Source: Hexactinellida sp. DTS-2022 (lineage: Eukaryota > Porifera > Hexactinellida). Taken from it: 64,000 bases of DNA. Below, one piece after another: positions 1 to 64,000 of the stretch. Every line of letters begins with the position of its first letter. Position 1 is the first letter of the stretch. The translations under genes were made by a program, and so were the position numbers. The DNA lies in assembly GCA_028753945.1 (NCBI GenBank), contig JAPNXP010000009.1:3224001-3288000 (forward strand), read 5' to 3'. The notes below the pieces were generated by a model. The model saw only the letters and a program-made list of their open reading frames with translations. It was not told where the DNA came from and did no database searches.

Positions 1-707
1 TTCCAGGCCAGTGTTTACTTTCTAATTGCTCGTAAAATAAATTACCTATTGTCATGGAATAAACTAAACTTAGGTTTTCAAATACGCTGGAAACATGTAA
101 AATACTTTTGAGAATGATTTCTCATCGAATTTAACCACAATGACGTAATCAAATATACATACCCATATATGATAATTAAAACTAATTATGAAGTAGAGAA
201 TTGAAGTGGAGATTGAAGTAGAGATTCAGTGAACATTGGCTAAATAAGTCACAAGAACGGTCATTAAACTGACTGGGCAACATGTACATCGTCAAACAGC
301 ACTTTTAACACTTAGATTAAAATCTAACTATACATTTCAAAAACTACAAAATATATGGTTTGATAACAATAGTATAATTATTTACTTACATCGACGTTGA
401 AAAGAATTTGAGTGAAAGGAATGACATAATTTGTTACTGTAGTTAATTTTTATCAAGAAAAATGCCATTAGGATAAAAACGGCAAAGTTAGATTCTCAAA
501 TTATCTAAAAAATTAACATTTATTTAACATAATTTCCATATATGGGTATGTATATTTGATTACGTCATTGTAGTTAAATCCGATAAGAAATCATTCTCAA
601 AAGTATTTTAGATGTTTCCAGCGTATTTGAAAACCTAAGTTTAGTTTATTCCATGACAATAGGTAATTCATTTCACGAGCAATTGGAAAGTAAACACTGC
701 CCTGGAA
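1..707. repeat. Inverted-repeat element, ~170-bp arms
   Basis: The first ~175 bases and the reverse complement of about 535-707 are the same sequence with scattered mismatches. The tips are TTCCAGGCCAGTGTTTAC and its complement, and the inner ends are near a shared CCATATATG. The ~360 bp between the arms is AT-rich and has no recognisable ORF. This is a non-autonomous DNA transposon or fold-back repeat. The left tip coincides with the window edge, so the target duplication cannot be read. Confidence 0.75.
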
Positions 708-1261
708 ATAAAATGGCAAATACTTGACTTATCTAGCCATATAATATAGTAGGCCATGGTATAACCAATTTAATATACTAAATAACAATATTTTATGTAA
801 TAATATAGATAACGCCAACATGCATTACCAGGCTTATTGCATATACGTTCCTGAAATTATTTAAAGCTTTTTGACTTTGAAAAGCACTTGACAATGTTGA
901 CATGTACATGCCCAGGGGTTTATCTAAGATTTTCTTGGCCGGCAATTCATTATGGAGGTAAAATTTACGGCACTCTAAAGGTGTTAGCTATAATAAATAA
1001 TTCGGTATAATAAATGATGAGGCATTTTAGAAAGATTTATAATGTGTACGCAACCCAAACAAGGATTTCTCCAGGGATTTCTGGGCCAGAAAGTCATGCC
1101 GGATCAGGGATTCATAGGGGTTTGGGGGGAATGGCTCTCGCTATCCCTTGTTTCTAACTCACCTCACCTTGCAATTTGCAACCCTACCTTACAGCGTGCG
1201 AAAGCACGCGGTCACCACCTCGCCATCCTTTATTCTTGAGGCCCATAATTTTCCCTCCCTT

Positions 1262-3635
1262 GAGTCAATGTCTCATAGACTACTTTAATATAGGACTGTA
1301 GGCTGCCAGCTCGTGTCCTGGAACTTGGGTCCATTGTGTCTTATTGATATCTCGTAATTCGCTGATGTTAGACACAGGAAATGTATTATTATCGTGTAGA
1401 AAGTCATATTTTGGAGTGCATTGGTCATTTGCATTATCTCAAATATTTGTGGAATGTGAGTTTTGCGGTTTTACACCTTTTCCATATATGGTAACAATCT
1501 CAAATTATCTACTTCAGTTAGAGTTAGACATAAGAAATATATTATTGTCGAATAGGAAGTCATATTTAATGAAGCTATTCACATTTTGACTATCACTAAT
1601 TAGTTTAGAAACTCATAGTATCATAGATTTACCTACATACGTATATTACAACTCCAGATATGGTCCAAGTTATTTTCCCCGTGTAACGAGTTATAGAGTT
1701 CATACTTTTCATATACGTACTTAGAAAGACCAGTTATGATCATCATTCTTTTTGTTGTACACATCACATTATCTTCACAAAAACGAACCTACTATCTACA
1801 AGTTCTTGTGAGAAGACATACAGAGGGGCTTAGGGTGGGTGCCTGCCCACTTCTAGATCCGCTACTTAAATAGGATAAATCGAAGAGTGTACAATTGAAA
1901 GTAATTATTTGGTTAAATTTATTTATAGTATAGTATATGTTATAAGTAGAAATTATAAAAGAGCCAGAATGATTATTTAGCATTGATGCGTAAATGGGAA
2001 ATTATATTAGTTTTGTAATTTTACTTATACTGATCTATTGAGAATTGTTGAACCACCTTTGATTCTTAATTGTTCCTCTCTATATAATAGTATTATGTTT
2101 AGCAGTTGTATTCAAGCAACTTGAAGTGCTTAGATACTGTGCCAAAAGCACTGTACAGGATATAACTGTCGGGAAATTATATAGGTAAGCCTTATACTCC
2201 GTTTTCCTACTGATTAGAAGAACGGAATAGGTGAATTGAGTAATGCCCAATAACTCAGTGAATCCTTAAGAAATTTTTGTCCGTGAAGCACATTTAGAAT
2301 GTGTTTGGGCGACGGTGGAAAGCTGCCAGTTATACCTCCTACCGATTTAATTGGCACAGCCAAATCTTGTAAGATTCAATTTTTGACGTATGTTAGGCCA
2401 ACAAAGAAGGCTACTTCCGAAGTACGTGATCAATTACAAAAGGAATATCTAGATGAATTTGATTATATTGCTAGATGGAGAACTCTGTATCTCTCAAGCA
2501 ACATACAGGATGTTAAGAAATTCAAGAGCAATTATCCTTCCAAGGGAGAGATCAATTAATTCGAGATTTGATGTCCCGCAGCTTTCGAACAACGAACTGC
2601 GGCTTTTATTTCAAGCCAAACCAGAGTAACGTTTTGTCAACACTATGTGAAGTGAAGCTTATTATAACAACACGCTTCAGTACAGGTCATATAAATGGCC
2701 ATGCCAATAATGCACTAAGTCTACAAGCCAACTTGGCCCTTGTACTGAGGTTGTTTGCCATCCTGCCAAGTATTACCACTTCGAGTTTGTCCTTCCTGCA
2801 GTTTTCTATCTGGATCCTCCAGAATAGTCTTTCGGACAAACTAGGCAGCGACACGGTGGTAACTTTTACAATGATGTAGATGTTAACTCTACACAGCGCG
2901 GCGTTTGCATCAGATGCTGAATTATAATGTCATACCAAAGGTTGTGAGTAGTGGAAATGATCATATTATACTGAACTTATCATTTTTCAAGATGTCGATC
3001 TGATGCAGGAGACCTTTATCGAATACTCACACTGGTCCTTGATTCTACTGACGCTCTGAAACATAAAGTACGTAGTATTCTTTGCAGGATTTTAAGCATA
3101 TAAACATGGAGAAAGACAAGTCTTCTTCCAAGAATTTGACAAAGGAGGGTTGAGATTGCCCCATTAATCACCACATGTTCTCTTCACATGGCCATCAATC
3201 TCCTGGAAAATACTTCCTGAGCCCAAAAATAGATGTCGAGTGTATATAATTAAATTTTTTCATTTGTGGATGGTCCTCTTGCTCAGGGATGGGTGGCTAC
3301 CTATAGTGACTAAATGACTCCTTACATATGACTTCATATTCGACAATAACCATTTCTTATGTCTAACTCTAACTAAAGTAGATAATTTGAGATTATTACC
3401 ATATATGGAGAAGGTGTGAAAACCTCAAAACTCACATTCCACAGATATTTGAGATAATGAAATATGACCAATGGACTCCCAAATACGACTTTCTATACGA
3501 TAGTAGTACATTTCACGTGTCTAGCATCATCGGATTACGAGATATCAATAAGACACAATGGACCCAAGTTCAAGGACCCGAGCTGGCAGCCTACAGTCCT
3601 TTATTAAAATAGTCTATGGAATGTCTAAATGAATC
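1262..3635. repeat. 2.4-kb inverted-repeat element, ~350-bp arms
   Basis: About 1262-1610 matches the reverse complement of about 3295-3635 over roughly 340 bp, for example TAGTCTATGAGACATT against AATGTCTAAA-type outer ends and CCATATATGG words inside. The arms contain short AT-rich ORFs that have no meaning as protein. The interior (about 2280-3170) has less AT-rich, coding-looking debris. The layout is that of a decayed DNA transposon. No family could be named. Confidence 0.7.
2299..3170 (+). pseudogene. Unrecognised coding remnant inside IR element
   Basis: An 86-codon frame (2299-2559) is followed by coding-looking sequence that needs frame changes to be read on: a stretch near 2568-2640, one near 2700-2830 whose alternative frame gives a phrase containing YYHFEFVLPAVFYLDPPE, and another near 3110-3160 containing QVFFQEFDKGGLRL. 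Codon-like composition stops at about 3170. The pieces look like one damaged gene carried by the surrounding inverted-repeat element. I do not recognise the family, and the order and frames of the pieces are inference. Confidence 0.35.
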
Positions 3636-3766
3636 CCTCCAGATACTTAGCACTAAATTAAGTGCCAACCTGGCACCTAAATGAATCACGCTGCCAGCAC
3701 TTTTGCACCTCAACCGATGCCTGGCTAGCACTAATAATACCGCCCAGGCACCTAGATAAACCCCTG

Positions 3767-4379
3767 ATGGAACATACCTTATTATATGAAATTTAACCCG
3801 ATTTGGAGCTAAACCTTTTCAAATACATAATTTTTAAGCATTTGGGGGAAGAACATTTTAAATACATGAAATTAACACGATCGATTTTATTTTAAAAATT
3901 CTAAGCCTAAAAATATATAATATGGATCTAAAATATTATGTAAACATCTACAATAAGCAAATCCATATCTCCATTTCGGGCATTTGTAATTTCGGAAGTA
4001 ATCCTTGAATGTGACCATCCGGGATTCTTAAATATGTAGTTTGGGGAAGTTTGCCAATCAATTGTTTATATTTGCTGAATTTGCGTCATGGAAATTACCG
4101 CTCAAGGAAATTAATGCTCCTCGAAAATACCACGAAGGAAATTAGAGCTGTTTCTAGCATTTCGCGTTTATTTCCTATAGTAAGGTATACACAACAAATT
4201 CTGTATTAATGCAGCAATATCTTTAGTGTTACTTTCACTATTAAAGTTAACTTTAAGTTATACACTGTTAAGTTATAATATAATAGATTCTAGAACAGCC
4301 AAAATTTTATGAATATATTACTTTAACGTTGTGATGTATAGGATATTAAGATGTATATGTTGCAGTGTAAACGTTAAAT
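3767..4379. other. AT-rich stretch, nothing recognised
   Basis: No ORF of note, no terminal repeats and no RNA gene were seen in this ~600-bp AT-rich stretch. Confidence 0.6.
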
Positions 4380-4700
4380 GAGTGTCCACTGAGTGCTCGA
4401 CAAAATGAAATTTTGATGGCGGCTAATTAAGCCACCGCCTCACTTTTTCTGGTGGCTAAAGGATGAACAACTGCTTGTTTAACAAACCACTGATGACTTA
4501 TCAAAGTTCTAATACTGTAAAACAACACTAATGTTAATAATATGTGATGCAACGAAATCTATAATCTACACAAAGTGAAATAATTCACAATTTATGGTAG
4601 ATTTGTTAAGTCACCAAAGGCAAAATTTGATGGCTTAAATAAGATTTTTGGTGGCTAACGCCACCAAACCACCTAATTTGTCGAGCACAGGTGCACTGCC
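4380..4700. repeat. MITE with GTGCTCGAC tips
   Basis: GTGCTCGACAAAATGAAATT near 4392 is mirrored by AATTTGTCGAGCAC ending at 4688. Inside are repeated words of the type GGTGGC/GCCACC (4420-4455, 4655-4675), which are complementary to each other. A further GTGNNCACTG-like similarity extends outward on both sides, so the true tips may lie at about 4380 and 4700. No clean target duplication was found. It is probably a small non-autonomous DNA transposon. Confidence 0.6.
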
Positions 4701-4812
4701 CTGCCAAAAGTGTTGATACTCTACAATTTTTTCATTAAACTATTTAATGTCAATATCAAAGATATCAATATTCATGCTATATTATTGCTGCTCTAATGAG
4801 GAGTTTAATTAA

Positions 4813-4995
4813 GAGCATCCTTATATGTAGACCGTCTAGAAATAGACGGTCTATAAAAGCCCATACAAATAAGCCAAAAATTTGTAGACCGTCTATAAAT
4901 TCTGTAGACCACTTGCCCTGCTTTTTATGGGTAATACTAATGCATAGGGAATAAAACCTGGTCTATTTCTAGACGGTCTACATATAAGATATCTC
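4813..4995. mobile_element. Mutator-like MITE copy 1, 9-bp TSD
   Basis: A 183-bp element with tips GAGCATCCTTATATGTAGAC and its complement (ending GATATCTC). It is flanked by the 9-bp direct duplication TTTAATTAA (4804-4812 and 4996-5004). The internal word GTAGACCGTCTA recurs as an inverted motif. A near-identical copy at 40599-40780 also has a 9-bp duplication. Nine-base duplications are typical of Mutator/MULE transposons; the assignment is inferred from this, because no protein is encoded. Confidence 0.9.
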
Positions 4996-5383
4996 TTTAA
5001 TTAATTCAGACAGTTTACTATCAAAGTTACGCACTAAAGTAGTATCAACAAGAGCATTCTCTTATTTCTCTTAAATAGATTGGTGATTTGAAGAATTAAC
5101 TGGAAAACATTAATCCATAGCCTACTCTATATCAGGCCTACCATCAAATGTACCATGGTGAAGTAGTGTATAGTGAGAAAGTGATAAACACGGTTCATTG
5201 TTTTCAACTTCATTTAGAAATTATTCTGTTATACTAAATAATTCTAGTAAATTAATAGATTTTCTTTATTGAGTCTCTGTTTCTACTTAATAACAATGAT
5301 AATAATACATAAATAATAATGTGGGTTCAAATAACAATAATAATAATAGAAGAGTTGCCTTCTGGTGTATTTCATTAATGTGA

Positions 5384-6087
5384 GAACTTCTTCCGTTTTC
5401 GCTTTTCTATACCTTTAGATGCAACAGCGGAGTTATAATATTAACCTTGTTAGCTAGTAAACAGTTGGCGCAAGTGAAAACTAAAATTTTAGGATTGTCA
5501 AATAGAGACACGACAAGAAATGCAACTCGATTTAGCAATCTCATCAGTCTCTTCTAACAATATCAAGGTTAATTCCACAATAATTTTTCTGGATGACCTT
5601 GCATCAATATCGCCAACAAGTTGTCTTTGCTTTCAATTGCATTTAACGTCTTCCTTAAAGTTACTATAGATTCGAGGATAAACTCAGATGGATACTTTAG
5701 GCCATCACGGTCAGTTAATTGCAAAAGCCTGAACTCGGGTTGTGATCTTCATCAAAGATAAAGTCTTTGTCAATGGTCAAAAGATCATTGCAAGCATGAC
5801 ATGGCTGAGTTTTCAAAATATATTTATGTACTGCATAACCAGCAATAAAAGCTAATGACTGAAGAGTCTGTAAACTACATTCAATGGAATTTAGATCATC
5901 AATTTCATCCCAGACTAGTTGGACATCGATTTCATCGGCATTATTCGTATCAAGGGATGAGTATGAATCAATAAATGTCTGAATTGAATATATGCCACAA
6001 TCTTGTTGTGAAACAAAAATCTTTAATATGTTGGATAACTTGAGGCGGCGTTCAGTTTCAAGGATTTGAAGATACGAGATATGATAA
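5384..6087 (-). pseudogene. THAP9/P-like transposase, C-terminal remnant
   Basis: The minus-strand frame ending at 5715 contains ISYLQILETERRLKLSNIL and SLAFIAGYAVHKYILKTQPC. Both phrases recur in the second element (SNYHIYYLHILETERRLKLS and SLAFIAGYTFHKFLKRSPEC at 36529-36984). Past the stop the same protein continues in another frame (RLLQLTDRDGLKYPSE) to a basic end GIEKRKRKKFSH near 5385. The RNase H-like catalytic core and the N-terminal THAP finger are missing, so this is a non-functional relic. Residues upstream of about 6088 in the longest ORF come from unrelated repeat sequence and are not part of the protein. Confidence 0.8.
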
Positions 6088-6451
6088 CAGCTTAACCACA
6101 AATCTGAGATTCTCAAAAGTGGTTCCATTGGAATCAGGGCCGCATTAAGAGTCATCTGGGCCCTGGTGCTGTCCAAAATTTCAGGGCCCCAATTTGTCTT
6201 ACACTCTCTAGGGCACGCTATGCGGGCCCCTAATGGGCTCCTCAGGCCCTGTGCCCTGGTGCTGCAGCACCCATAGCCCCCCCCCCCCTTAACGCGGCCT
6301 TGATTGGACTCGCGATGGTTGATTAGCTCATATACAACCCAAATATTAACAATAAGGGGCATAGTTTATCCTAGAATGAAATTTATAAACTGTCCTTCTA
6401 TTTTTTTTGCCTTCTCGGTAATATACACGGCCGTATATTAAGTAGGCCATG
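6088..6451. repeat. End segment of P-like family 2
   Basis: From CTTAACCACAAATCTGAGAT through CCTTCTCGG to GTAGGCCATG this matches the ~210-bp arms of the element at 48147-49933, once the MITE 6135-6302 is removed. Only one end is present here, fused to coding sequence of P-like family 1. It probably arose by recombination or a one-ended event. Confidence 0.75.
6135..6302. mobile_element. 168-bp hAT-type MITE
   Basis: The tips CAGGGCCGCATTAAG and CTTAACGCGGCCTTG are flanked by ATTGGAAT (6127-6134) and ATTGGACT (6303-6310), an 8-bp duplication with one mismatch. The same site is uninterrupted in the homologous arms at 48270-48300 and 49785-49800. The interior includes a run of Cs near 6280. 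Confidence 0.85.
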
Positions 6452-6825
6452 ATCTAACTATTAATTAAAAGAAACATAGTCAAATATAGTACTAGGAAGT
6501 GCTTAAAATATCGGTGGAAGGAGAATTGTATTAATTAATTACTAAAAAATTAACAAAAATCAGTAAGAAGTTGATTCAACTATTTTTTAAAATATTTCTA
6601 ACTGTAGAGTTAAATGTAAATAACTATGGGTCAATAATAATATCGTACACTACTTCATCCTTGGTGAAAAATATCAGCTTTGATGGTAGGCCTTATATAG
6701 AGTAGGCTATGATTAATCCTATTTTTATAATACAAATTTGGGGATACTAATTACAATCGTGATTTGTTATCACTACCCGCCCAAAAGTATATGGACAAAA
6801 ATATTCTGTATTCTGAATATACGTA

Positions 6826-7332
6826 CAGTAGAACCCCGCATATCGGGGCATGCGCGTATCGGGGCAGTAGGTTGGGAATTTGCTTTTTTCCCTTTAAAAA
6901 TAACCCCGTTTATCGTGGCGCCATTCAATTATCGGGACACTCCACCGAAGATTATTTTCTCTTGAGTAACATGCTTTTAACTTTGAGCAGCTTAGTATTA
7001 TTTGTAATGGCCGCTAAGCGTCACCCACTCACGCTTGATCCTAGTGCTGAGGTAATCGAGGAGTTTTCCAAAATATATATTCCGTGAATATCATAGATTT
7101 GTGACTCCTAGTGTGGGTAAAGTATAATGTGAAATTGTAATGTAGTACTGCTTAAATATCAGCATTAACTCTAGGCTTTGACTATATGTGTATGATTTGT
7201 TGTGTAGGTGTTAACTTAATTGTTTTAACCAAACTATTGGAGTTCTCTTAGAATCCCCCATATCGGGGCACTCCCTCGTATCGGGGCGCTGAACGCTTGG
7301 ACGGAGGTGCCCCGATACGCGGGGTTCCACTG
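6826..7332. mobile_element. Pogo/Tigger-like MITE copy 1
   Basis: The tips CAGTAGAACCCCGCATATCG and the complement (ends GGGGTTCCACTG) are flanked by TA on both sides. A second copy occupies 48558-49569, where it carries a Helitron. CAGTRGAACC tips plus TA are typical of pogo/Tigger-type Tc1-mariner elements (family knowledge). Short ORFs inside are repeat sequence, with no transposase. Confidence 0.9.
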
Positions 7333-7334
7333 TA

Positions 7335-8156
7335 ATGTGCAATTGGAATATTCAAATTCTGATTTCACATTGAATTATAGTGGACGAATCACTCGAAGTG
7401 CTTAATTTCAAATCATTATGACAATTATCTATAGTTAAATTCTCTCTTGTGCTATTGGTGGCATGTGGCAGAAATACTTATGCCACTTCATGAAAATTGG
7501 CTAAAATGAATCACATTATTTGTTAATTTATAACTATTGTAAGATAGTTATAATGATTTTAGACTACTAGTGCAAACTGCCGTTATTACGTTACAAGACG
7601 AATATTGTGGCTGCATTACAATTCCTGTTTCACAAATATTTTTGGCTGGTCAGTATATAATATATATTTGTATCTATATAATATTTCCTTCTAAGTCAAG
7701 GAACAGATCTCAATATAGTTATTTTTTATAGTATCCTACCTGAAGCATCGAATACAAGTCAATTAGCATGATTATGTTGTTAATTTACTTATAAACTAGT
7801 TAATTAATGTAACTTCACCAGCAGTCTTGTGTTTAAGAGAGCTAGATTGAACTTCTTAGTAAAGTGATCTGTACCAAGGATGTCCCCCCTGGGACAGCCA
7901 CTGGTAGTAAAGCCCAGGCCAAGAAAAAGTATCGAACGCTGAACGCCGTTCACGTGACCGATTTGTCCGAAGTCTTTGAGGGCCGAATAATTGAAGCTAG
8001 CATAAAACTTTCGCATTTAATTTTTACAAAAATCACAGTGCGCATTGTATGGCGTTATACTTAATACGTTATCATTGGACGTAACTTATTCAAATGTAAA
8101 TTCAATATTTAAAAGAGATTTTTTATAAAATTGCAATAATATCGAGTATACAATCA
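7335..8156. other. Mostly featureless; short GC-richer block
   Basis: This is AT-rich sequence apart from about 7840-8010, which is GC-richer and open on both strands for 65-70 codons (plus-strand phrase containing KKKYRTLNAVHVTDLSEVFE). It could be a lone exon or old TE coding debris. I do not recognise it, and there is no clear splice context or terminal repeat. Confidence 0.3.
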
Positions 8157-8191
8157 TGCACACAGTGGTCCAGAATGGACCACTGTGTGCA
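8157..8191. repeat. Perfect hairpin, 15-bp stem
   Basis: TGCACACAGTGGTCC, a 5-base loop AGAAT, then GGACCACTGTGTGCA. It is isolated and perfectly paired. It may be the junction of a fold-back element or a cruciform-prone site; no function is assigned. Confidence 0.9.
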
Positions 8192-8204
8192 CTTCCTAGG
8201 TACA

Positions 8205-8660
8205 TAGAATGTATTATTTGGGTATGGGTTATCGACCCTAAGAAAGCGGTTGATGTACTCAGAATTACTGTATGGTATCAATTTTTTAAATTATGACGTC
8301 ATCTTCAGGGAATTATCCAGGAGCGCGAGACGCTCCTTTTAGAGTATGTTTAGGAAAATGTTAATAAGGAGCGTGAAAATTTGGAATCTTCTCCTATAGC
8401 GTAACATTAATTTGTGATTAGGCGTATGAAAATTGGATCAGACCAGGATTAGGAGCGTATTTACAAATGGCTGTCTAATACACTGGTCATCATATTAAAA
8501 CAAAATGTCATTTCGTCTCTATAATTGTCTCTAAATGGACAATATACACATATAATGTATTATTTGGGTATGGTTTATCAATCCTATGGAAGAGATTGGT
8601 ATAATCAGAATTATTGTATGGCTTCAATATCTGTAATTATGACGCCATCAATTTTGAAAA
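8205..8660. repeat. Diverged direct repeat with a spacer
   Basis: About 8205-8300 and 8535-8650 share order and wording (ATGTATTATTTGGGTATGG, then ...CAGAATTA.TGTATGG, then TTATGACG.CATC). The spacer has GGAGCG/CGCTCC words. It looks like an old duplicated unit or a TE with long direct ends. The 80-codon ORF over the second copy is repeat sequence. Confidence 0.6.
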
Positions 8661-8763
8661 AAATCATATCTAAAATGTTATTTATCTTGATGATAGAGTA
8701 CCTAAATATATTAATTATGTATATGATGAGATTCCTAGGATATCGATTGGGAATATTTATTAT

Positions 8764-10250
8764 TTAAAAATATTTATAAGTTATTAAATTATCCAATAAC
8801 AAGACATTATTATCTTTCAATAACAAATTGCGCATTCTGTTCATCGATTTTTGCACCTGGGAGGAAGTTGGTGACCGTTTTGTAGTGCCAGCGTCTAAAT
8901 GATATATAACTAGCATTAGCCACCTAAACGCAAAGGTGTAGTGGAGAAACAGGTAGGATATATTTTTCAGATATTGGAGGATTGTTAACCCGTATCTCGA
9001 TTTGGAATCCAATTTCAAGAATCCTTCGTGATTACTCACATCATTAAATAGGATCTTTGCATCATGAATACAACGATTAATTGGAAATCCATCCCTTATT
9101 AAATTCAAGTCTTTTAATTGCGTGTGGTTAGCAGTACAAAACTGGCAACTAACTCCACCAGCACCGCTCAATGTTGTAGCCATTTTTTAATCAAAGAATG
9201 ATCTAATATCCTAACGTTGACATGACCACCAGTAATGTCCAAGCCAGAATCTTCGATTATTGATGTTTGAGGATTTATTAGTTAATTCATTAAAAATTGA
9301 ACGTTCTGAATATTCTCTTTAGGAGATATCAGGACTACAGGTCTAGTAACATAAGGAGAATTAGCAGTATCGTTTGACCATAATATTTCACAATTTTTGG
9401 ATGTTGTCTTGAGGATTTTGAAAGCGAAGAGTATCAAATTTTTTGTTGGAGAATCTGTATTAGTCTGAAGTTGATTATAGACTTTATAGCTCCCTGATCC
9501 ATCTAGGCCATCTGCGACATCTATTGTTAATGGAAATTTGGTAGTATCAATACTCAATTGTTTTGATATTCTTTCGGTTGTAAAAGTTAGAATTTTCGAG
9601 TACGCGATACCTACTCCAATTGGATAACCATCATGTTTGTTCACAATTTCAATATATATGACTAGTGAGTACCTGTTCGCGCCGATAAGTGGCTAGTTTA
9701 TTGTAAGTGGGGAATGTAAAACCTTCCGGTTTACAAATGACCCGCAATTCAGTGTATTTTCGTTTACCTATTTCCAGGATATCCATCAATGCTGCTGCAT
9801 TATCAAACTGTATTTGCAATTCGTTTCTGCTAATACCCCATTTTCTGCGATTTCTTTGCAAACTTCCGAAGTTTTTCCATAATAATCCTTATTTGCAATA
9901 AGCTCCATTGACATTGCTGCTATTTGTTTGCAGTAACTGACTCTCTTTCAGCAATAAAAGCAATATGATTTAGGAGGATATTAAGTCTGTGTTTCAGATA
10001 TTCCTTTGTTACAGTGCAGATTCTCTTCAATGAAGATTCTTCTGTCAGTATCTATTGATTTAGCGGGGATAATTGAACATTTAGACAATTCTAGGTCATC
10101 GATAATTAATTCGCTTTGGGATTGAAAGGGAGTATCATTCCAGCTGTCCAATTTACCATTTTTACGAAATCGCACTCGCTCTAAAATTAATTCCCTAAAA
10201 CCGTAGCGAAAATGTTCATACTCTGTTTCAGGTAGCTGGAATATCTCTAA
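8764..10250 (-). pseudogene. RAG1/Transib-like transposase relic
   Basis: Reading the minus strand from 10250 to 8764 gives, in order: an N-terminal part (FRYGFRELILERVRFRK; KCSIIPAKSIDTDRRIFIEE); a segment like the RAG1/Transib pre-catalytic region (YTELRVICKPEGFTFPTYNK, 9649-9861); a segment with ADGLDGSGSYKVYNQ and ILWSN.TANSPYVTRPVVL (9282-9644), where Asp45/Asp48 of that ORF fit the first catalytic Asp; and GAGGVSCQFC (8764-9183, Cys13 and Cys16), which fits the C-x2-C zinc motif after the second Asp. An in-frame FFD-stop-KMA just upstream (about 9184-9200) keeps that Asp beside a stop codon. The C-terminal part with the catalytic Glu is missing, and there are several frameshifts. Family by motif recognition: RAG1-like/Transib DDE. 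No terminal repeats were found. Confidence 0.75.
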
Positions 10251-10647
10251 AAATTAATTTGTGGCATCATTTACATTTTCATTTTCTCCTTATAAGAGGT
10301 TGTATCTCCTAGATTATTCATTATCTTGTCTGGTTGATTACTGTACGTGCAAAATTGATAGTTGTAAATGCAAAATTATTGTCATGTATTGATTATTTAT
10401 TCTATTTATATCCTCATTAAACGAATGCATTTATTGTTATATGGTTATCTTATGGCTTTGAAGATTTACAGTACAATTGTGTTTCAATGCATCTTCACTG
10501 GCTTTATTCACGATCTTATTAACTTCAATTATTAACCATTAATTATTAAAAGCATATCAAGTTCATGGTTTCAATAATGGAATTGAAACATTTAATTCAT
10601 GGTTTGAAATATTTCTTCCATGAGTTCGTTTACAAATTAATACAAGC

Positions 10648-11082
10648 CGTGACCTACGTTATATAAGGCCTATGCACCAACTTTGTGAAACTGGACCATT
10701 GATTAAAGGAAGGCTATTGATACATATGTTATTTATCGTTATCTAAATAACTAGTAGTGATAGACCTCATAAATGTTCTATAACTATATAGGAACATGGT
10801 ATCAAGGTATACATACCCCCTTCAGAATTGAGCTATGTCATCATTTGATTACGTAATCGCTATTTTTGGTGGGTATTATGGTGTTTTTATAGCCTCCTTT
10901 TAACTTAGTTAGACGCGTTATAAATGTTCAAGATTTGAACATGAGGATGTCCATAACTAGTTAAAAGAAATATATTGAAATTATAAATGGAATGTGTCAA
11001 CATTCCATTTATAATTTCAATATATTTCTTTTGGTCCAGTTTCACTAAGTTGGTGCATAGGCCTTATATAACGTAGGTCACG
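10648..11082. mobile_element. P-like MITE, ~50-bp terminal repeats
   Basis: CGTGACCTACGTTATATAAG is mirrored at the right end (CTTATATAACGTAGGTCACG). The flanks are TACAAGC on the left and TATAAGC on the right, a 7-bp duplication with one change. The centre (10970-11030) is a long palindrome. The tip AAGGCCTA and the 7-bp duplication link it to the P-like elements. A truncated relative lies at 32724-32894. Confidence 0.8.
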
Positions 11083-11733
11083 TATAAGCGTAATAATCTT
11101 TCCATTCTTTACTATAATGCGTGTTATTGTGCGAGTATTTACACTTTCTATATAACCATATTGAAAAAATATTTTGGTAACATTTTTTTCCCTCAAAATT
11201 ATGTGTACCGCACTCCCTTCCAGCTGTTAAACGGCCACCGCGCGCCTCCGCGCTACCCTGAACCCTATATCATATCTTTTCAGAATATAATGATCTTTCA
11301 AATGAAATTAATTCCATATAACGCTTTTAAACGCTCAAAAGTTATGACAGGATAAACTTCTATCGATAAACTAAAAATTCTTTTAGATCTTCATGTGATA
11401 ATATCTACTTACTCTCATTCTTTAGAGCTCTTATGTTGTGTTTATCTTAAAGTACAATTAAAATAGATTTAGAAACATTGCTTCCAAATTAAAAATCCTC
11501 CAAATACGAAAAGACACAAAAATAAGTTGGAAAATTACAAAAAATATTGTTATTAAATTCTCTTTGCAACTCAAGGTTTACCAGAGCATAGTCCAAGAAT
11601 ATTTATGTTTGGTCATCAATAAATTACGGATTCTAGGGTTTTCGACTCCGCTGAAAACGATTATAATTGTTTCGAAACGATTTGACGTAGTCAATTTTTT
11701 GTCTGTTCGAAGATGCTGGGCCACTGTGTTAAT
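11083..11733. other. AT-rich stretch, nothing recognised
   Basis: Two ORFs of 64 and 99 codons overlap this area. The end of the second reads into the MITE at 11734 and is repeated at 52803, so it is not a gene. Confidence 0.5.
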
Positions 11734-12752
11734 CAGTGGCGTAGCTACGGTTTTGGGGGCCTCGGTTCAAAAGTATGTGCCGGAGCCCCTGGCCACACTA
11801 GTTCAATTAGGAGTAGAATATTTTAAGGATTGCATGCATCTGGATATAGTATTTGGGTTCTGAAATGACATTTCCTGTATTTTGTCATGACTCTTAGCGA
11901 AATGTATATTGTCAATATAATTGTAATTATTTCTAGCCGTTTCCATAACCAGAAACGATACTCTTCATGTTTCACTCAAGTAGTCTCAAAAGAAATGTAG
12001 CTATGAAGCAAAATACAATTTCAAAAATTTCAACTGACAAACAAATATATCATGTACGCTCCTTGGCCAAATTATTTAAACTACTGGAATTCTAATGGAG
12101 ACACAATAATTTTCTAACAGCATATTAAAGTCCATTTACTACTCTGAATTTACTTAAATATATTACTATATTTATGAATTTTAAAACATTGTGATTTTAG
12201 GTCATTTTCAGCCGATATCCATGAAGTGACATATTGTCCCTGCCACGTGCCACTTGTAGCACAATTGGCACAAATGGGGAATGTGATGTGGCTATCTCAG
12301 TATAAAATATTAATGATTAGAAAATTAGCACCTAGAGTTATTGGCCCCCGTGCTTTCAAATCGGAAATGATAATAAGTATATTCTAAATGCCTCATGAGT
12401 ATTTTAAATATTTTTTTAATTAGCTCATTATATAGTCAATGAGATTATCACATCTATAAAAATTCAAATTACACAAATTTCTTTTAAAAAAATCATACTG
12501 AACATATCTTTTTATATAAATAGAGAATCATCTACAAACGCAATATTATAGCTAAAAACAGTTACTGTTGTATAAATAATTTTGTGTATCTTTGGCTGGG
12601 GAGTGTATTATACTGCAAATAATTATCGAATATCCTAGCTGTTATCATGAAGTATGATTGAAATATATCTGTATAAGTGGAAATTTGGAACCCTTGGGTG
12701 GCCCCCTGGATTCTTGGCCCTGGTTCAATGAACCGCCTATTGCTACGCCTAT
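11734..12752. mobile_element. hAT-type MITE (CAGTGGCGTAGC family), long copy
   Basis: It starts CAGTGGCGTAGCTACGGTTT and ends AACCGCCTATTGCTACGCCT plus ATG. The start and end are homologous to the 455-bp element at 52803-53257. This copy is about 560 bp longer in the middle and its target duplication is not clear. Confidence 0.7.
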
Positions 12753-12785
12753 GTATACAATGAAAATCGAAGTTGATTAATACTC

Positions 12786-13110
12786 GTATTGAATATAATG
12801 CGTATAATAGGAATTGTATGTAATATGCTATCTTTCAGTACGTATTATACGCTAAATCTATGATCAATATGGATGTTTTCGAAGGAAATTCAGTAGTATA
12901 CTATTTGAATATCTTTTTGTAAATACAAGACGTTAGCAAATAATCAAATTTACTATCAGTCTATACTATGAGTCGATTAAGAATAAAATAATAACGATTA
13001 ATCCGAAAGTTTTTCAAAGCAAATTCCATGAGCGCGATATTATATATATTGTCTACATACGATACGTATTACATTATACGAATTATACGTAATACGTATC
13101 CAGTAAAATA
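12786..13110. repeat. Cluster of TACGTATTATACG-type words
   Basis: Self-complementary words such as ACGTATTATACG, TACGTAATACGTATCC and ATACGTATAA cluster at both ends (about 12790-12850 and 13050-13110) around an AT-rich middle. The layout resembles the palindromic-word MITEs elsewhere in the window, but no tips or duplication were seen. Confidence 0.45.
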
Positions 13111-13614
13111 CGTATAAAACATCTAAGATGGAATAGTAGGTAATATTATTCTACTGATCATTAATAAGTTGAGGTATAAGTACTTAAACGGACAACTCGC
13201 ATTTATTTTGATTGGTCAATTTAATTACACTATGTAAGTAATTTAATTCAGTTAATAAATTTATTTTATTAATTCAAATTAGTTGATATAACTTATCCAG
13301 TCATATATTTTGAAATATTGAACGGCAGAGCTCCCTAAGAATGTATCAATCTATTTATAAAAGGGTTAGATCATCTGACAACAAATATATTCTACACTGT
13401 TCAAAGTCCTAAATACTAACAGGTGTTTTTAATTTTGTGAAAGTAAACTAAATACGCTCAATCCTCCCTTATCCGGGCTCTCCCGTCCGGAGGGTGCCTG
13501 TAACTGGGAATTTGCTTGGATTAAAAAATCCAATGGCTAGTATATGTCAATCCCCAAAGGTATAATCGATAATTTTAGATTCATTCAATATCACAGACTG
13601 ATGTTTTTGACTAG
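13111..13614. other. AT-rich; short pogo-like fragment
   Basis: There is no gene here. A GC-richer fragment at about 13450-13560 (TTATCCGGGCTCTCCCGTCC) resembles one end of a pogo-like element, but no partner end was found. Confidence 0.4.
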
Positions 13615-14085
13615 TAGTGAGGTGGCTTAGGGCTATATTTAACGATTACGGTTACATGGCGGAGAAAAGCACCAAATTTGGCATGAGAACCTTAGGGCAT
13701 ATCGATAAATGTTAGCCTAGGAGCCCTCCGAAGATTCAATTTTTATTGTGTATAAAATAAAAAAGATGGCCGACAAATATGAAAAAGAGCGATTTTCCTC
13801 AACTTTTTTTTTTGTATCATATCCCCATGTTTAGAAACTCTATAATATTATAGGCATTAAATTGATATTAAATCGTATTCTATAGTTGTTGTGGATTCCC
13901 CAATGCTGGGGAACCCCAACTACACAGACTACATTACATTATAATTAATGTGCAGTAATTGTATTGTGTCTGATGACTAGTGGTAATTTGTGTTCCTTAA
14001 TTGTGTTGTGTTTGTATGACTAGTTGGCTATATGTTAGGAGTAACTGTATTGTGTTAGCAGATAATGGGCAGATGACTGGCAGCC

Positions 14086-14093
14086 TATATAAA
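14086..14093 (+). promoter_or_regulatory. TATA box of the transposon gene
   Basis: TATATAAA lies about 340 bases before the start codon at 14426. A purine/pyrimidine-balanced leader follows. A possible intron runs from the donor-like TAG|GTATAT at about 14176 to the acceptor TTCTCCTTTCAG ending at 14416, only 9 bases before the ATG. Position and wording fit a core promoter with a spliced leader; this is inference. Confidence 0.5.
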
Positions 14094-14200
14094 GGAGCCA
14101 GCTCTGAAGCCCAGGGAGATCAGCACGCAGTTAAAACAGCATTAATATTCTATTACTCTATCTGGCCAACTATAGGTATATTGGGAGAACCACTGGGACC

Positions 14201-14269
14201 ATGGGCGTAGGGAGGGGGGTCAGGGGAGGGAAGTTCCCCCCCCTAGTTTTAGCCTGGCTACGCCCTTGA
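14201..14269. mobile_element. 69-bp micro-MITE in the leader
   Basis: ATGGGCGTAGGGAGG at the left and CTACGCCCTTGA at the right form short inverted tips. They are flanked by CTGGGACC (14193-14200) and CTGGGACA (14270-14277). It lies inside the predicted leader intron of the transposon gene. Confidence 0.65.
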
Positions 14270-15970
14270 CTGGGACAGATCCCTAACAATACTCTCAACA
14301 TTTGTCATCCTTGTGCTATTTAGGTATATGAATTGTATACGTATTAGGGAAAAATCATTTTCTAGATCTTTATGCCTTGGCTGCTTAATTTCAAATAGAT
14401 TTTCTTCTCCTTTCAGAGTGTCAGCATGGAACTGAACTGGGAACGCTGTGTGATTTGCCAGCAGGAGAGTGGTAAACCCTTGAAGTGTCCATTGCTGAGC
14501 CCTGGATCAAGTCGTGACAATACAGATGCCTACACATAATTCCTTACCAACGTAGAACAGTTCCGGGCCATTGGTACTCTTCCAGCTGAACTATATTTTG
14601 GGAGTGATGAAACTGTTGCCAACTTTGCTTCTCATTCTGCTCCCTGGCACAAATCTTGTCACTTGAAATTCAACAATTCTAAGTTAGCAAAGGCAAAAAA
14701 GAAGAGAGAGCGCAATCATGATGATGAAGAGAAAAGGCCCAGTAACCGCAAAGCACTTGACGTTCAAAAATGTTTATTCTGCCAGAAAGGGGAAGAGGAA
14801 CATGTTCTTCATGAAGTTTCAACATTTGATGCAGACAAAAATAATCTGGAAATAATCACAGAGCTAAACGACACCCAGCTCTTGAGTAGAATAATTGGTG
14901 GAGTTCTAATTGCAATGGAGGCCAAATACCATCTGACATGTATGGTCAAGTTGAGAAATCGCTACCGTAGTCTCACTCGCAAGCTAAAACCAAATACCTG
15001 AAGACACAGATGCGAAAATGAACTAGTCTCGCGCATTTAAAGAACTCATCAGATACATTGCGGAATCTGTGAACTCTGGAACTCTCCTCTCCAAACTATC
15101 CGAGATCCATTCTCTGTATGTGAAACGTCTAGAAGAACTGAGCTTCAAGAAACTAGTCAACAAGACCAGGCTGAAGGATCATCTGCTAGAACGATTTCCC
15201 AGTGGCACAAGAACAGTAGTATGATGGAAGAAACATTGTTCTCGTTTTCAAGGAAGGCATGAGAAATAAGTTAAAGGATGCTCTGAAGACTCGAGACTTC
15301 TCAGAAGATGCTCTTATCCAGGACAAATCTGCTACGTTAGTCAGAAAAGACATCTTAAGCCATCACGGCACTCTGGAACGTGAGCCACCCCTCCCCATCT
15401 ACATTGGCAATTTGGCATCAATGTGCATGCACTGAGCAGAAGCAAGACACTCATCCAGCAGTTATACCAGAAGGGCATCAGCGTTTCCTATGACAGGATT
15501 ATGAAAATTGAGGACTGGATCGCCACTTCTACCTGTGAACGCTTTATAGAAGATGGAGTAGTTACTCCTGCTGTCTCCGGGAAGAGTTGTTCACTGTTGA
15601 CGCCACGGACAACCTAGACTACAACCGCATCTCAACCACTTCCCAAACATCATTCCATGGGACTGGAATCAGCCTTTTTCAGTTGCCTACCAAGATCAAA
15701 GCTGGTGTGAGCAGTAGGGCTGTACCGGATATCCGGTTCTAATCGGGTATCCGGCTGTATCCGGCCGGAACCGGATATGAACAACTATCCGGCCGGATAA
15801 CGGTCCCAATTGTATTTGTGTATGAATTAAAGAATAACTATATATCCGAATATAAAGTGAATTCCCATAGCTCTAGGGTCATTAACTGTCTATTTCTTCT
15901 GTCGTTCTAAAGTCTGGTACAGGTTTTCTTGTATAGATATTCTTGGAGTAGAATTTAGATAATGTGTACA

Positions 15971-16114
15971 TTGCCGGCGCCACGTATTATGAGGTGTGGC
16001 AGTAGTGGGTGTCCACTGTATAGTCTAGTGGGTGTCAGTGTACAAGCACCGCTTCATTTCCTTGAGGCAGTGGGTGTCCGGACACCCAGGACACCCCCGG
16101 TGGCGCCGGCCCTG
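15971..16114. mobile_element. MITE with CCGGCGCCAC tips
   Basis: TTGCCGGCGCCACG on the left and GTGGCGCCGGCCCTG on the right enclose repeated GTGGGTGTCC words. The flanks GTGTACAT and GTGTAATA are a plausible, decayed 8-bp duplication. It is nested in the hAT-type element. Confidence 0.65.
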
Positions 16115-16457
16115 GTGTAATAGCAGAACTAGTTGATTGAAAAATACTATGATCACCTTGTGAATTTCTACAAGAGGATTTTCTTTTATAATTTTTTGTA
16201 AATTTTTTGATGTGAATGTTTTGTGTTCTTCAGTGGTGACGTGGTATATATTTTAGGATTTACCACGTGATATATGTATTGGCATCACATTAACCACAGA
16301 GTGCTCTGAAAAAAATCGTTATTAGATAGTGAGAAATGCAACCTTTCAAGCTAATAGGAAAAGAGATCAGAAAATATATATAGGAATCGAAAATAAATAT
16401 GTTATTGAAAAGATCTTAATTACCAAAGGTGAATGCGATTGAAAGCATATTCATATA

Positions 16458-17098
16458 CCTTCCCCTACCAAAAGTATTCGTACACCAAAAAATTTCCTAT
16501 GGAAATAGTACTATATAACTCTAATATTTATCGCTAATGTATACAAATTATATGAGATGTCGCCACTTTGGTTTCAGAATCGTATTCTACGCCACCGAAT
16601 TGACCATTGTAGAAGCTTTCAACTCAATTACATATTTATTAGTTTGGAAATTATCATCCGGTGTCACCATGTACCACTTCTTCCATTTGTCCCCATGGTT
16701 CAAGATGGGAATAAGTGGTACATGGTGGCATAGGATGATAATTTTCAACCTAATCAGTAGCTAATAGAGTTCAAACCTTCTTTAAATGTATATTTCGAAT
16801 GCGTAGATTACGAATATGAAATCTAAATTGCAATATTACATGTATTTAGTGCAGGGTTTTTTTAAGGGTCTTCTTGGTGGCAAAATGCCAACAAGATTTT
16901 GGGAAGTTACACCACGATTCGCTTCGGCCGCAGCTGCTGCAGTGTTGAGTTACACCACGGCCGCTGCTGAATGACACCAAGGTCTCAACCTTAAAAAAAA
17001 CCCTGATTTAGTGTACAACAAACATTATTATTGACACACTATATTACTAACTTGTATGGGAATGCTTATGGAGTACGAATACTTTTGGTAGGGGAGTG
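16458..17098. mobile_element. Tc1/mariner-type palindromic MITE
   Basis: CCTTCCCCTACCAAAAGTAT and the complement (ATACTTTTGGTAGGGGAGTG) are flanked by TA. The middle (16620-16760) is itself a hairpin built on CACCATGTACCACTT. The 75-codon ORF here is repeat sequence. The MITE 16852-17005 is inserted in its right half. Confidence 0.8.
16852..17005. mobile_element. 154-bp hAT-type MITE, perfect TSD
   Basis: The tips CAGGGTTTTTTTAAGG and CCTTAAAAAAAACCCTG are flanked by ATTTAGTG on both sides (16844-16851, 17006-17013). It is the innermost of four nested insertions. Confidence 0.9.
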
Positions 17099-20000
17099 TA
17101 CTGTATCAATTGTGGAATCACATAAATTATTTTAGAAGCCTCCCTAAAAAACTCAACCTTAGTATATGTGCAAATTAATCAAGAATAAGCAGAACTTGTT
17201 CTTGATGTGATATTATGGTATCATTATTTAGCCGGATATCCGCCCGGATAACCGGATAATTGAGCACCGGATATCCTGATCCGGCCGGAGTAGAGAAACT
17301 CTAATCCAGTACATCTCTAGTGAGCAGACCACTTATTGCGATACCACCCTCTGGAAATGAAATTCATCCTCTTCCAGACAACTACGCCTCTGTCCCAGCC
17401 AATGCAAAGAAGACCACTGCTGTCTCGGTGCCAGAGTGTGATGTATTTAAAGACAAGGGCGGCTGCTTAGATGAGGCCAGAGAACTGGATCAAAGCTGTG
17501 TAGAGCATGCACTACCACTTCTAGAGAGAGAAGAACTCACCAGTGGAGATGCCATTGCATGGACTGCCTACTTTGCCTCTATGCAACCTCCTGTAGAAGA
17601 CCCTCCAGCACTATGTGCACTCCTTCCTCTGTTCTATGAGAAGTCCGCCACTCCTGCTATGAAAAAGTACGGCATGGATGTCGTGAGACAAGCTATCGAA
17701 TTTCTGAATCCTGGACAAATCCCAGTCACTACATTTGACCAGTCTCTGTTTACCCTGGCAAAATTTGTACAGTGGAGATGGCCAGACACTCATGGTGAGA
17801 GAGTTCATGTGGTTATGCTAGGTGGTCTGCACACAGAAATGGCCCTCTGGAGTACACTGGGTGATGTCTTGGATGGTTCTGGCTGGACAACGGCCCTCAC
17901 ACCCAGAGGTAGCATACTGTGGCACAGCTGATTCTTATCTGAACGCAGCACACCTAACTCGAACCAGGCATGCCCACCAAGTCACTCTCTTCCTGCATAT
18001 TCTCCAGAAGGAGGCTTTCATGCTAAGCGAGGGTCCCAAAGACAATGCATCTGCCATGGTCTGGAGAAACGACATGCAGAAGAAGAGTCCTACTTTCATG
18101 TACTGGGACCTGATCATGAGATATGAAACCCTAATTCTTATTTTCGTCAGGACTCACAGAGAGAAAACTTTCCCTCTGTATGTGGAGGTTTTGGAGGAAC
18201 TTACACCACTCTTATTTGCCTTGGATCATGTTAACTACTCACGGTGGATGCCTATCCATATCAGGGACATGAAGTCCTTGCTTGACACTATCAATGATGA
18301 GTTTGAAAGGTGTTCCCACTGGGTCCTTTCCAGACCACCAACAAGTTCTCTGCCATCCCATTTGATCAGGCTCACGAGCAGGAGAACAAGATTGCTGAAA
18401 GGATCGGGAGGTGCTGTTCGGCTCACACAAAACCCGGTTGCTTTTCGACGATGGATGCTCTCTGGCCCAGAGACTGCCAGACTGCTGAAGCATTCTGAGG
18501 AAGAATACCCTCATCATGATGATCCACAGATACCCAAGAACTTCCAGCACCACGAGCAGGCTGTCTCGACACAGAAGTCCTTACAGAGACACGTTACCAG
18601 CCTCTCCGAAACCATCAGAAGAATGGGCAATCCCTTCTTTGATGATTTCCCAGATTTAGTAACTCTCGACAATCGAACCTGCGCAGACGAAACCGCGGTA
18701 GTCGCAGTGCACAGCTTGGAGGATACAGGCAAGAAACAGTACCATGAATTCGTCAAGAATGTGCTTGATGTCCGCAGCCACTCCATCCATGATCCAATCC
18801 ACAGGAATTCTCTTGTGATCTTCAGGATTCATCACCGTAAGGTAACATCTAAGCAGGGGAAGAAAATCAAAGTTCTTCAGAACAATGTGTCACTCTTTGG
18901 TCAGCTATACATATCTATGCAGAACCGTGAAGGTGACTTGGCTGAGTTCATTGCACATTAATTACAGTCCTTCCCTCCTTCCCTCTCAGACTTTGGCAAG
19001 CTTCATTTACCAAACACGAAGTTTGTCCTGCTGCAATGTCTTGAGCAGCCCGGGCAATCAGAACCACCGTCAACTTACGACTGCAAAGTCATGGATGGTG
19101 CCGTCATCGTCCACTTCCTACCAACTCTTCCATGAGTATGCAGACATTGGGATTCATACCGTACCTGGAGAAGCAGATGCAGACTACCACGAGGTTGGAT
19201 GTTGTGTGGGAACATACATATCAGACAGTTTGAAGGAGTCTACCCGGGAAAAGAGAGGTAAGGGCGTGCAGGAAAATCTCAGGCAAGACGAAACTGCCAG
19301 GCAATTGGATGGACTTTTTCCGTGACCCATTGAACAAGAATGAGCTGTCGCCTTTTTACTTCCAAGGTTGAAGAGTTAAAATTGCCACCAGCCAAAGCTG
19401 TATATGTCACATCAGGGCAAGCTGTGGTGTCTATTGGTGCCAGCACCCCCATGGAAAACTGCAATCATGAAGAGGCGGACACCAGAGTTGTGGTTCACAT
19501 AGTGCATGCATTGGAGCAGGGGTCAAAGACTATTCAAGTGTATACCGTAGATACAGATGTTGTGACATCCTTGCACGCACATTCCATGATCTGATTGCAC
19601 TCATGCTTTAGCAGACATCTGGGTTGCCTTTGGCATGGGAAAAAATTACAGGTTTTCCACATAAACACCATCTGTGCAAGCTTGGTGGAGCCAAAATCAC
19701 GAGCATTACCTGTATTGCATGCATTTTCAGGTTGCGACACACCCTCTGCCTTGAACGGCAAGAAGTCAGTTTGGCAGGCCTGGCATGTTTATGAAGACAT
19801 CACAGAGCATTTGTGTATCTCGCCAGTCACCCCTTCCAGCTGCTGGATGTCGACGATGACCATTTCAAAAAGATCGATAGATTTACTGTTATCCTGTATG
19901 ACAAAACCAGTCCTTTGAGATCCATCAACGATACAAGAAGGGAACTCTTCTGTCACAAGAATCGAGCAATGGACAAGCTGCCACCCACCAATGATGCGCT

Positions 20001-20332
20001 ACTCCAGCATGTCCGACGTGCAGTGTATCAAGCAGGAATCTGGACGACCAGCACACAAACACAGCTAGTGATTCCTTCTCCACATGATTTTGCCTGGACT
20101 AAGATATCAGATTCGTGCCGGTGGGTACCAGTTTGGCTGACAATTCCAGAGGCTTCCAGAGCGTGCAGGGAGCTGATCAAATGTTCTTGCAAAGGGGACT
20201 GCTCCATCTGCCAGTGTGCCAAAGCAAATCTTGACTGCTCACCACTTTGCTAGTGCAAATGTACTGTTTAGAATCTTTAGATCATATCAAAGTGTATGTA
20301 TGTAACTGTGACTGTTGCTATAGTAGTTATTG

Positions 20333-20338
20333 AATAAA
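20333..20338 (+). terminator. Poly-A signal of the transposon gene
   Basis: AATAAA lies 80 bases after the end of the CXC-motif reading frame (stop at 20251-20253) and is followed by an A-rich tract. It fits the 3' end of the transposon mRNA. Confidence 0.6.
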
Positions 20339-20490
20339 ATTTTAAAAAATTCATATCTAATTCTATAACTTTGTATTTAAGTAACATCTTCATATGATTT
20401 TTTCATCAATAGGCCCTAAGGAAGCCTCATTCAAAATATGGTGCTCTTATCCGCAATGTAACTGTAATTTCACTAAGCCACCTCACTATA

Positions 20491-21193
20491 TAGGGATCGT
20501 AGACTTCTAGAATCGTATAATTTCGTCAAAACTAGATGGCCACTATCTTGCAAACCTATAGGAAGTGATTGCTAATATTTGTCAAATTTTACATTACGGG
20601 AGCATAGTGAGGATTGGACAAAATGCAACAATAAAATGACTAGATAGTTTTCTTATATGTACACAATTTCGGTTGATTATACAATTTTTGCCGTTCATAA
20701 GATTATATTAATTAGCAATTTTACATTATAGAACATTTTAATCTCTAACAAATCAGAAAAGCAATTTATTCTACATTTCTCGACTCTTTAGTAAAAAACC
20801 TTAAATGCTAATTTATATTTATTAACTATATTTTGTTCATAATAAGAAAACCTACCTTATTTTTTATTTTGTTATGTCTATTGTACCACTAGTGTAAGAT
20901 GTCTAATTATATCAAAATACATCTATTCTTATTTTCTAGATCTCTGACATTTCTAATTCTAGTCAATAGATCACTATATAGTCTTGGCTCTTGTATTATC
21001 TCGCACCTTTATCACCGACTACTATAAGAGTATTGAGATTTTTTAACTAGTATCTAATTTGGAAACAGATTATCTATTTTTTGTAGTCTGTTAGATATTG
21101 TAGAATTGGACTCGATGAGTGCAGATAAATTTGGCTTTAGTACGCAAGTATTTTGGCATGTTTTTCCCATTTGATATTCAACTTATTATTTAG
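20491..21193. other. AT-rich; intron or flank of POLR1B exon
   Basis: No coding similarity to the missing upstream half of POLR1B could be read here. The segment ends in an acceptor-like TTATTATTTAG at 21193, so it is either intron or the flank of a truncated copy. Confidence 0.5.
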
Positions 21194-22735
21194 GCTTTTC
21201 TCCAAATTGGTGTAACTACAGATTTATCCGCAACTCACAGTGAAATAGATGCTACTAATATGCTAAGTATTCTTGCAAACCTCACTCCTTTTTCTGATCA
21301 TAACCAAAGTCCAAGAAATATTTACCAATGTCAAATGAGCAAACAAACTATGGGAACCCCTTGTCATTTTTATGACAATAATTCAGATAATCGGCTTTAC
21401 AGGATTATTACACCCCAAACCCCTATTATTAGACCTATTACTTATACACAATTTATGATAGATGAATATCCACAAGGTTTTAATGCTGTTGTTGCAGTTA
21501 TTTCTTATTCTGGTTACGATATGGAAGATGCTGTGATTATCAATAAGTTTTCTTGCGAAAGAGGTTTTGCATATGGTTGTATCTATAAGAATATCCTAAT
21601 AAATTTGATAGATACACAGAAAAGAACCCTTAATCACTCAAACCTTAAATTCGGTTTATTAGAGGGATGCTATCATGAATTTTGTCATGTTTTGGATATT
21701 GATGGATTGCCTATAGTTGGTTCTTTTCTAAAGAAGGGAATGCCCTTCTATGCTTATTTCAATACCTTTACTATGAAACAGACAATACAGTATTATCAAC
21801 ATGAAGAATGTTGGGTTGAAAAAGTGACTGTAATAGGTCTCATGAAGAGACATCAGTTAATATACGGAATCGAAAGTGTTTCCATAAAATTAAGAATACC
21901 TAGAAACACGACAATTGGTGATAAATTTGCTAGCAGACATGGACAAAAAGGAATATGTAGTAAATTATGGCCTGGTGAGAATATGCCATTTTCAGAAACG
22001 GGAATAGTTCCTGATATTTTATTTAATCCGCATGGATTTCCATCACGTATGACAATTGGAATGATAATTGAAGCGATGGCTGGGAAATCTGCTTCTGTTC
22101 AAGGTTCAATTTCTGATTCAACTGCTTTCCATTTTTCTGAAGATAAACCTGCTTTCATGGAATTTGCACAAGAACTGACGAAAGCAGGTTATAATTCTTT
22201 TGGAATAGAAACGATGTATAGTGGGCTTTCTGGCATTGAGTTTGAAGCCAATATTTTTATTGGTCCAATCTATTATCAACGTCTTAGGCATATGGTTGCA
22301 GATAAATTTCAAGTACGTACAACTGGGCCTGTTAATTTTGTGACCCATCAACCAGTTCATGGTCGGAAGCGTATTGGAGGTATGAGATTTGGTGAAATGG
22401 AGCGTGATTGTTTACTTTCTCATGGAACTTCATTTTTACTGAAAGATAGATTAATGAACTGCTCAGATAAAGCTTTGACTTATGCTTGTATCAATTGTGG
22501 TAGTATTGTTACTTCTCTCTACAATAGCATTATAAGAAACTCTGTAGATATAATTAATGTATCATATTTTAATAACAAAATCAAAAATGGCGAATTATAC
22601 AATAAGCAGGATTGGATGTGTAATATATGTCAAGAACCCGGAACCTTAAAATTATTTGCACTTCCTTTCGTTTTCAGGTTATTGATATTCGAAATGGCAA
22701 CGATGAAAATTAAATTCACTTTTCGTATTAGATAA
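21194..22735 (+). CDS. POLR1B: RNA polymerase I second-largest subunit, 3' exon
   Basis: This is the C-terminal half (about 513 codons) of the beta-like subunit of RNA polymerase I, which transcribes rRNA in the nucleolus. It is seen as FSDHNQSPRNIYQCQMSKQT, ISYSGYDMEDAVIINKFSCE, NTTIGDKFASRHGQKGICS, DILFNPHGFPSRMTIGMII, FGEMERDCLLSHGTSF and a final zinc motif ACINCG…CNICQ ahead of the FALPFVFR terminus. The frame is uninterrupted and all four zinc Cys are present. The first complete Met is at 21260, but coding similarity starts at 21194, right after TTTAG with an in-frame stop before it, so I read 21194 as a phase-0 splice acceptor. Upstream exons (protrusion, lobe, fork) were not found within the window. 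Either a long intron full of transposons lies upstream, or this is a truncated copy. The subunit choice (Pol I, not II or III) rests on the SPRNIYQCQM context and the C-terminus. Confidence 0.92.
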   Translation, partial: AFLQIGVTTDLSATHSEIDATNMLSILANLTPFSDHNQSPRNIYQCQMSKQTMGTPCHFYDNNSDNRLYRIITPQTPIIRPITYTQFMIDEYPQGFNAVVAVISYSGYDMEDAVIINKFSCERGFAYGCIYKNILINLIDTQKRTLNHSNLKFGLLEGCYHEFCHVLDIDGLPIVGSFLKKGMPFYAYFNTFTMKQTIQYYQHEECWVEKVTVIGLMKRHQLIYGIESVSIKLRIPRNTTIGDKFASRHGQKGICSKLWPGENMPFSETGIVPDILFNPHGFPSRMTIGMIIEAMAGKSASVQGSISDSTAFHFSEDKPAFMEFAQELTKAGYNSFGIETMYSGLSGIEFEANIFIGPIYYQRLRHMVADKFQVRTTGPVNFVTHQPVHGRKRIGGMRFGEMERDCLLSHGTSFLLKDRLMNCSDKALTYACINCGSIVTSLYNSIIRNSVDIINVSYFNNKIKNGELYNKQDWMCNICQEPGTLKLFALPFVFRLLIFEMATMKIKFTFRIR

Positions 22736-23986
22736 ATATTCATTACAAAAATTATTAAATATTTTTGATAGTTATGTTGTGAACAGAATGAGGTTGAAGA
22801 AATATTGAACTTAAATTTCAGAGGAACTTGTAATCTCCGTTGAATATAGGTCCCTATATATTTTCAACACTGTTGGTGATATTTATTTAGCACAAGTTTA
22901 ACTATTAATCCTTTAATAGTCAGATACTTATTAATCCCCCTGTGTTTTGTTTACACAGTTTGGAACTAACCCGCATAAGCGCCGATCTTTGAAGGAACAA
23001 ACTCTGTCTAAGAATAGGGGGGAATTTTTCGGAACTATTTTTTAGCTAACAAAAACATCGAGTTTGAAGTTGGCTTAGTCACTTCAGTCACATATTTGAC
23101 TCACCTTTATTTATCAGATTTGAAAATTTTAATATCATTCGAGAGAGGAGACTTCTGTAATATGATTTATTTAATAAAAAAAATTTTTAAGATAAAATGT
23201 AGGGTTGGTATTTCATAAAAAAATCACTATCTCAATATTTGTTTACATTCTTAAAATTTGTGATAATACTTTGGAGATGGAGGTTTATGATATTGAATTT
23301 TATTTAAAATTTCTCAAAAATTTGGAGTTATAAACATTCAAATTTGAAGTTAGGAAATAGAGTGGAAGTAGAATTTTGAAAAGTCCATTGGGTAGGGTCA
23401 GTTCAAAGTCTAAATTCCTATCCAATATCAAACTGAATCTAATTTATTTTGGTATCATTCGTTAGAGGAGACACGGAGGTTTTCCTCAATGCCATTTGAT
23501 TCTAGAATATTCCCTATATAACAGCAAATGTTTCTTTTTAAAATGGAGTAAATCTCTCTTTTTATTTATTTCTCTTTTCAAACTTTGAGTTAAATTTTCC
23601 GATGCAAAATAGAATCAGAATCGATTCAAACTTTACATGTATCTTCTCTGATATATTATAATTCAATCCCCAGAAAAAAAAGCAGGGGACGCTAGTCATT
23701 TTTTGAATATCTTTCTTGGGAAACATTAAATGACTAAATTATCATACTTCAAGTTGTAAGCGGCAAGTTCAGTAATAACTATACACCTATCCCCTAAACA
23801 CTAATTTCTCACAAGTCGAATTTACGTCACACAATCGTTAATTCCACTCAAGGTTGGAGTCAATTGCAATTATAATTGTGTAATTATTAAATTAATTACA
23901 ATTACGTTGTAATTGTAATGTAATTGTATTTGAAATTTCCCTAAAGTAATATAATCCGTATTTAATCGTATTTGAATTTCAGCTTG
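22736..23986. other. 3' flank of POLR1B, AT-rich
   Basis: A weak ATTAAA at 22754 could be the poly-A signal of POLR1B. The rest has no ORF or terminal repeat. The sequence near 23860-23940 is rich in ATTACAATTAC-type words. Confidence 0.45.
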
Positions 23987-24287
23987 GTGTAATCATATAC
24001 TACTATATAATACAGATGGGGAAAGCAGTCGACCAACGAATAAAAAAGAGATCCAGTTTATGATTTTCACTCTAATACAATCTATGCTTATAGAACTTGT
24101 GAATTTGACTTAATATAGGGTAATAGAGTATGGTAAATCCATTAGTAGTATTTATAAGATTCTCAGAACTGCGGTTCAGGCGCCATTTAATGATGACGTC
24201 AGCGACAACTAATACACATGTATACAGTATACACATAAAAGAATTCAATAAAGCATAAATTATTATAATGATAATAAAGACAAACAA

Positions 24288-27122
24288 TCAGTCTGGTAGT
24301 CTACGTTTCTTGGCCTTAAATGAATCAACTTGAGACTTTCTAGCAGTTTCACTAACTTCATTGGAAAGTCCTTTGAGATAAAGATTAGTTATAATCGAAT
24401 GAACTCTCTTACAACCATCAGTAGCATGTAGATCGCAAACAAAACCAGAATCCCATTCAACTGATACCTGTGCAAGTAGGTAGAGCATTACATGTTTAGT
24501 TGGAATTTTAGTTGCCAATATCTGCGATTCAAACGATTCGAGTATAGAAAATGCAGTTTCTACATACTGGTAAAGGATTACTGTTTGTAAGTGGAGCCCT
24601 CCTCTATTAAGAATCTCAATATAAGAATTATTCATCTGATCTTTCTGAAGTAGTTCAAAACAAACATCTCAGTTGGAACGTTGTATGAGCGAATGAGAGA
24701 TGTACCCTGCTACATAAGCAACAATATGTTTAGAGTTATCTGATAAATAAATTAGGTCAATAGAATCAGTCGGTAATGTGATTAAAAAATCAGAAATGAG
24801 CTTATTTATTTCATCAGTTGAAGACACTATTAAGCGACTCAAGTCGATATCGCGTTTGAGAAGGTGCTGGTATCTCAGTTAAACTCACTAGAAAACGACC
24901 GCCACTCATTTGTCTATATTGATAAAATCTCCTTTCTAATAGATCGGTCTGCAATCTTCCGGTTAATACGTAATGAAAGCCATCTTTAATTAAATTATAT
25001 GATAGATCAGCAATAGCGGCATTTGTATTCATTAATGCTTCAAAGGTTTCTTTAGTGAGACCAAGTTTTTTCGAAAGTTTCCAAGTTGATAACCAATTGT
25101 TCATTTCCATTAGAAAGGTAGGTTTATCTTTAAGCGTATTTGGACTAATAGCATTTCCAAAGTGATGCGGATGAAACGCTCTGGAATTAACAAGCAACCA
25201 CCACATGTTTATAAGCTCTAAGAATGCTGCAGTTACTATATCTTCATCCCTAAGATATTCACGCATTGCAACTGAGGTTTACTATCAAAAATAGCTAGAG
25301 CTAGTGGAACCAATTGTTTGTTATTTCCTGGGTGAAGTGATTGGTAGTTTAAAGATGTATCTTTTCGAAGATAGTAATTGAGAGAGTGGTCTGCGTCATG
25401 AACTTTGTGAATACTACGCCAAAATACATTCCCTGCTGGAACTATAGGAGTTAATTCTTGAAGTTTTAATTGCAGCTGTGGAATTTGAAAGAACCGAGCA
25501 CCAATAAGATTATTCCGAATGTTTTTGATTAGCTGAACTGTATCAAAAAGCAAGTAAACAATCAGAGAATTATTTGGATTGATCATACAGTATTTCTTTT
25601 CAGGAACTGGATAAGCATTCATCAAATAGTTGAACGAAGAAATATTGGTTCGGTGATTATCAGAAATAACAGCACGAGGTTGAAACTTTTCATAGGTTAA
25701 ATTTTCCAGACAATTAAGGATACCATTACAGTACACCCTCGCTAATCCGAACAGAGGTGTTCCGATTCAAAAATCTTCTGTTCCGATTAGTGAATTCGTT
25801 CGGATTAGTGAAGTAATGCATTTTCTATGGGAATCAATAAATGAGAATCTCGATAATCCGAACCAAACTTGTACAAACCTTGTTAATCCGCACTAAACAT
25901 CTAGTGTACTCCTTAAAATACATGCCTGAGACATTTTTTATACTTCCATTGCAATTTACTATTTTTTCCCCACATTCATTAGAAGAATATTTTCGTTTCT
26001 CCTGTTCGGATTAGCGAGGGTGTACTTTACTTACAATTTTAGACGATATAGTGAATAATGGAATATCTTTAATGATAAAGGGGATAGTATTAGTGAGAGA
26101 CATCGCCATAAAACAAAGTATGCTCTTGTACATTTGGAGATCTTCATTACAACCAATAATAGTTTGTCCGTCAAAATTGCACTTGTTGTTGTAGATGCAT
26201 TTCATTAAGAAGAATTACGACATCATTTCCAAAAAAACCATCTTCACGAAATTTAGATAAAGCTTTTATACTATCAATGGAGCCGGATTTTAAACAACCT
26301 AATAATCACTGGTTAGGTAGCGGCATGTATTGACGTAATAGATTATAAGGTGCATTTGAAGTATTGCGGAATTGAAGGGCAAATCGAAGAGTACTGGTAG
26401 AGTATTTACACTTTCCTTTCGGGCAATAGTATACGAGTCGCAACAGATCTTTAAGAGGTTCAATATCATAATTGTGAGTGATGTTTCGACAATAAATGAG
26501 TAAATTTGTTAACATATCCAAGTTACGAATTTTAGAACCTTTAGAATTCGATATATATTCTGGAAGAGGAATAGGGAAACCTTCAAAACTAAGCTTCACA
26601 TGTAAATCAGAACTGATACACTCCACTCCATACACTCCATAACTGTAGCTACACCTGATTATATTTCATAAATAGCAAGATCTGTTTCAGTAGAAGAATG
26701 AAAAAAGTCTCGATACTCGATCGCTGAATTAATGTGGCTTAAGATATCTTGTAAACTTTCGCATTTTGATCGAGATTGAAAAATGGGTAATTCATCTTTC
26801 TGAAAAATCCGTACAATAGGTTTTTTTCGAATAGGTGGAGAGATAATAGCCTGCTGGCTTTTAGGGATAGAAGAAGGGTATATTGTTGGGATAGGTTTGA
26901 GTTTCATATTTAGCCTCGTCTTTAATGGATGGGAATGATATATTTTTCTTCAAAATTTTGGATGCATATTCGTGTAGACAGTAATTGTGAAAGCTTCTCG
27001 ATTCAAAAACTTAACCCATTTCTGTCGAAGCTCATCTTGCTTTGGAAAGGCAAACATAACTTTACTCGGTCCATTGGAATATCCCGAATGACAATGTACG
27101 ACAGAGCATTTGAAAGGCATAA
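24288..27122 (-). pseudogene. THAP9-like transposase, element B
   Basis: From 27122 downward the minus strand gives a THAP zinc finger: MPFKCSVVHCHSGYSN, then VMFAFPKQDELRQKWVKFLN, then ICIQNFEEKY (the usual Cys-x2-His position reads Asn). A linker (26659-26907) and central region (26306-26635) follow. Then comes a segment with VVILLNEMHLQ, where related proteins have an Asp for the Asn: the first catalytic acid is lost. Next are AVISDNHRTN (second Asp kept) and TVQLIKNIRNNLIG (25236-25736), then GRLQTDLLERRF and YRQMSGGRFLVS (24814-25266, catalytic-type Glu kept), and a basic end KAKKRRLPD at 24288. Stops, frameshifts and a pogo-like MITE at 25729 break the frame. P/THAP9 enzymes are RNase H-fold transposases; the family is seen from motifs, loss of activity is inferred. 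Confidence 0.85.
25729..26027. mobile_element. Pogo-like MITE (CAGTACACCCTCGC family)
   Basis: CAGTACACCCTCGCTAATCC and the complement (GGATTAGCGAGGGTGTACTT) are flanked by TA. It splits the element-B transposase frame. Decayed relatives lie at 46483-46787 and 56893-57141. Confidence 0.9.
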
Positions 27123-27211
27123 GATAATGAGATCTAAGGATTGATTTAGGAAAGTTTTATACAGTAAGTCAGAAATACACATTCCTATAGTACGGATATT
27201 ATATACATGTA

Positions 27212-27274
27212 ACCGTCGAAATTGAGATTTTTATATTCGAAATCTCAACTTCATGGATCCTCAATTTCGACGGT
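27212..27274. repeat. 63-bp palindromic mini-element
   Basis: ACCGTCGAAATTGAGATTT is mirrored by CTCAATTTCGACGGT, with a second complementary word AATCTCAA inside. It sits between the THAP start and the right arm of element B, where it could affect that gene's promoter; this is inference. Confidence 0.7.
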
Positions 27275-28044
27275 AACATACGTATTAACAACCAATGGAA
27301 GATAAAGTAGTCGAGGTTTAAACAAGGGGCGGAGTTTAATAAAATAAGTGCACAATTAAACTTTATATAAATGTTGACTAGTTTGTTCCTTGTATATTAT
27401 ATATTTTCTAAGCATATGGTTGTGTTAAAAATAATCTTATAGTTTTTCCGGTGAAGCTAATTTGCTATTTGAATATCTTATATGACTATATATATATTAT
27501 ATTGCATATTATTTGTTGAACATTCATAAATGTAAAATAAATAAATAATACCATTGGTGTACAAGTACATTTTAATACATTGTAGATACATATATGTCAA
27601 TTTAATATAAAATTAGTTGTCGCTGACGTCATCATTAAATGGCGCCTAAACCGTAGTTCTGAGAATCTTATAAATACTACTGATGGATTTACCATACTCT
27701 ATTACCCTATATTGAGTCAAATTCACAAGTTCTATAAGCATAGATTGTATTAGAGTGAAAATCAGAAACTGGCCTCTCTTTTTTATTCGTTGGTCGGCTG
27801 CTTTCCCATCTGTATTATATAGTAGTCTATGGTGTAATTGATCAATTATTTGTCAATTAAAATTTGTTTTTCGTGTGGTGTGAATATTCAAAATGCATGT
27901 AACTGTGAAATAAGCAATAACTTGAAGCGATTATATTTCATTTTAATTAACAAGGAAGCCAATATAAATCACAATACTATACTGTATATTAGAACATTAT
28001 ATTCGTTGCAACTTTAAACTTATTACACTCAATATATATTTCCA

Positions 28045-29598
28045 ATGTCTCCTCCTATATTTGATCACTTTGATCTTCCTGCAAATCTCACTAGCGGCCT
28101 ATTTAAGTTGAAATGTAAACACTGCAACAAATTGGTATCTGGCACGTATACAGCAACCTCCAACATTCATACTCACATGAAGGTAAGTTTTAAAGTATAC
28201 TTATATTTTTACCATTGAAACTTGAAAGGTCGAATTACTTTTTTCTACTATTAGAGACATCATCCAGAAATTAACATAAATCCCGTGTCTAGTTCAACAT
28301 CCGATCAGAGTATCACTAAATTTGTTACTATTTCATCAGACACTTGGAGTGAAAAAGTCCCTAGGCGAATAGAACTTACAAGTAGTGCTGTAAACTTTAT
28401 TGCTTGCTCACTACAACCACTTTCCAGAGTTTATGATCCTAATTTCCGTGCACTTTTACATAAAGATCAACCAGCCTACATCCTACCTTGCCATAAACAT
28501 CTAAGTTCCAGGCTCTTACCTGAGAGAACATCCCAACTTCATGCCAATATTCTCACAAGTCTCAGTACAGTTAATGCTATCTGTTTGACATTGGATCTCT
28601 GGTCAAGTAGAGATATGAGAAGTTGGTATAACAGGACATTATATTCAAGATTTCATACTTAAGAGCGTCATGTTAGTTTATTGTCACATTAGGGGTCCTC
28701 ACACTGCTGAAAACATACTTCTAAACTACCTACAACTTGCTACAAGTCACTTGTAGTTTCAATATTGAGGGAAAGATCACTACGATGATCACTGGCAATG
28801 CTGCAAATATGATTAAAGCGTTTGCTGCTAAAATGGATATGTTAGATTTCTCTGGCAAACTTAGTAAGTACGAAATGAAGATCCTCGGAGAAATCACAGA
28901 AATACTCAATCCATTTGAGTTTGCAACAGATCAGTGCCAAGGTCAGAACCTCGTCATAGCTAGTCTTATACATGCCTGTATTCGAGGATCAGATCAGAAC
29001 TAACCACTCTTTCTTCCATATACAAATGAAAATTTGTTAAACCCTATTATCATCAGTTAAACCCGTTTTGCACGATACTAAAAAATGAAGGATTTCAAAT
29101 GACATCAATCCTTGATCCCAGGTGGAAATTAGAATGGTGTAGACCTAATGAAGTTACTCATTATACTAAAGTAGAACCTGCAGAATGGGGTTACAGGGAC
29201 CAAATTCTTAGCCACCCCGATTCCCCGTTTGTGGAGGTTCATTTATGTGGTACTAGGAATTTGCTGCTTTCTTTTTTACCCAATTTTCAGAGAATCCCCG
29301 TTTCCACAGGCCCCGTTTGTGGATGTTCCACTGTAATCTCCTCAGCGAAAAAATCTCATAAGAATATGGAACAAGTGAGATGGATGAATTGGAGAAAACA
29401 TCATCACCTACAAGAAAAAGATGTAAACTATTCAATTTTATGGTATCTCAAAGTACTCTAATATCGAAATCAATGGAACCGGCACATACCCAGGCGGATA
29501 CTTATATCTTTCAGCCAACAATTTCAGGGAATGCTGTATCATTAATATATTGGCAGCAAAATCAGGACGAATTACCCCAGGTTGTGCTTAGAAATTAA
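28045..29598 (+). pseudogene. hAT transposase with BED finger
   Basis: Exon 1 (28045-28182) encodes a BED-type zinc finger: FKLKCKHCNKLVSG, then TSNIHTHMK, continuing across a 72-bp GT-AG intron (28183-28254) into RHHPE. The phase is 0 and the frame is kept. Exon 2 reads on through a linker to the hAT phrase AICLTLDLWSSRDMRS (28285-28662). It then degrades: the piece at 28737-29003 has TTMITGNAANMIKAF; 29099 on has ILDPRWKLEWCRP; and a late piece has SGNAVSLIYWQQNQDELPQ (29380-29598). The C-terminal dimerisation block is truncated. The first Met is in a good position for the finger. Stops, deletions and a pogo-like insertion (29169-29333) make it dead. A ZBED-type domesticated gene is unlikely given the damage. 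Confidence 0.85.
29169..29333. mobile_element. Pogo-like MITE inside hAT pseudogene
   Basis: AAGTAGAACCTGCAGAATGG on the left and the complement of CATCCACAAACGGGGCC…, ending CCACTG on the right, are bounded by TA. It is related in tip wording to the elements at 6826 and 48558 but is a different family. Confidence 0.7.
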
Positions 29599-31826
29599 AT
29601 GTACTGATTTTTGTATTAGAGTTGAAAGTGAATTTAGGGAACTTCCACTTCCTCGTTCTCACGATGTGCCTATTATTAAAATTGACAACTTTGAAACACA
29701 TATGGTGATAGATAGGAAGTTTTTTGATTGAAGTTCTAACTAATATGAGTTGTAACTGTGGGGAGTTTTATTTCGAACTGAGTGAGTGGTATAATATTTG
29801 GATTACCAATTAGACTGGTATAACTTCATTGGTTAGTAATTGGATAAATGTTTTGCCGAAAATTTTAAAGATTTAACCCCAATGTGTGTTTTAAAGTTTG
29901 CAAATTATTTGTTGAAGAAACCTGATAGTCGCAATGTTAATAGTCCTTTCTTCAGAGCTAGAGCGTCTTGTAAGTATTGTCGATCTTATATATTTTTAAT
30001 TGATGATGCACTAAATTTGGTAGATAATGACATACTTGTCGAGATTTACTCAGAAGAATATTTGTCACTTCAACACACAGATGAGCAGAGTGCATATATC
30101 GCCATCTATCTTGCAGTGAGCGTAGTAAAAATGAGATAATTATTAGTGAGTGTTAAGTTAGTAAAATTTATATTAAACAATTTAATAATTCAAGTAAACA
30201 GGGTTATGGTAATATACTTCTCTTAATTCACAAGATTGTTTGCGGAAAGTTAAAGCTGAATTGATATCTAAGGAGAGGTTTGCTAATATATTTACTATAT
30301 GGAAGAAGTAACAGCAACCCTGCAGTTTTTTCCGTTATCTACTTCATGAATCCCCCTTACCAGGCTATGTTTAGTATTTCGTACAGGATCCTTTCATTAT
30401 TTATATTTATTCTTATAAGCAGCTGGAAATTGTAAAACTAATGAATATTAAATATGTTGTCTTGATTTAGATGCGACTGGTTCTCTTATTGCTAAACCCC
30501 CTTCCTATCTAAGAAGATATTTTACTGTGCCCTTACAAAACAACACCTGTAGTTTTCATCCAGTCCCATCCCATTAGCTGAAATGATAAGTAGCCATCAT
30601 AGCTCCGCTGAGATCTCACACTTCCTGAATAAATGGTGTTTGAGTGTAAAAATATTTAACACATTGCAGTTAAAAATTAAGAATGTTGGGATATATTTTA
30701 GTTGTGCTATGATACACAGCATGTTTAGCGTTTAACCAATCATATTTACAGTTGGAAATGAATCGAGATGGATTAGTATATTTCCTTACACACAATGTCT
30801 AGCCTTTCGGTATTTATTTATCTGTCAGTGTTATAGATACATAAAAAATTACAAATGTTTATGTGAATCATTTTCCGAGCAAGTTTACGATGGTCTGTGG
30901 ATATTGAAGAGTTTACCAATAAATGTAATTCGTTCTTATCCGAAAACAAAGAGCAGTGGATGTTGTACTACAATCTATACTTGACAAGCTAATCTTCTTG
31001 TCAGTCTTCCATCAATAATCTAGATGTAAATTATTTGCTACTTTGCTAATTTGTTCTTCATTCTAAATGAGGCAGGCAACCATCTAAAATGCAGGTACGT
31101 ATAATAATGTAATGCTAATGGTCAAATTATGTCTATATCTAATACAGGTCATGTGATAATCAAAACGATAATTCGAAACTGGCGATTTAACTTCACACTT
31201 TGTGTAATTTCAGTTCGCCTCTTTATGTTCGCTGGTAATATTTTGTTAAGCATATGTTATGGGATATGTTGTCAACCGTGAGATGATGTCAAATGGCTAA
31301 CATCTACCGCGGGAAATGTTGGCGATTTACCATTTATGGCTTCAGTTGTTTATAATTATTGGTATATGTTAAACTATATGGCTTCTGTAAAATATAACCC
31401 TCGGGCCGGCGACGCTTTAATAAATTATTTTCTATAAAAGATGCCTAGAGCCATCTGCGATATTCATTTTTCAGATCAAAATGAATTGGCCCAAGCCTGC
31501 GGGGCCGGCGGCGGCGGCGGGCGGATAGTAGGTCATTGTCATTGCAAGTATAATAAAATAGTAAAAGATTTTGAATTTACATCTTAATGGAGGTCCTAAT
31601 TAATTAAATATTCTAGAAATCAGAAATTTTAAATCCACTAATGAAACTCACTCAGATGTACCCATATTTCGGAATTACTGCAGCCAGTGATTACATTTTC
31701 AAAGTTTTATTTGGAGTTGTAAGTAATAGCTCCATTCGTACCCAGATAATTTATCAAAATTTACAGATTTTTTATATGCACTCGATTATATCTCTTCTGC
31801 CTTGATTGGAAATTTTTCAATAAATA
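29599..31826. other. Long AT-rich stretch with one 99-codon ORF
   Basis: The only coding-looking piece is 29840-30139 (plus), a 99-codon frame with a CKYC motif and an acidic tail. I do not recognise it; it may be an exon or a TE remnant. Two small GC-rich islands occur at 31400-31420 and 31490-31530 (GCCGGCGGCGGCGGCGGGCG), abrupt against the AT-rich background. The rest shows nothing. Confidence 0.35.
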
Positions 31827-32450
31827 TGGCAATGGCTGATCGTTTTCAACATTTGTACCCTCATTATGATCCCCTTATCGCTCCCTCAACTGTTATTTGG
31901 CAGAAAGCGAGATGTTCTCACTTAAAATTTCTTTTAAAGAACAAATCAAGCAGCCAACAAGTTTAAGTGGGTGTAAATTAAAGGGTTATCTACCCTGTCG
32001 ATTGGAAAACTTAGAAAAAGACGGAAATTGTTTATTTCGCTGCTTGTCAAGGCTAATATTGGGGTCACAAGAATACTCTCCAAAAATGCGGGGAGAAATT
32101 TGCAGGTTTTTTACAAAAGATGGGACGGATGAGATACAAATTACAATGGTATTTTAATACGCTAAAAGAAACCCCTCTTAATTATCTAAAAAGGACTCTG
32201 ATGGATGATGATGATGGACCCTGGGGAACTGAAGTTAAAATTTTTGCAGCATCCGCTATTGCTTCGGAATGTGAACTTGTTGACGAATCTTCTCCTTTCC
32301 GATTTTCTAAACGTTATATCTATTGGAATCGATATAGTGCAACTCCAAGTTATGATGAAAAACTTGATATCTACATAGCTTAATTCCAAAACCATCATGA
32401 ACCAGTCGTTTGCTTTATTAACAATGTGTATCCGACTTATGCAAAAAAAG
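31827..32450 (+). pseudogene. OTU-type cysteine protease remnant
   Basis: A short frame from ATG at 31827 (MAMADRFQHLYPHYDP) passes by a frameshift near 31910 into LENLEKDGNCLFRCLSRLI, the Asp-Gly-Asn-Cys nucleophile motif of OTU deubiquitinase-type proteases (Cys codon at 32029). After a second frameshift near 32140 comes DGPWGTEVKIFAASAIA, the usual mid-domain W-G-x-x-x-E phrase. A TAA at 32381 lies just before QNHHEPVVCF, which holds the catalytic-type His. All motifs of the fold are present and in order, but three lesions break it. It could be a decayed host gene or a TE-carried OTU domain; no flanking terminal repeats decide this. Confidence 0.8.
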
Positions 32451-32660
32451 ACAAAGAAGTTATTAGTATATACATTAAATAATACTTGTGTCTTAATATT
32501 CAACTACTTTTCATATAATTTGTAATCATAGCATTTTAGTTTAGATTTAAAAATTGTGCAATTATAAAAATAATATACTCGCTTGTAATTTGCTTTTATT
32601 GGGTTCAAGAATCAAAATTAATCTGTGTTCCAGACCTGGGTTTCATACAGGGGCTTGTAG

Positions 32661-32684
32661 CCCCCTCCCCCCCCCCCCCCCCCC
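32661..32684. repeat. Poly-C tract
   Basis: This is a run of C broken only once, near the edge of the P-like MITE fragment. It is a likely hotspot for sequencing or assembly length errors. Confidence 0.9.
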
Positions 32685-32723
32685 TCTAGGAAAACCATTT
32701 ACACTACGAAGTTTAATTTATGC

Positions 32724-32894
32724 CCACCCGTGACCTTCGTCATATAAGGCCTTACTACTGAGTAGATTTTGCTGGACCATGGATTACAAACCTGAGAAAT
32801 GCATTATAATTGTATAGGATGTTAGGAACATGATATCAAGGCATACATAACACCCTTTAGAATTGTGATATATCACCATTTGATTACGTAATCG
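32724..32894. repeat. Truncated P-like MITE
   Basis: GTGACCTTCGTCATATAAGG through TTTGATTACGTAATCG follows the left half of the MITE at 10648-11082 and stops where the fold-back element begins at 32895. Confidence 0.7.
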
Positions 32895-34720
32895 CGTGAC
32901 CTACGTTATAATAAGGCCTATTCAGTGTTATCAAAAGGTGGACTATGGATACTGTCGAAGGCCATTGTAAAATAGAGGGCACTTCTTTATCTCAATTATT
33001 AGTAATGGTAGACCTGAATATGTTTTGTAACCAGACCTGGGGCTGATTACTAGTGAGTGATTACGATTACGATTACGATTACATCCTTCAGAAAAAGCTT
33101 GATTATGATTACGATTACGATTACACGGAATGTTGTAATCGATTACAATCAATTACAATTTCATTTTCTTTACGATGCAATACGACGTTCCGATTAAGCC
33201 CCGGAGTTTCATGCGCACGAAAAATAAGGCCCGTGTGCATGGGAGTAGCCACCAAGAATTATTTGTAGGGACCAGATATATCTTTCGGGGTGCAATGAGA
33301 TCAGTGAACCCTTAAACTATAACCTTATTTAAAGTTATTGTGGAAAATTTGGGGGGTCTGGTGCCATACCTGGGGCTGATTACGATTACATCCTTCAAAA
33401 AAAGCTTGATTATGATTACGATTACGATTACAGGAAAAGTTGTAATCGATTACAATCGATTACGATTGTAATCGTAATCAGCCCCAAGCCTGTTTGTAAC
33501 TATATGGGAACATCCGAATATGATATATAGAACCTTTCAGAATTGAAAAATGTCATCATTTGATGACGTAATAGTCAATTTCGTCGAATTATCGTGTTTT
33601 AACACAGTTAAACGCGTTATATATGTTCAACATTGGTACATGATGATACCCAGACCTAGTTAAACAAAATATATCAAAATTATAATACGAATGTTGACAC
33701 ATACATTCCTCGGTTGTCAGGCAAATGTATATTTCCTAAAATGAGCCATAACACCAAAGCTATAATTGTTATGTAAACTAGACTACGCCTCATCTATCCG
33801 CAATAGGTGACTTCCTATTCATCGATAGTACATTTTATATGCCTTACTTTGATACTTTTTGAGTTTATGAGATAATTAACACTTAATTCATTATTAGGTA
33901 ATGACTCACTATCTCAAAGATTATTGAAGTTAGGCATATAAAATGTATTACCGATGAATAGGAAGTTACCTATTCCGGACAGATCAGTACCAGTCTAGTT
34001 TACATAACATTCATAGTTTTTGAGTTATGGCACAATTTAGGAAATATACATTTTCCATGGCAACCGAGGAATGTGTCAACATTCCATTTATAATTTCGAT
34101 ATATTTTATTCTACTACTTCTGGGTATAACCATGTTCCAATTTTGAACATTTATAACGCGTTTAACTATGTTAAAAGTATGCTGGAAAAAAAAGATAATT
34201 CGCAACCAAAATAACCATAACGTCATCAGATGATGACATATCACAATTCTGGAGGGTGCTATGTATACCTGGATACCATATTCCTATATAGTTATAATAC
34301 ACTTTTCAGCTCTATCATTGCTAATTATTCGAATTAAGATCAATTCTCCATTTTGAAAATTAGAAACTGGCCTCTTTGTTTTATGGCCTTCTCGGCGACA
34401 TATATAGCCGTATATTAAGTAGGCCATGCATGTACCAATGTTGAACATATATAACGCGTTTAACTGTGTTAAAACAGGTCTTTAAAACACGATAATTCGA
34501 CGAAATTGACTATTACGTCATCAAATCATGACATATTTCAACTCTGAAAGGTTCCATATATCATATTCGGATGTTCCCATATAGTTACAAAACATATTCA
34601 GGTCTACCTTGACGAATAATTGAGATAAAGAAGTGCCCTACATTTTACAATGGCCTTCGACAGTTTCCATAGTCCACATTTTGATAACATTGAATAGGGC
34701 TTATTATAAGGTAGGTCACG
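32895..34720. mobile_element. Large fold-back element, arms of several hundred bp
   Basis: The sequence from CGTGACCTACGTTATAATAA inward (left) repeats as reverse complement from 34720 inward, with an internal centre near 33870 (AATTAACACTTAATTC). Once the MITE 33032-33492 in the left arm and a P-like family-2 end (about 34370-34432) in the right are set aside, the two halves pair over most of their length. The terminal wording is that of the P-like MITEs. There is no coding content. A single strand would form a hairpin of several hundred base pairs. Confidence 0.85.
33032..33492. mobile_element. hAT-type MITE with GATTAC array, copy 1
   Basis: The tips CAGACCTGGGGCTGATTAC and …GTAATCAGCCCCAAGCCTG are flanked by TTTGTAAC on both sides (33024-33031, 33493-33500). 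The uninterrupted site exists in the other arm of the host fold-back. It is filled with GATTAC/GTAATC words in both orientations, including TGTAATCGATTACA palindromes. Confidence 0.95.
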
Positions 34721-34976
34721 CATTATCCAATGCAAAACAATTAATATTAATATTTGTTTTAATTAGAAAATAACATGATAATGTCCAAATAATTGAAGTA
34801 ATTCCCTAAATACAAGACTAATAAAAGATTGATACATTAGGAGTACTTTACACAAGTTTATAGTTTATATCTGTACGATTATGTTCTCAAGAAAATAAGA
34901 AAATATATCCGGATGGGGGGTAAAATTTGGGACGGACGAGGATGAGAGACAAGTTCTTAATATTATTTGGCCTTAC
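34721..34976. repeat. Repeat end shared with 63799-64000
   Basis: AATATATCC…GGGGGGTAAAATTTGGGAC and the AT-rich run before it reappear in reverse complement at 63799-64000. It is one end of an unclassified element joined to the fold-back's right end. Confidence 0.75.
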
Positions 34977-35609
34977 CTGAAAACAATGGAGCTACGATGA
35001 ACTTGTTATACTTAAAAACTATCCAGGGATATAGGGACTTCATCGAAAATGCAGGGATTTTATTTGATTATATACCCTTTACTAAATAAGCAGTGTATTG
35101 CAAATATAGTTATTCTTGAAGAAAAGATTATCACAAATAGTGTTAAAAAATGTATTTGTTACTTTGGGTGTGCGGCATGCTACTATTCGAGATATACGGG
35201 AACAAATATGTATGTTATGATGAAAATCGAGCGAAGTAGCGAGAGAGCTAAAATTTTTAGACCTCGAGGCTCTAGAAATGTGTTCAGGGGTCAGAGTAAA
35301 TTTCCAGGGAATTCCTGGCATGAGTCCAGGGATTAGCCTGGGCGAAGTTATCACATATGATTTTAACTTGAGAATACCCTAAATCCTGCACCTCCTGCTG
35401 GGGGGGGGGCATAATCTAAACAGGGGGCGGCTGCCCCCCTCTCCTAAATATTAAGGAAAATTAAATCCGATCATTTTGGGTGACGTATAGCCTCAGAAGT
35501 GGCTGTGTCGTCATCTTCTCAAGAAAAATTTCCCTCCCCTCGCGATAAAGTGGAGTGTCGTTTCCCAGGGATTTCTCAAAAATATAAAAGAAAGAAATTT
35601 ATTTATTTA
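34977..35609. other. No gene; CCAGGGATTT and G/C-run debris
   Basis: Words such as CCAGGGATT and GGGGGGGGGGC recur (35030-35345, 35400-35440, 35560-35580). The ORFs of 90-95 codons on both strands overlap each other and have no recognisable content. Confidence 0.45.
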
Positions 35610-35989
35610 ACCTAGCCATAGCCTACTCTATATAAGGCCTGACAGTAGATGTACCATGGATGCGGTAAAAGATGGGCTTTAGGAATAGAATAATACTATG
35701 GGAGTGAACATAAAAGCACTTAAGTGCATCTCAAGTCAAATATTTCCCAACCCAGTATATCAGTGAAGAATAAACCCATACATTTATTTGGAATTAATAT
35801 ATTTGAATGATAATAAGTCAACCTACATACAAAATAGAACATTTAAACTACTGTAATACACAACATATATACGAAACACATGTCTTGGTACTCCTCTCTC
35901 TCTCTCAAAATTCACATCACTTGACAATTAAGTATACTTGATAGCGCAAAATCTAAGATACAAATATAAAGAAATTAAAGCTAACAACA

Positions 35990-38900
35990 ATAAATATTAT
36001 GTAAGGTAAACAATAATTCATGAGAATTTTTCAATTTACGTTTATCGATACCTATTTGAATCACAGAGGAGTTCGAGTTTTTAATTTTATTGTAAAGAAA
36101 ACAAATAGCTGCAGTTAAGATTAACTTGCTCAAAATACTCCATCTGTACACATCGCAATTAATACAATTTGATTTCCAGATAGCAATATCATCATCATTT
36201 TCCATGTATATCAAGGTGAGTTCTAACTTCTACTAATAACCTTCTAGAGGGACCGTCTACAAGCAAAGTCAACAGCTGATTAATTTCTATTGCAATCATT
36301 ATATTCCATAAAGTTATAACTGAAGTGAGTACAGGCTCAGACGGATACTAAAGTCCGCCACGATCTGTTAATTGTAAGAGCTTAAACTCAGTATGTGATT
36401 CAACATCAAAAACAAATTCTTTATCATAAGTTAAAGTATCAGTGCACCAGGCCTTCATCTGGGTGCGCAGTGCGCACCCAGGGGTGCGTGATTTTAAGGA
36501 AAATGTTGGAAAGGTGCGTGAAATTGAATTAATTTGGGTGCGCAATGCGCACCCAAAGTATTTTTAATACTAATTTTGGTCTTTTTTTTGGTAAATTTGG
36601 GTGCGCGATTGTAAAAAAAACATTACCTAGGGTGCGCGGATCTCTTAGGGCTAGATGAAGGCCTGCAGTGCACACAAGGCATTCCGGAGATCTTTTTAAG
36701 AACTTATGGAACGTATAACCTGCGATAAAAGCTAACGACTGAAGGATTTGTTGAGAGCATTCAATGAATGATAGATCGCCAATTTCATCAAGAAAAGGCA
36801 TTACAGCTATTCCATCATCACTAGATGTATCAGAGGGGGTAGAAAAATACTTTACAAATGTCTGAATCGTTTGGAAAACGTCTTGTTGGTCTGCAAACAT
36901 GTTTAATATACTAGAAAGTTTAAGACGACGCTCGGTTTCAAGAATATGAAGGTAATAAATATGGTAATTCGAACCCGACAACATACGGTAGAGTCCAAAA
37001 TGGTGTTAAAACGGGTCAGTTTGCAAAAAGGATGATAATACGTAAGAGAAGCCACAATATTCAGTGAGATGGTTTGTTAAAAGTGGTATGGCAGTACAGG
37101 CATGTCTAAAACTAGTATAAGTTTGCTTACTCAATTTACACGTTTTGTCAGGTAAATCCTGCCAAGCATCTACACAAAATACTATCGTGTCAAAAAATGA
37201 AAATCGTTCATCGTTTAACATCAACGGTCTTGAGAGGCTATCATTTAAACGGGTCCCTTTGAACGGCGTATTGATATTGAATATTTTCTAAAGAGTAAGA
37301 AGGATACTTACGAAACTAGATGTATTATTACGATAATCCGGACAACGACTTTCATTTTGGATTTCAAGAGCAGATAGTGTAAGTTCGCTAACAACCTTCA
37401 AAACCAATTTGACATTTTGCCTTTCTAAACTAGAAGGAAAACAAGCTTTTACAGTCAAGTGAGGGGCTAGTTTTGCTAAACTGTATCGTTCAGAATTGTA
37501 GAGAAGGCGTACATCTTGAAAGGAAGCAGAATGGACACTGAGGGGGTAGCTGCATTTATCAACGTCAATATGTCCAAAATTTGGAAAACGAAATGTTTTA
37601 TCAAAAAATTTCTGATTTAACCAATTATTGCGGATACTTTTCAATATATGGACAAAATCAAATGTAAGGAAGAGAGATCTATTTTCATCAAAAGGGTGGG
37701 GTACTCTAGTTTCCAGCTTTCCACTAATAGAAAATAATTCAAACAAGTTAACATTCAACGGGTAGTTATTGGTAGAAATTATTTGGACCACAATGCTCAA
37801 TATCGATTATACAAGATTTGATAGTGGGAAAGATATTTTTAGCCGGAGATAGATGCACATGGTAACAAACGGGTAATACAAGACCATTTCCTATGCAAAC
37901 TAGACACAATAATCGCGAATACAGTTCTGGTCGGTTCCTCAGGGTTCAAATTTGGTGCAAATATTTCCCCCCCTTTATAAGCGATATCAGATTTAACATG
38001 GATTTCATCCATCTGAATGATAACATTTTTTTCCTCGGAACTAAAGCAAGTTGTAGCCTGGGTGAGATAAGTGCAAAAATCATTTTCAAGACCGAAGGAA
38101 GAATACAACTTATCTAGTGTATGGACATGTGGTAGAGTAATACATTCTAACCCTGAAGATAGGTATAACAAGCTGGAGAAATTAGATGAGTCTTAATGGA
38201 CAAAATCTGTGTAATTATAATTGTATCTTCGCCTGTTTAGGAATAAATGTATTATCTAATTGACAGAGAATAAATAGAAGCTTAGCTAAATCTGAAGAAT
38301 TGTATGTAGGTCCGTCGATACGCGCTAAATCATCAATAACATTATTTATATGTTTTTTGGCAAAAGGAATATGGTATGAATGTGAGTTACAACTAGAATC
38401 AGAGACAGATTTTAAGGAGATTTCATGCAGTATAGATTCAATTTGTCGAATATCATTAATTGAACATACCGAAAGGGGAATACTTTGTCCATGGAACCAG
38501 GCGGATACAAATAAAAAATTATTTACTTCCAGATATAAATCGACAGAAACAGTCCTATCAACCATGTTGGGTTGAATGAACCTAGTATTATGATTATCAG
38601 GATGCCATACTAACCAATTATCAGGTAATGCAATCAAGATTAACTTAGCTTTTAGATCCTGTAAATTTCTGATGATGTACTTATGTTTCTCCTCACTCTC
38701 AGAAAGTAACCTAAGCTGTAGTGTCTGATTCATCAATTCTTCTTATTTTGCGACATACGACAAGCGAGTCCGTTTGGTTGTTGTAGTTGAAGAATAGTAG
38801 GATGGACAACCAGGAAGCAAGCAGGGAACTCCGCCGTCTCTCAACTTGGGCTTTGCACGAGGTATTTCAGTGAAAGTTCCGCTCCATTGGGAACCTTGTG

Positions 38901-39090
38901 AGAAACTTGGACATCTTCTTCTCGATAATGCTTCACGCACACGTTGCTACCTTCAGGTCATCAATATCATCTCGGTGAAGAGCCCGTATCCAAGCTTGTC
39001 TGACTCCTGGTGGATGTTCAGGCATCCTGAATATAGGAACTCTATCATCTGGGCTGTAGTTACTTCAAGGCTGAGCAACTGCTGGACATA
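35990..39090 (-). pseudogene. THAP9-like transposase, element A
   Basis: On the minus strand from about 39090: THAP-finger debris (VCVKHYREEDV in one frame, then TFTEIPRAKPKLRDGG and VPCLLPGCPSYYSS in another); a coiled-coil-prone linker with DNWLVWHPDNHNTRF (38215-38736); ITLPHVHTLDKLYSSFG and VIIQMDEIHVKSD with the first catalytic Asp (37839-38171); IISTNNYPLNVNLFELF, where Asn replaces the second Asp, and FDFVHILKSIRNNWLNQKF (37288-37800); then QTDPF-stop-HHFGLYR (about 37000), where the stop codon sits at the catalytic Glu position; SNYHIYYLHILETERRLKLS (36529-36984); and a C-terminal IDKRKLKNS (35981-36214). The enzyme is therefore dead by at least two active-site changes plus frameshifts. 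The family is inferred from these motifs. Confidence 0.85.
36448..36665. mobile_element. 218-bp hAT-type MITE with GTGCGC words
   Basis: CAGGCCTTCATCTGGGTGCG and the complement …GATGAAGGCCTG are flanked by CAGTGCAC on both sides (36440-36447, 36666-36673). Inside are repeated GGGTGCGCA/TGCGCACCC words. It lies in the C-terminal coding part of element A. Confidence 0.95.
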
Positions 39091-39659
39091 GTGTAAACGA
39101 ATCTAATAGTTAGAAGTGAATAGGAACAGTAAGTGGACAAGAAAATGACAAAATAAATAAAAAGAGAGGCTAATAATCAGTAAAAATTTAAAATTAGTAT
39201 ATAGTGGGGTAGTTGTAACAAAAAAATGTGGTTCATTATAAATAGAATATGGGTTAAAATATTGTGGTTGGTTAAATATTGCCATTATTTAGTACATCCC
39301 TAGTTCACATTTCAAGGTTACTGTTAGGCCATATATAGAGTAGGCTATGACCTAGCCTAATAATAATTGTCATTAGAACAAAAAGTTCCATAACTGATAA
39401 AAATATTTGTTATTCGGGCTTCAAGAGTTGCGAATTTGAAATGTATTTTCGCTTACTCAATTGTAGTTGAAACAGAGTCTATAGCAAGATATGAAATTTT
39501 GAGGAAAAGATGTAAAAATATTATTAAATCTGGAATTACAATTATTCTATTAAAATACCTCATAATTATAAGAAATTTTATTTAATTAGCTCAGAAATAT
39601 ATAGTTAGTGAGTTTAATTAACGCCATAAAAATGTCAATTCAACATTGTTGTTATTTTA

Positions 39660-39838
39660 TTACCGGTAGATTTTCGACACCCGATAACCAGAGTGCGGCA
39701 CTTGGGGCACAGTCCGCACCTCAACCAATTTGTGTCCATAAAAATGCCCAGTAGTATAATACTATAGTGCAGAAATTCCACACCCATTATCTACCATTGC
39801 CGCACCTTTATGCAGGCCTAGCAACGCCTCTGCCGGTA
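39660..39838. repeat. Possible small MITE
   Basis: TTACCGGTAGA on the left and TCTGCCGGTAA on the right, with several GCGGCAC/GTGCGG words between them. No duplication is certain. Confidence 0.4.
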
Positions 39839-40598
39839 ACCCCCAGTTTTTATAGCGTTTTTAGACATGACTTTTTAGACGAGTGTTATCTTAGCAGCGG
39901 ATTCGCAAACCTCACTAATAGGCTAATAACTCAAAAAGTATAAGTTGCACATGAAAAATGATCACATTATCGGGAAGAGAAAAGTTGGGACAACCCATAT
40001 ATAATCCCAAAATGTCAAAATTCCTTAAGATGACTCAGCAATTTTCGCTCAAATTTAGACCTCGGTTTTTCCATAAAAACTCAAAAACTAATCATTTTAT
40101 CAAATTTTCCTTTTAACCACATATATATCTCACTTGGGACATCGTGTCATCTAAATTTCAAAACAAAATATTCATTTTTGAAAAAATATTTTTAACATAA
40201 ATTTCACTAAAATAAATTTCATGATCTTATCGGTGGATTCGCAGACCTCACGTTTATGCTAATAACTCAAAAAGTTTACGCTGTACGTGATAAAATTTCA
40301 CATCAGCGGAAAGATGAGAGTTGTGACTACCCATATATAATCCCAAAATGTCAAAATTCCTTAAGATGACTCAGCAATTTTCGCTCAAATTTAGACCTCG
40401 GTTTTTCCATAATAACTCAAAAATTATTCATTTTATCAAATTTTCCTTTTAACCACATATATATCTCACTTGGGACATCGTGTCATCTAAATTTCAAAAT
40501 AAAATATTCATTTTTGAAAAAATATTATGAACATAAATTACACTAAAATCGGCTTACAATGATGATTTCCAATATCCATAATGTTGGATATGTTGTCA

Positions 40599-40780
40599 GA
40601 GCATCCTTATATGTAGACCTTCTAGAAATAGACGGTCTATAAAAGCCCATACAAATAAGCCAAAATTTGTAGACCGTCTATAAATTCTGTAGACCACTTG
40701 CCCTGCTTTTTATGGGTAATACTAATGTATAGGGAATAAAACCTGGTCTATTTCTAGACGGTCTACATATAAGATATCTC
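40599..40780. mobile_element. Mutator-like MITE copy 2, 9-bp TSD
   Basis: A 182-bp element nearly identical to 4813-4995, with tips GAGCATCCTTATATGTAGAC and …GATATCTC. It is flanked by ATGTTGTCA (40590-40598, 40781-40789). Confidence 0.95.
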
Positions 40781-41525
40781 ATGTTGTCAACTCTAATAAT
40801 ACTATTGATAAGAATGTATTTGATATGCGTCACAGTGTTCACAGGAATTAAAGTTTTTGGTACCTCTGTAGAATAATTAATGACTGCATTCCTAATTATA
40901 TCAAGGATTAGTGATTACTTTCTGTAAACACGATTGCAATACCTTACATAATACAAACACCTCATATACATATATCTTTGGAATGCAATATTCATTAAGA
41001 GAATAGAATCAAACATATAAACAATATTATGGTTAATTAATACAACAATGTTATTTATTTTAAGCATCTCCAGGTTTTTCCAATTCCATAATCTGCGTAA
41101 CTTCTATCTGAATGATCTTACTTGTGGCCATGTTCCTTCTCTCCAAATATACGTATTTGCCTTTAAAGAGGGTGAATCTCATATAAATGTAAAGCAACAT
41201 ATTATCTCAGAATATGACTTACCAAAACGAGTGCATGATATTAAAATGGTGACAAATATTAGTAATGCTTATATGAGATAAGAAAGATCGAGATAACCAA
41301 AGTTATCCTAAAAAAGTAAGAGAACCACTTAGTAGAACATGGAAATATAGAGAGAACTAGTTTATTGGTTTAGGATTTAACACATTAATCATAATATGCA
41401 TGAATTCCTTTCACTGATACGATATGAAAAGGGCGCCATTAAATATAACAGGATAGTACATCTACAAATTGTGGTAAAACTATTGCAACTCTTCTAAAAC
41501 TCTGCCTGTTCAATTTAAAAAATAA

Positions 41526-42723
41526 TTAACTATTATTTTCGAATTTAACAGAAATAATTGGTTCATAATGATTCCCAATATTTCGTATATATATCCCATT
41601 TGGGGTTGGCGCCTTCATTAACTCTTCAAAAGTTGATCCATTCCATTCAATTCCACTTAGCAAAAATTCACCACAGATTTCCTCACTAAACATGGATTGT
41701 TCAACTATGACTTCATTACCCAGAGTACTGTCATCTACTGATGGCACTAGCAATTTGGACTCAGGGATATTAGAGGTAATAACAATTTCAGGTTGCGGGT
41801 CATCGGTAGATGACAATACCGGGACTTGTTGATTTGAAGAAGAAGAGGTATGATGCAATTTTAGACACAGAGATTCATGAAATGAGCTTAAAGTATCTGA
41901 TCTTTCTCGACACGATATAATAAAGCTAGTGAATAAATCTAGTTGTTGGACTGTGATAGCTATATATGAATTCCCGAATAACTCTAATATCCTACAACTA
42001 ATGTTTTCAACTAAAATCCATGCTTCCACTAAGTTACAATTTCGCCTAATTAGTCGAATCCATTGCATTGACTCCATTAGACAGCAACTAAACTTTTTCG
42101 ACTGGTCGTGGAGTTTGTCATCCACTAGCATGAACTCACCACTAACAAGCGGACACTCTAAGCTGAAAAATTTCATTGCATCTAACCATAGACTATTATT
42201 ACAGTTAATGAATGACCAAAAATGGCTATCAGTCCTCCCTGTTTGGGGAGGAGAAGCTATCTTAGACATGAGACCGTAAAGCTGGCAGTCATCGCAACCA
42301 GATGCCAAAAAACCTAACAAACTGTTATTCGTTACGTCTCGCTGTAAACTAGGAAAACTGAATTCGATTTCATCCAAACTCCTCTTACTGAGTTCTATAG
42401 TGTCAGGATATGAGCTAGCAGATACTAACTGAGTACTGATATGCTCTACTGCCAATTGGGATACATCATTGGTAATGATAGACTTACGCGAACTGATCAT
42501 TTGCTTAACGAGATGCTGAAAGTTTCCTCTATTCAATCTCCATTTGGAGCTGAGAGAATCGCGCTTAGTAGCCTTGTTTTTTTCCAAAAAGAATAATTGA
42601 TAATTTTCCCCAGACAGATTTTGGCTTATGTTTGTCTCCTTTGTTCAAAGCATCTCTTACGCTATCGAAGCTTTAATAGCCGAGTTTCTGGAGAGCTTCC
42701 ACGAATTGCTCTATTGAAGTCAT
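41526..42723 (-). CDS. Unrecognised ~350-codon ORF in IR element
   Basis: An open frame of 353 codons runs from 42587 to a stop at 41526. The first codon of the open stretch is TTG. A better N-terminus lies in another frame from ATG at 42723 (MTSIEQFVEALQKLGY, then an in-frame TAA, then HKPKSVWGKLSIILFGKKQG). A frameshift at the A-run near 42580 and a stop therefore separate the parts. The protein is Ser/Leu-rich, has no signal peptide or membrane segment, and ends GIYIRNIGNHYEPIISVKF. The NHYEP phrase resembles the C-terminal His motif of OTU proteases, but no DGNC motif is present. It may be a TE-carried accessory gene or a captured host fragment. It is probably already inactive. Confidence 0.5.
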
Positions 42724-42778
42724 TACTAGATTAAATTATTATTATTATTTTAATTAATCAATACATACATATATACTA

Positions 42779-42928
42779 CAGGGCCGTAGCCACCAATTAA
42801 AAGTGGCCCGGTCTAGGATACAGTACCAACAGGACCAAGTGGTCAGGTTAACCTGTCCAACCTAACCCAGTGGTGCCAAAAGTGGTCAGGTTGAAACCGG
42901 ACCAACCTGACCAGTGGCTACGGCCCTG
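42779..42928. mobile_element. 150-bp MITE with CAGGGCCGTAGCCACC tips
   Basis: CAGGGCCGTAGCCACC at the left is mirrored by GTGGCTACGGCCCTG at the right. The flanks share TACTA directly at both edges. Inside are repeated GGTCAGGTT/AACCTGACC words. Confidence 0.85.
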
Positions 42929-42941
42929 TACTACTACAGTA

Positions 42942-43090
42942 GAACCTCGTTAATACGAACACGTTTAATTAATACGAATTTCCGGATAAGAAGAACAGTT
43001 CCACAAAATCAGGTCCCAACAATGGCGATTGAATGGGTATTACTCCGGTTAATACGAACTCCGGATAAAGCGAAATTTTTTTTATCGTCC
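42942..43090. repeat. Pogo-like end fragment
   Basis: TACAGTAGAACCTCGTTAAT opens a fragment with AATACGAAT/CGGATAA words typical of this tip class. The matching right end is missing. A similar lone fragment (GAACTCCCGTTATAACGAAT) is at 45681. Confidence 0.6.
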
Positions 43091-44041
43091 GTTGGTATCG
43101 ACTGCATATAGTAATTATATTAGTATTCGAGGCCAGCGGTATTTCCTTCCGCCGGCCTTGGGCATCAAAACCTTGAAGGCCACGTCATTGTAAATTAAAT
43201 TTTAGATCTGATCATTCAAAATGTAGTGGGAAAAATATCGGTCCGGCCATGGCCTGCCCTGGTATTATTAAAATAAATAAAAAAGTAGCTAAAAGGCAAA
43301 TAAAATAAATAACTCACTTGAATTGGAAGAATCGACTTGGAGGAATAAAGAAGAGAGCAGAAATTGAAATGAGAAGAAAATGGAAATGAGAAATATGCTG
43401 TAAAGTCAAAAAGATCTTTGAAAAAAAAGTGAAAAGTGTTTTGAAAAAATAAAAAAAAATGAGGAAATCGTAGAAGAAAGGCAGTGTACCATTTATAGTG
43501 AGAAATAATTGAATTATAAACAAAGGATATAATAAATTCTGATCAATAGTTATTAGACAACATATTCTGCATTGTGAATACAGGATAGGTATACTAATCA
43601 TCATTGTAAGCCGATTTTAGTGAAATTTATGTTAAAAATATTTTTTCAAAAATGAATATTTTGTTTTGAAATTTAGATGACACGATGTCCCAAGTGAGAT
43701 ATATGTGGTTAAAAGGAAAATTTGATAAAATGAATAGTTTTTGAGTTTTTATGGAAAAACCGAGGTCTAAATTTGAGCGAAAATTGCTGAGTCATCTTAA
43801 GGAATTTAGAAGTTTTGGGATTATATATGGGTTGTCCCAACTTTTCTCTTCCCGATAATGTGATCACTTTTCATGTGCAACTTATACTTTTTGAGTTATT
43901 AGCCTATTAGTGAGGTTTGCGAATCCGCTGCTGAATCCGCTGCTAAGATAACACTCGTACTTTTTAGTAGGAACAAATAAAAGTTTATCACAATTCTCTA
44001 AAATTAAACTTTGAATTATAAATTCATAGTTTAAGTTTAGC

Positions 44042-45094
44042 CATAGCATTCTATACATAAGGCAATGGCACTCACTCAAATTTCTGGACCAGGGATTGGT
44101 TAGTATAGTCAACTTAATATATGCAATGCAATTATTCTTCGAAATAAGTATTCCAGGGGGCTTCTACTTATAGAATTGTTTTTATAAAGGTTGTCATGTA
44201 CAAGGCACATATTTTTGAGGTAGCACTATGTCGAAATGACGTCACCGTTTTGTCTATTAGCCGAAATATGCTAAAACTTTGAACGCATGTAAAATGTTAA
44301 ATTTCGCTTTTTCAAACAAATTTCTTTGACTAACCCATATAGGAGTCATTTACATAAAATATCTCAGAATCAATTATGGAATGTTGACACATTCCTCTGT
44401 TGCTATGGAAACGTGATTTGAATGATTGAGGTCATATCTCGATATGGGATATAGTTACAGCTTACTCAATGTATCCAATTGATAGCCCGTCATCAACTTC
44501 CTATTCAATGATAATACATTTCTATGCTCAAACTCCAAACAATTTTCTGAGAATTGTGATTATTGTAATATACATTCAAATGAATATACACATTTTGCGC
44601 CGCAAAATTGGTTGGAGATAGACCATCGAAACATTATATCATTGAATAGGAAGTTCATGACGGGCTATCAATTGGATCCATTGAGTAAGCTGTAACTATA
44701 TTCCTTCTCGAGATATGACGTCAATCATTCAAATCAGAGGAATGTGTCAACAATCCATTATTGATTCTGAGATATTTATGTAAAATTACTCCTATATGGG
44801 TAGGCCAAATCAATTTGTTTGAAAAAGCGAAATTTAACATTTTACACGCGTTCAAAGTTTTAGCATATTTGGCATGTTAGACAAAACGATGACGTCAATT
44901 CGACATAGTGCTACCTCAAAAATATGTGTCTTGTACATGACTACATTTATATAAAAACAATTCTAAAAGTAGAAGCCCCCTGGAATACTTATTTCGAAGA
45001 ATAATTGCATTGCATATATTTAGTTGACTATACTAACCAATCCCTGGTCCAGAAATTTGAGTGAGTGCCATTGCCTTATGTATAGAATGCTATG
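44042..45094. mobile_element. 1.05-kb fold-back element, ~500-bp arms
   Basis: CATAGCATTCTATACATAAG is mirrored at 45075-45094, and similarity continues to a centre near 44570. It therefore consists almost entirely of two complementary arms with no coding content. The tip CATAGC resembles P-like element A. The duplication is unclear (GTTTAGCC occurs on both sides but displaced on the right). Confidence 0.85.
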
Positions 45095-46482
45095 GTTTCT
45101 GTTTAGCCTAATAATGAATCCATACTAGTCAATATAAATTCTAGCTATTTACTCTATTTGGTCCAAGTTTAACTCTACTCTATTAGTACAAGGGATTATG
45201 CCACACAGAATTTGCGATATCAATATTTAAAAAATTTCTATAGATTTTCAAATAATCAATGGATTTTATCAGAATTTTGGCATTATATAGTTATTAACTG
45301 TCTAACTTTGTATTAAAGTTGAAAACGACACGGCATAATCTCAAGTACAACTGATAAGGATCAATTTTGAGGTATACTTTTTTTCTCCGACTTATACTTT
45401 TTGAGATATGCTAAGGTATACAAGGGTCACTTCCAGGAAATTCCTGCGGTATTTTTATACAAATGACGGTGATTTTGACCTTTAGTGACGTCAAAAAGGT
45501 TTTTAAAAATTCCGAATCGAATTTTTCTATCGGATTTGGATAGATAGCATGTCAAAGTATAGCTAGGAGTATTAACAATAGTTTAACAATAGTTTGATGT
45601 ATTCTAAAAATCGACCGGTCTATATCTCCTTAATAATTTATATCTATCTATATATCTATCCAGATAAAGTAAATATAGTGAACTCCCGTTATAACGAATT
45701 TGGATTTAACGAAATACCCGCCAATAAATAATTATAAATTATCCCCCAGAACTCTAATGCATTAATTATTACTTCGTCATAACGCGAGTTACTGAATACA
45801 TAAATTATCAAGTATAATAATATCTCAGATATGGCTCTTTATCTCAGATATAGGTACACATTTTATAAAAGAACCCTGCCAGATATGGGGACACTAAGAT
45901 ATATTTATATCAACATTTTAAAATTTCATAGGGGTGCCCTAAAAGTTTATTTGTGTTACAAAATGAATGCTGTTAATTTTTCAGTAAGATTAGATTAGAT
46001 TAAAATTAATTGAATCCAATTATCAAAATAAAATATATATATGTAATTGATTACTAATTACCCCGAATATGTCGAGTATGGCTAATCAGCACAATTACTT
46101 CGAGAGTTAGATGCAATTACATGAGTAATTATTAGTTATTATTTCTAGAATTCCTAATTATATAACGTGTAGTACTAAGTTCGAACTTAAGCCGTATTCA
46201 CTAAGAGTCAATTATGAACTTAAGTATGAACTTTACATTTAAATTTAACGTCATTAATTACTATTCTCTTGGAATTTGGAATTGGCTACAATTAATATTC
46301 TACCTACCATCACATAAATATTTGTTGCCTACAATGATGATGAAAACTGTGAATCTCTTCTTTAAAGAAAACATACGTATGTAATAACTTAGTGGTAGAT
46401 TATACTCTAAATTATCAAAGTTAAGTGCTTGAAAATCTTTCTACTCGTTGAAAAGAATGTAAAAACATTTATTAATAGCTAT
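45095..46482. other. AT-rich stretch, nothing coding
   Basis: There are no ORFs of note. The lone pogo-like end at about 45681 is the only recognised item. Confidence 0.5.
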
Positions 46483-46787
46483 GAGTTGTTCCGATTCAAA
46501 AATCTTCTGTTCCGATCAGTGAATTCGTTCGGATTAGTGTAGTAATGCATTTTCTATGGGCATCTATAAATGAGAATCTCGATAATCCGAACCAAACTTG
46601 TACAAACCTTATTAATCCGCACTAAACATCTAGTGTACTCCTTAAAATACTTGCCTGAGACTTATTTTTTATACTTCCATTGCAATTACGATTTTTTCCC
46701 ACATTTATTAGAATAATATTTTGGTTTCTCCTGTTCGGATTAGCGAGGGTTCGGATTAGCAGGGTTCGGATTAGCGAGGGTGTACTG
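46483..46787. repeat. Decayed pogo-like MITE with tripled right tip
   Basis: It follows the element at 25729-26027 but lacks the left tip. At its right end the word TTCGGATTAGCGAGGG or its close variant TTCGGATTAGCAGGG occurs three times in a row (46734-46785). Confidence 0.8.
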
Positions 46788-47033
46788 TATCTATGTTATG
46801 GGTAGCTAATAAAGTATTACTTCGTGCAAAAGAAGGTATTACCCCCGAAATAGCAACAAATAGCTTATGACTACTACATTCTAAGAAAATCTGTTACTAA
46901 TTGAAGCACTTTATTCCAAGATGTCAATTGGTGTTAAAAGGTGTTACAAGCTACAACGTATATAATTGCTTGTTTAAAATATTGATTCTCATTATATATT
47001 CGAAAAATGTATACTAAGTATCTTAGCAAAATA

Positions 47034-47226
47034 CAATCAGATTATTTTATGAACATTAAAGGGACCAAAATGTGTGTTCACAATAGAGAGACTTCATAAT
47101 AAGCGAACTCAACTTAAATACAAACCCTATGTAAGTTGTTAAATTTGGACCATAGGGCTTGTTCATAATAATAAATCTTCACAGTAAACAGACTGAAATC
47201 TTGTTCATTATGAGCAGACCTGACTG
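47034..47226. mobile_element. 193-bp MITE (CAGTCAGG family), copy 1
   Basis: CAATCAGATTATTTTATGAA on the left and the complement of …GCAGACCTGACTG on the right. TA precedes the left tip, and the right flank has mutated. Copy 2 is at 61408-61602. The repeated phrase AGAGAGACTTCATAATAAGC is inside both. Confidence 0.8.
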
Positions 47227-47285
47227 CATCTTCATTTTCTCGTGGTTCTTTTTGACTCGAATTGTATATATAGTATATTTGTGGA

Positions 47286-47905
47286 GTCATCATTAATTAA
47301 ATGTGGCCTAAACAGCTTAACCACAAATCTCAGATTCTCAAAAGTGATTCCATTGAAGTGGCAATGGTTGATTATCCCATATGCAAGCAAATTATGCAAA
47401 TAGGTAGCATAGTTTAGCTTAGAATAAAATTTCAAAACTGCTCTTATTTTTTCTTATGATTCGGTAGCATTTATAGTCGTATATATCAGACTCAGAGTGG
47501 ACCATGGGTCGATGGGTCAGATGGGTCATGGGTCACGGCTCTGTAAGCCATGACCCATTTGGAATTTCGATGTTCGTCCAGTTATAGTATGAATCAAATT
47601 AACCCCAGAAACATTACAGTGTATTTCTTTGGTATTAGAAGCAAAATTAATTGATTGACAAGTGTCATACATATATTGTAAGTCGCTTTGTGTTACATAA
47701 TGTTTAGATATTAATAGTTACCCATTGACCTTTTAAATAGTTATTTAAAAGGCCAATGGATAACACGATGGATCAAAGCGTTACTTGATGGGTCAAGCGT
47801 TACTTGATGGGTCAATGGGTCAATGGGTCATGGGTCACAAATGCGATGGGACATGGGTCACAAATGTTGACCCATGGTCCACTCTGGTGTATATAGTAGG
47901 CCATA
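47286..47905. repeat. P-like family-2 end, split by a MITE
   Basis: TCATCATTAATTAAATGTGG through CTTAACCACAAATCTCAGAT to GTAGGCCAT is a diverged copy of the arms at 48147-49933. It is interrupted at 47493-47886 by the MITE listed next. Confidence 0.7.
47493..47886. mobile_element. MITE with ATGGGTCA array
   Basis: CAGAGTGGACCATGGGTC and the complement …GACCCATGGTCCACTCTG form the tips. More than ten ATGGGTCA-type words occur near the two ends. The duplication is not clear. Confidence 0.8.
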
Positions 47906-47989
47906 CCTCAAATTAGAAATAAATAAACTCAAGCTTGCAACTATTTCATCAGTTAGTTGTCTTACACGATTCTAACTTAGTAATTCACA

Positions 47990-48135
47990 TATGGCAGAAA
48001 GGATGAGCGTTCCAGAACTACGCAAGTAGGAGTGTATTCAAAAGTGGAAGTGCTGTTCGACGCAGCTTCAGCAGGTAAACGACCTACCGAAGGGGAAGTG
48101 AAGAAGGCCTTAGAGATGTTACCCGAACACATATG
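47990..48135 (+). pseudogene. Coding remnant interrupted by insertion nest
   Basis: A GC-richer stretch reads GRPTEGEVKKALEMLPEH-like coding wording (frame ending at 48135). Its frame resumes directly at 51220 (RLFPEREIVSEVVAKP) when the insertion 48136-51219 and one copy of its CACATATG duplication are set aside. Upstream (48000-48040) another frame gives MSVPELRK before a stop. Its position suggests the 5' part of the gypsy-type element whose reverse transcriptase lies at 51399, but I do not recognise the domain. Confidence 0.45.
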
Positions 48136-48557
48136 CAGGGGCGGGCCATGGCCTACTTAATATACGGCTATATATGTCGCCGAGAAGGCAATAAAACAAA
48201 GAGGCCAGTTTCTAATTTTAATTCTAGAATAAACTATGTCTCCTATTGTTGTTATCTAGGTTGTAATATGGGGTAATCAACCATTGCGAGTCCATTAGAA
48301 CCACTTGAGAATCTCAGATTTATGGTTAAGCTATTTAGGCGTCATTTAATGATGACGGTAACAATTTTTGGTAAAATGAAAAATTTCAGTTACTTCCTAC
48401 TTTCTAATAATTTTATAATAGAAATACTAATTAATAGGGATATATTTCATACCCTAAAGGCTACTAAATCACAAAATGGCGACATTCTAAATTTGTTAAA
48501 AAATAATAAAGCAACCACGTGCTAAAATACAAGTATTATCCGAATTACAACTTACTA

Positions 48558-49569
48558 CAGTAGAAACCCGCGAGTCGGGGCACCCCTCGTATCGGGGCAG
48601 TCGGTTGGGAATTTGGTTTTTTCAAATTAAAAATAACCCCGCCTATCGGGGCGCCATTCACTTATCGGGGCACTCCACCTAAGATTATTTCTTTTGAGTA
48701 ACATGCTTTTACTTTTGAGCAGCTTAGTATTCTTTGTAATGGCCGCTAAGCGTCACCCACTCACGCTAGAGACTCGTGCTGAGGTAATCGGGGGAGTTTT
48801 TCAAAAAGAAAATTCCGTGAAGATCATAGATTTGTGACTCCTAGTGTAGGTAAAGTATAATGTGAAATTGTAATGTGTTGTACTGCTTAAATATCAGCCT
48901 TAACTCTAGGTTTTGACTATATCTATAGTAATAAAACACAAGGGCGGGTGTGTGTATATATATATTTGTTTGTATGTTCCGAGTTGATTGAAGAAACTGG
49001 ACGGTTTCCAAATGTGATTTTTGGCATATAGGGGTAACTTTTTGCACCCGCCAGCAAGTTGAGGTTTCCACTCAAAATTTCTCACACCTCGACAAGTTAT
49101 GACGTCATTGTCACATTTAGAGAACCCTGAAAATTCACTTAATCGCACATAATTCGCGCCCTTTAAGAGATAAAAATTTGAAAATTTAAGAGAACGTGTA
49201 CATTAATGATGCGGACACGTTGGTCACACCAGATTACCAATATGCTTACTCATTATCGCGTGATGACGTAATCATTAAAATTTCACATTATTAAATTTGA
49301 CTATTTTTTCCTATTACGCTTTATAATCAATATTAGGAGTATATAAACCACACACCAACCGCGAAGCGGTTGGTGTGTGATGTGTTCTGCCGCGAAGCGA
49401 CCTAGCAAGCGAAGCGCGCTAGTGTGTATGATTTGTTGTGTTGGTGCTAACTTAATTGTTTTAAGCAAACATATTGTAGTTTGCTTAGAACCCCGCATAT
49501 CGGGGCACTCCTTTGTATCGGGGCGCTGAGCGCTTGGACGGGGGTGCCCCGATACGCGGGGTTCCACTG
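48558..49569. mobile_element. Pogo-like MITE copy 2, carrying a Helitron
   Basis: CAGTAGAAACCCGCGAGTCG on the left and the complement …GGGGTTCCACTG on the right, TA on both sides. It aligns with 6826-7332 except for the 501-bp insert at 48922-49422; without it the length is 511 against 507 bp. Confidence 0.92.
48922..49422 (+). mobile_element. Non-autonomous Helitron, 501 bp
   Basis: It starts TCTATAGTAATAAAA, ends GCGCGCTAG, and lies exactly between A and T with no duplication. The empty site GACTATA|TGTGTATG is preserved in the sister MITE (7178-7195). A GC-rich hairpin-prone segment (GCGAAGCGACC…GCGAAGCGCGC) precedes the CTAG end. 5'-TC, 3'-CTRR with a nearby hairpin and A|T insertion are the Helitron hallmarks (established knowledge). 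The ORFs inside are not Rep/helicase. Confidence 0.92.
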
Positions 49570-50298
49570 TATTTTCGTTCATATAACTTATATAATTGCT
49601 GGTTTATATATATTCATTCTCATTATTTATTCGGAAAATGTATTCTAAGTATACTAGCAAATTATTTTCATTTTCTTGTAGTTCTTTAGACTCGAATTGT
49701 ATATTTTTGTATATTTGTCGTGTCATCATTAAATGGCGCCTAAATAGCTTAACCACAAATCTGAGATTCTCAAAAGTGGTTCTAATGGACTCGCAATGGT
49801 TGATTACCCCATATTACAACCTAGATAACAACAATAGGAGACATAGTTTATTCTAGAATAAAAAATAATAACTGGCCTCTTTGTTTTATGGCCTTCTCGG
49901 CGACATATATAGCCGTATATTAAGTAGGCCATGGGCAGCCTTAGGGGGGGCGAGTAGGGCGACCGCCCGGGGCGCCACTCCTTGGGGCGCGCTTAAAGCC
50001 TATTGTCGGCGCCATATGCGCCGAGCCCGAAGGAATTTGGGGCGCTTGAACGCCACCTGGTAGGTTGCGATCTCAAATAGTTAATAGAAAATATAGATGT
50101 GAGCACCCCTCAACAATGTATGAGCTAATTGAGTTCTGGTACATTGAAGATTTTACAAAGTTTGGCTCAGCTCGTTGGCTCAAAATATACCAAAATATCC
50201 TTTGCGACTATTGTTTTTAGGAGGTTATAACCAGTGTTCGAATTAGCTCGGATTTTAACAGCAAACAGCAATTTATGCTGTTAATAACAATTTTTCAG

Positions 50299-50445
50299 GA
50301 CCTATCACGAGTCATTTGATTGACTCAATGACTCGCGCGAAACCATGAGTCATCGAGTCAGACTCGGTATTTGGGGTCACCGAAATTTGCCACGAGTCAA
50401 ATGACTTGGTGACTCGAGTTGAAAAGATCGTGATTCATGAAAAGC
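50299..50445. repeat. Array of GAGTCA/TGACTC words
   Basis: CACGAGTCATTTGATTGACTC, in shorter words GAGTCA and TGACTC, repeats in both orientations about ten times. It resembles the subterminal word arrays of the hAT-type MITEs, but no tips were identified. Confidence 0.6.
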
Positions 50446-50630
50446 CAACAATTTTTGATCATTCATATTGTTGATTATAAAGAGAAGGAATTTTAAAATT
50501 CACTGTCACTAATGTGTAAAAGAATAATGTCTTCTATGTGAAAGAAGTATGGGGCGTATATCACATCAGAATTGACGCGGGGTGGGCTGTCCCAAAATCC
50601 CGCGGGATTTGCGTGACATTTGCCGGAAAC

Positions 50631-50786
50631 CAGGGCCGGCGGAAGCTCGTGAGAGGTGGGGCGGCCTTGTATTATGATGATAATTGTGAGGATTGCAGAG
50701 TAAAAAAACACGCCCGGGAAATTTCAGTACCAAAAAATCACAGAAAAAGATGCGGCGCCCTGGCCGCCCCTCTTCCGCCAACCCTG
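50631..50786. mobile_element. 156-bp hAT-type MITE
   Basis: CAGGGCCGGCGGAAG and CTTCCGCCAACCCTG are flanked by CCGGAAAC (50623-50630) and CCCGCAAC (50787-50794), an 8-bp duplication with two changes. Confidence 0.8.
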
Positions 50787-51398
50787 CCCGCAACAAACCC
50801 ACCACAATCCTGCACAATATGTATTACTCAACGACTGTCAGGACAGTCAGGTAGGTCAATAACCAATTAACAGAACATATTATTAAACTACACGTATAAC
50901 GATTTACCGCCATTTACTGTAATTTAAGTACTTGCAATTTGCACTCGTGCCGTACCGTGCGGGCCAGTTTAACTTATATTTTTGGCCCGAGTGTAAATCT
51001 GGATTACATACAGTATACTACAGCAGAGTGTTATAATGCCATTAACAGCTATTAAGAAGCTGTTATTAGTAAATATGAGCTGTTACAACAACTCACTAGC
51101 TTCTAAGAGCTGTAAACAGTGTGGTAGAATAGGTACTTGGAAAGATTCAAATTCCGTTCGTAGGGGGGCGCGGAAGGTTGTCCTCGCCCGGGGCGCCAAT
51201 TTCGCTAAGGCCGGCCCTGCACATATGTAGATTATTTCCTGAGAGAGAAATAGTTTCGGAGGTTGTGGCGAAACCGTTAGAGACGAGATTATGAAGCGGC
51301 TTTTCAGGTGTTGATCCAAAACTTACACCCACCCCCAGACCCTCATCAAGCTCTGCAAACCTTGTGTAGGACAGACTGGGGAGCAAGGTTAGGGTAGC

Positions 51399-52442
51399 AT
51401 TATTATCTCTACCTGTGATGATGGCGCATCAGCCTATTGGAGTATCCCGGTTAGAGAGGAAGATAAGGAACATACCACAAACGTGTAAACGAGGGGAAAG
51501 ATTGGATTCAACAGGATGCCATTCGGACTGTGTAACTCACAAGCTACATATCAGAAAGCAGTAGATAATGCCTTGAATGGAATCTCAATGCAAAAGCATT
51601 CGTAGATTACATGATTGTGCACTTTAGCGACTTAGAGCACTTGGGACATCTAGACAGTGTTCTCTCTGTTTTAGGTAGGGCTGGAATTCAGCTGAGAGTT
51701 GGAAAATGTAGGTTTGCATTTAAGTAGGTGGAGTGCTCGGTACCTGGTATCGGAAAAAACGGCGTCAGCATCTGCCAGCTACACTGTCACACATAGGGTC
51801 CTGGCCCCAACCTAAATAACAAGAAGGATATTAGGCGGTTCATTGGATTGATAAATTGGTACCGAGAGTATGTCCCGGGCATAGCAGTGCTTGCACTTCC
51901 ATTGCACCATCTAACAGGGAAAGATATTCCTTGCGTATTGTCGTAAAGTGCGAAACAAGTTTCTCCCAATTGAAGAGTCGGTAAATTCTTGAAACCTCGC
52001 ATTCCCCAGATGGATTGAACCATTTTATATTGAAACAGACGCTTCAAGTAAAGCCGTAGGGGCAGTTCTATCGCAAGAGGACATGGATAGAAAATGGAGA
52101 GCTATAGAGTTCTACTCCGTAGGTCTGATCCTGCGCAACAGAGGTATGCAGCCGGAGAACTCGAAACATGGGTATAGTATCGGCAGTTCTCAAGTGGCGG
52201 ACATACCTACGGGCTGCTAAGAATATAGTTGTGATAACTGACCAAGATCCAATTACCTGGCTGCGTCAGCAAGAGATCCCCGTAACAATTTCGCTCGTTC
52301 TCTCCTCGAGTTGGAATTCTATAACTACTATATTGAATACAGACGGGTCGAGGCCGCAGACTTCATGAGCCGACTGCCGGCGCAAAGATACAAAGGGATA
52401 GAGGATGAAGAAGAACATTTGGAGTGGTTTATCAATTGGTAA
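51399..52442 (+). pseudogene. Ty3/gypsy reverse transcriptase-RNase H remnant
   Basis: In order on the plus strand, with frame changes: CDDGASAYWSIPVREEDKEH (RT motif A region), RMPFGLCNSQATYQKAVD (motif B), FVDYMIVHFSDLEHLGHL at the active-site block where the usual second Asp reads Tyr, a connection segment KKDIRRFIGLINWYREYVPG, TDASSKAVGAVLSQEDMD (RNase H start), VITDQDPITWLRQQEIP and DFMSRLPAQRYKG near 52370-52400. The wording is that of Ty3/gypsy LTR retrotransposons. Several stops and frameshifts are present. No LTRs, integrase or protease were found, so it is a fragment. The upstream coding piece at 47990-48135 may belong to it. Confidence 0.8.
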
Positions 52443-52802
52443 ATTGAAATGTTGTTTCTATTTTTTAATATCTCTGAGATGAATGATATTTACCTAATTA
52501 GTATTCAATAGTTACTAAGTATATTAATAATTTAATACCAATTTCAATGCACAGTTAAATTTGTAAGTATTTGCTTCCTACAATATTAAATTCAGCTTAC
52601 TTGTTTACCCTTATAAATAGATTGGAAGCGTCTCTGTATGTTAAATACAAACTGAATTAATTAGAATTAAATTAATCAGTATATTAATATATCAATATAT
52701 TTGTTTTGCAATAATATTCTTGCAGAATGAAATATATTTAAAGTATTATTCTGATGAAAAAATCTTTTGTGAAACTATTGTTTCCAATTATGGAGCTACA
52801 CA

Positions 52803-53257
52803 CAGTGGCGTGGCTAAAGTTTTGGGGGCCCAAGTTCAAAAGTATGTGCCGGGACCCCTGGCTACACTAGTTCAAATTGAAGTAGTAATTTTAAGGAGTG
52901 CATGCATCTGTATAAATTTTGGTTCGGAAAGTACATTTCCAGCATTTTGACATCTGTTAGACAAAGTGTATATGGTTAATAAAATTGTAATTGTTTCCAC
53001 ACGTTTTGCATAACCAGAAACATAAAATCTCAATTAGTGTCAAAAGAAATGTAATTATGAACCAAAAATACTATTTCATAAAATTAAAAACTGACAAACA
53101 AATAGTTAAATATATTAGAAAGCAAATCATATCAAATAACATAACTTTTATCATGATGTCTAATTGAAATATATCTGCATTAGGGGTTTTGGAACCCTTG
53201 CTGGGCGCCCTGGACATAGGCGCCTGGTTCAATGAACCGCCTATTACTACGACACTG
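52803..53257. mobile_element. 455-bp hAT-type MITE, perfect TSD
   Basis: CAGTGGCGTGGCTAAAGTTT and …CTATTACTACGACACTG are flanked by GCTACACA (52795-52802, 53258-53265). It is homologous to 11734-12752. The shared ORF wording between the two copies is a by-product of the repeat. Confidence 0.95.
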
Positions 53258-53342
53258 GCTACACAATCCTGAAAGATAAAGTTAGAATATTACTAACATT
53301 GGGTTAGCTATAACTCGATAATCTTACTTCTTTTAAAAATAT

Positions 53343-53754
53343 TAGGGCTGAAACGAATATACCGAATATTCGAATATTCGTTCGAAATGATTGAACGAAT
53401 ATTCGTTCGTTTGCAAACGAATATTCGTTACGAAACGAATATTAGTTTGGACGAATATTAGATTGAAACGGATATTCGTTAACTAATTTTGGGCAAAACA
53501 AGACTTTTGTATAGCTGAGAGATATAGTAAATATATATTCCCACTTAAACTAGCTGATTATTAGTCAACTTGTGTATAATACACTTTGTGACTATTATTA
53601 TACCATTCTAACATTATCAAAAACCTATTTTCCATAGTATTTTGTCTCTTGAAATTGATTTAATGCTTAGTCATCCAAACGAACGAATATTCGAATATTC
53701 GTTCGTTTAGAAAAAGGTTCGTTCGTTACATTTCGAATATTCGTTTCAGCCCTA
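53343..53754. mobile_element. 412-bp hAT-type MITE with CGAATATTCG words
   Basis: TAGGGCTGAAACGAATATAC and the complement (TTCGTTTCAGCCCTA) are flanked by AAAAATAT (53335-53342, 53755-53762). Each end carries several overlapping CGAATATTCGTTCG words. The first bases TAGGGCTG equal those of the element at 15715. Confidence 0.95.
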
Positions 53755-53762
53755 AAAAATAT

Positions 53763-54326
53763 GATCGAAGTCAGCACATTGCTCTCGGTCGCTTCGCGAA
53801 GTTCGGTCATTCGTACATCAACTTACTGCCGCTGCGTAACATTCTACGCCATCAACCCAATTCTTTAGAATTATGTAATTTGTGTAATTTCTATATAATC
53901 TTCAGTCCCCTTCATGTCCTTATTCTTTCGTGTCTCCGCGCTCAAATTAATATTCAAAACATTCCCTGGTCTATAGTATTTAAAAGCTCCAATAGATATT
54001 AATATTCTATTATGTTATAAATCTGCTGAGAATTTTAGAATAAATTAACTAAGAATCATTCCTTATTTGATTAATAAAATTATAATATGTTTATTAAGAA
54101 AGACTTGTTATGTAGTAAATACATTGATTCACTATCAAACAATATCAGTATTGTGAATCTTAGGAAAATTGTTGTAATTCCTTTTCTATACACAATTGAT
54201 ATTACATTCTTATACTGAAAATTTGAGTCAATTACAACTAAGATAATTTCAATATAAAAGTTGCATATGGTGAATGTACATCAGGCCTGGGTTCAATTAC
54301 TCTGAAAAGTAATATATTACTATTAC
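53763..54326. other. AT-rich stretch, nothing recognised
   Basis: No ORF or terminal repeat was found. A short GC-richer patch at 53780-53850 has no recognised content. Confidence 0.5.
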
Positions 54327-54784
54327 CAGGCTTGGGGCTGATTACGATTACAATCGCAATCGATTGTAATCGATTACAACTTTTCCTGTAATCGTAATCG
54401 TAATCGTAATCACCCACTAGTAATCAGCCCCAGGTATGGCACCAAGCCCCCCCCAAATTTTCCACAATAACTTTAAATAAGGATATAGTTTGAGGGTTCG
54501 CTGATCTCATTGCACCTCCAAAGATATATCCGGCCCCTACAAATAATTCTTGGTGGCTACGCCCATGCACACGGGCATTATTTTTCGTGCGCATGAAACT
54601 CCGGGGCTTAATCGGAACAATCGTAATTGCATCGTAAAGAAAATGAATTGTAATCGTTTGTAATTGATTGTAATCAATTACAACATTTCCTGTAATCGTA
54701 ATCGTAATCATAATCAATCTGTTTCTGAAGGATGTAATCGTAATCGTAATCGTAATTACTCACTAGTAATCAGCCCCAGGTCTG
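54327..54784. mobile_element. hAT-type MITE with GATTAC array, copy 2
   Basis: CAGGCTTGGGGCTGATTACG and …CAGCCCCAGGTCTG are flanked by ACTATTAC (54319-54326, 54785-54792). It lies in the opposite orientation to copy 1 at 33032-33492. Confidence 0.95.
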
Positions 54785-54809
54785 ACTATTACAATTACAA
54801 TTACATTAT

Positions 54810-55020
54810 TACTGTGCCGACTATACTATAGTATAGTGGCCCAGTTCTAATCTTAGTGCTTTGGTATATTATTATTATTATTATCCTTCCGTGTCCTCTC
54901 CACAGAACAGAGTTATATTTATTACTGTGCCGACTATACTATAGTATAGTGGCCCAGTTCTAATCTTACTGCCTTGGTTAGTTATTATTATTTTCCTTCC
55001 GTATCCTCTCCACAGAACAG
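54810..55020. repeat. ~108-bp tandem duplication
   Basis: TACTGTGCCGACTATACTATAGTA-type wording (read as ACTGTGCCGACTATACTATA) followed by CCTTCCGT.TCCTCTCCACAG occurs twice in a row. Its end merges into the 1.2-kb tandem units that start at about 55011. Confidence 0.8.
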
Positions 55021-56149
55021 AGTTTTATTAACTAAGAGCCCAAATTTTCAGGATATGTGTCTCATGGGTTACAGATGTGTACCTGGGGTCACGATTTTTT
55101 ATTACAAATTTTTGGCCACATGTTTGCACCTGTTTAATATTGAAACAGGAACAATAAATAGTACCCGAATATTCAATTTATATCCATTCGATAGAGAATT
55201 TAATTCTACACCTTTTCACAGTGCACGAATTTTTTGATTGGGTTTCGTTTGTGCCACAATTGAGTTGCAAATTCCCTTTGTTTACTTACACTTCAGTTCT
55301 ATTGAAAGTGTTAAATCTAATTCTATTGTTTCAACTCGTTATTATAATATTGATTCAACTTATGAAATCGAGTAGGCTTCTATTTTCCAATTGAAAACTT
55401 AGATTTACATTCCATAACAACGACAAATTATGTGATTATATTTATTTCTGCTTAGAATATTCTTGCACAATGGATATGTCGCAGGCGAAATTGAGTACCA
55501 GGCGAGATTGAGTCTCAATCTCGCCTGAAACTCAATTTCGCCTGCGAGTGTCAGGCGAGATTGAGTACCAGGCGAAATGGAGTCATATTACTTATAGAAA
55601 ATTTTTAACTAAATATTATGGGTTGTTATAAATTGATTATATCCAGATCTAATCCCGCTATTTGTTCACTTCCAAATGTTAATACTAGGTAATCAAGTAT
55701 GCTGAATACGAATTTGACACTCACAATTTCTATTATGTCTATTTATTGTTGTTATTTACAATATAGGTAAAAAAATTAAGGAATATTCCAAATTAACATA
55801 GAGACTAGCGGTTATTTTAAGTAATTGCATAGTATACTAAATACGAATTTAGTCTAGAATTAACTACATATGTACTTGCAAATAAGTGCTGTTTGTTGTT
55901 AAAGAGACACTTAGTGACACTTGTATTTGAGATACATACTAATTTCTAAGCCACTTACTAAGTTACTAAAAGGCGTCGTTACTCGCCCGGGTGCCCGGAA
56001 GGGTTGCCCTTATGCTACTAATACTATACCCGGAGTTTCCCCGGAATTTCCTGGCTGCCCGAAGGGTTGACCTTTGCATTTACGACGCCTATGCACTTAC
56101 TGTATAGCGTCAGGAGGGAGGTGTCGACCCCACCCTCAAGTCAGGGGAG

Positions 56150-57610
56150 AGTATCTTGTTGTTCCCAATATTTTATTCAATGGTAAATTCTGGGGCTACG
56201 GTTACGATTCAATTTCTCGCCACGGTTAGCCAGTCAACCGCCCGTGCTGATCACCACAGTAGAACATTATTTATACTACATAATTAGTAAGGTTCAGCTT
56301 TGTTTTTATTCCTTACTACTGCTACATTTCGTCCTTCAGAAAATATTAAATCAAGGCTGAATTCGGTTAACCGCCGCTAATACCGGTTAACTGTTACGGA
56401 TTTTAGTGATCAGTTAACCGATATGTTAATATTACAATTTACAATTAGAAGTACAAATTATTGGATAACAGTGTGAATTTGCACGCATTTTGTTCAGAAT
56501 ATAATAATTGTTTATCTTATTACCCATAGTCACAGATATATTTTGGTGACAACACAGTGTAGAAGTAACCTGAAGTGATAAACTTGTACGCAGTTAATTG
56601 TACTAATAGAGTACTTAGCTAAAAGAATGTGTTTTTCGTTACTACAATTTAGATATTTTCTGAGAAATGTCTATATATTTTGTTATAACTTTCAGTGGCG
56701 GTTAACCGGTTAACCGTAGCGTGAAGATAATCGTAACCGTGGCCTCAAAATGGTTAACCAACCCCACCCTTAACTATAGTTTATACAAGGCTCGATTTGT
56801 TAACCAGCTGGCTAGCGGTTGCATATTTCGTTAACCAGTTAGCCGGCTTGTTGATAATCAGCAGCTAGCAGTATTATTTGGAAATTATCTTACAGTACAT
56901 CCTCGCTAGTCCGAACAGGAGATCCAACGTATATTACAATGGAATCCTAAATTAATAAGTCTCAGACAATAAATTAGGTAGTATACTACATGTTTAGTTG
57001 GATTAAAATGCTTTGGACAAGTTTGATCCAAATTATCGGAATCTCATGTAATAGAGGCCAATAGAAAATGTATTACTTCACTAATCGGAACAGAAATTTT
57101 TAAATCGGAACACCTCTGTTGGGATTAGCGAGGAAGTACAGTATAAATAATTAAAATATCTGAATTTTGTTGAAAATGATGATCATAAATCCATTTCTCA
57201 TCACTACAATGACCCATTATATATTTTCTGTAACTACACTGTTTCTAACTTGCCCAAATTGCGAAATGTATTAGTTAATGACTACTTATGGAGTAATACT
57301 TTATAATACTGAGTCCTACACTGTAGTATAAACAAAACGAATCATACCTGTAGCCTCAGAATGGTTAACAACCCCACGCTTGGTTCTTAGGAATTTACTA
57401 CATATGGAATTGCATATATTTAAGATTACCATATTCTAACAAAATTAATATAATTTAAATTAGTGTTTTATATACGCAATTACATTGATATTATTTAATT
57501 AGATTAACAGAGCGGTTAACTGCTCAATTAAATCTGTAACAGTTAACCAATATTAGCAGCTGTTAAGCGGTCACCCGGCTAACCGAATTTAGTCTAGACC
57601 TGTGAATTGA
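56150..57610. repeat. GGTTAACCGG-rich nested MITE block
   Basis: GGTTAACCG-type self-complementary words occur at 56215-56250, 56365-56420, 56695-56720, 56750-56765, 57365-57390 and 57500-57590. They form at least one, possibly two nested palindromic-word elements (tips near TTCGGTTAACCGCC and the complement of GGCTAACCGAATTTAGTC). The exact tips are unresolved. A pogo-like MITE (56893-57141) is inside. Confidence 0.55.
56893..57141. mobile_element. Pogo-like MITE (CAGTACACCCTCGC family), decayed copy
   Basis: CAGTACATCCTCGCTAGTCC on the left and GGGATTAGCGAGGAAGTACA on the right, TA before the left tip. It shares interior wording with 25729-26027. Confidence 0.8.
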
Positions 57611-57849
57611 GTCTAGTCTGTAGGTATCGTTTCGCCCCTCATAATATTATTTGGGGTGGCCGTTAATAGACAGCCGGGACCCCGGATCAAAACCTCTTGA
57701 ATAAGATAGGTTACGAGATAGCAAAACAATTATTGAACTACCAGAATTACAACTGGTGGATAACCTTATCCTAAAGAATGCACTATTGTTAGCCCGCCTA
57801 TGGTCTCGCGGGCTACCAAATCCGGCAGTGATTAAGCAGACCACAATAA

Positions 57850-57905
57850 TCTATATATTAAAAGCACAATAGTTCTTTGTGAGTGTGTGTGTGTGAGTAG
57901 GTATG
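57850..57905 (+). other. Helitron-like 5' end
   Basis: TCTATATATTAAAAGCACAA, preceded by A and followed by a GTGTGTGTGTG run, has the form of a Helitron 5' end like the one at 48922. A matching CTRR end with hairpin was not identified downstream, so the extent is unknown. Confidence 0.45.
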
Positions 57906-59817
57906 TGTTTGTCCGGATTACATTAAAGTAATTCGGAGATAAAAAACGCATCTCTATTTGAGATAAAAACTAACTAGAGGCCTGCATTTGTCCGGCTCCG
58001 TATGTCGGCATTTGTCAAAAATTCCAAATATCAAATGTTTAGAATTTTCCGACTACTTTGTCTCTATGTTTATGCTGGCATTTCTCCGACTGTTTATTAA
58101 GTATCGCAATGTGAGTATTCAATAACAGTTGTAATTTATTTATGTTTTCTCTCAACACAATTTTTGTTGATATATGTACTTTTCAGATCTTGTGTTTTAT
58201 TTAAACATGATATATTGGCTAATAATAGAATACGTATAATAAATATATTAATGCTATTTAGTATTTGATATTTAAATTAACATGGATTTTACTCAATATA
58301 AATAAAATCGCTGTTCAAAATATAGAACATATGAAGGTCACAAGTTGTTTGTATCCAAAAGAAAGATAATCAATATACTAGGCTTGTGCTCTTTTTAGCT
58401 AAGCTCAGTCAAGAATGTAATCATATTAGTTAGCTTTCACAGTCAATATGTGTTACTGTGCTATTTCTTTTTCAGTCGTTACATAGCACCTTTTTTATAG
58501 AGAGTGCTCCTGAATTAACATTTAACAAGGCCTCTTAGTGTGTAAGAGGTTTTCTGCTGAGCACCCATTAGGGTCGCTGGCTATACTTACTCCTACGCAC
58601 TTGACGCCCACTATAGTTAGGGCTGACTTCGCACCTGTCCAAAGATTATATTACTTAGTGAAAGTAAAATGTAATGAAGCTTCTAAATAATTTTTATTAT
58701 CAATTATATAATTTATATTACATATAATTACAATACACATTTATTGTTTGTTTGAAGGTACGAGAAACGAAATGACTTTCAGACCCTGTAGACATGCAAA
58801 TTGGTGTAGATTGCAGAATGAAATAAAATAACTTGGATTAACATTCGTATTTGTCATTCACCAATTCAGAGCAGTTTCGAAATAATATCATTTAGAAGTT
58901 CCTTAATTCCCACACACTGACCTTGAGTTTGAGATTTTCTGATTAATTCCCAATCCCATTCTGAATGGACTGGGATTAATCTTAAAATCTTTAAAACTAT
59001 AATTTCCATAGGGATTTGGCCCCATCTCTGGTTGCATATTCTAACAATTGTTATTTTTAGACTATTTTCCAATATTGAGAAAGTAGTCTGAAAAATGTCA
59101 ACATCTTAGATTCGGAGAATTCCCAGATACGGAGTTTGACGTAGTCTCGGAATGGGATTAGTAGGGCCCATAGGTTAGTCCATTACGGTGACATTGGGAG
59201 GCCATTGCACATTGGTGATTCAATTGGCAAACTTTTGTATGTCCATGGCCCTACCAACCATACCAGAGCCTACGCCTTTGTATTGTTAATTTATAGATGC
59301 ACATTTAAACACATTTACTACATAATTAGAAGGTAATTACTCATTTACTCACTATACATTCTCAAATGAGTGATATTGATAAGCTGATTTAACAGCAAAA
59401 CCAGCTATTAAACCAACTAACAACACAACCAGCTTATCAATAAACTCAACATTAATTTGAGAATGTGTCGCGATTAATTATGTTCTGTTTATGGTGAATG
59501 TATTGAAAATTATATGTATTGGAGATTAAACTGGTGGCTTAAGTTAAATGGTTTGAATTCGCGAGTAGATTAGGATAAATATTTATTAGGAGGAAATACG
59601 AGCCTACAGTATAATCTCGTTCGCTTTTGCTAGGGAATACTTAACTATTCCACTTAATTAATTATCATGTATAATTTACACTTTACAACGCAATATAATT
59701 AACTTACAAAAGGATTCGTATTCATTTTGTCAAGTCTTCAATATTAATCTATATACGTAACTATATGATACTTGTTTGCTTACTTACTTATAATTTAAAA
59801 TCTCAATCTTATTCTTA
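57906..59817. other. Interior of the 4.8-kb element, no gene found
   Basis: Sparse short ORFs only. The only order visible is AT-rich sequence with an imperfect hairpin at 59365-59460 (CTCAAATGAGTGATATTGAT, and complement words TATCAATAA…TTGAGAATG). Confidence 0.4.
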
Positions 59818-60825
59818 GTCATTAATTCCCCAACTTTAACAACAAACAGCCCTTATTTGCAAGTAGTTAATTCTAAATTCGTATTTAGCATATGCAATTA
59901 CTTAAAATAATCGTCTAATCTCTATGTAAATTCTAATATTTTACAAACTTGTTTACCTATATTGTCAATAACAACAATAAATATTTGTATTAGAAACTTG
60001 TGAGTGTCAAATTCGTATTCAGCATACTTTGTTTACCTAGTATGATAAGTGAACGAATAACTGGATTAGATCTGGGATATAATCAATTTTTAACAACCCA
60101 TAATATTTAGTTATAAATTTTCTATAAGTATTATGACTCCATTTCGCCTGGTACTCAATCTCGCCTGACACTCGCAGGCGAAATTGAGTTTCAGGCGAGA
60201 TTGAGACTGAATCTCGCCTGGTACTCAATTTCGCCTACAACAGATACATGACATATTTAATTCTAATTAATTCGCTGTGTGTTTAACTTATAGAGACGGT
60301 TCCAATTAGATTATTGGGGTTATCGAGTGTGCAGAATTCAAATATGATAGTGAAATTAAATTTAAATTAATAATAATTGCAAATAATTGAACTTAATTTA
60401 TTTTGATGTACATAATAATGGTGTTAAATTATTAATTAATAAATTAAATATTTAGACAAATTAGCCAAATTTGATAAATCTCAGAGATTATACAAGATGG
60501 TCACAAACTTCCAATTTATCAATTGATCCTTATGCCACGTACCACCTCTACAAATGGGTCTTGACACCTTGGGTGTTTATGACATCGTAAATAAATGTGT
60601 TTTCACAATTTTGTGAATTATAAAATTCAAATGGGTCGGTTGGTTTTGAGTGATCACACAACACGCACATAAAAATGCTGACTCATCACTTATTATTTTG
60701 TACTGAAATTAGAATATCTTTGATACGAAGTGAGCAAAATGGGAACTTCCACCACTCTAAGGGACGTTGCCTTCTGAAACACCATTCTGAAATAATTTAA
60801 CACCTTCATAGTGATGATGACATGG

Positions 60826-60948
60826 CAAAAAAATCCAAAATTGCAGCCTGTGGCGACAGCATGTTCCTTTGGAGGCACTATCAATAAACAACCAACAAAA
60901 TATAGTGCCACCAAAGGAACATGCGTCGGCACAGGCTGCAATTTTGGA

Positions 60949-60952
<4 letters not shown>
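60826..60952. repeat. Long hairpin ending tandem unit A
   Basis: AATCCAAAATTGCAGCCTGT and GCATGTTCCTTTGGAGGCAC pair with the sequence running to 60952, about a 55-bp stem with a ~15-base loop. The same hairpin closes unit B at 62811-62938. Confidence 0.9.

Positions 60953-60985
<33 letters not shown>
60951..60985. repeat. (ATT)n microsatellite
   Basis: About 12 ATT repeats directly after the unit-A hairpin. The equivalent site in unit B (62932-62942) has almost none. Confidence 0.95.
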
Positions 60986-60986
<1 letters not shown>

Positions 60987-61008
60987 GTCCGTATCCTCTA
61001 CACACAAC

Positions 61009-61750
61009 TAGGGGTCTCAATCCCGGAGCCTTTTTCCAATCCCGGGATTCCGGGATTGGAATCATGTTCAATCCCGGGATTGATCAAATAATTTATTGAC
61101 ACTTGACCAATCATGCAAATATGTTGAATTAATGTAATTGTGTATTGATTGATGACTCCATTACATAATAAATAGAGCATAAGATCGTAGTATAGTAATA
61201 ATAATATTTTAATTAAGATTTTTCTGATTATTCCTGATAGGAATTTAAATCTATATTTATATGAAATGGTTCAAGATTGTTGTTAATAAACAAAGCATCA
61301 TGTTATCAAAAATTCACCTAATGACAAAGCCACACGTAATTGAACAAGTAACGAATAATTGTTACCGAGAAATGTAAGCGATAAAAATGAATTAAAGAAT
61401 ATAATTACAGTCAGGTTCTTTTATTGTGAACATTCAAGGGACCAAAAATTGTGTTCATAATAGAGAGACTTCATAATAAGCGAACTCAACTTAATACAAC
61501 CCCTATGTAAGTTGTTAAATTGGAACTGTAGGGTTTTTGTTCATAATAATAAATCTTCATATTATCAGACGAAATCTTGTTCATAATATGCAGACCTGAC
61601 TGTATATGTCATGCGAGAAGATAATATTCACATCAAGCTTCACTATCATTGCTATACTCATAATATATCTGGATCCCGGGATTGGAAAGTCTAATCCCGG
61701 GATTGAATCCCGGGATAAAATGGACCGGGATCCCGGGATTGAGACCCCTA
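61009..61750. mobile_element. 742-bp hAT-type MITE with AATCCCGGGATT words
   Basis: TAGGGGTCTCAATCCCGG and the complement (CCGGGATTGAGACCCCTA) are flanked by CACACAAC (61001-61008, 61751-61758). Several AATCCCGGGATT words lie at both ends. The MITE 61408-61602 is inserted inside. Confidence 0.95.
61408..61602. mobile_element. 195-bp MITE (CAGTCAGG family), copy 2
   Basis: CAGTCAGGTTCTTTTATTGT and …GCAGACCTGACTG, flanked by TA on both sides. Same family as 47034-47226. Confidence 0.9.
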
Positions 61751-62810
61751 CACACAACAGAGTTTAGTTAACTAGAAGCCCAAATTTTTAGGATGGGTGT
61801 CTCATGGGTTACAGATGTGCACCTGGGGTTAAGATTTTTTATTAACAATTTTTTTACAAATTTTTAACACCTATCAAAATTTGGCTGGTTCCTAACTCAA
61901 AAAATGTTATATTAAAGCCACAATTTTTTTCACAATTGGATTCACGATAAAATTCTGCGTCTGATGGAAAAAAATGCAAATTTTTAGAATTGGTAATTCA
62001 TGCCATAAATGGGGGTTGAAATTTCTTTGTTTACTAACACTTCAGATCAATTGAAAGTGCTAAATCTGATTCTATTGTTTCAACTTGTGATTATTATATT
62101 GATTCAACTTGTGAGATCGAGTAGGCTTCTATTTTCCAATTGTAAACTAAGATTCTACATTCCATAACAAAGACAGATTATTTGATTATATTTATTTCTG
62201 CGAGAATATTATTGCACAATGGATACATAGCATAATTAATTCTAATTATTCGCTCTGTGTTTAACGTATAGAGACCGTTCCAAATAGATTATTGGGGTTA
62301 TCGAGTGCGCTGAATTCAAATATGATAATGAAATTCAATTTAAATTAATAATTATTGCAAATAATTGAACTTAATCTATTTTGATGTACATAATATTGGT
62401 GTTTAATTATTAATAGGTTAATTAAATATTTATACTAATTATCTAAATTTCATTAATCTCAGAAATGATATAAGATAGAAACAAACTTTAAATTTATCAA
62501 TTGGTCCTTATGCCACGTACCACCTATACAAGTGGGTCTTGACAACTTGAGGTGATGATGACATCGTCAAAGAAATGTATTTTTACAATTTTGTGAATTA
62601 AATAATTCGCATGGGTTGGTTGGAGTTGGGTGAATACCCAACACGCACTTTCAAAAAAGCTGACTCTGCACATATTATATTCTACTGAAACTTGAATATT
62701 TCTCAAATGAGGTGAGCTAAATGGAAACTTCCAACTCACTAAGGGTCGTTGCCTACTGAAACACCTTTCTGAAATAGTTTAACACCTTCATAGTGATGAT
62801 GACTGGGCGA

Positions 62811-62938
62811 AAAAAAAATCCAAAATTGCAGCTGAGCCGACTGCATGTTCGTATGGAGGCACTATGAATAAACCAACACCAAAATATAGTGCCACCAAAG
62901 GAACATGCGTCGGCACAGGCTGCAATTTTGGATTTTTA
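62811..62938. repeat. Long hairpin ending tandem unit B
   Basis: Same sequence and layout as the hairpin at 60826-60952, with a few mismatches and a slightly longer A-run at its outer end. Confidence 0.9.
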
Positions 62939-63798
62939 TTTTTAGTCCGTAGATCGTCCACAGAACAGAGTTTTATTAACTAAGAACTCAAATTTTCAGG
63001 ATAGGTGTCTCATGGGTTACAGATGTGCACCTGGGGTCACGATTTTAGATTAAAAATATTGGACACATTTTCACACCTGTTTAATGTTATAACAGGTACA
63101 ATAAATAGAGCCCGAAAATTAAATTTATATGCATTCGATGGAGAATTAAATTCTACACCTTGTCACAGTACACGAATTTTCAAATTGTGCTTAGTTTGTG
63201 CCACAATTGAGTTGCAAATTCCCTTGGTTTACTAACACTTCAGTTCAATTGAAAGTGTTAAATCTAATTCAATTGTTTCAACTTATGATAATTATATTGA
63301 TTCAACTTGTGAGATCGAGTAGGCTTCTATTTTCCAATTGTAAACTAAGATTTTACATTCCATAACAACGACAGATTATGTGATTATATTTCCTTTTGCT
63401 TAGAATATTCTTGCACAATGGATCATGACCATATTTAATTCTAATTAATTCGCTCTGTGTTTAACTTATAGAGATTGTTCCAATTAGATTATTGGGGTTA
63501 TCGAGTGCGCTGAATTCAAATATGATAGTGAAATTAAATTTAAATTAATAATAATTTTAAAATAATCGAACTTATTCATTTTGCTGTACATAATAATGGT
63601 GTAAATTATTAATAAATTAATAATTTTTCATACTGATTTGATAAATAGCATTAATCTCAGAGATTATACAAGACAGAGACAAACTTCTAATTTATCAATT
63701 GATCCTTATGCCACGTAACACCTCTACAAATGTGTCTTGACACCTTGAGATCTTGATGCCATCGTAAAAAAATGTCTTTTCACAATTTTGTGAATTAG

Positions 63799-64000
63799 GC
63801 CATATAAAATAAGTAACTTGTTCATCATCCCCGCCCGTCCCAAATTTTACCCCCCTTCCGCATATATTTTATTCATATCACACGAAATAATAGTACAAAA
63901 TATTAGCTATAAATTTGTGTAAAGTACTCCTAATGTATCAATTTTTAATAAGTCTTGTATTTTGGTGCATTATTTAATAATTTAACATTGTTATGTGATT
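63799..64000. repeat. Repeat end shared with 34721-34976
   Basis: GGCCATATAAAATAAG opens a segment matching the reverse complement of 34721-34976, including GTCCCAAATTTTACCCCCC. It cuts tandem unit C and runs off the window. Confidence 0.8.

Follow-up and report, generated by a model that had tools for sequence, protein, structure and literature searches.

Subterminal word arrays of hAT elements in a glass sponge genome, and BED fingers that vary with the word

Several elements in one 64,000-nt stretch of hexactinellid DNA (the window) carry repeated short words next to their tips, and the word differs from family to family. What would read these words, and how did neighbouring families come to hold different ones? 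The preliminary description proposed that one transposase lineage with a conserved tip had diversified its DNA-binding word, each MITE family matching its own finger specificity; as a whole, this interpretation is partly supported. Our own reading, to which we assign a probability of about 0.88, is that the arrays are predicted subterminal binding sites of hAT transposases, and that BED finger and word changed together to give many word systems. The features concerned are as follows (strand "." in every case, i.e. none assigned).

15715..17319: element A, a 1605-bp non-autonomous hAT with tips TAGGGCTGTACCGGAT / TAGAGATGTACTGGAT and the perfect 8-bp duplication GTGAGCAG
15725..15798: left array of A, seven copies of ATCCGG in both orientations
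17232..17284: right array of A, five copies of ATCCGG
33032..33492: element B, a 461-bp MITE with tips CAGACCTGGGGCTGAT / CAGGCTTGGGGCTGAT and the perfect 8-bp duplication TTTGTAAC
33045..33146: left array of B, GATTAC/GTAATC
33378..33479: right array of B, GATTAC/GTAATC
53343..53754: element C, a 412-bp MITE with tip TAGGGCTGAAACGAAT at both ends and the perfect 8-bp duplication AAAAATAT
53354..53478: left array of C, CGAATA, head-to-head copies giving CGAATATTCG
53684..53743: right array of C, CGAATA
54327..54784: element D, a 458-bp MITE of the B family with the perfect 8-bp duplication ACTATTAC
54340..54425: left array of D, GATTAC
54650..54771: right array of D, GATTAC
61009..61750: element E, a 742-bp MITE with tip TAGGGGTCTCAATCCC at both ends and the perfect 8-bp duplication CACACAAC
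61020..61080: left array of E, ATCCCG, head-to-head copies giving AATCCCGGGATT
61673..61739: right array of E, ATCCCG
47493..47886: element G, 394 bp, with tip CAGAGTGGACCATGGG at both ends and no matching duplication
47514..47873: word arrays of G, 11 copies of GGGTCA (left 47514-47556, right 47790-47873)
50309..50415: array H, seven copies of GAGTCA in both orientations
56187..56751: array F, GGTTAA/GGTTAACC, within a repeat
12764..13130: repeat I, with ACGTAT words

The clean duplications noted earlier are thus perfect in A to E, and A and C do share the start TAGGGCTG. F, G, H and I had been described as lacking proven tips, which still holds for F and I: a search for the tips of F through inverted repeats gave no clear result, copies of its repeat reaching the limits of the stretch tested on either side, and the tips of I were not found. 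For G, good tips are now in hand, between flanks that differ (ATCAGACT / GTGTATAT), and the same tip occurs with the perfect duplication ATTCGGAG at C18:3128592-3131418. The right end of H was not found in the window, while a copy of its family elsewhere (L114:102-594) has tips and the duplication AAAAATTG.

The arrays themselves are real. With core words hand-picked from the arrays, all nine of A to I exceed every one of 300 dinucleotide shuffles of the respective element; the counts, each against the shuffle maximum, are 13 and 5 for ATCCGG in A, 20 and 3 for GATTAC in B, 18 and 4 for CGAATA in C, 18 and 3 for GATTAC in D, 15 and 3 for ATCCCG in E, 8 and 3 for GGTTAA in F, 11 and 3 for GGGTCA in G, 7 and 2 for GAGTCA in H, and 8 and 4 for ACGTAT in I. 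Genome-wide, each searched family has 193-2164 candidate copies. Family C has 958, the 40 scored being 93-100% identical and full-length except for one that starts at base 3; D (the same family as B) has 320; I has 311, of which the 39 others that were scored are 79-82% identical; and E has 2164. In the E family, the one in which insertion sites were compared, four of five fetched copies (L105, L107, L108 and L109) have different perfect duplications of their own; in the fifth, six bases match before its stretch of sequence runs out. Multiple copies exist for each of C, B/D, E, F, G, H and I, in line with MITEs as short, non-coding elements that occur many times with shared tips.

The same architecture recurs beyond the window. 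In 24 of 26 elements, a word learned at the left end is more frequent at the right end than in any of 200 shuffles (the cuts for B and D lying up to 10 bp off their ends). In the interior, the top 6-mer occurs at most three times in 18 of 20 (five times in e06, seven in e14). The first word starts 9-13 bp from the tip in 52 of 66 ends, a set that includes near-copies (e01/e02, e07/e10/e17, B/D) and for which we chose the word register of each family; simulated means are 7.4 and 9.6, with a maximum of 21. Copies are irregularly spaced and lie in both orientations, some arrays being partly periodic (GATTAC in B/D, CAAATC in e06, AAATAC in e20).

The words had first been called self-complementary. 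This does not hold throughout: the repeated unit is a half-site of roughly 6 bp in both orientations, and neither G nor H has a palindromic word. The exact long words are rare (CCGGATATCCGG and ACGTATTATACG once each, TGTAATCGATTACA and AATCCCGGGATT three times each, CGAATATTCG seven times). Could it nevertheless be, as the wording of the preliminary description implies, that recognition is of the palindrome itself, through an obligatory pair of BED fingers? The recurrence of AATCCCGGGATT, CCGGATATCCGG, AAGTACTT, CGAATATTCG and TACCCGGGTA speaks for it, as does the cooperative binding of a quasi-palindrome by the housefly hAT transposase Hermes (PMC10368747). However, many copies are lone half-sites or same-direction tandems, and the AACTCA, GGGTCA, CAAATC, GATTAC and AATCCA arrays are mostly non-palindromic. 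Given how frequent single half-sites and tandems are, obligate palindromes were rejected, and we regard this account as unlikely.

That the window elements are hAT elements is supported by several observations. The genome holds at least 150 matches to PF05699, the hAT dimerisation domain (150 scored among 638 candidates), and at least 62 to the BED domain PF02892. A BED finger is present in all six proteins given, together with the dimerisation domain in both whole ones, L088 and L082. The CxxC...H pattern, a pattern in sequence only, could be parsed in 56 of 59 fingers, and the STKGLH helix in 32 of 68 readable relatives. Transposase-bearing elements with matching ends were found in 17 of 29 assembled blocks, themselves selected for BED or dimer matches; 16 of the 17 have perfect 8-bp duplications and one matches at 7 of 8. 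Among 36 duplications of array-bearing elements (a set that leaves out 13 array-less candidates and the 7-of-8 case), 32 have T at position 2 or A at position 7, where 19.6 were expected; this target preference fits the Ac/Hermes-type nTnnnnAn. The rule that hAT tips start YARNG is followed unevenly: G stands at position 5 of both ends in 15 of the 17 transposase-bearing elements, which were found without requiring it. C takes its place at both ends of e11, at one end of e14 and in B and D of the window; a separate element scan did require G and so could not find tips of this kind. A structural model of the relative P0001, a protein from outside this genome (mean pLDDT 74.3), is predicted to have a Hermes-like RNase H fold, all 12 of its fold matches at E≤0.001 being Hermes. 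A PDB sequence search with single BED fingers gave no match, and viral contigs scanned for relatives yielded 28 pattern matches, none of them a relative.

These data do not favour a single transposase lineage, which was rejected: the dimer-domain tree has several deep lineages, and the tips fall into several classes (CAGGG/CAGGC, TAGGG, TAGTGA, TAGAG and CAGAG). The proposed conserved tip survives in part, in that a near-identical one (CAGGGTTG or CAGRCYTGGGG) precedes AAGTAC, AAATAC, CAAATAC, TATTAC, GATTAC, AACTCA, ATTCCC and AATCCA arrays.

As had been supposed, different words go with different BED helices, the word tracking the recognition helix. A matrix of 12 helix types distinguishes ten words (from 14 selected after inspection), with STSSLRK, TCSNLTT and SSSNLIR represented by single loci and STSNFHT by one strong and one weak locus. 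The class word occurs at least three times upstream in 45 of 59 BED loci, and the other listed words never more than five times. For three of the 14 loci without it upstream, the array expected lies downstream instead (dimer hits C6:2394880, C11:7388044 and C6:2855592); decay or domestication may account for the others. Where two loci have no 20-mer in common, the word carries over in 44 of 106 pairs with the same helix and in 27 of 1882 with different helices, nine hand-listed stretches of neighbouring elements being masked. Such pairs are non-independent; counted per locus, 15 of 33 received their word (at least four copies) from at least one donor, and in 7 of the 18 misses the sole possible donor has no clear array of its own. 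The top 6-mer outdoes at least 99 of 100 shuffles in 34 of 56 parsed loci, and the arrays of two weak pairs, STSGLLR/TTCCCG and TTNLIR/TAAGTC, are not significant.

Two window families can be paired with a finger. The tip and word of A are those of the transposase-bearing e01/e02 (tip TAGAGCTGTACCGGAT, finger TSPLWN, word ATCCGG), and alignments of 42-84 bp at 82-90% link one end of E to the STKGLH-type L051, L052, L060, L082, L085, L090 and L097. Hence one invariant finger does not serve both A and E; nor are the arrays private to single copies, being shared by E copies with different duplications. The outcomes named beforehand as refuting were therefore not observed. For B/D, C, F, G, H and I, no autonomous element with a readable finger emerged as a partner, so that a finger of its own for each MITE family holds for A and E and is a prediction for the others.

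Does the link between word and finger reflect common descent alone, ends and finger being passed on together within each lineage without matching in function? Word labels fit the dimer-domain tree, with 12 changes against a possible minimum of 11 (on 32 of 40 rows, array-less rows being dropped, C11:7976046 being labelled AAATAC on account of a nested MITE and C13:2205739 being given no label). Scaffold identity also predicts word similarity no worse than the helix does: Mantel correlations are 0.18 for word and helix and 0.35 for word and scaffold (partial 0.13 and 0.33), weak values affected by misplaced STKGLH[IM] helices and by neighbouring-element words at C2:2258199, C6:2272849 and C18:2895605, and by this analysis the scaffold follows the word better. 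Since helix and scaffold covary, statistics alone cannot single out the helix. Against descent alone, however, the word is kept in those 44 same-helix pairs that share no 20-mer, so that words outlast the sequence around them; they are numerous in each element, present at both ends and rare inside. In addition, the crystal structure of Hermes places its BED helix T65-S66-N67..R70 on AAGT (PMC10368747), in agreement with the TSNFIK fingers and AAGTAC arrays of the e07 family. We therefore consider common descent alone quite improbable.

With the arrays read as transposase sites, the following mechanism can be proposed. The catalytic domain would act on the short CAG- or TAG-tip that ends each family. 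A family-specific 6-bp word would start 9-13 bp past this tip and recur in either orientation over ~100-200 bp, where, by analogy with Hermes, it is probably bound by the N-terminal BED finger through the helix directly before the first zinc-binding histidine. Additional subunits may then collect on the array and so hold the active site in place at the tip. With only tip and array retained, MITEs would ride on whichever transposase has a finger that reads their word, and co-change of finger and word over time would leave one genome with many separate word systems in parallel.

A further proposal, which we hold at even odds, is that the genome is a cis-encoded library of BED fingers and words with a code of its own. 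The residue four before the zinc histidine would split the words, N going with A/T-type words (AAGTAC, AAATAC, AATTAC, TATTAC, CAAATC) and G, P or S with CCG-type words (ATCCCG, TACCCG, TAACCG, ATCCGG, CCGAA); other helix changes would reprogram single bases in a fixed xAyTAC frame, and transposases with the same tip would thereby split into mutually blind MITE systems. No simple residue-to-base rule is valid in every case: an R in the final position of the helix accompanies CAAATC in e06, whereas in Hermes it reads the G of AAGT.

The arrays might instead serve host proteins such as promoter, enhancer or silencing factors, and the left array, lying upstream of the transposase start in autonomous elements, could conceivably double as promoter sites. 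Yet arrays also occur at the 3' end and in gene-less MITEs, the distance from tip to word is narrow, and the word changes along with the finger, which makes this explanation very improbable. Microsatellite growth by slippage of short tandem repeats in AT-rich elements, to which the partial periodicity of GATTAC, CAAATC and AAATAC might point, was rejected as scarcely credible in view of the irregular spacing, the two orientations, the arrays at both ends of the same element and, above all, the arrays shared by E copies whose different duplications mark independent insertions.

Neither hAT transposons nor BED fingers that bind subterminal repeats nor diverse BED specificities are new; what is new is the many finger/word pairs within one genome. 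Measured specificities of BED fingers are, as far as we know, available for few proteins. Because the probable site of each transposase is repeated in the same DNA molecule, such pairs could be read from any hAT-rich genome, and with word-specific arrays and fingers changing in step, a single genome becomes a natural finger-to-word table. This also offers a testable explanation for how related transposons might cease to mobilise one another's MITEs, together with predictions that binding assays could take up directly. A literature search, with subscription papers outside its reach, returned no work that pairs BED helices with subterminal words across a genome.

Among known systems, the Drosophila hAT MITE family Mar is a proposed deletion derivative of a full-length element, and no word arrays are described in the available part of its report (PMC3517528); that of PMC4423477 concerns CACTA and nDart/Dart. 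Tol2, a fish element, has the palindrome AAGTACTT directly after its tip (PMC10368747), a likeness to the arrays here in the palindrome. The Herves transposase of Anopheles gambiae binds one short, subterminally repeated motif, CG/AATTCAT, which is sufficient for binding (PMC3143072), so that one element there has one word. Yellan et al. (2021; PMC8097297) report diverse microarray motifs for BED-Hermes domains, most with CGG and some AT-rich; for four hAT proteins the motif has matches in the subterminal regions of the protein's own element, the motifs of at least eight coelacanth proteins are distinct, and hAT-derived BED proteins have repeatedly become host regulators. Mostly domesticated hAT-19-related proteins were measured in that work, whereas here the pairing is read, with no assay, from the elements themselves; it covers 12 helix types of a single genome and extends to MITEs. 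The closest likeness is to Hermes, with its 8-bp nTnnnnAn duplication, N-terminal BED finger, subterminal half-sites in both orientations, quasi-palindrome adjoining the tip and importance of the position of the first sites (PMC10368747); unlike Hermes, the present genome holds many word families and fingers side by side, and most of its words are not AAGT.

Five elements of the window carry hAT-type tips and a perfect 8-bp duplication:

15715-17319, element A
33032-33492, element B
53343-53754, element C
54327-54784, element D, same family as B
61009-61750, element E

When all nine word-array repeats of the window (A-I) were re-read, word counts exceeded all 300 dinucleotide shuffles in 9/9 cases, which upholds the arrays of the preliminary description. 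The genome covered amounts to 112 Mb in 18 contigs, with the window at C18:3224001-3288000. A first look gave 958 genome candidates for C, 320 for B/D, 2164 for E, 560 for F, 419 for G, 193 for H and 311 for I, of which 40 per family were scored in the copy searches. Element A was traced through its word only; this word, CCGGATATCCGG, has 255 genome sites versus 1 for the reversed control pattern. Four of the five E copies examined have their own perfect duplication, and one of five H copies has tips and a duplication.

Further repeats were observed in the window. A 154-bp element is nested within A at 16852-17005 (tips CAGGGTTTTTTTAAGG / CAGGGTTTTTTTTAAG, duplication ATTTAGTG), and another short hAT-like element lies at 36448-36665 (tips CAGGCCTTCATCTG / CAGGCCTTCATCTA, duplication CAGTGCAC). 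Inverted-repeat pairs at 33611-34460 and 48222-49858 show apparent 8-bp duplications, AACGCGTT and TTCTAGAA; since these are palindromic, the pairs are probably pieces of longer inverted repeats, and they probably belong to another transposon type. Near array H, at about 51440-51880, the raw sequence resembles by eye a Ty3-type reverse-transcriptase fragment.

The genome holds at least 150 hAT dimerisation domains and at least 62 BED fingers by profile search (150 of 638 and 150 of 186 candidates scored, respectively). Of 29 blocks longer than 3.6 kb, picked for dimerisation or BED matches, 17 yielded an element that carries a transposase between matching tips and duplications (16 perfect, one 7/8); no such end pair was found for the transposase in the other 12. 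BED-bearing open frames longer than 600 aa number six (e01, e05, e07, e13, e15 and L082, a locus for which no ends were found). A BED finger is present in 6/6 proteins scanned, and a dimerisation domain in both scanned whole. Named relatives include those of the glass sponge Oopsacas minuta, insects and Hydra; for one of them, P0001, the predicted fold matches that of Hermes and nothing else at E up to 0.001. Two nests were also seen: an ATCCGG-type transposon within an AACTCA-type element (C2:2257647-2261463), and, inside an element bearing the G tip, an AAATAC-type transposon lying in that element's ATGGGTCA array (C18:3128592-3131418).

We read 59 of the 62 fingers, each with up to 650 bp upstream, and compared the helix (the residues just before the first zinc-binding histidine) with the repeated word. 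Twelve helix types, several based on one locus or near-copies, accompany 10 distinguishable words.

Helix types of BED fingers and their words
STKGLH[VIM]: ATCCCG
STSSLRK: TACCCG
TTGL[RK]N: TAACCG
T[ST]PLWN: ATCCGG
TTSGMKT: CCGAAA (core shared with next)
TTC[PS]MKL: CCGAA[AT]
T[ST]NFIK: AAGTAC
ATSNLLL: AAATAC (core shared with next)
STSNLWT: CAAATAC
STSNFHT: AATTAC
TCSNLTT: TATTAC
SSSNLIR: CAAATC

The class word occurs at least three times upstream in 45/59 loci, and other listed words never more than five times; given that the word list was drawn up after looking, the table is a description, not a test. The top 6-mer exceeds shuffles in only 34 of 56 parsed loci. STKGLH-type fingers at C11:11827469, C3:2718317, C15:2685222 and C15:2621391 have no array in the 600-650 bp upstream, and are candidate decayed copies or domesticated genes. 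Dimerisation domains L014, L018, L022, L028 and L030 have other words downstream (AAGGGC, TCCCGGT, ACCCGGT, GATCTG and GCCCGC), with no nearby BED match among those listed.

The link was tested by word transfer between loci and from left to right within elements. Between loci sharing no 20-mer, the word of one reached four copies at the other in 44/106 same-helix pairs (at least 6/7 residues) versus 27/1882 different-helix pairs (at most 4/7). Counted by locus, same-helix transfer succeeds in 15/33; many misses are loci without an upstream array, and at three array-less loci the expected array lies at the opposite end. An apparent conflict at C18:2895605 was rejected, the array upstream belonging to a distinct MITE that has a duplication of its own. 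Within elements, a word learned from the left end alone outnumbers all 200 shuffles of the right end in 24/26; in both misses, e14 and e19, another element is nested near the left end.

The arrays are subterminal. In 20/20 elements the most frequent 8-mer of the terminal 350 bp outnumbers the maximum of 20 shuffles; the interior top 6-mer has at most three copies in 18/20 (five in e06, seven in e14). The first word starts 9-13 bp from the tip in 52/66 ends (random placement: mean 7.4 or 9.6, maximum 21), a figure that includes near-copies and varies with the word register chosen. Copies lie in both orientations, and palindromes arise from head-to-head half-sites; the AACTCA, GGGTCA, CAAATC, GATTAC and AATCCA families are mostly non-palindromic. 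The preliminary description, in which each MITE family of one transposase lineage has a palindromic array matched to its own finger, holds for the most part in substance; it draws the lineage too narrowly and claims too much for palindromes.

A quick tree of 32 dimerisation domains requires 12 word-label changes (least possible 11; shuffled labels 22.4), near-copies contributing to this low count. Within one group, words differ by one base in the frame xAyTAC: TATTAC groups with one AATTAC neighbour (support 99) and CAAATAC with another (support 91), both AATTAC neighbours being classed by their words. Single joins are unsure because the alignment is short and some branches are long. The STKGLH helix is retained in 32 of 68 distant relatives with a readable helix; the remainder vary.

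A residue code is only partly visible. Where the residue four before the histidine is N, the words are of the A/T type; where it is G, P or S, they are of the CCG type, a split confounded with ancestry. The decayed copy at C6:2858169 has Y at this position, yet retains AAGTAC at the opposite end, and no simple rule covers the final residue of the helix (e06).

Subterminal repeats are bound by BED fingers in Hermes (PMC10368747) and by the transposase in Herves (PMC3143072). BED specificities are diverse, and in four cases they match subterminal regions of the elements themselves (Yellan 2021, PMC8097297). These aspects were already known; many finger/word pairs from one genome, tied to its MITE families, are the new part as far as openly licensed papers go, where we found no such report. 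In Hermes (PMC10368747), helix T65-S66-N67..R70 occupies the major groove over AAGT, where N67 contacts A and R70 contacts G; two fingers bind a quasi-palindrome cooperatively, and cleavage is impaired when the first sites move one base pair. By analogy, the remaining helices would read the remaining words in a Hermes-like geometry. The TSNFIK family, with AAGTAC arrays mostly starting after 13 bp, is a direct parallel to Hermes.
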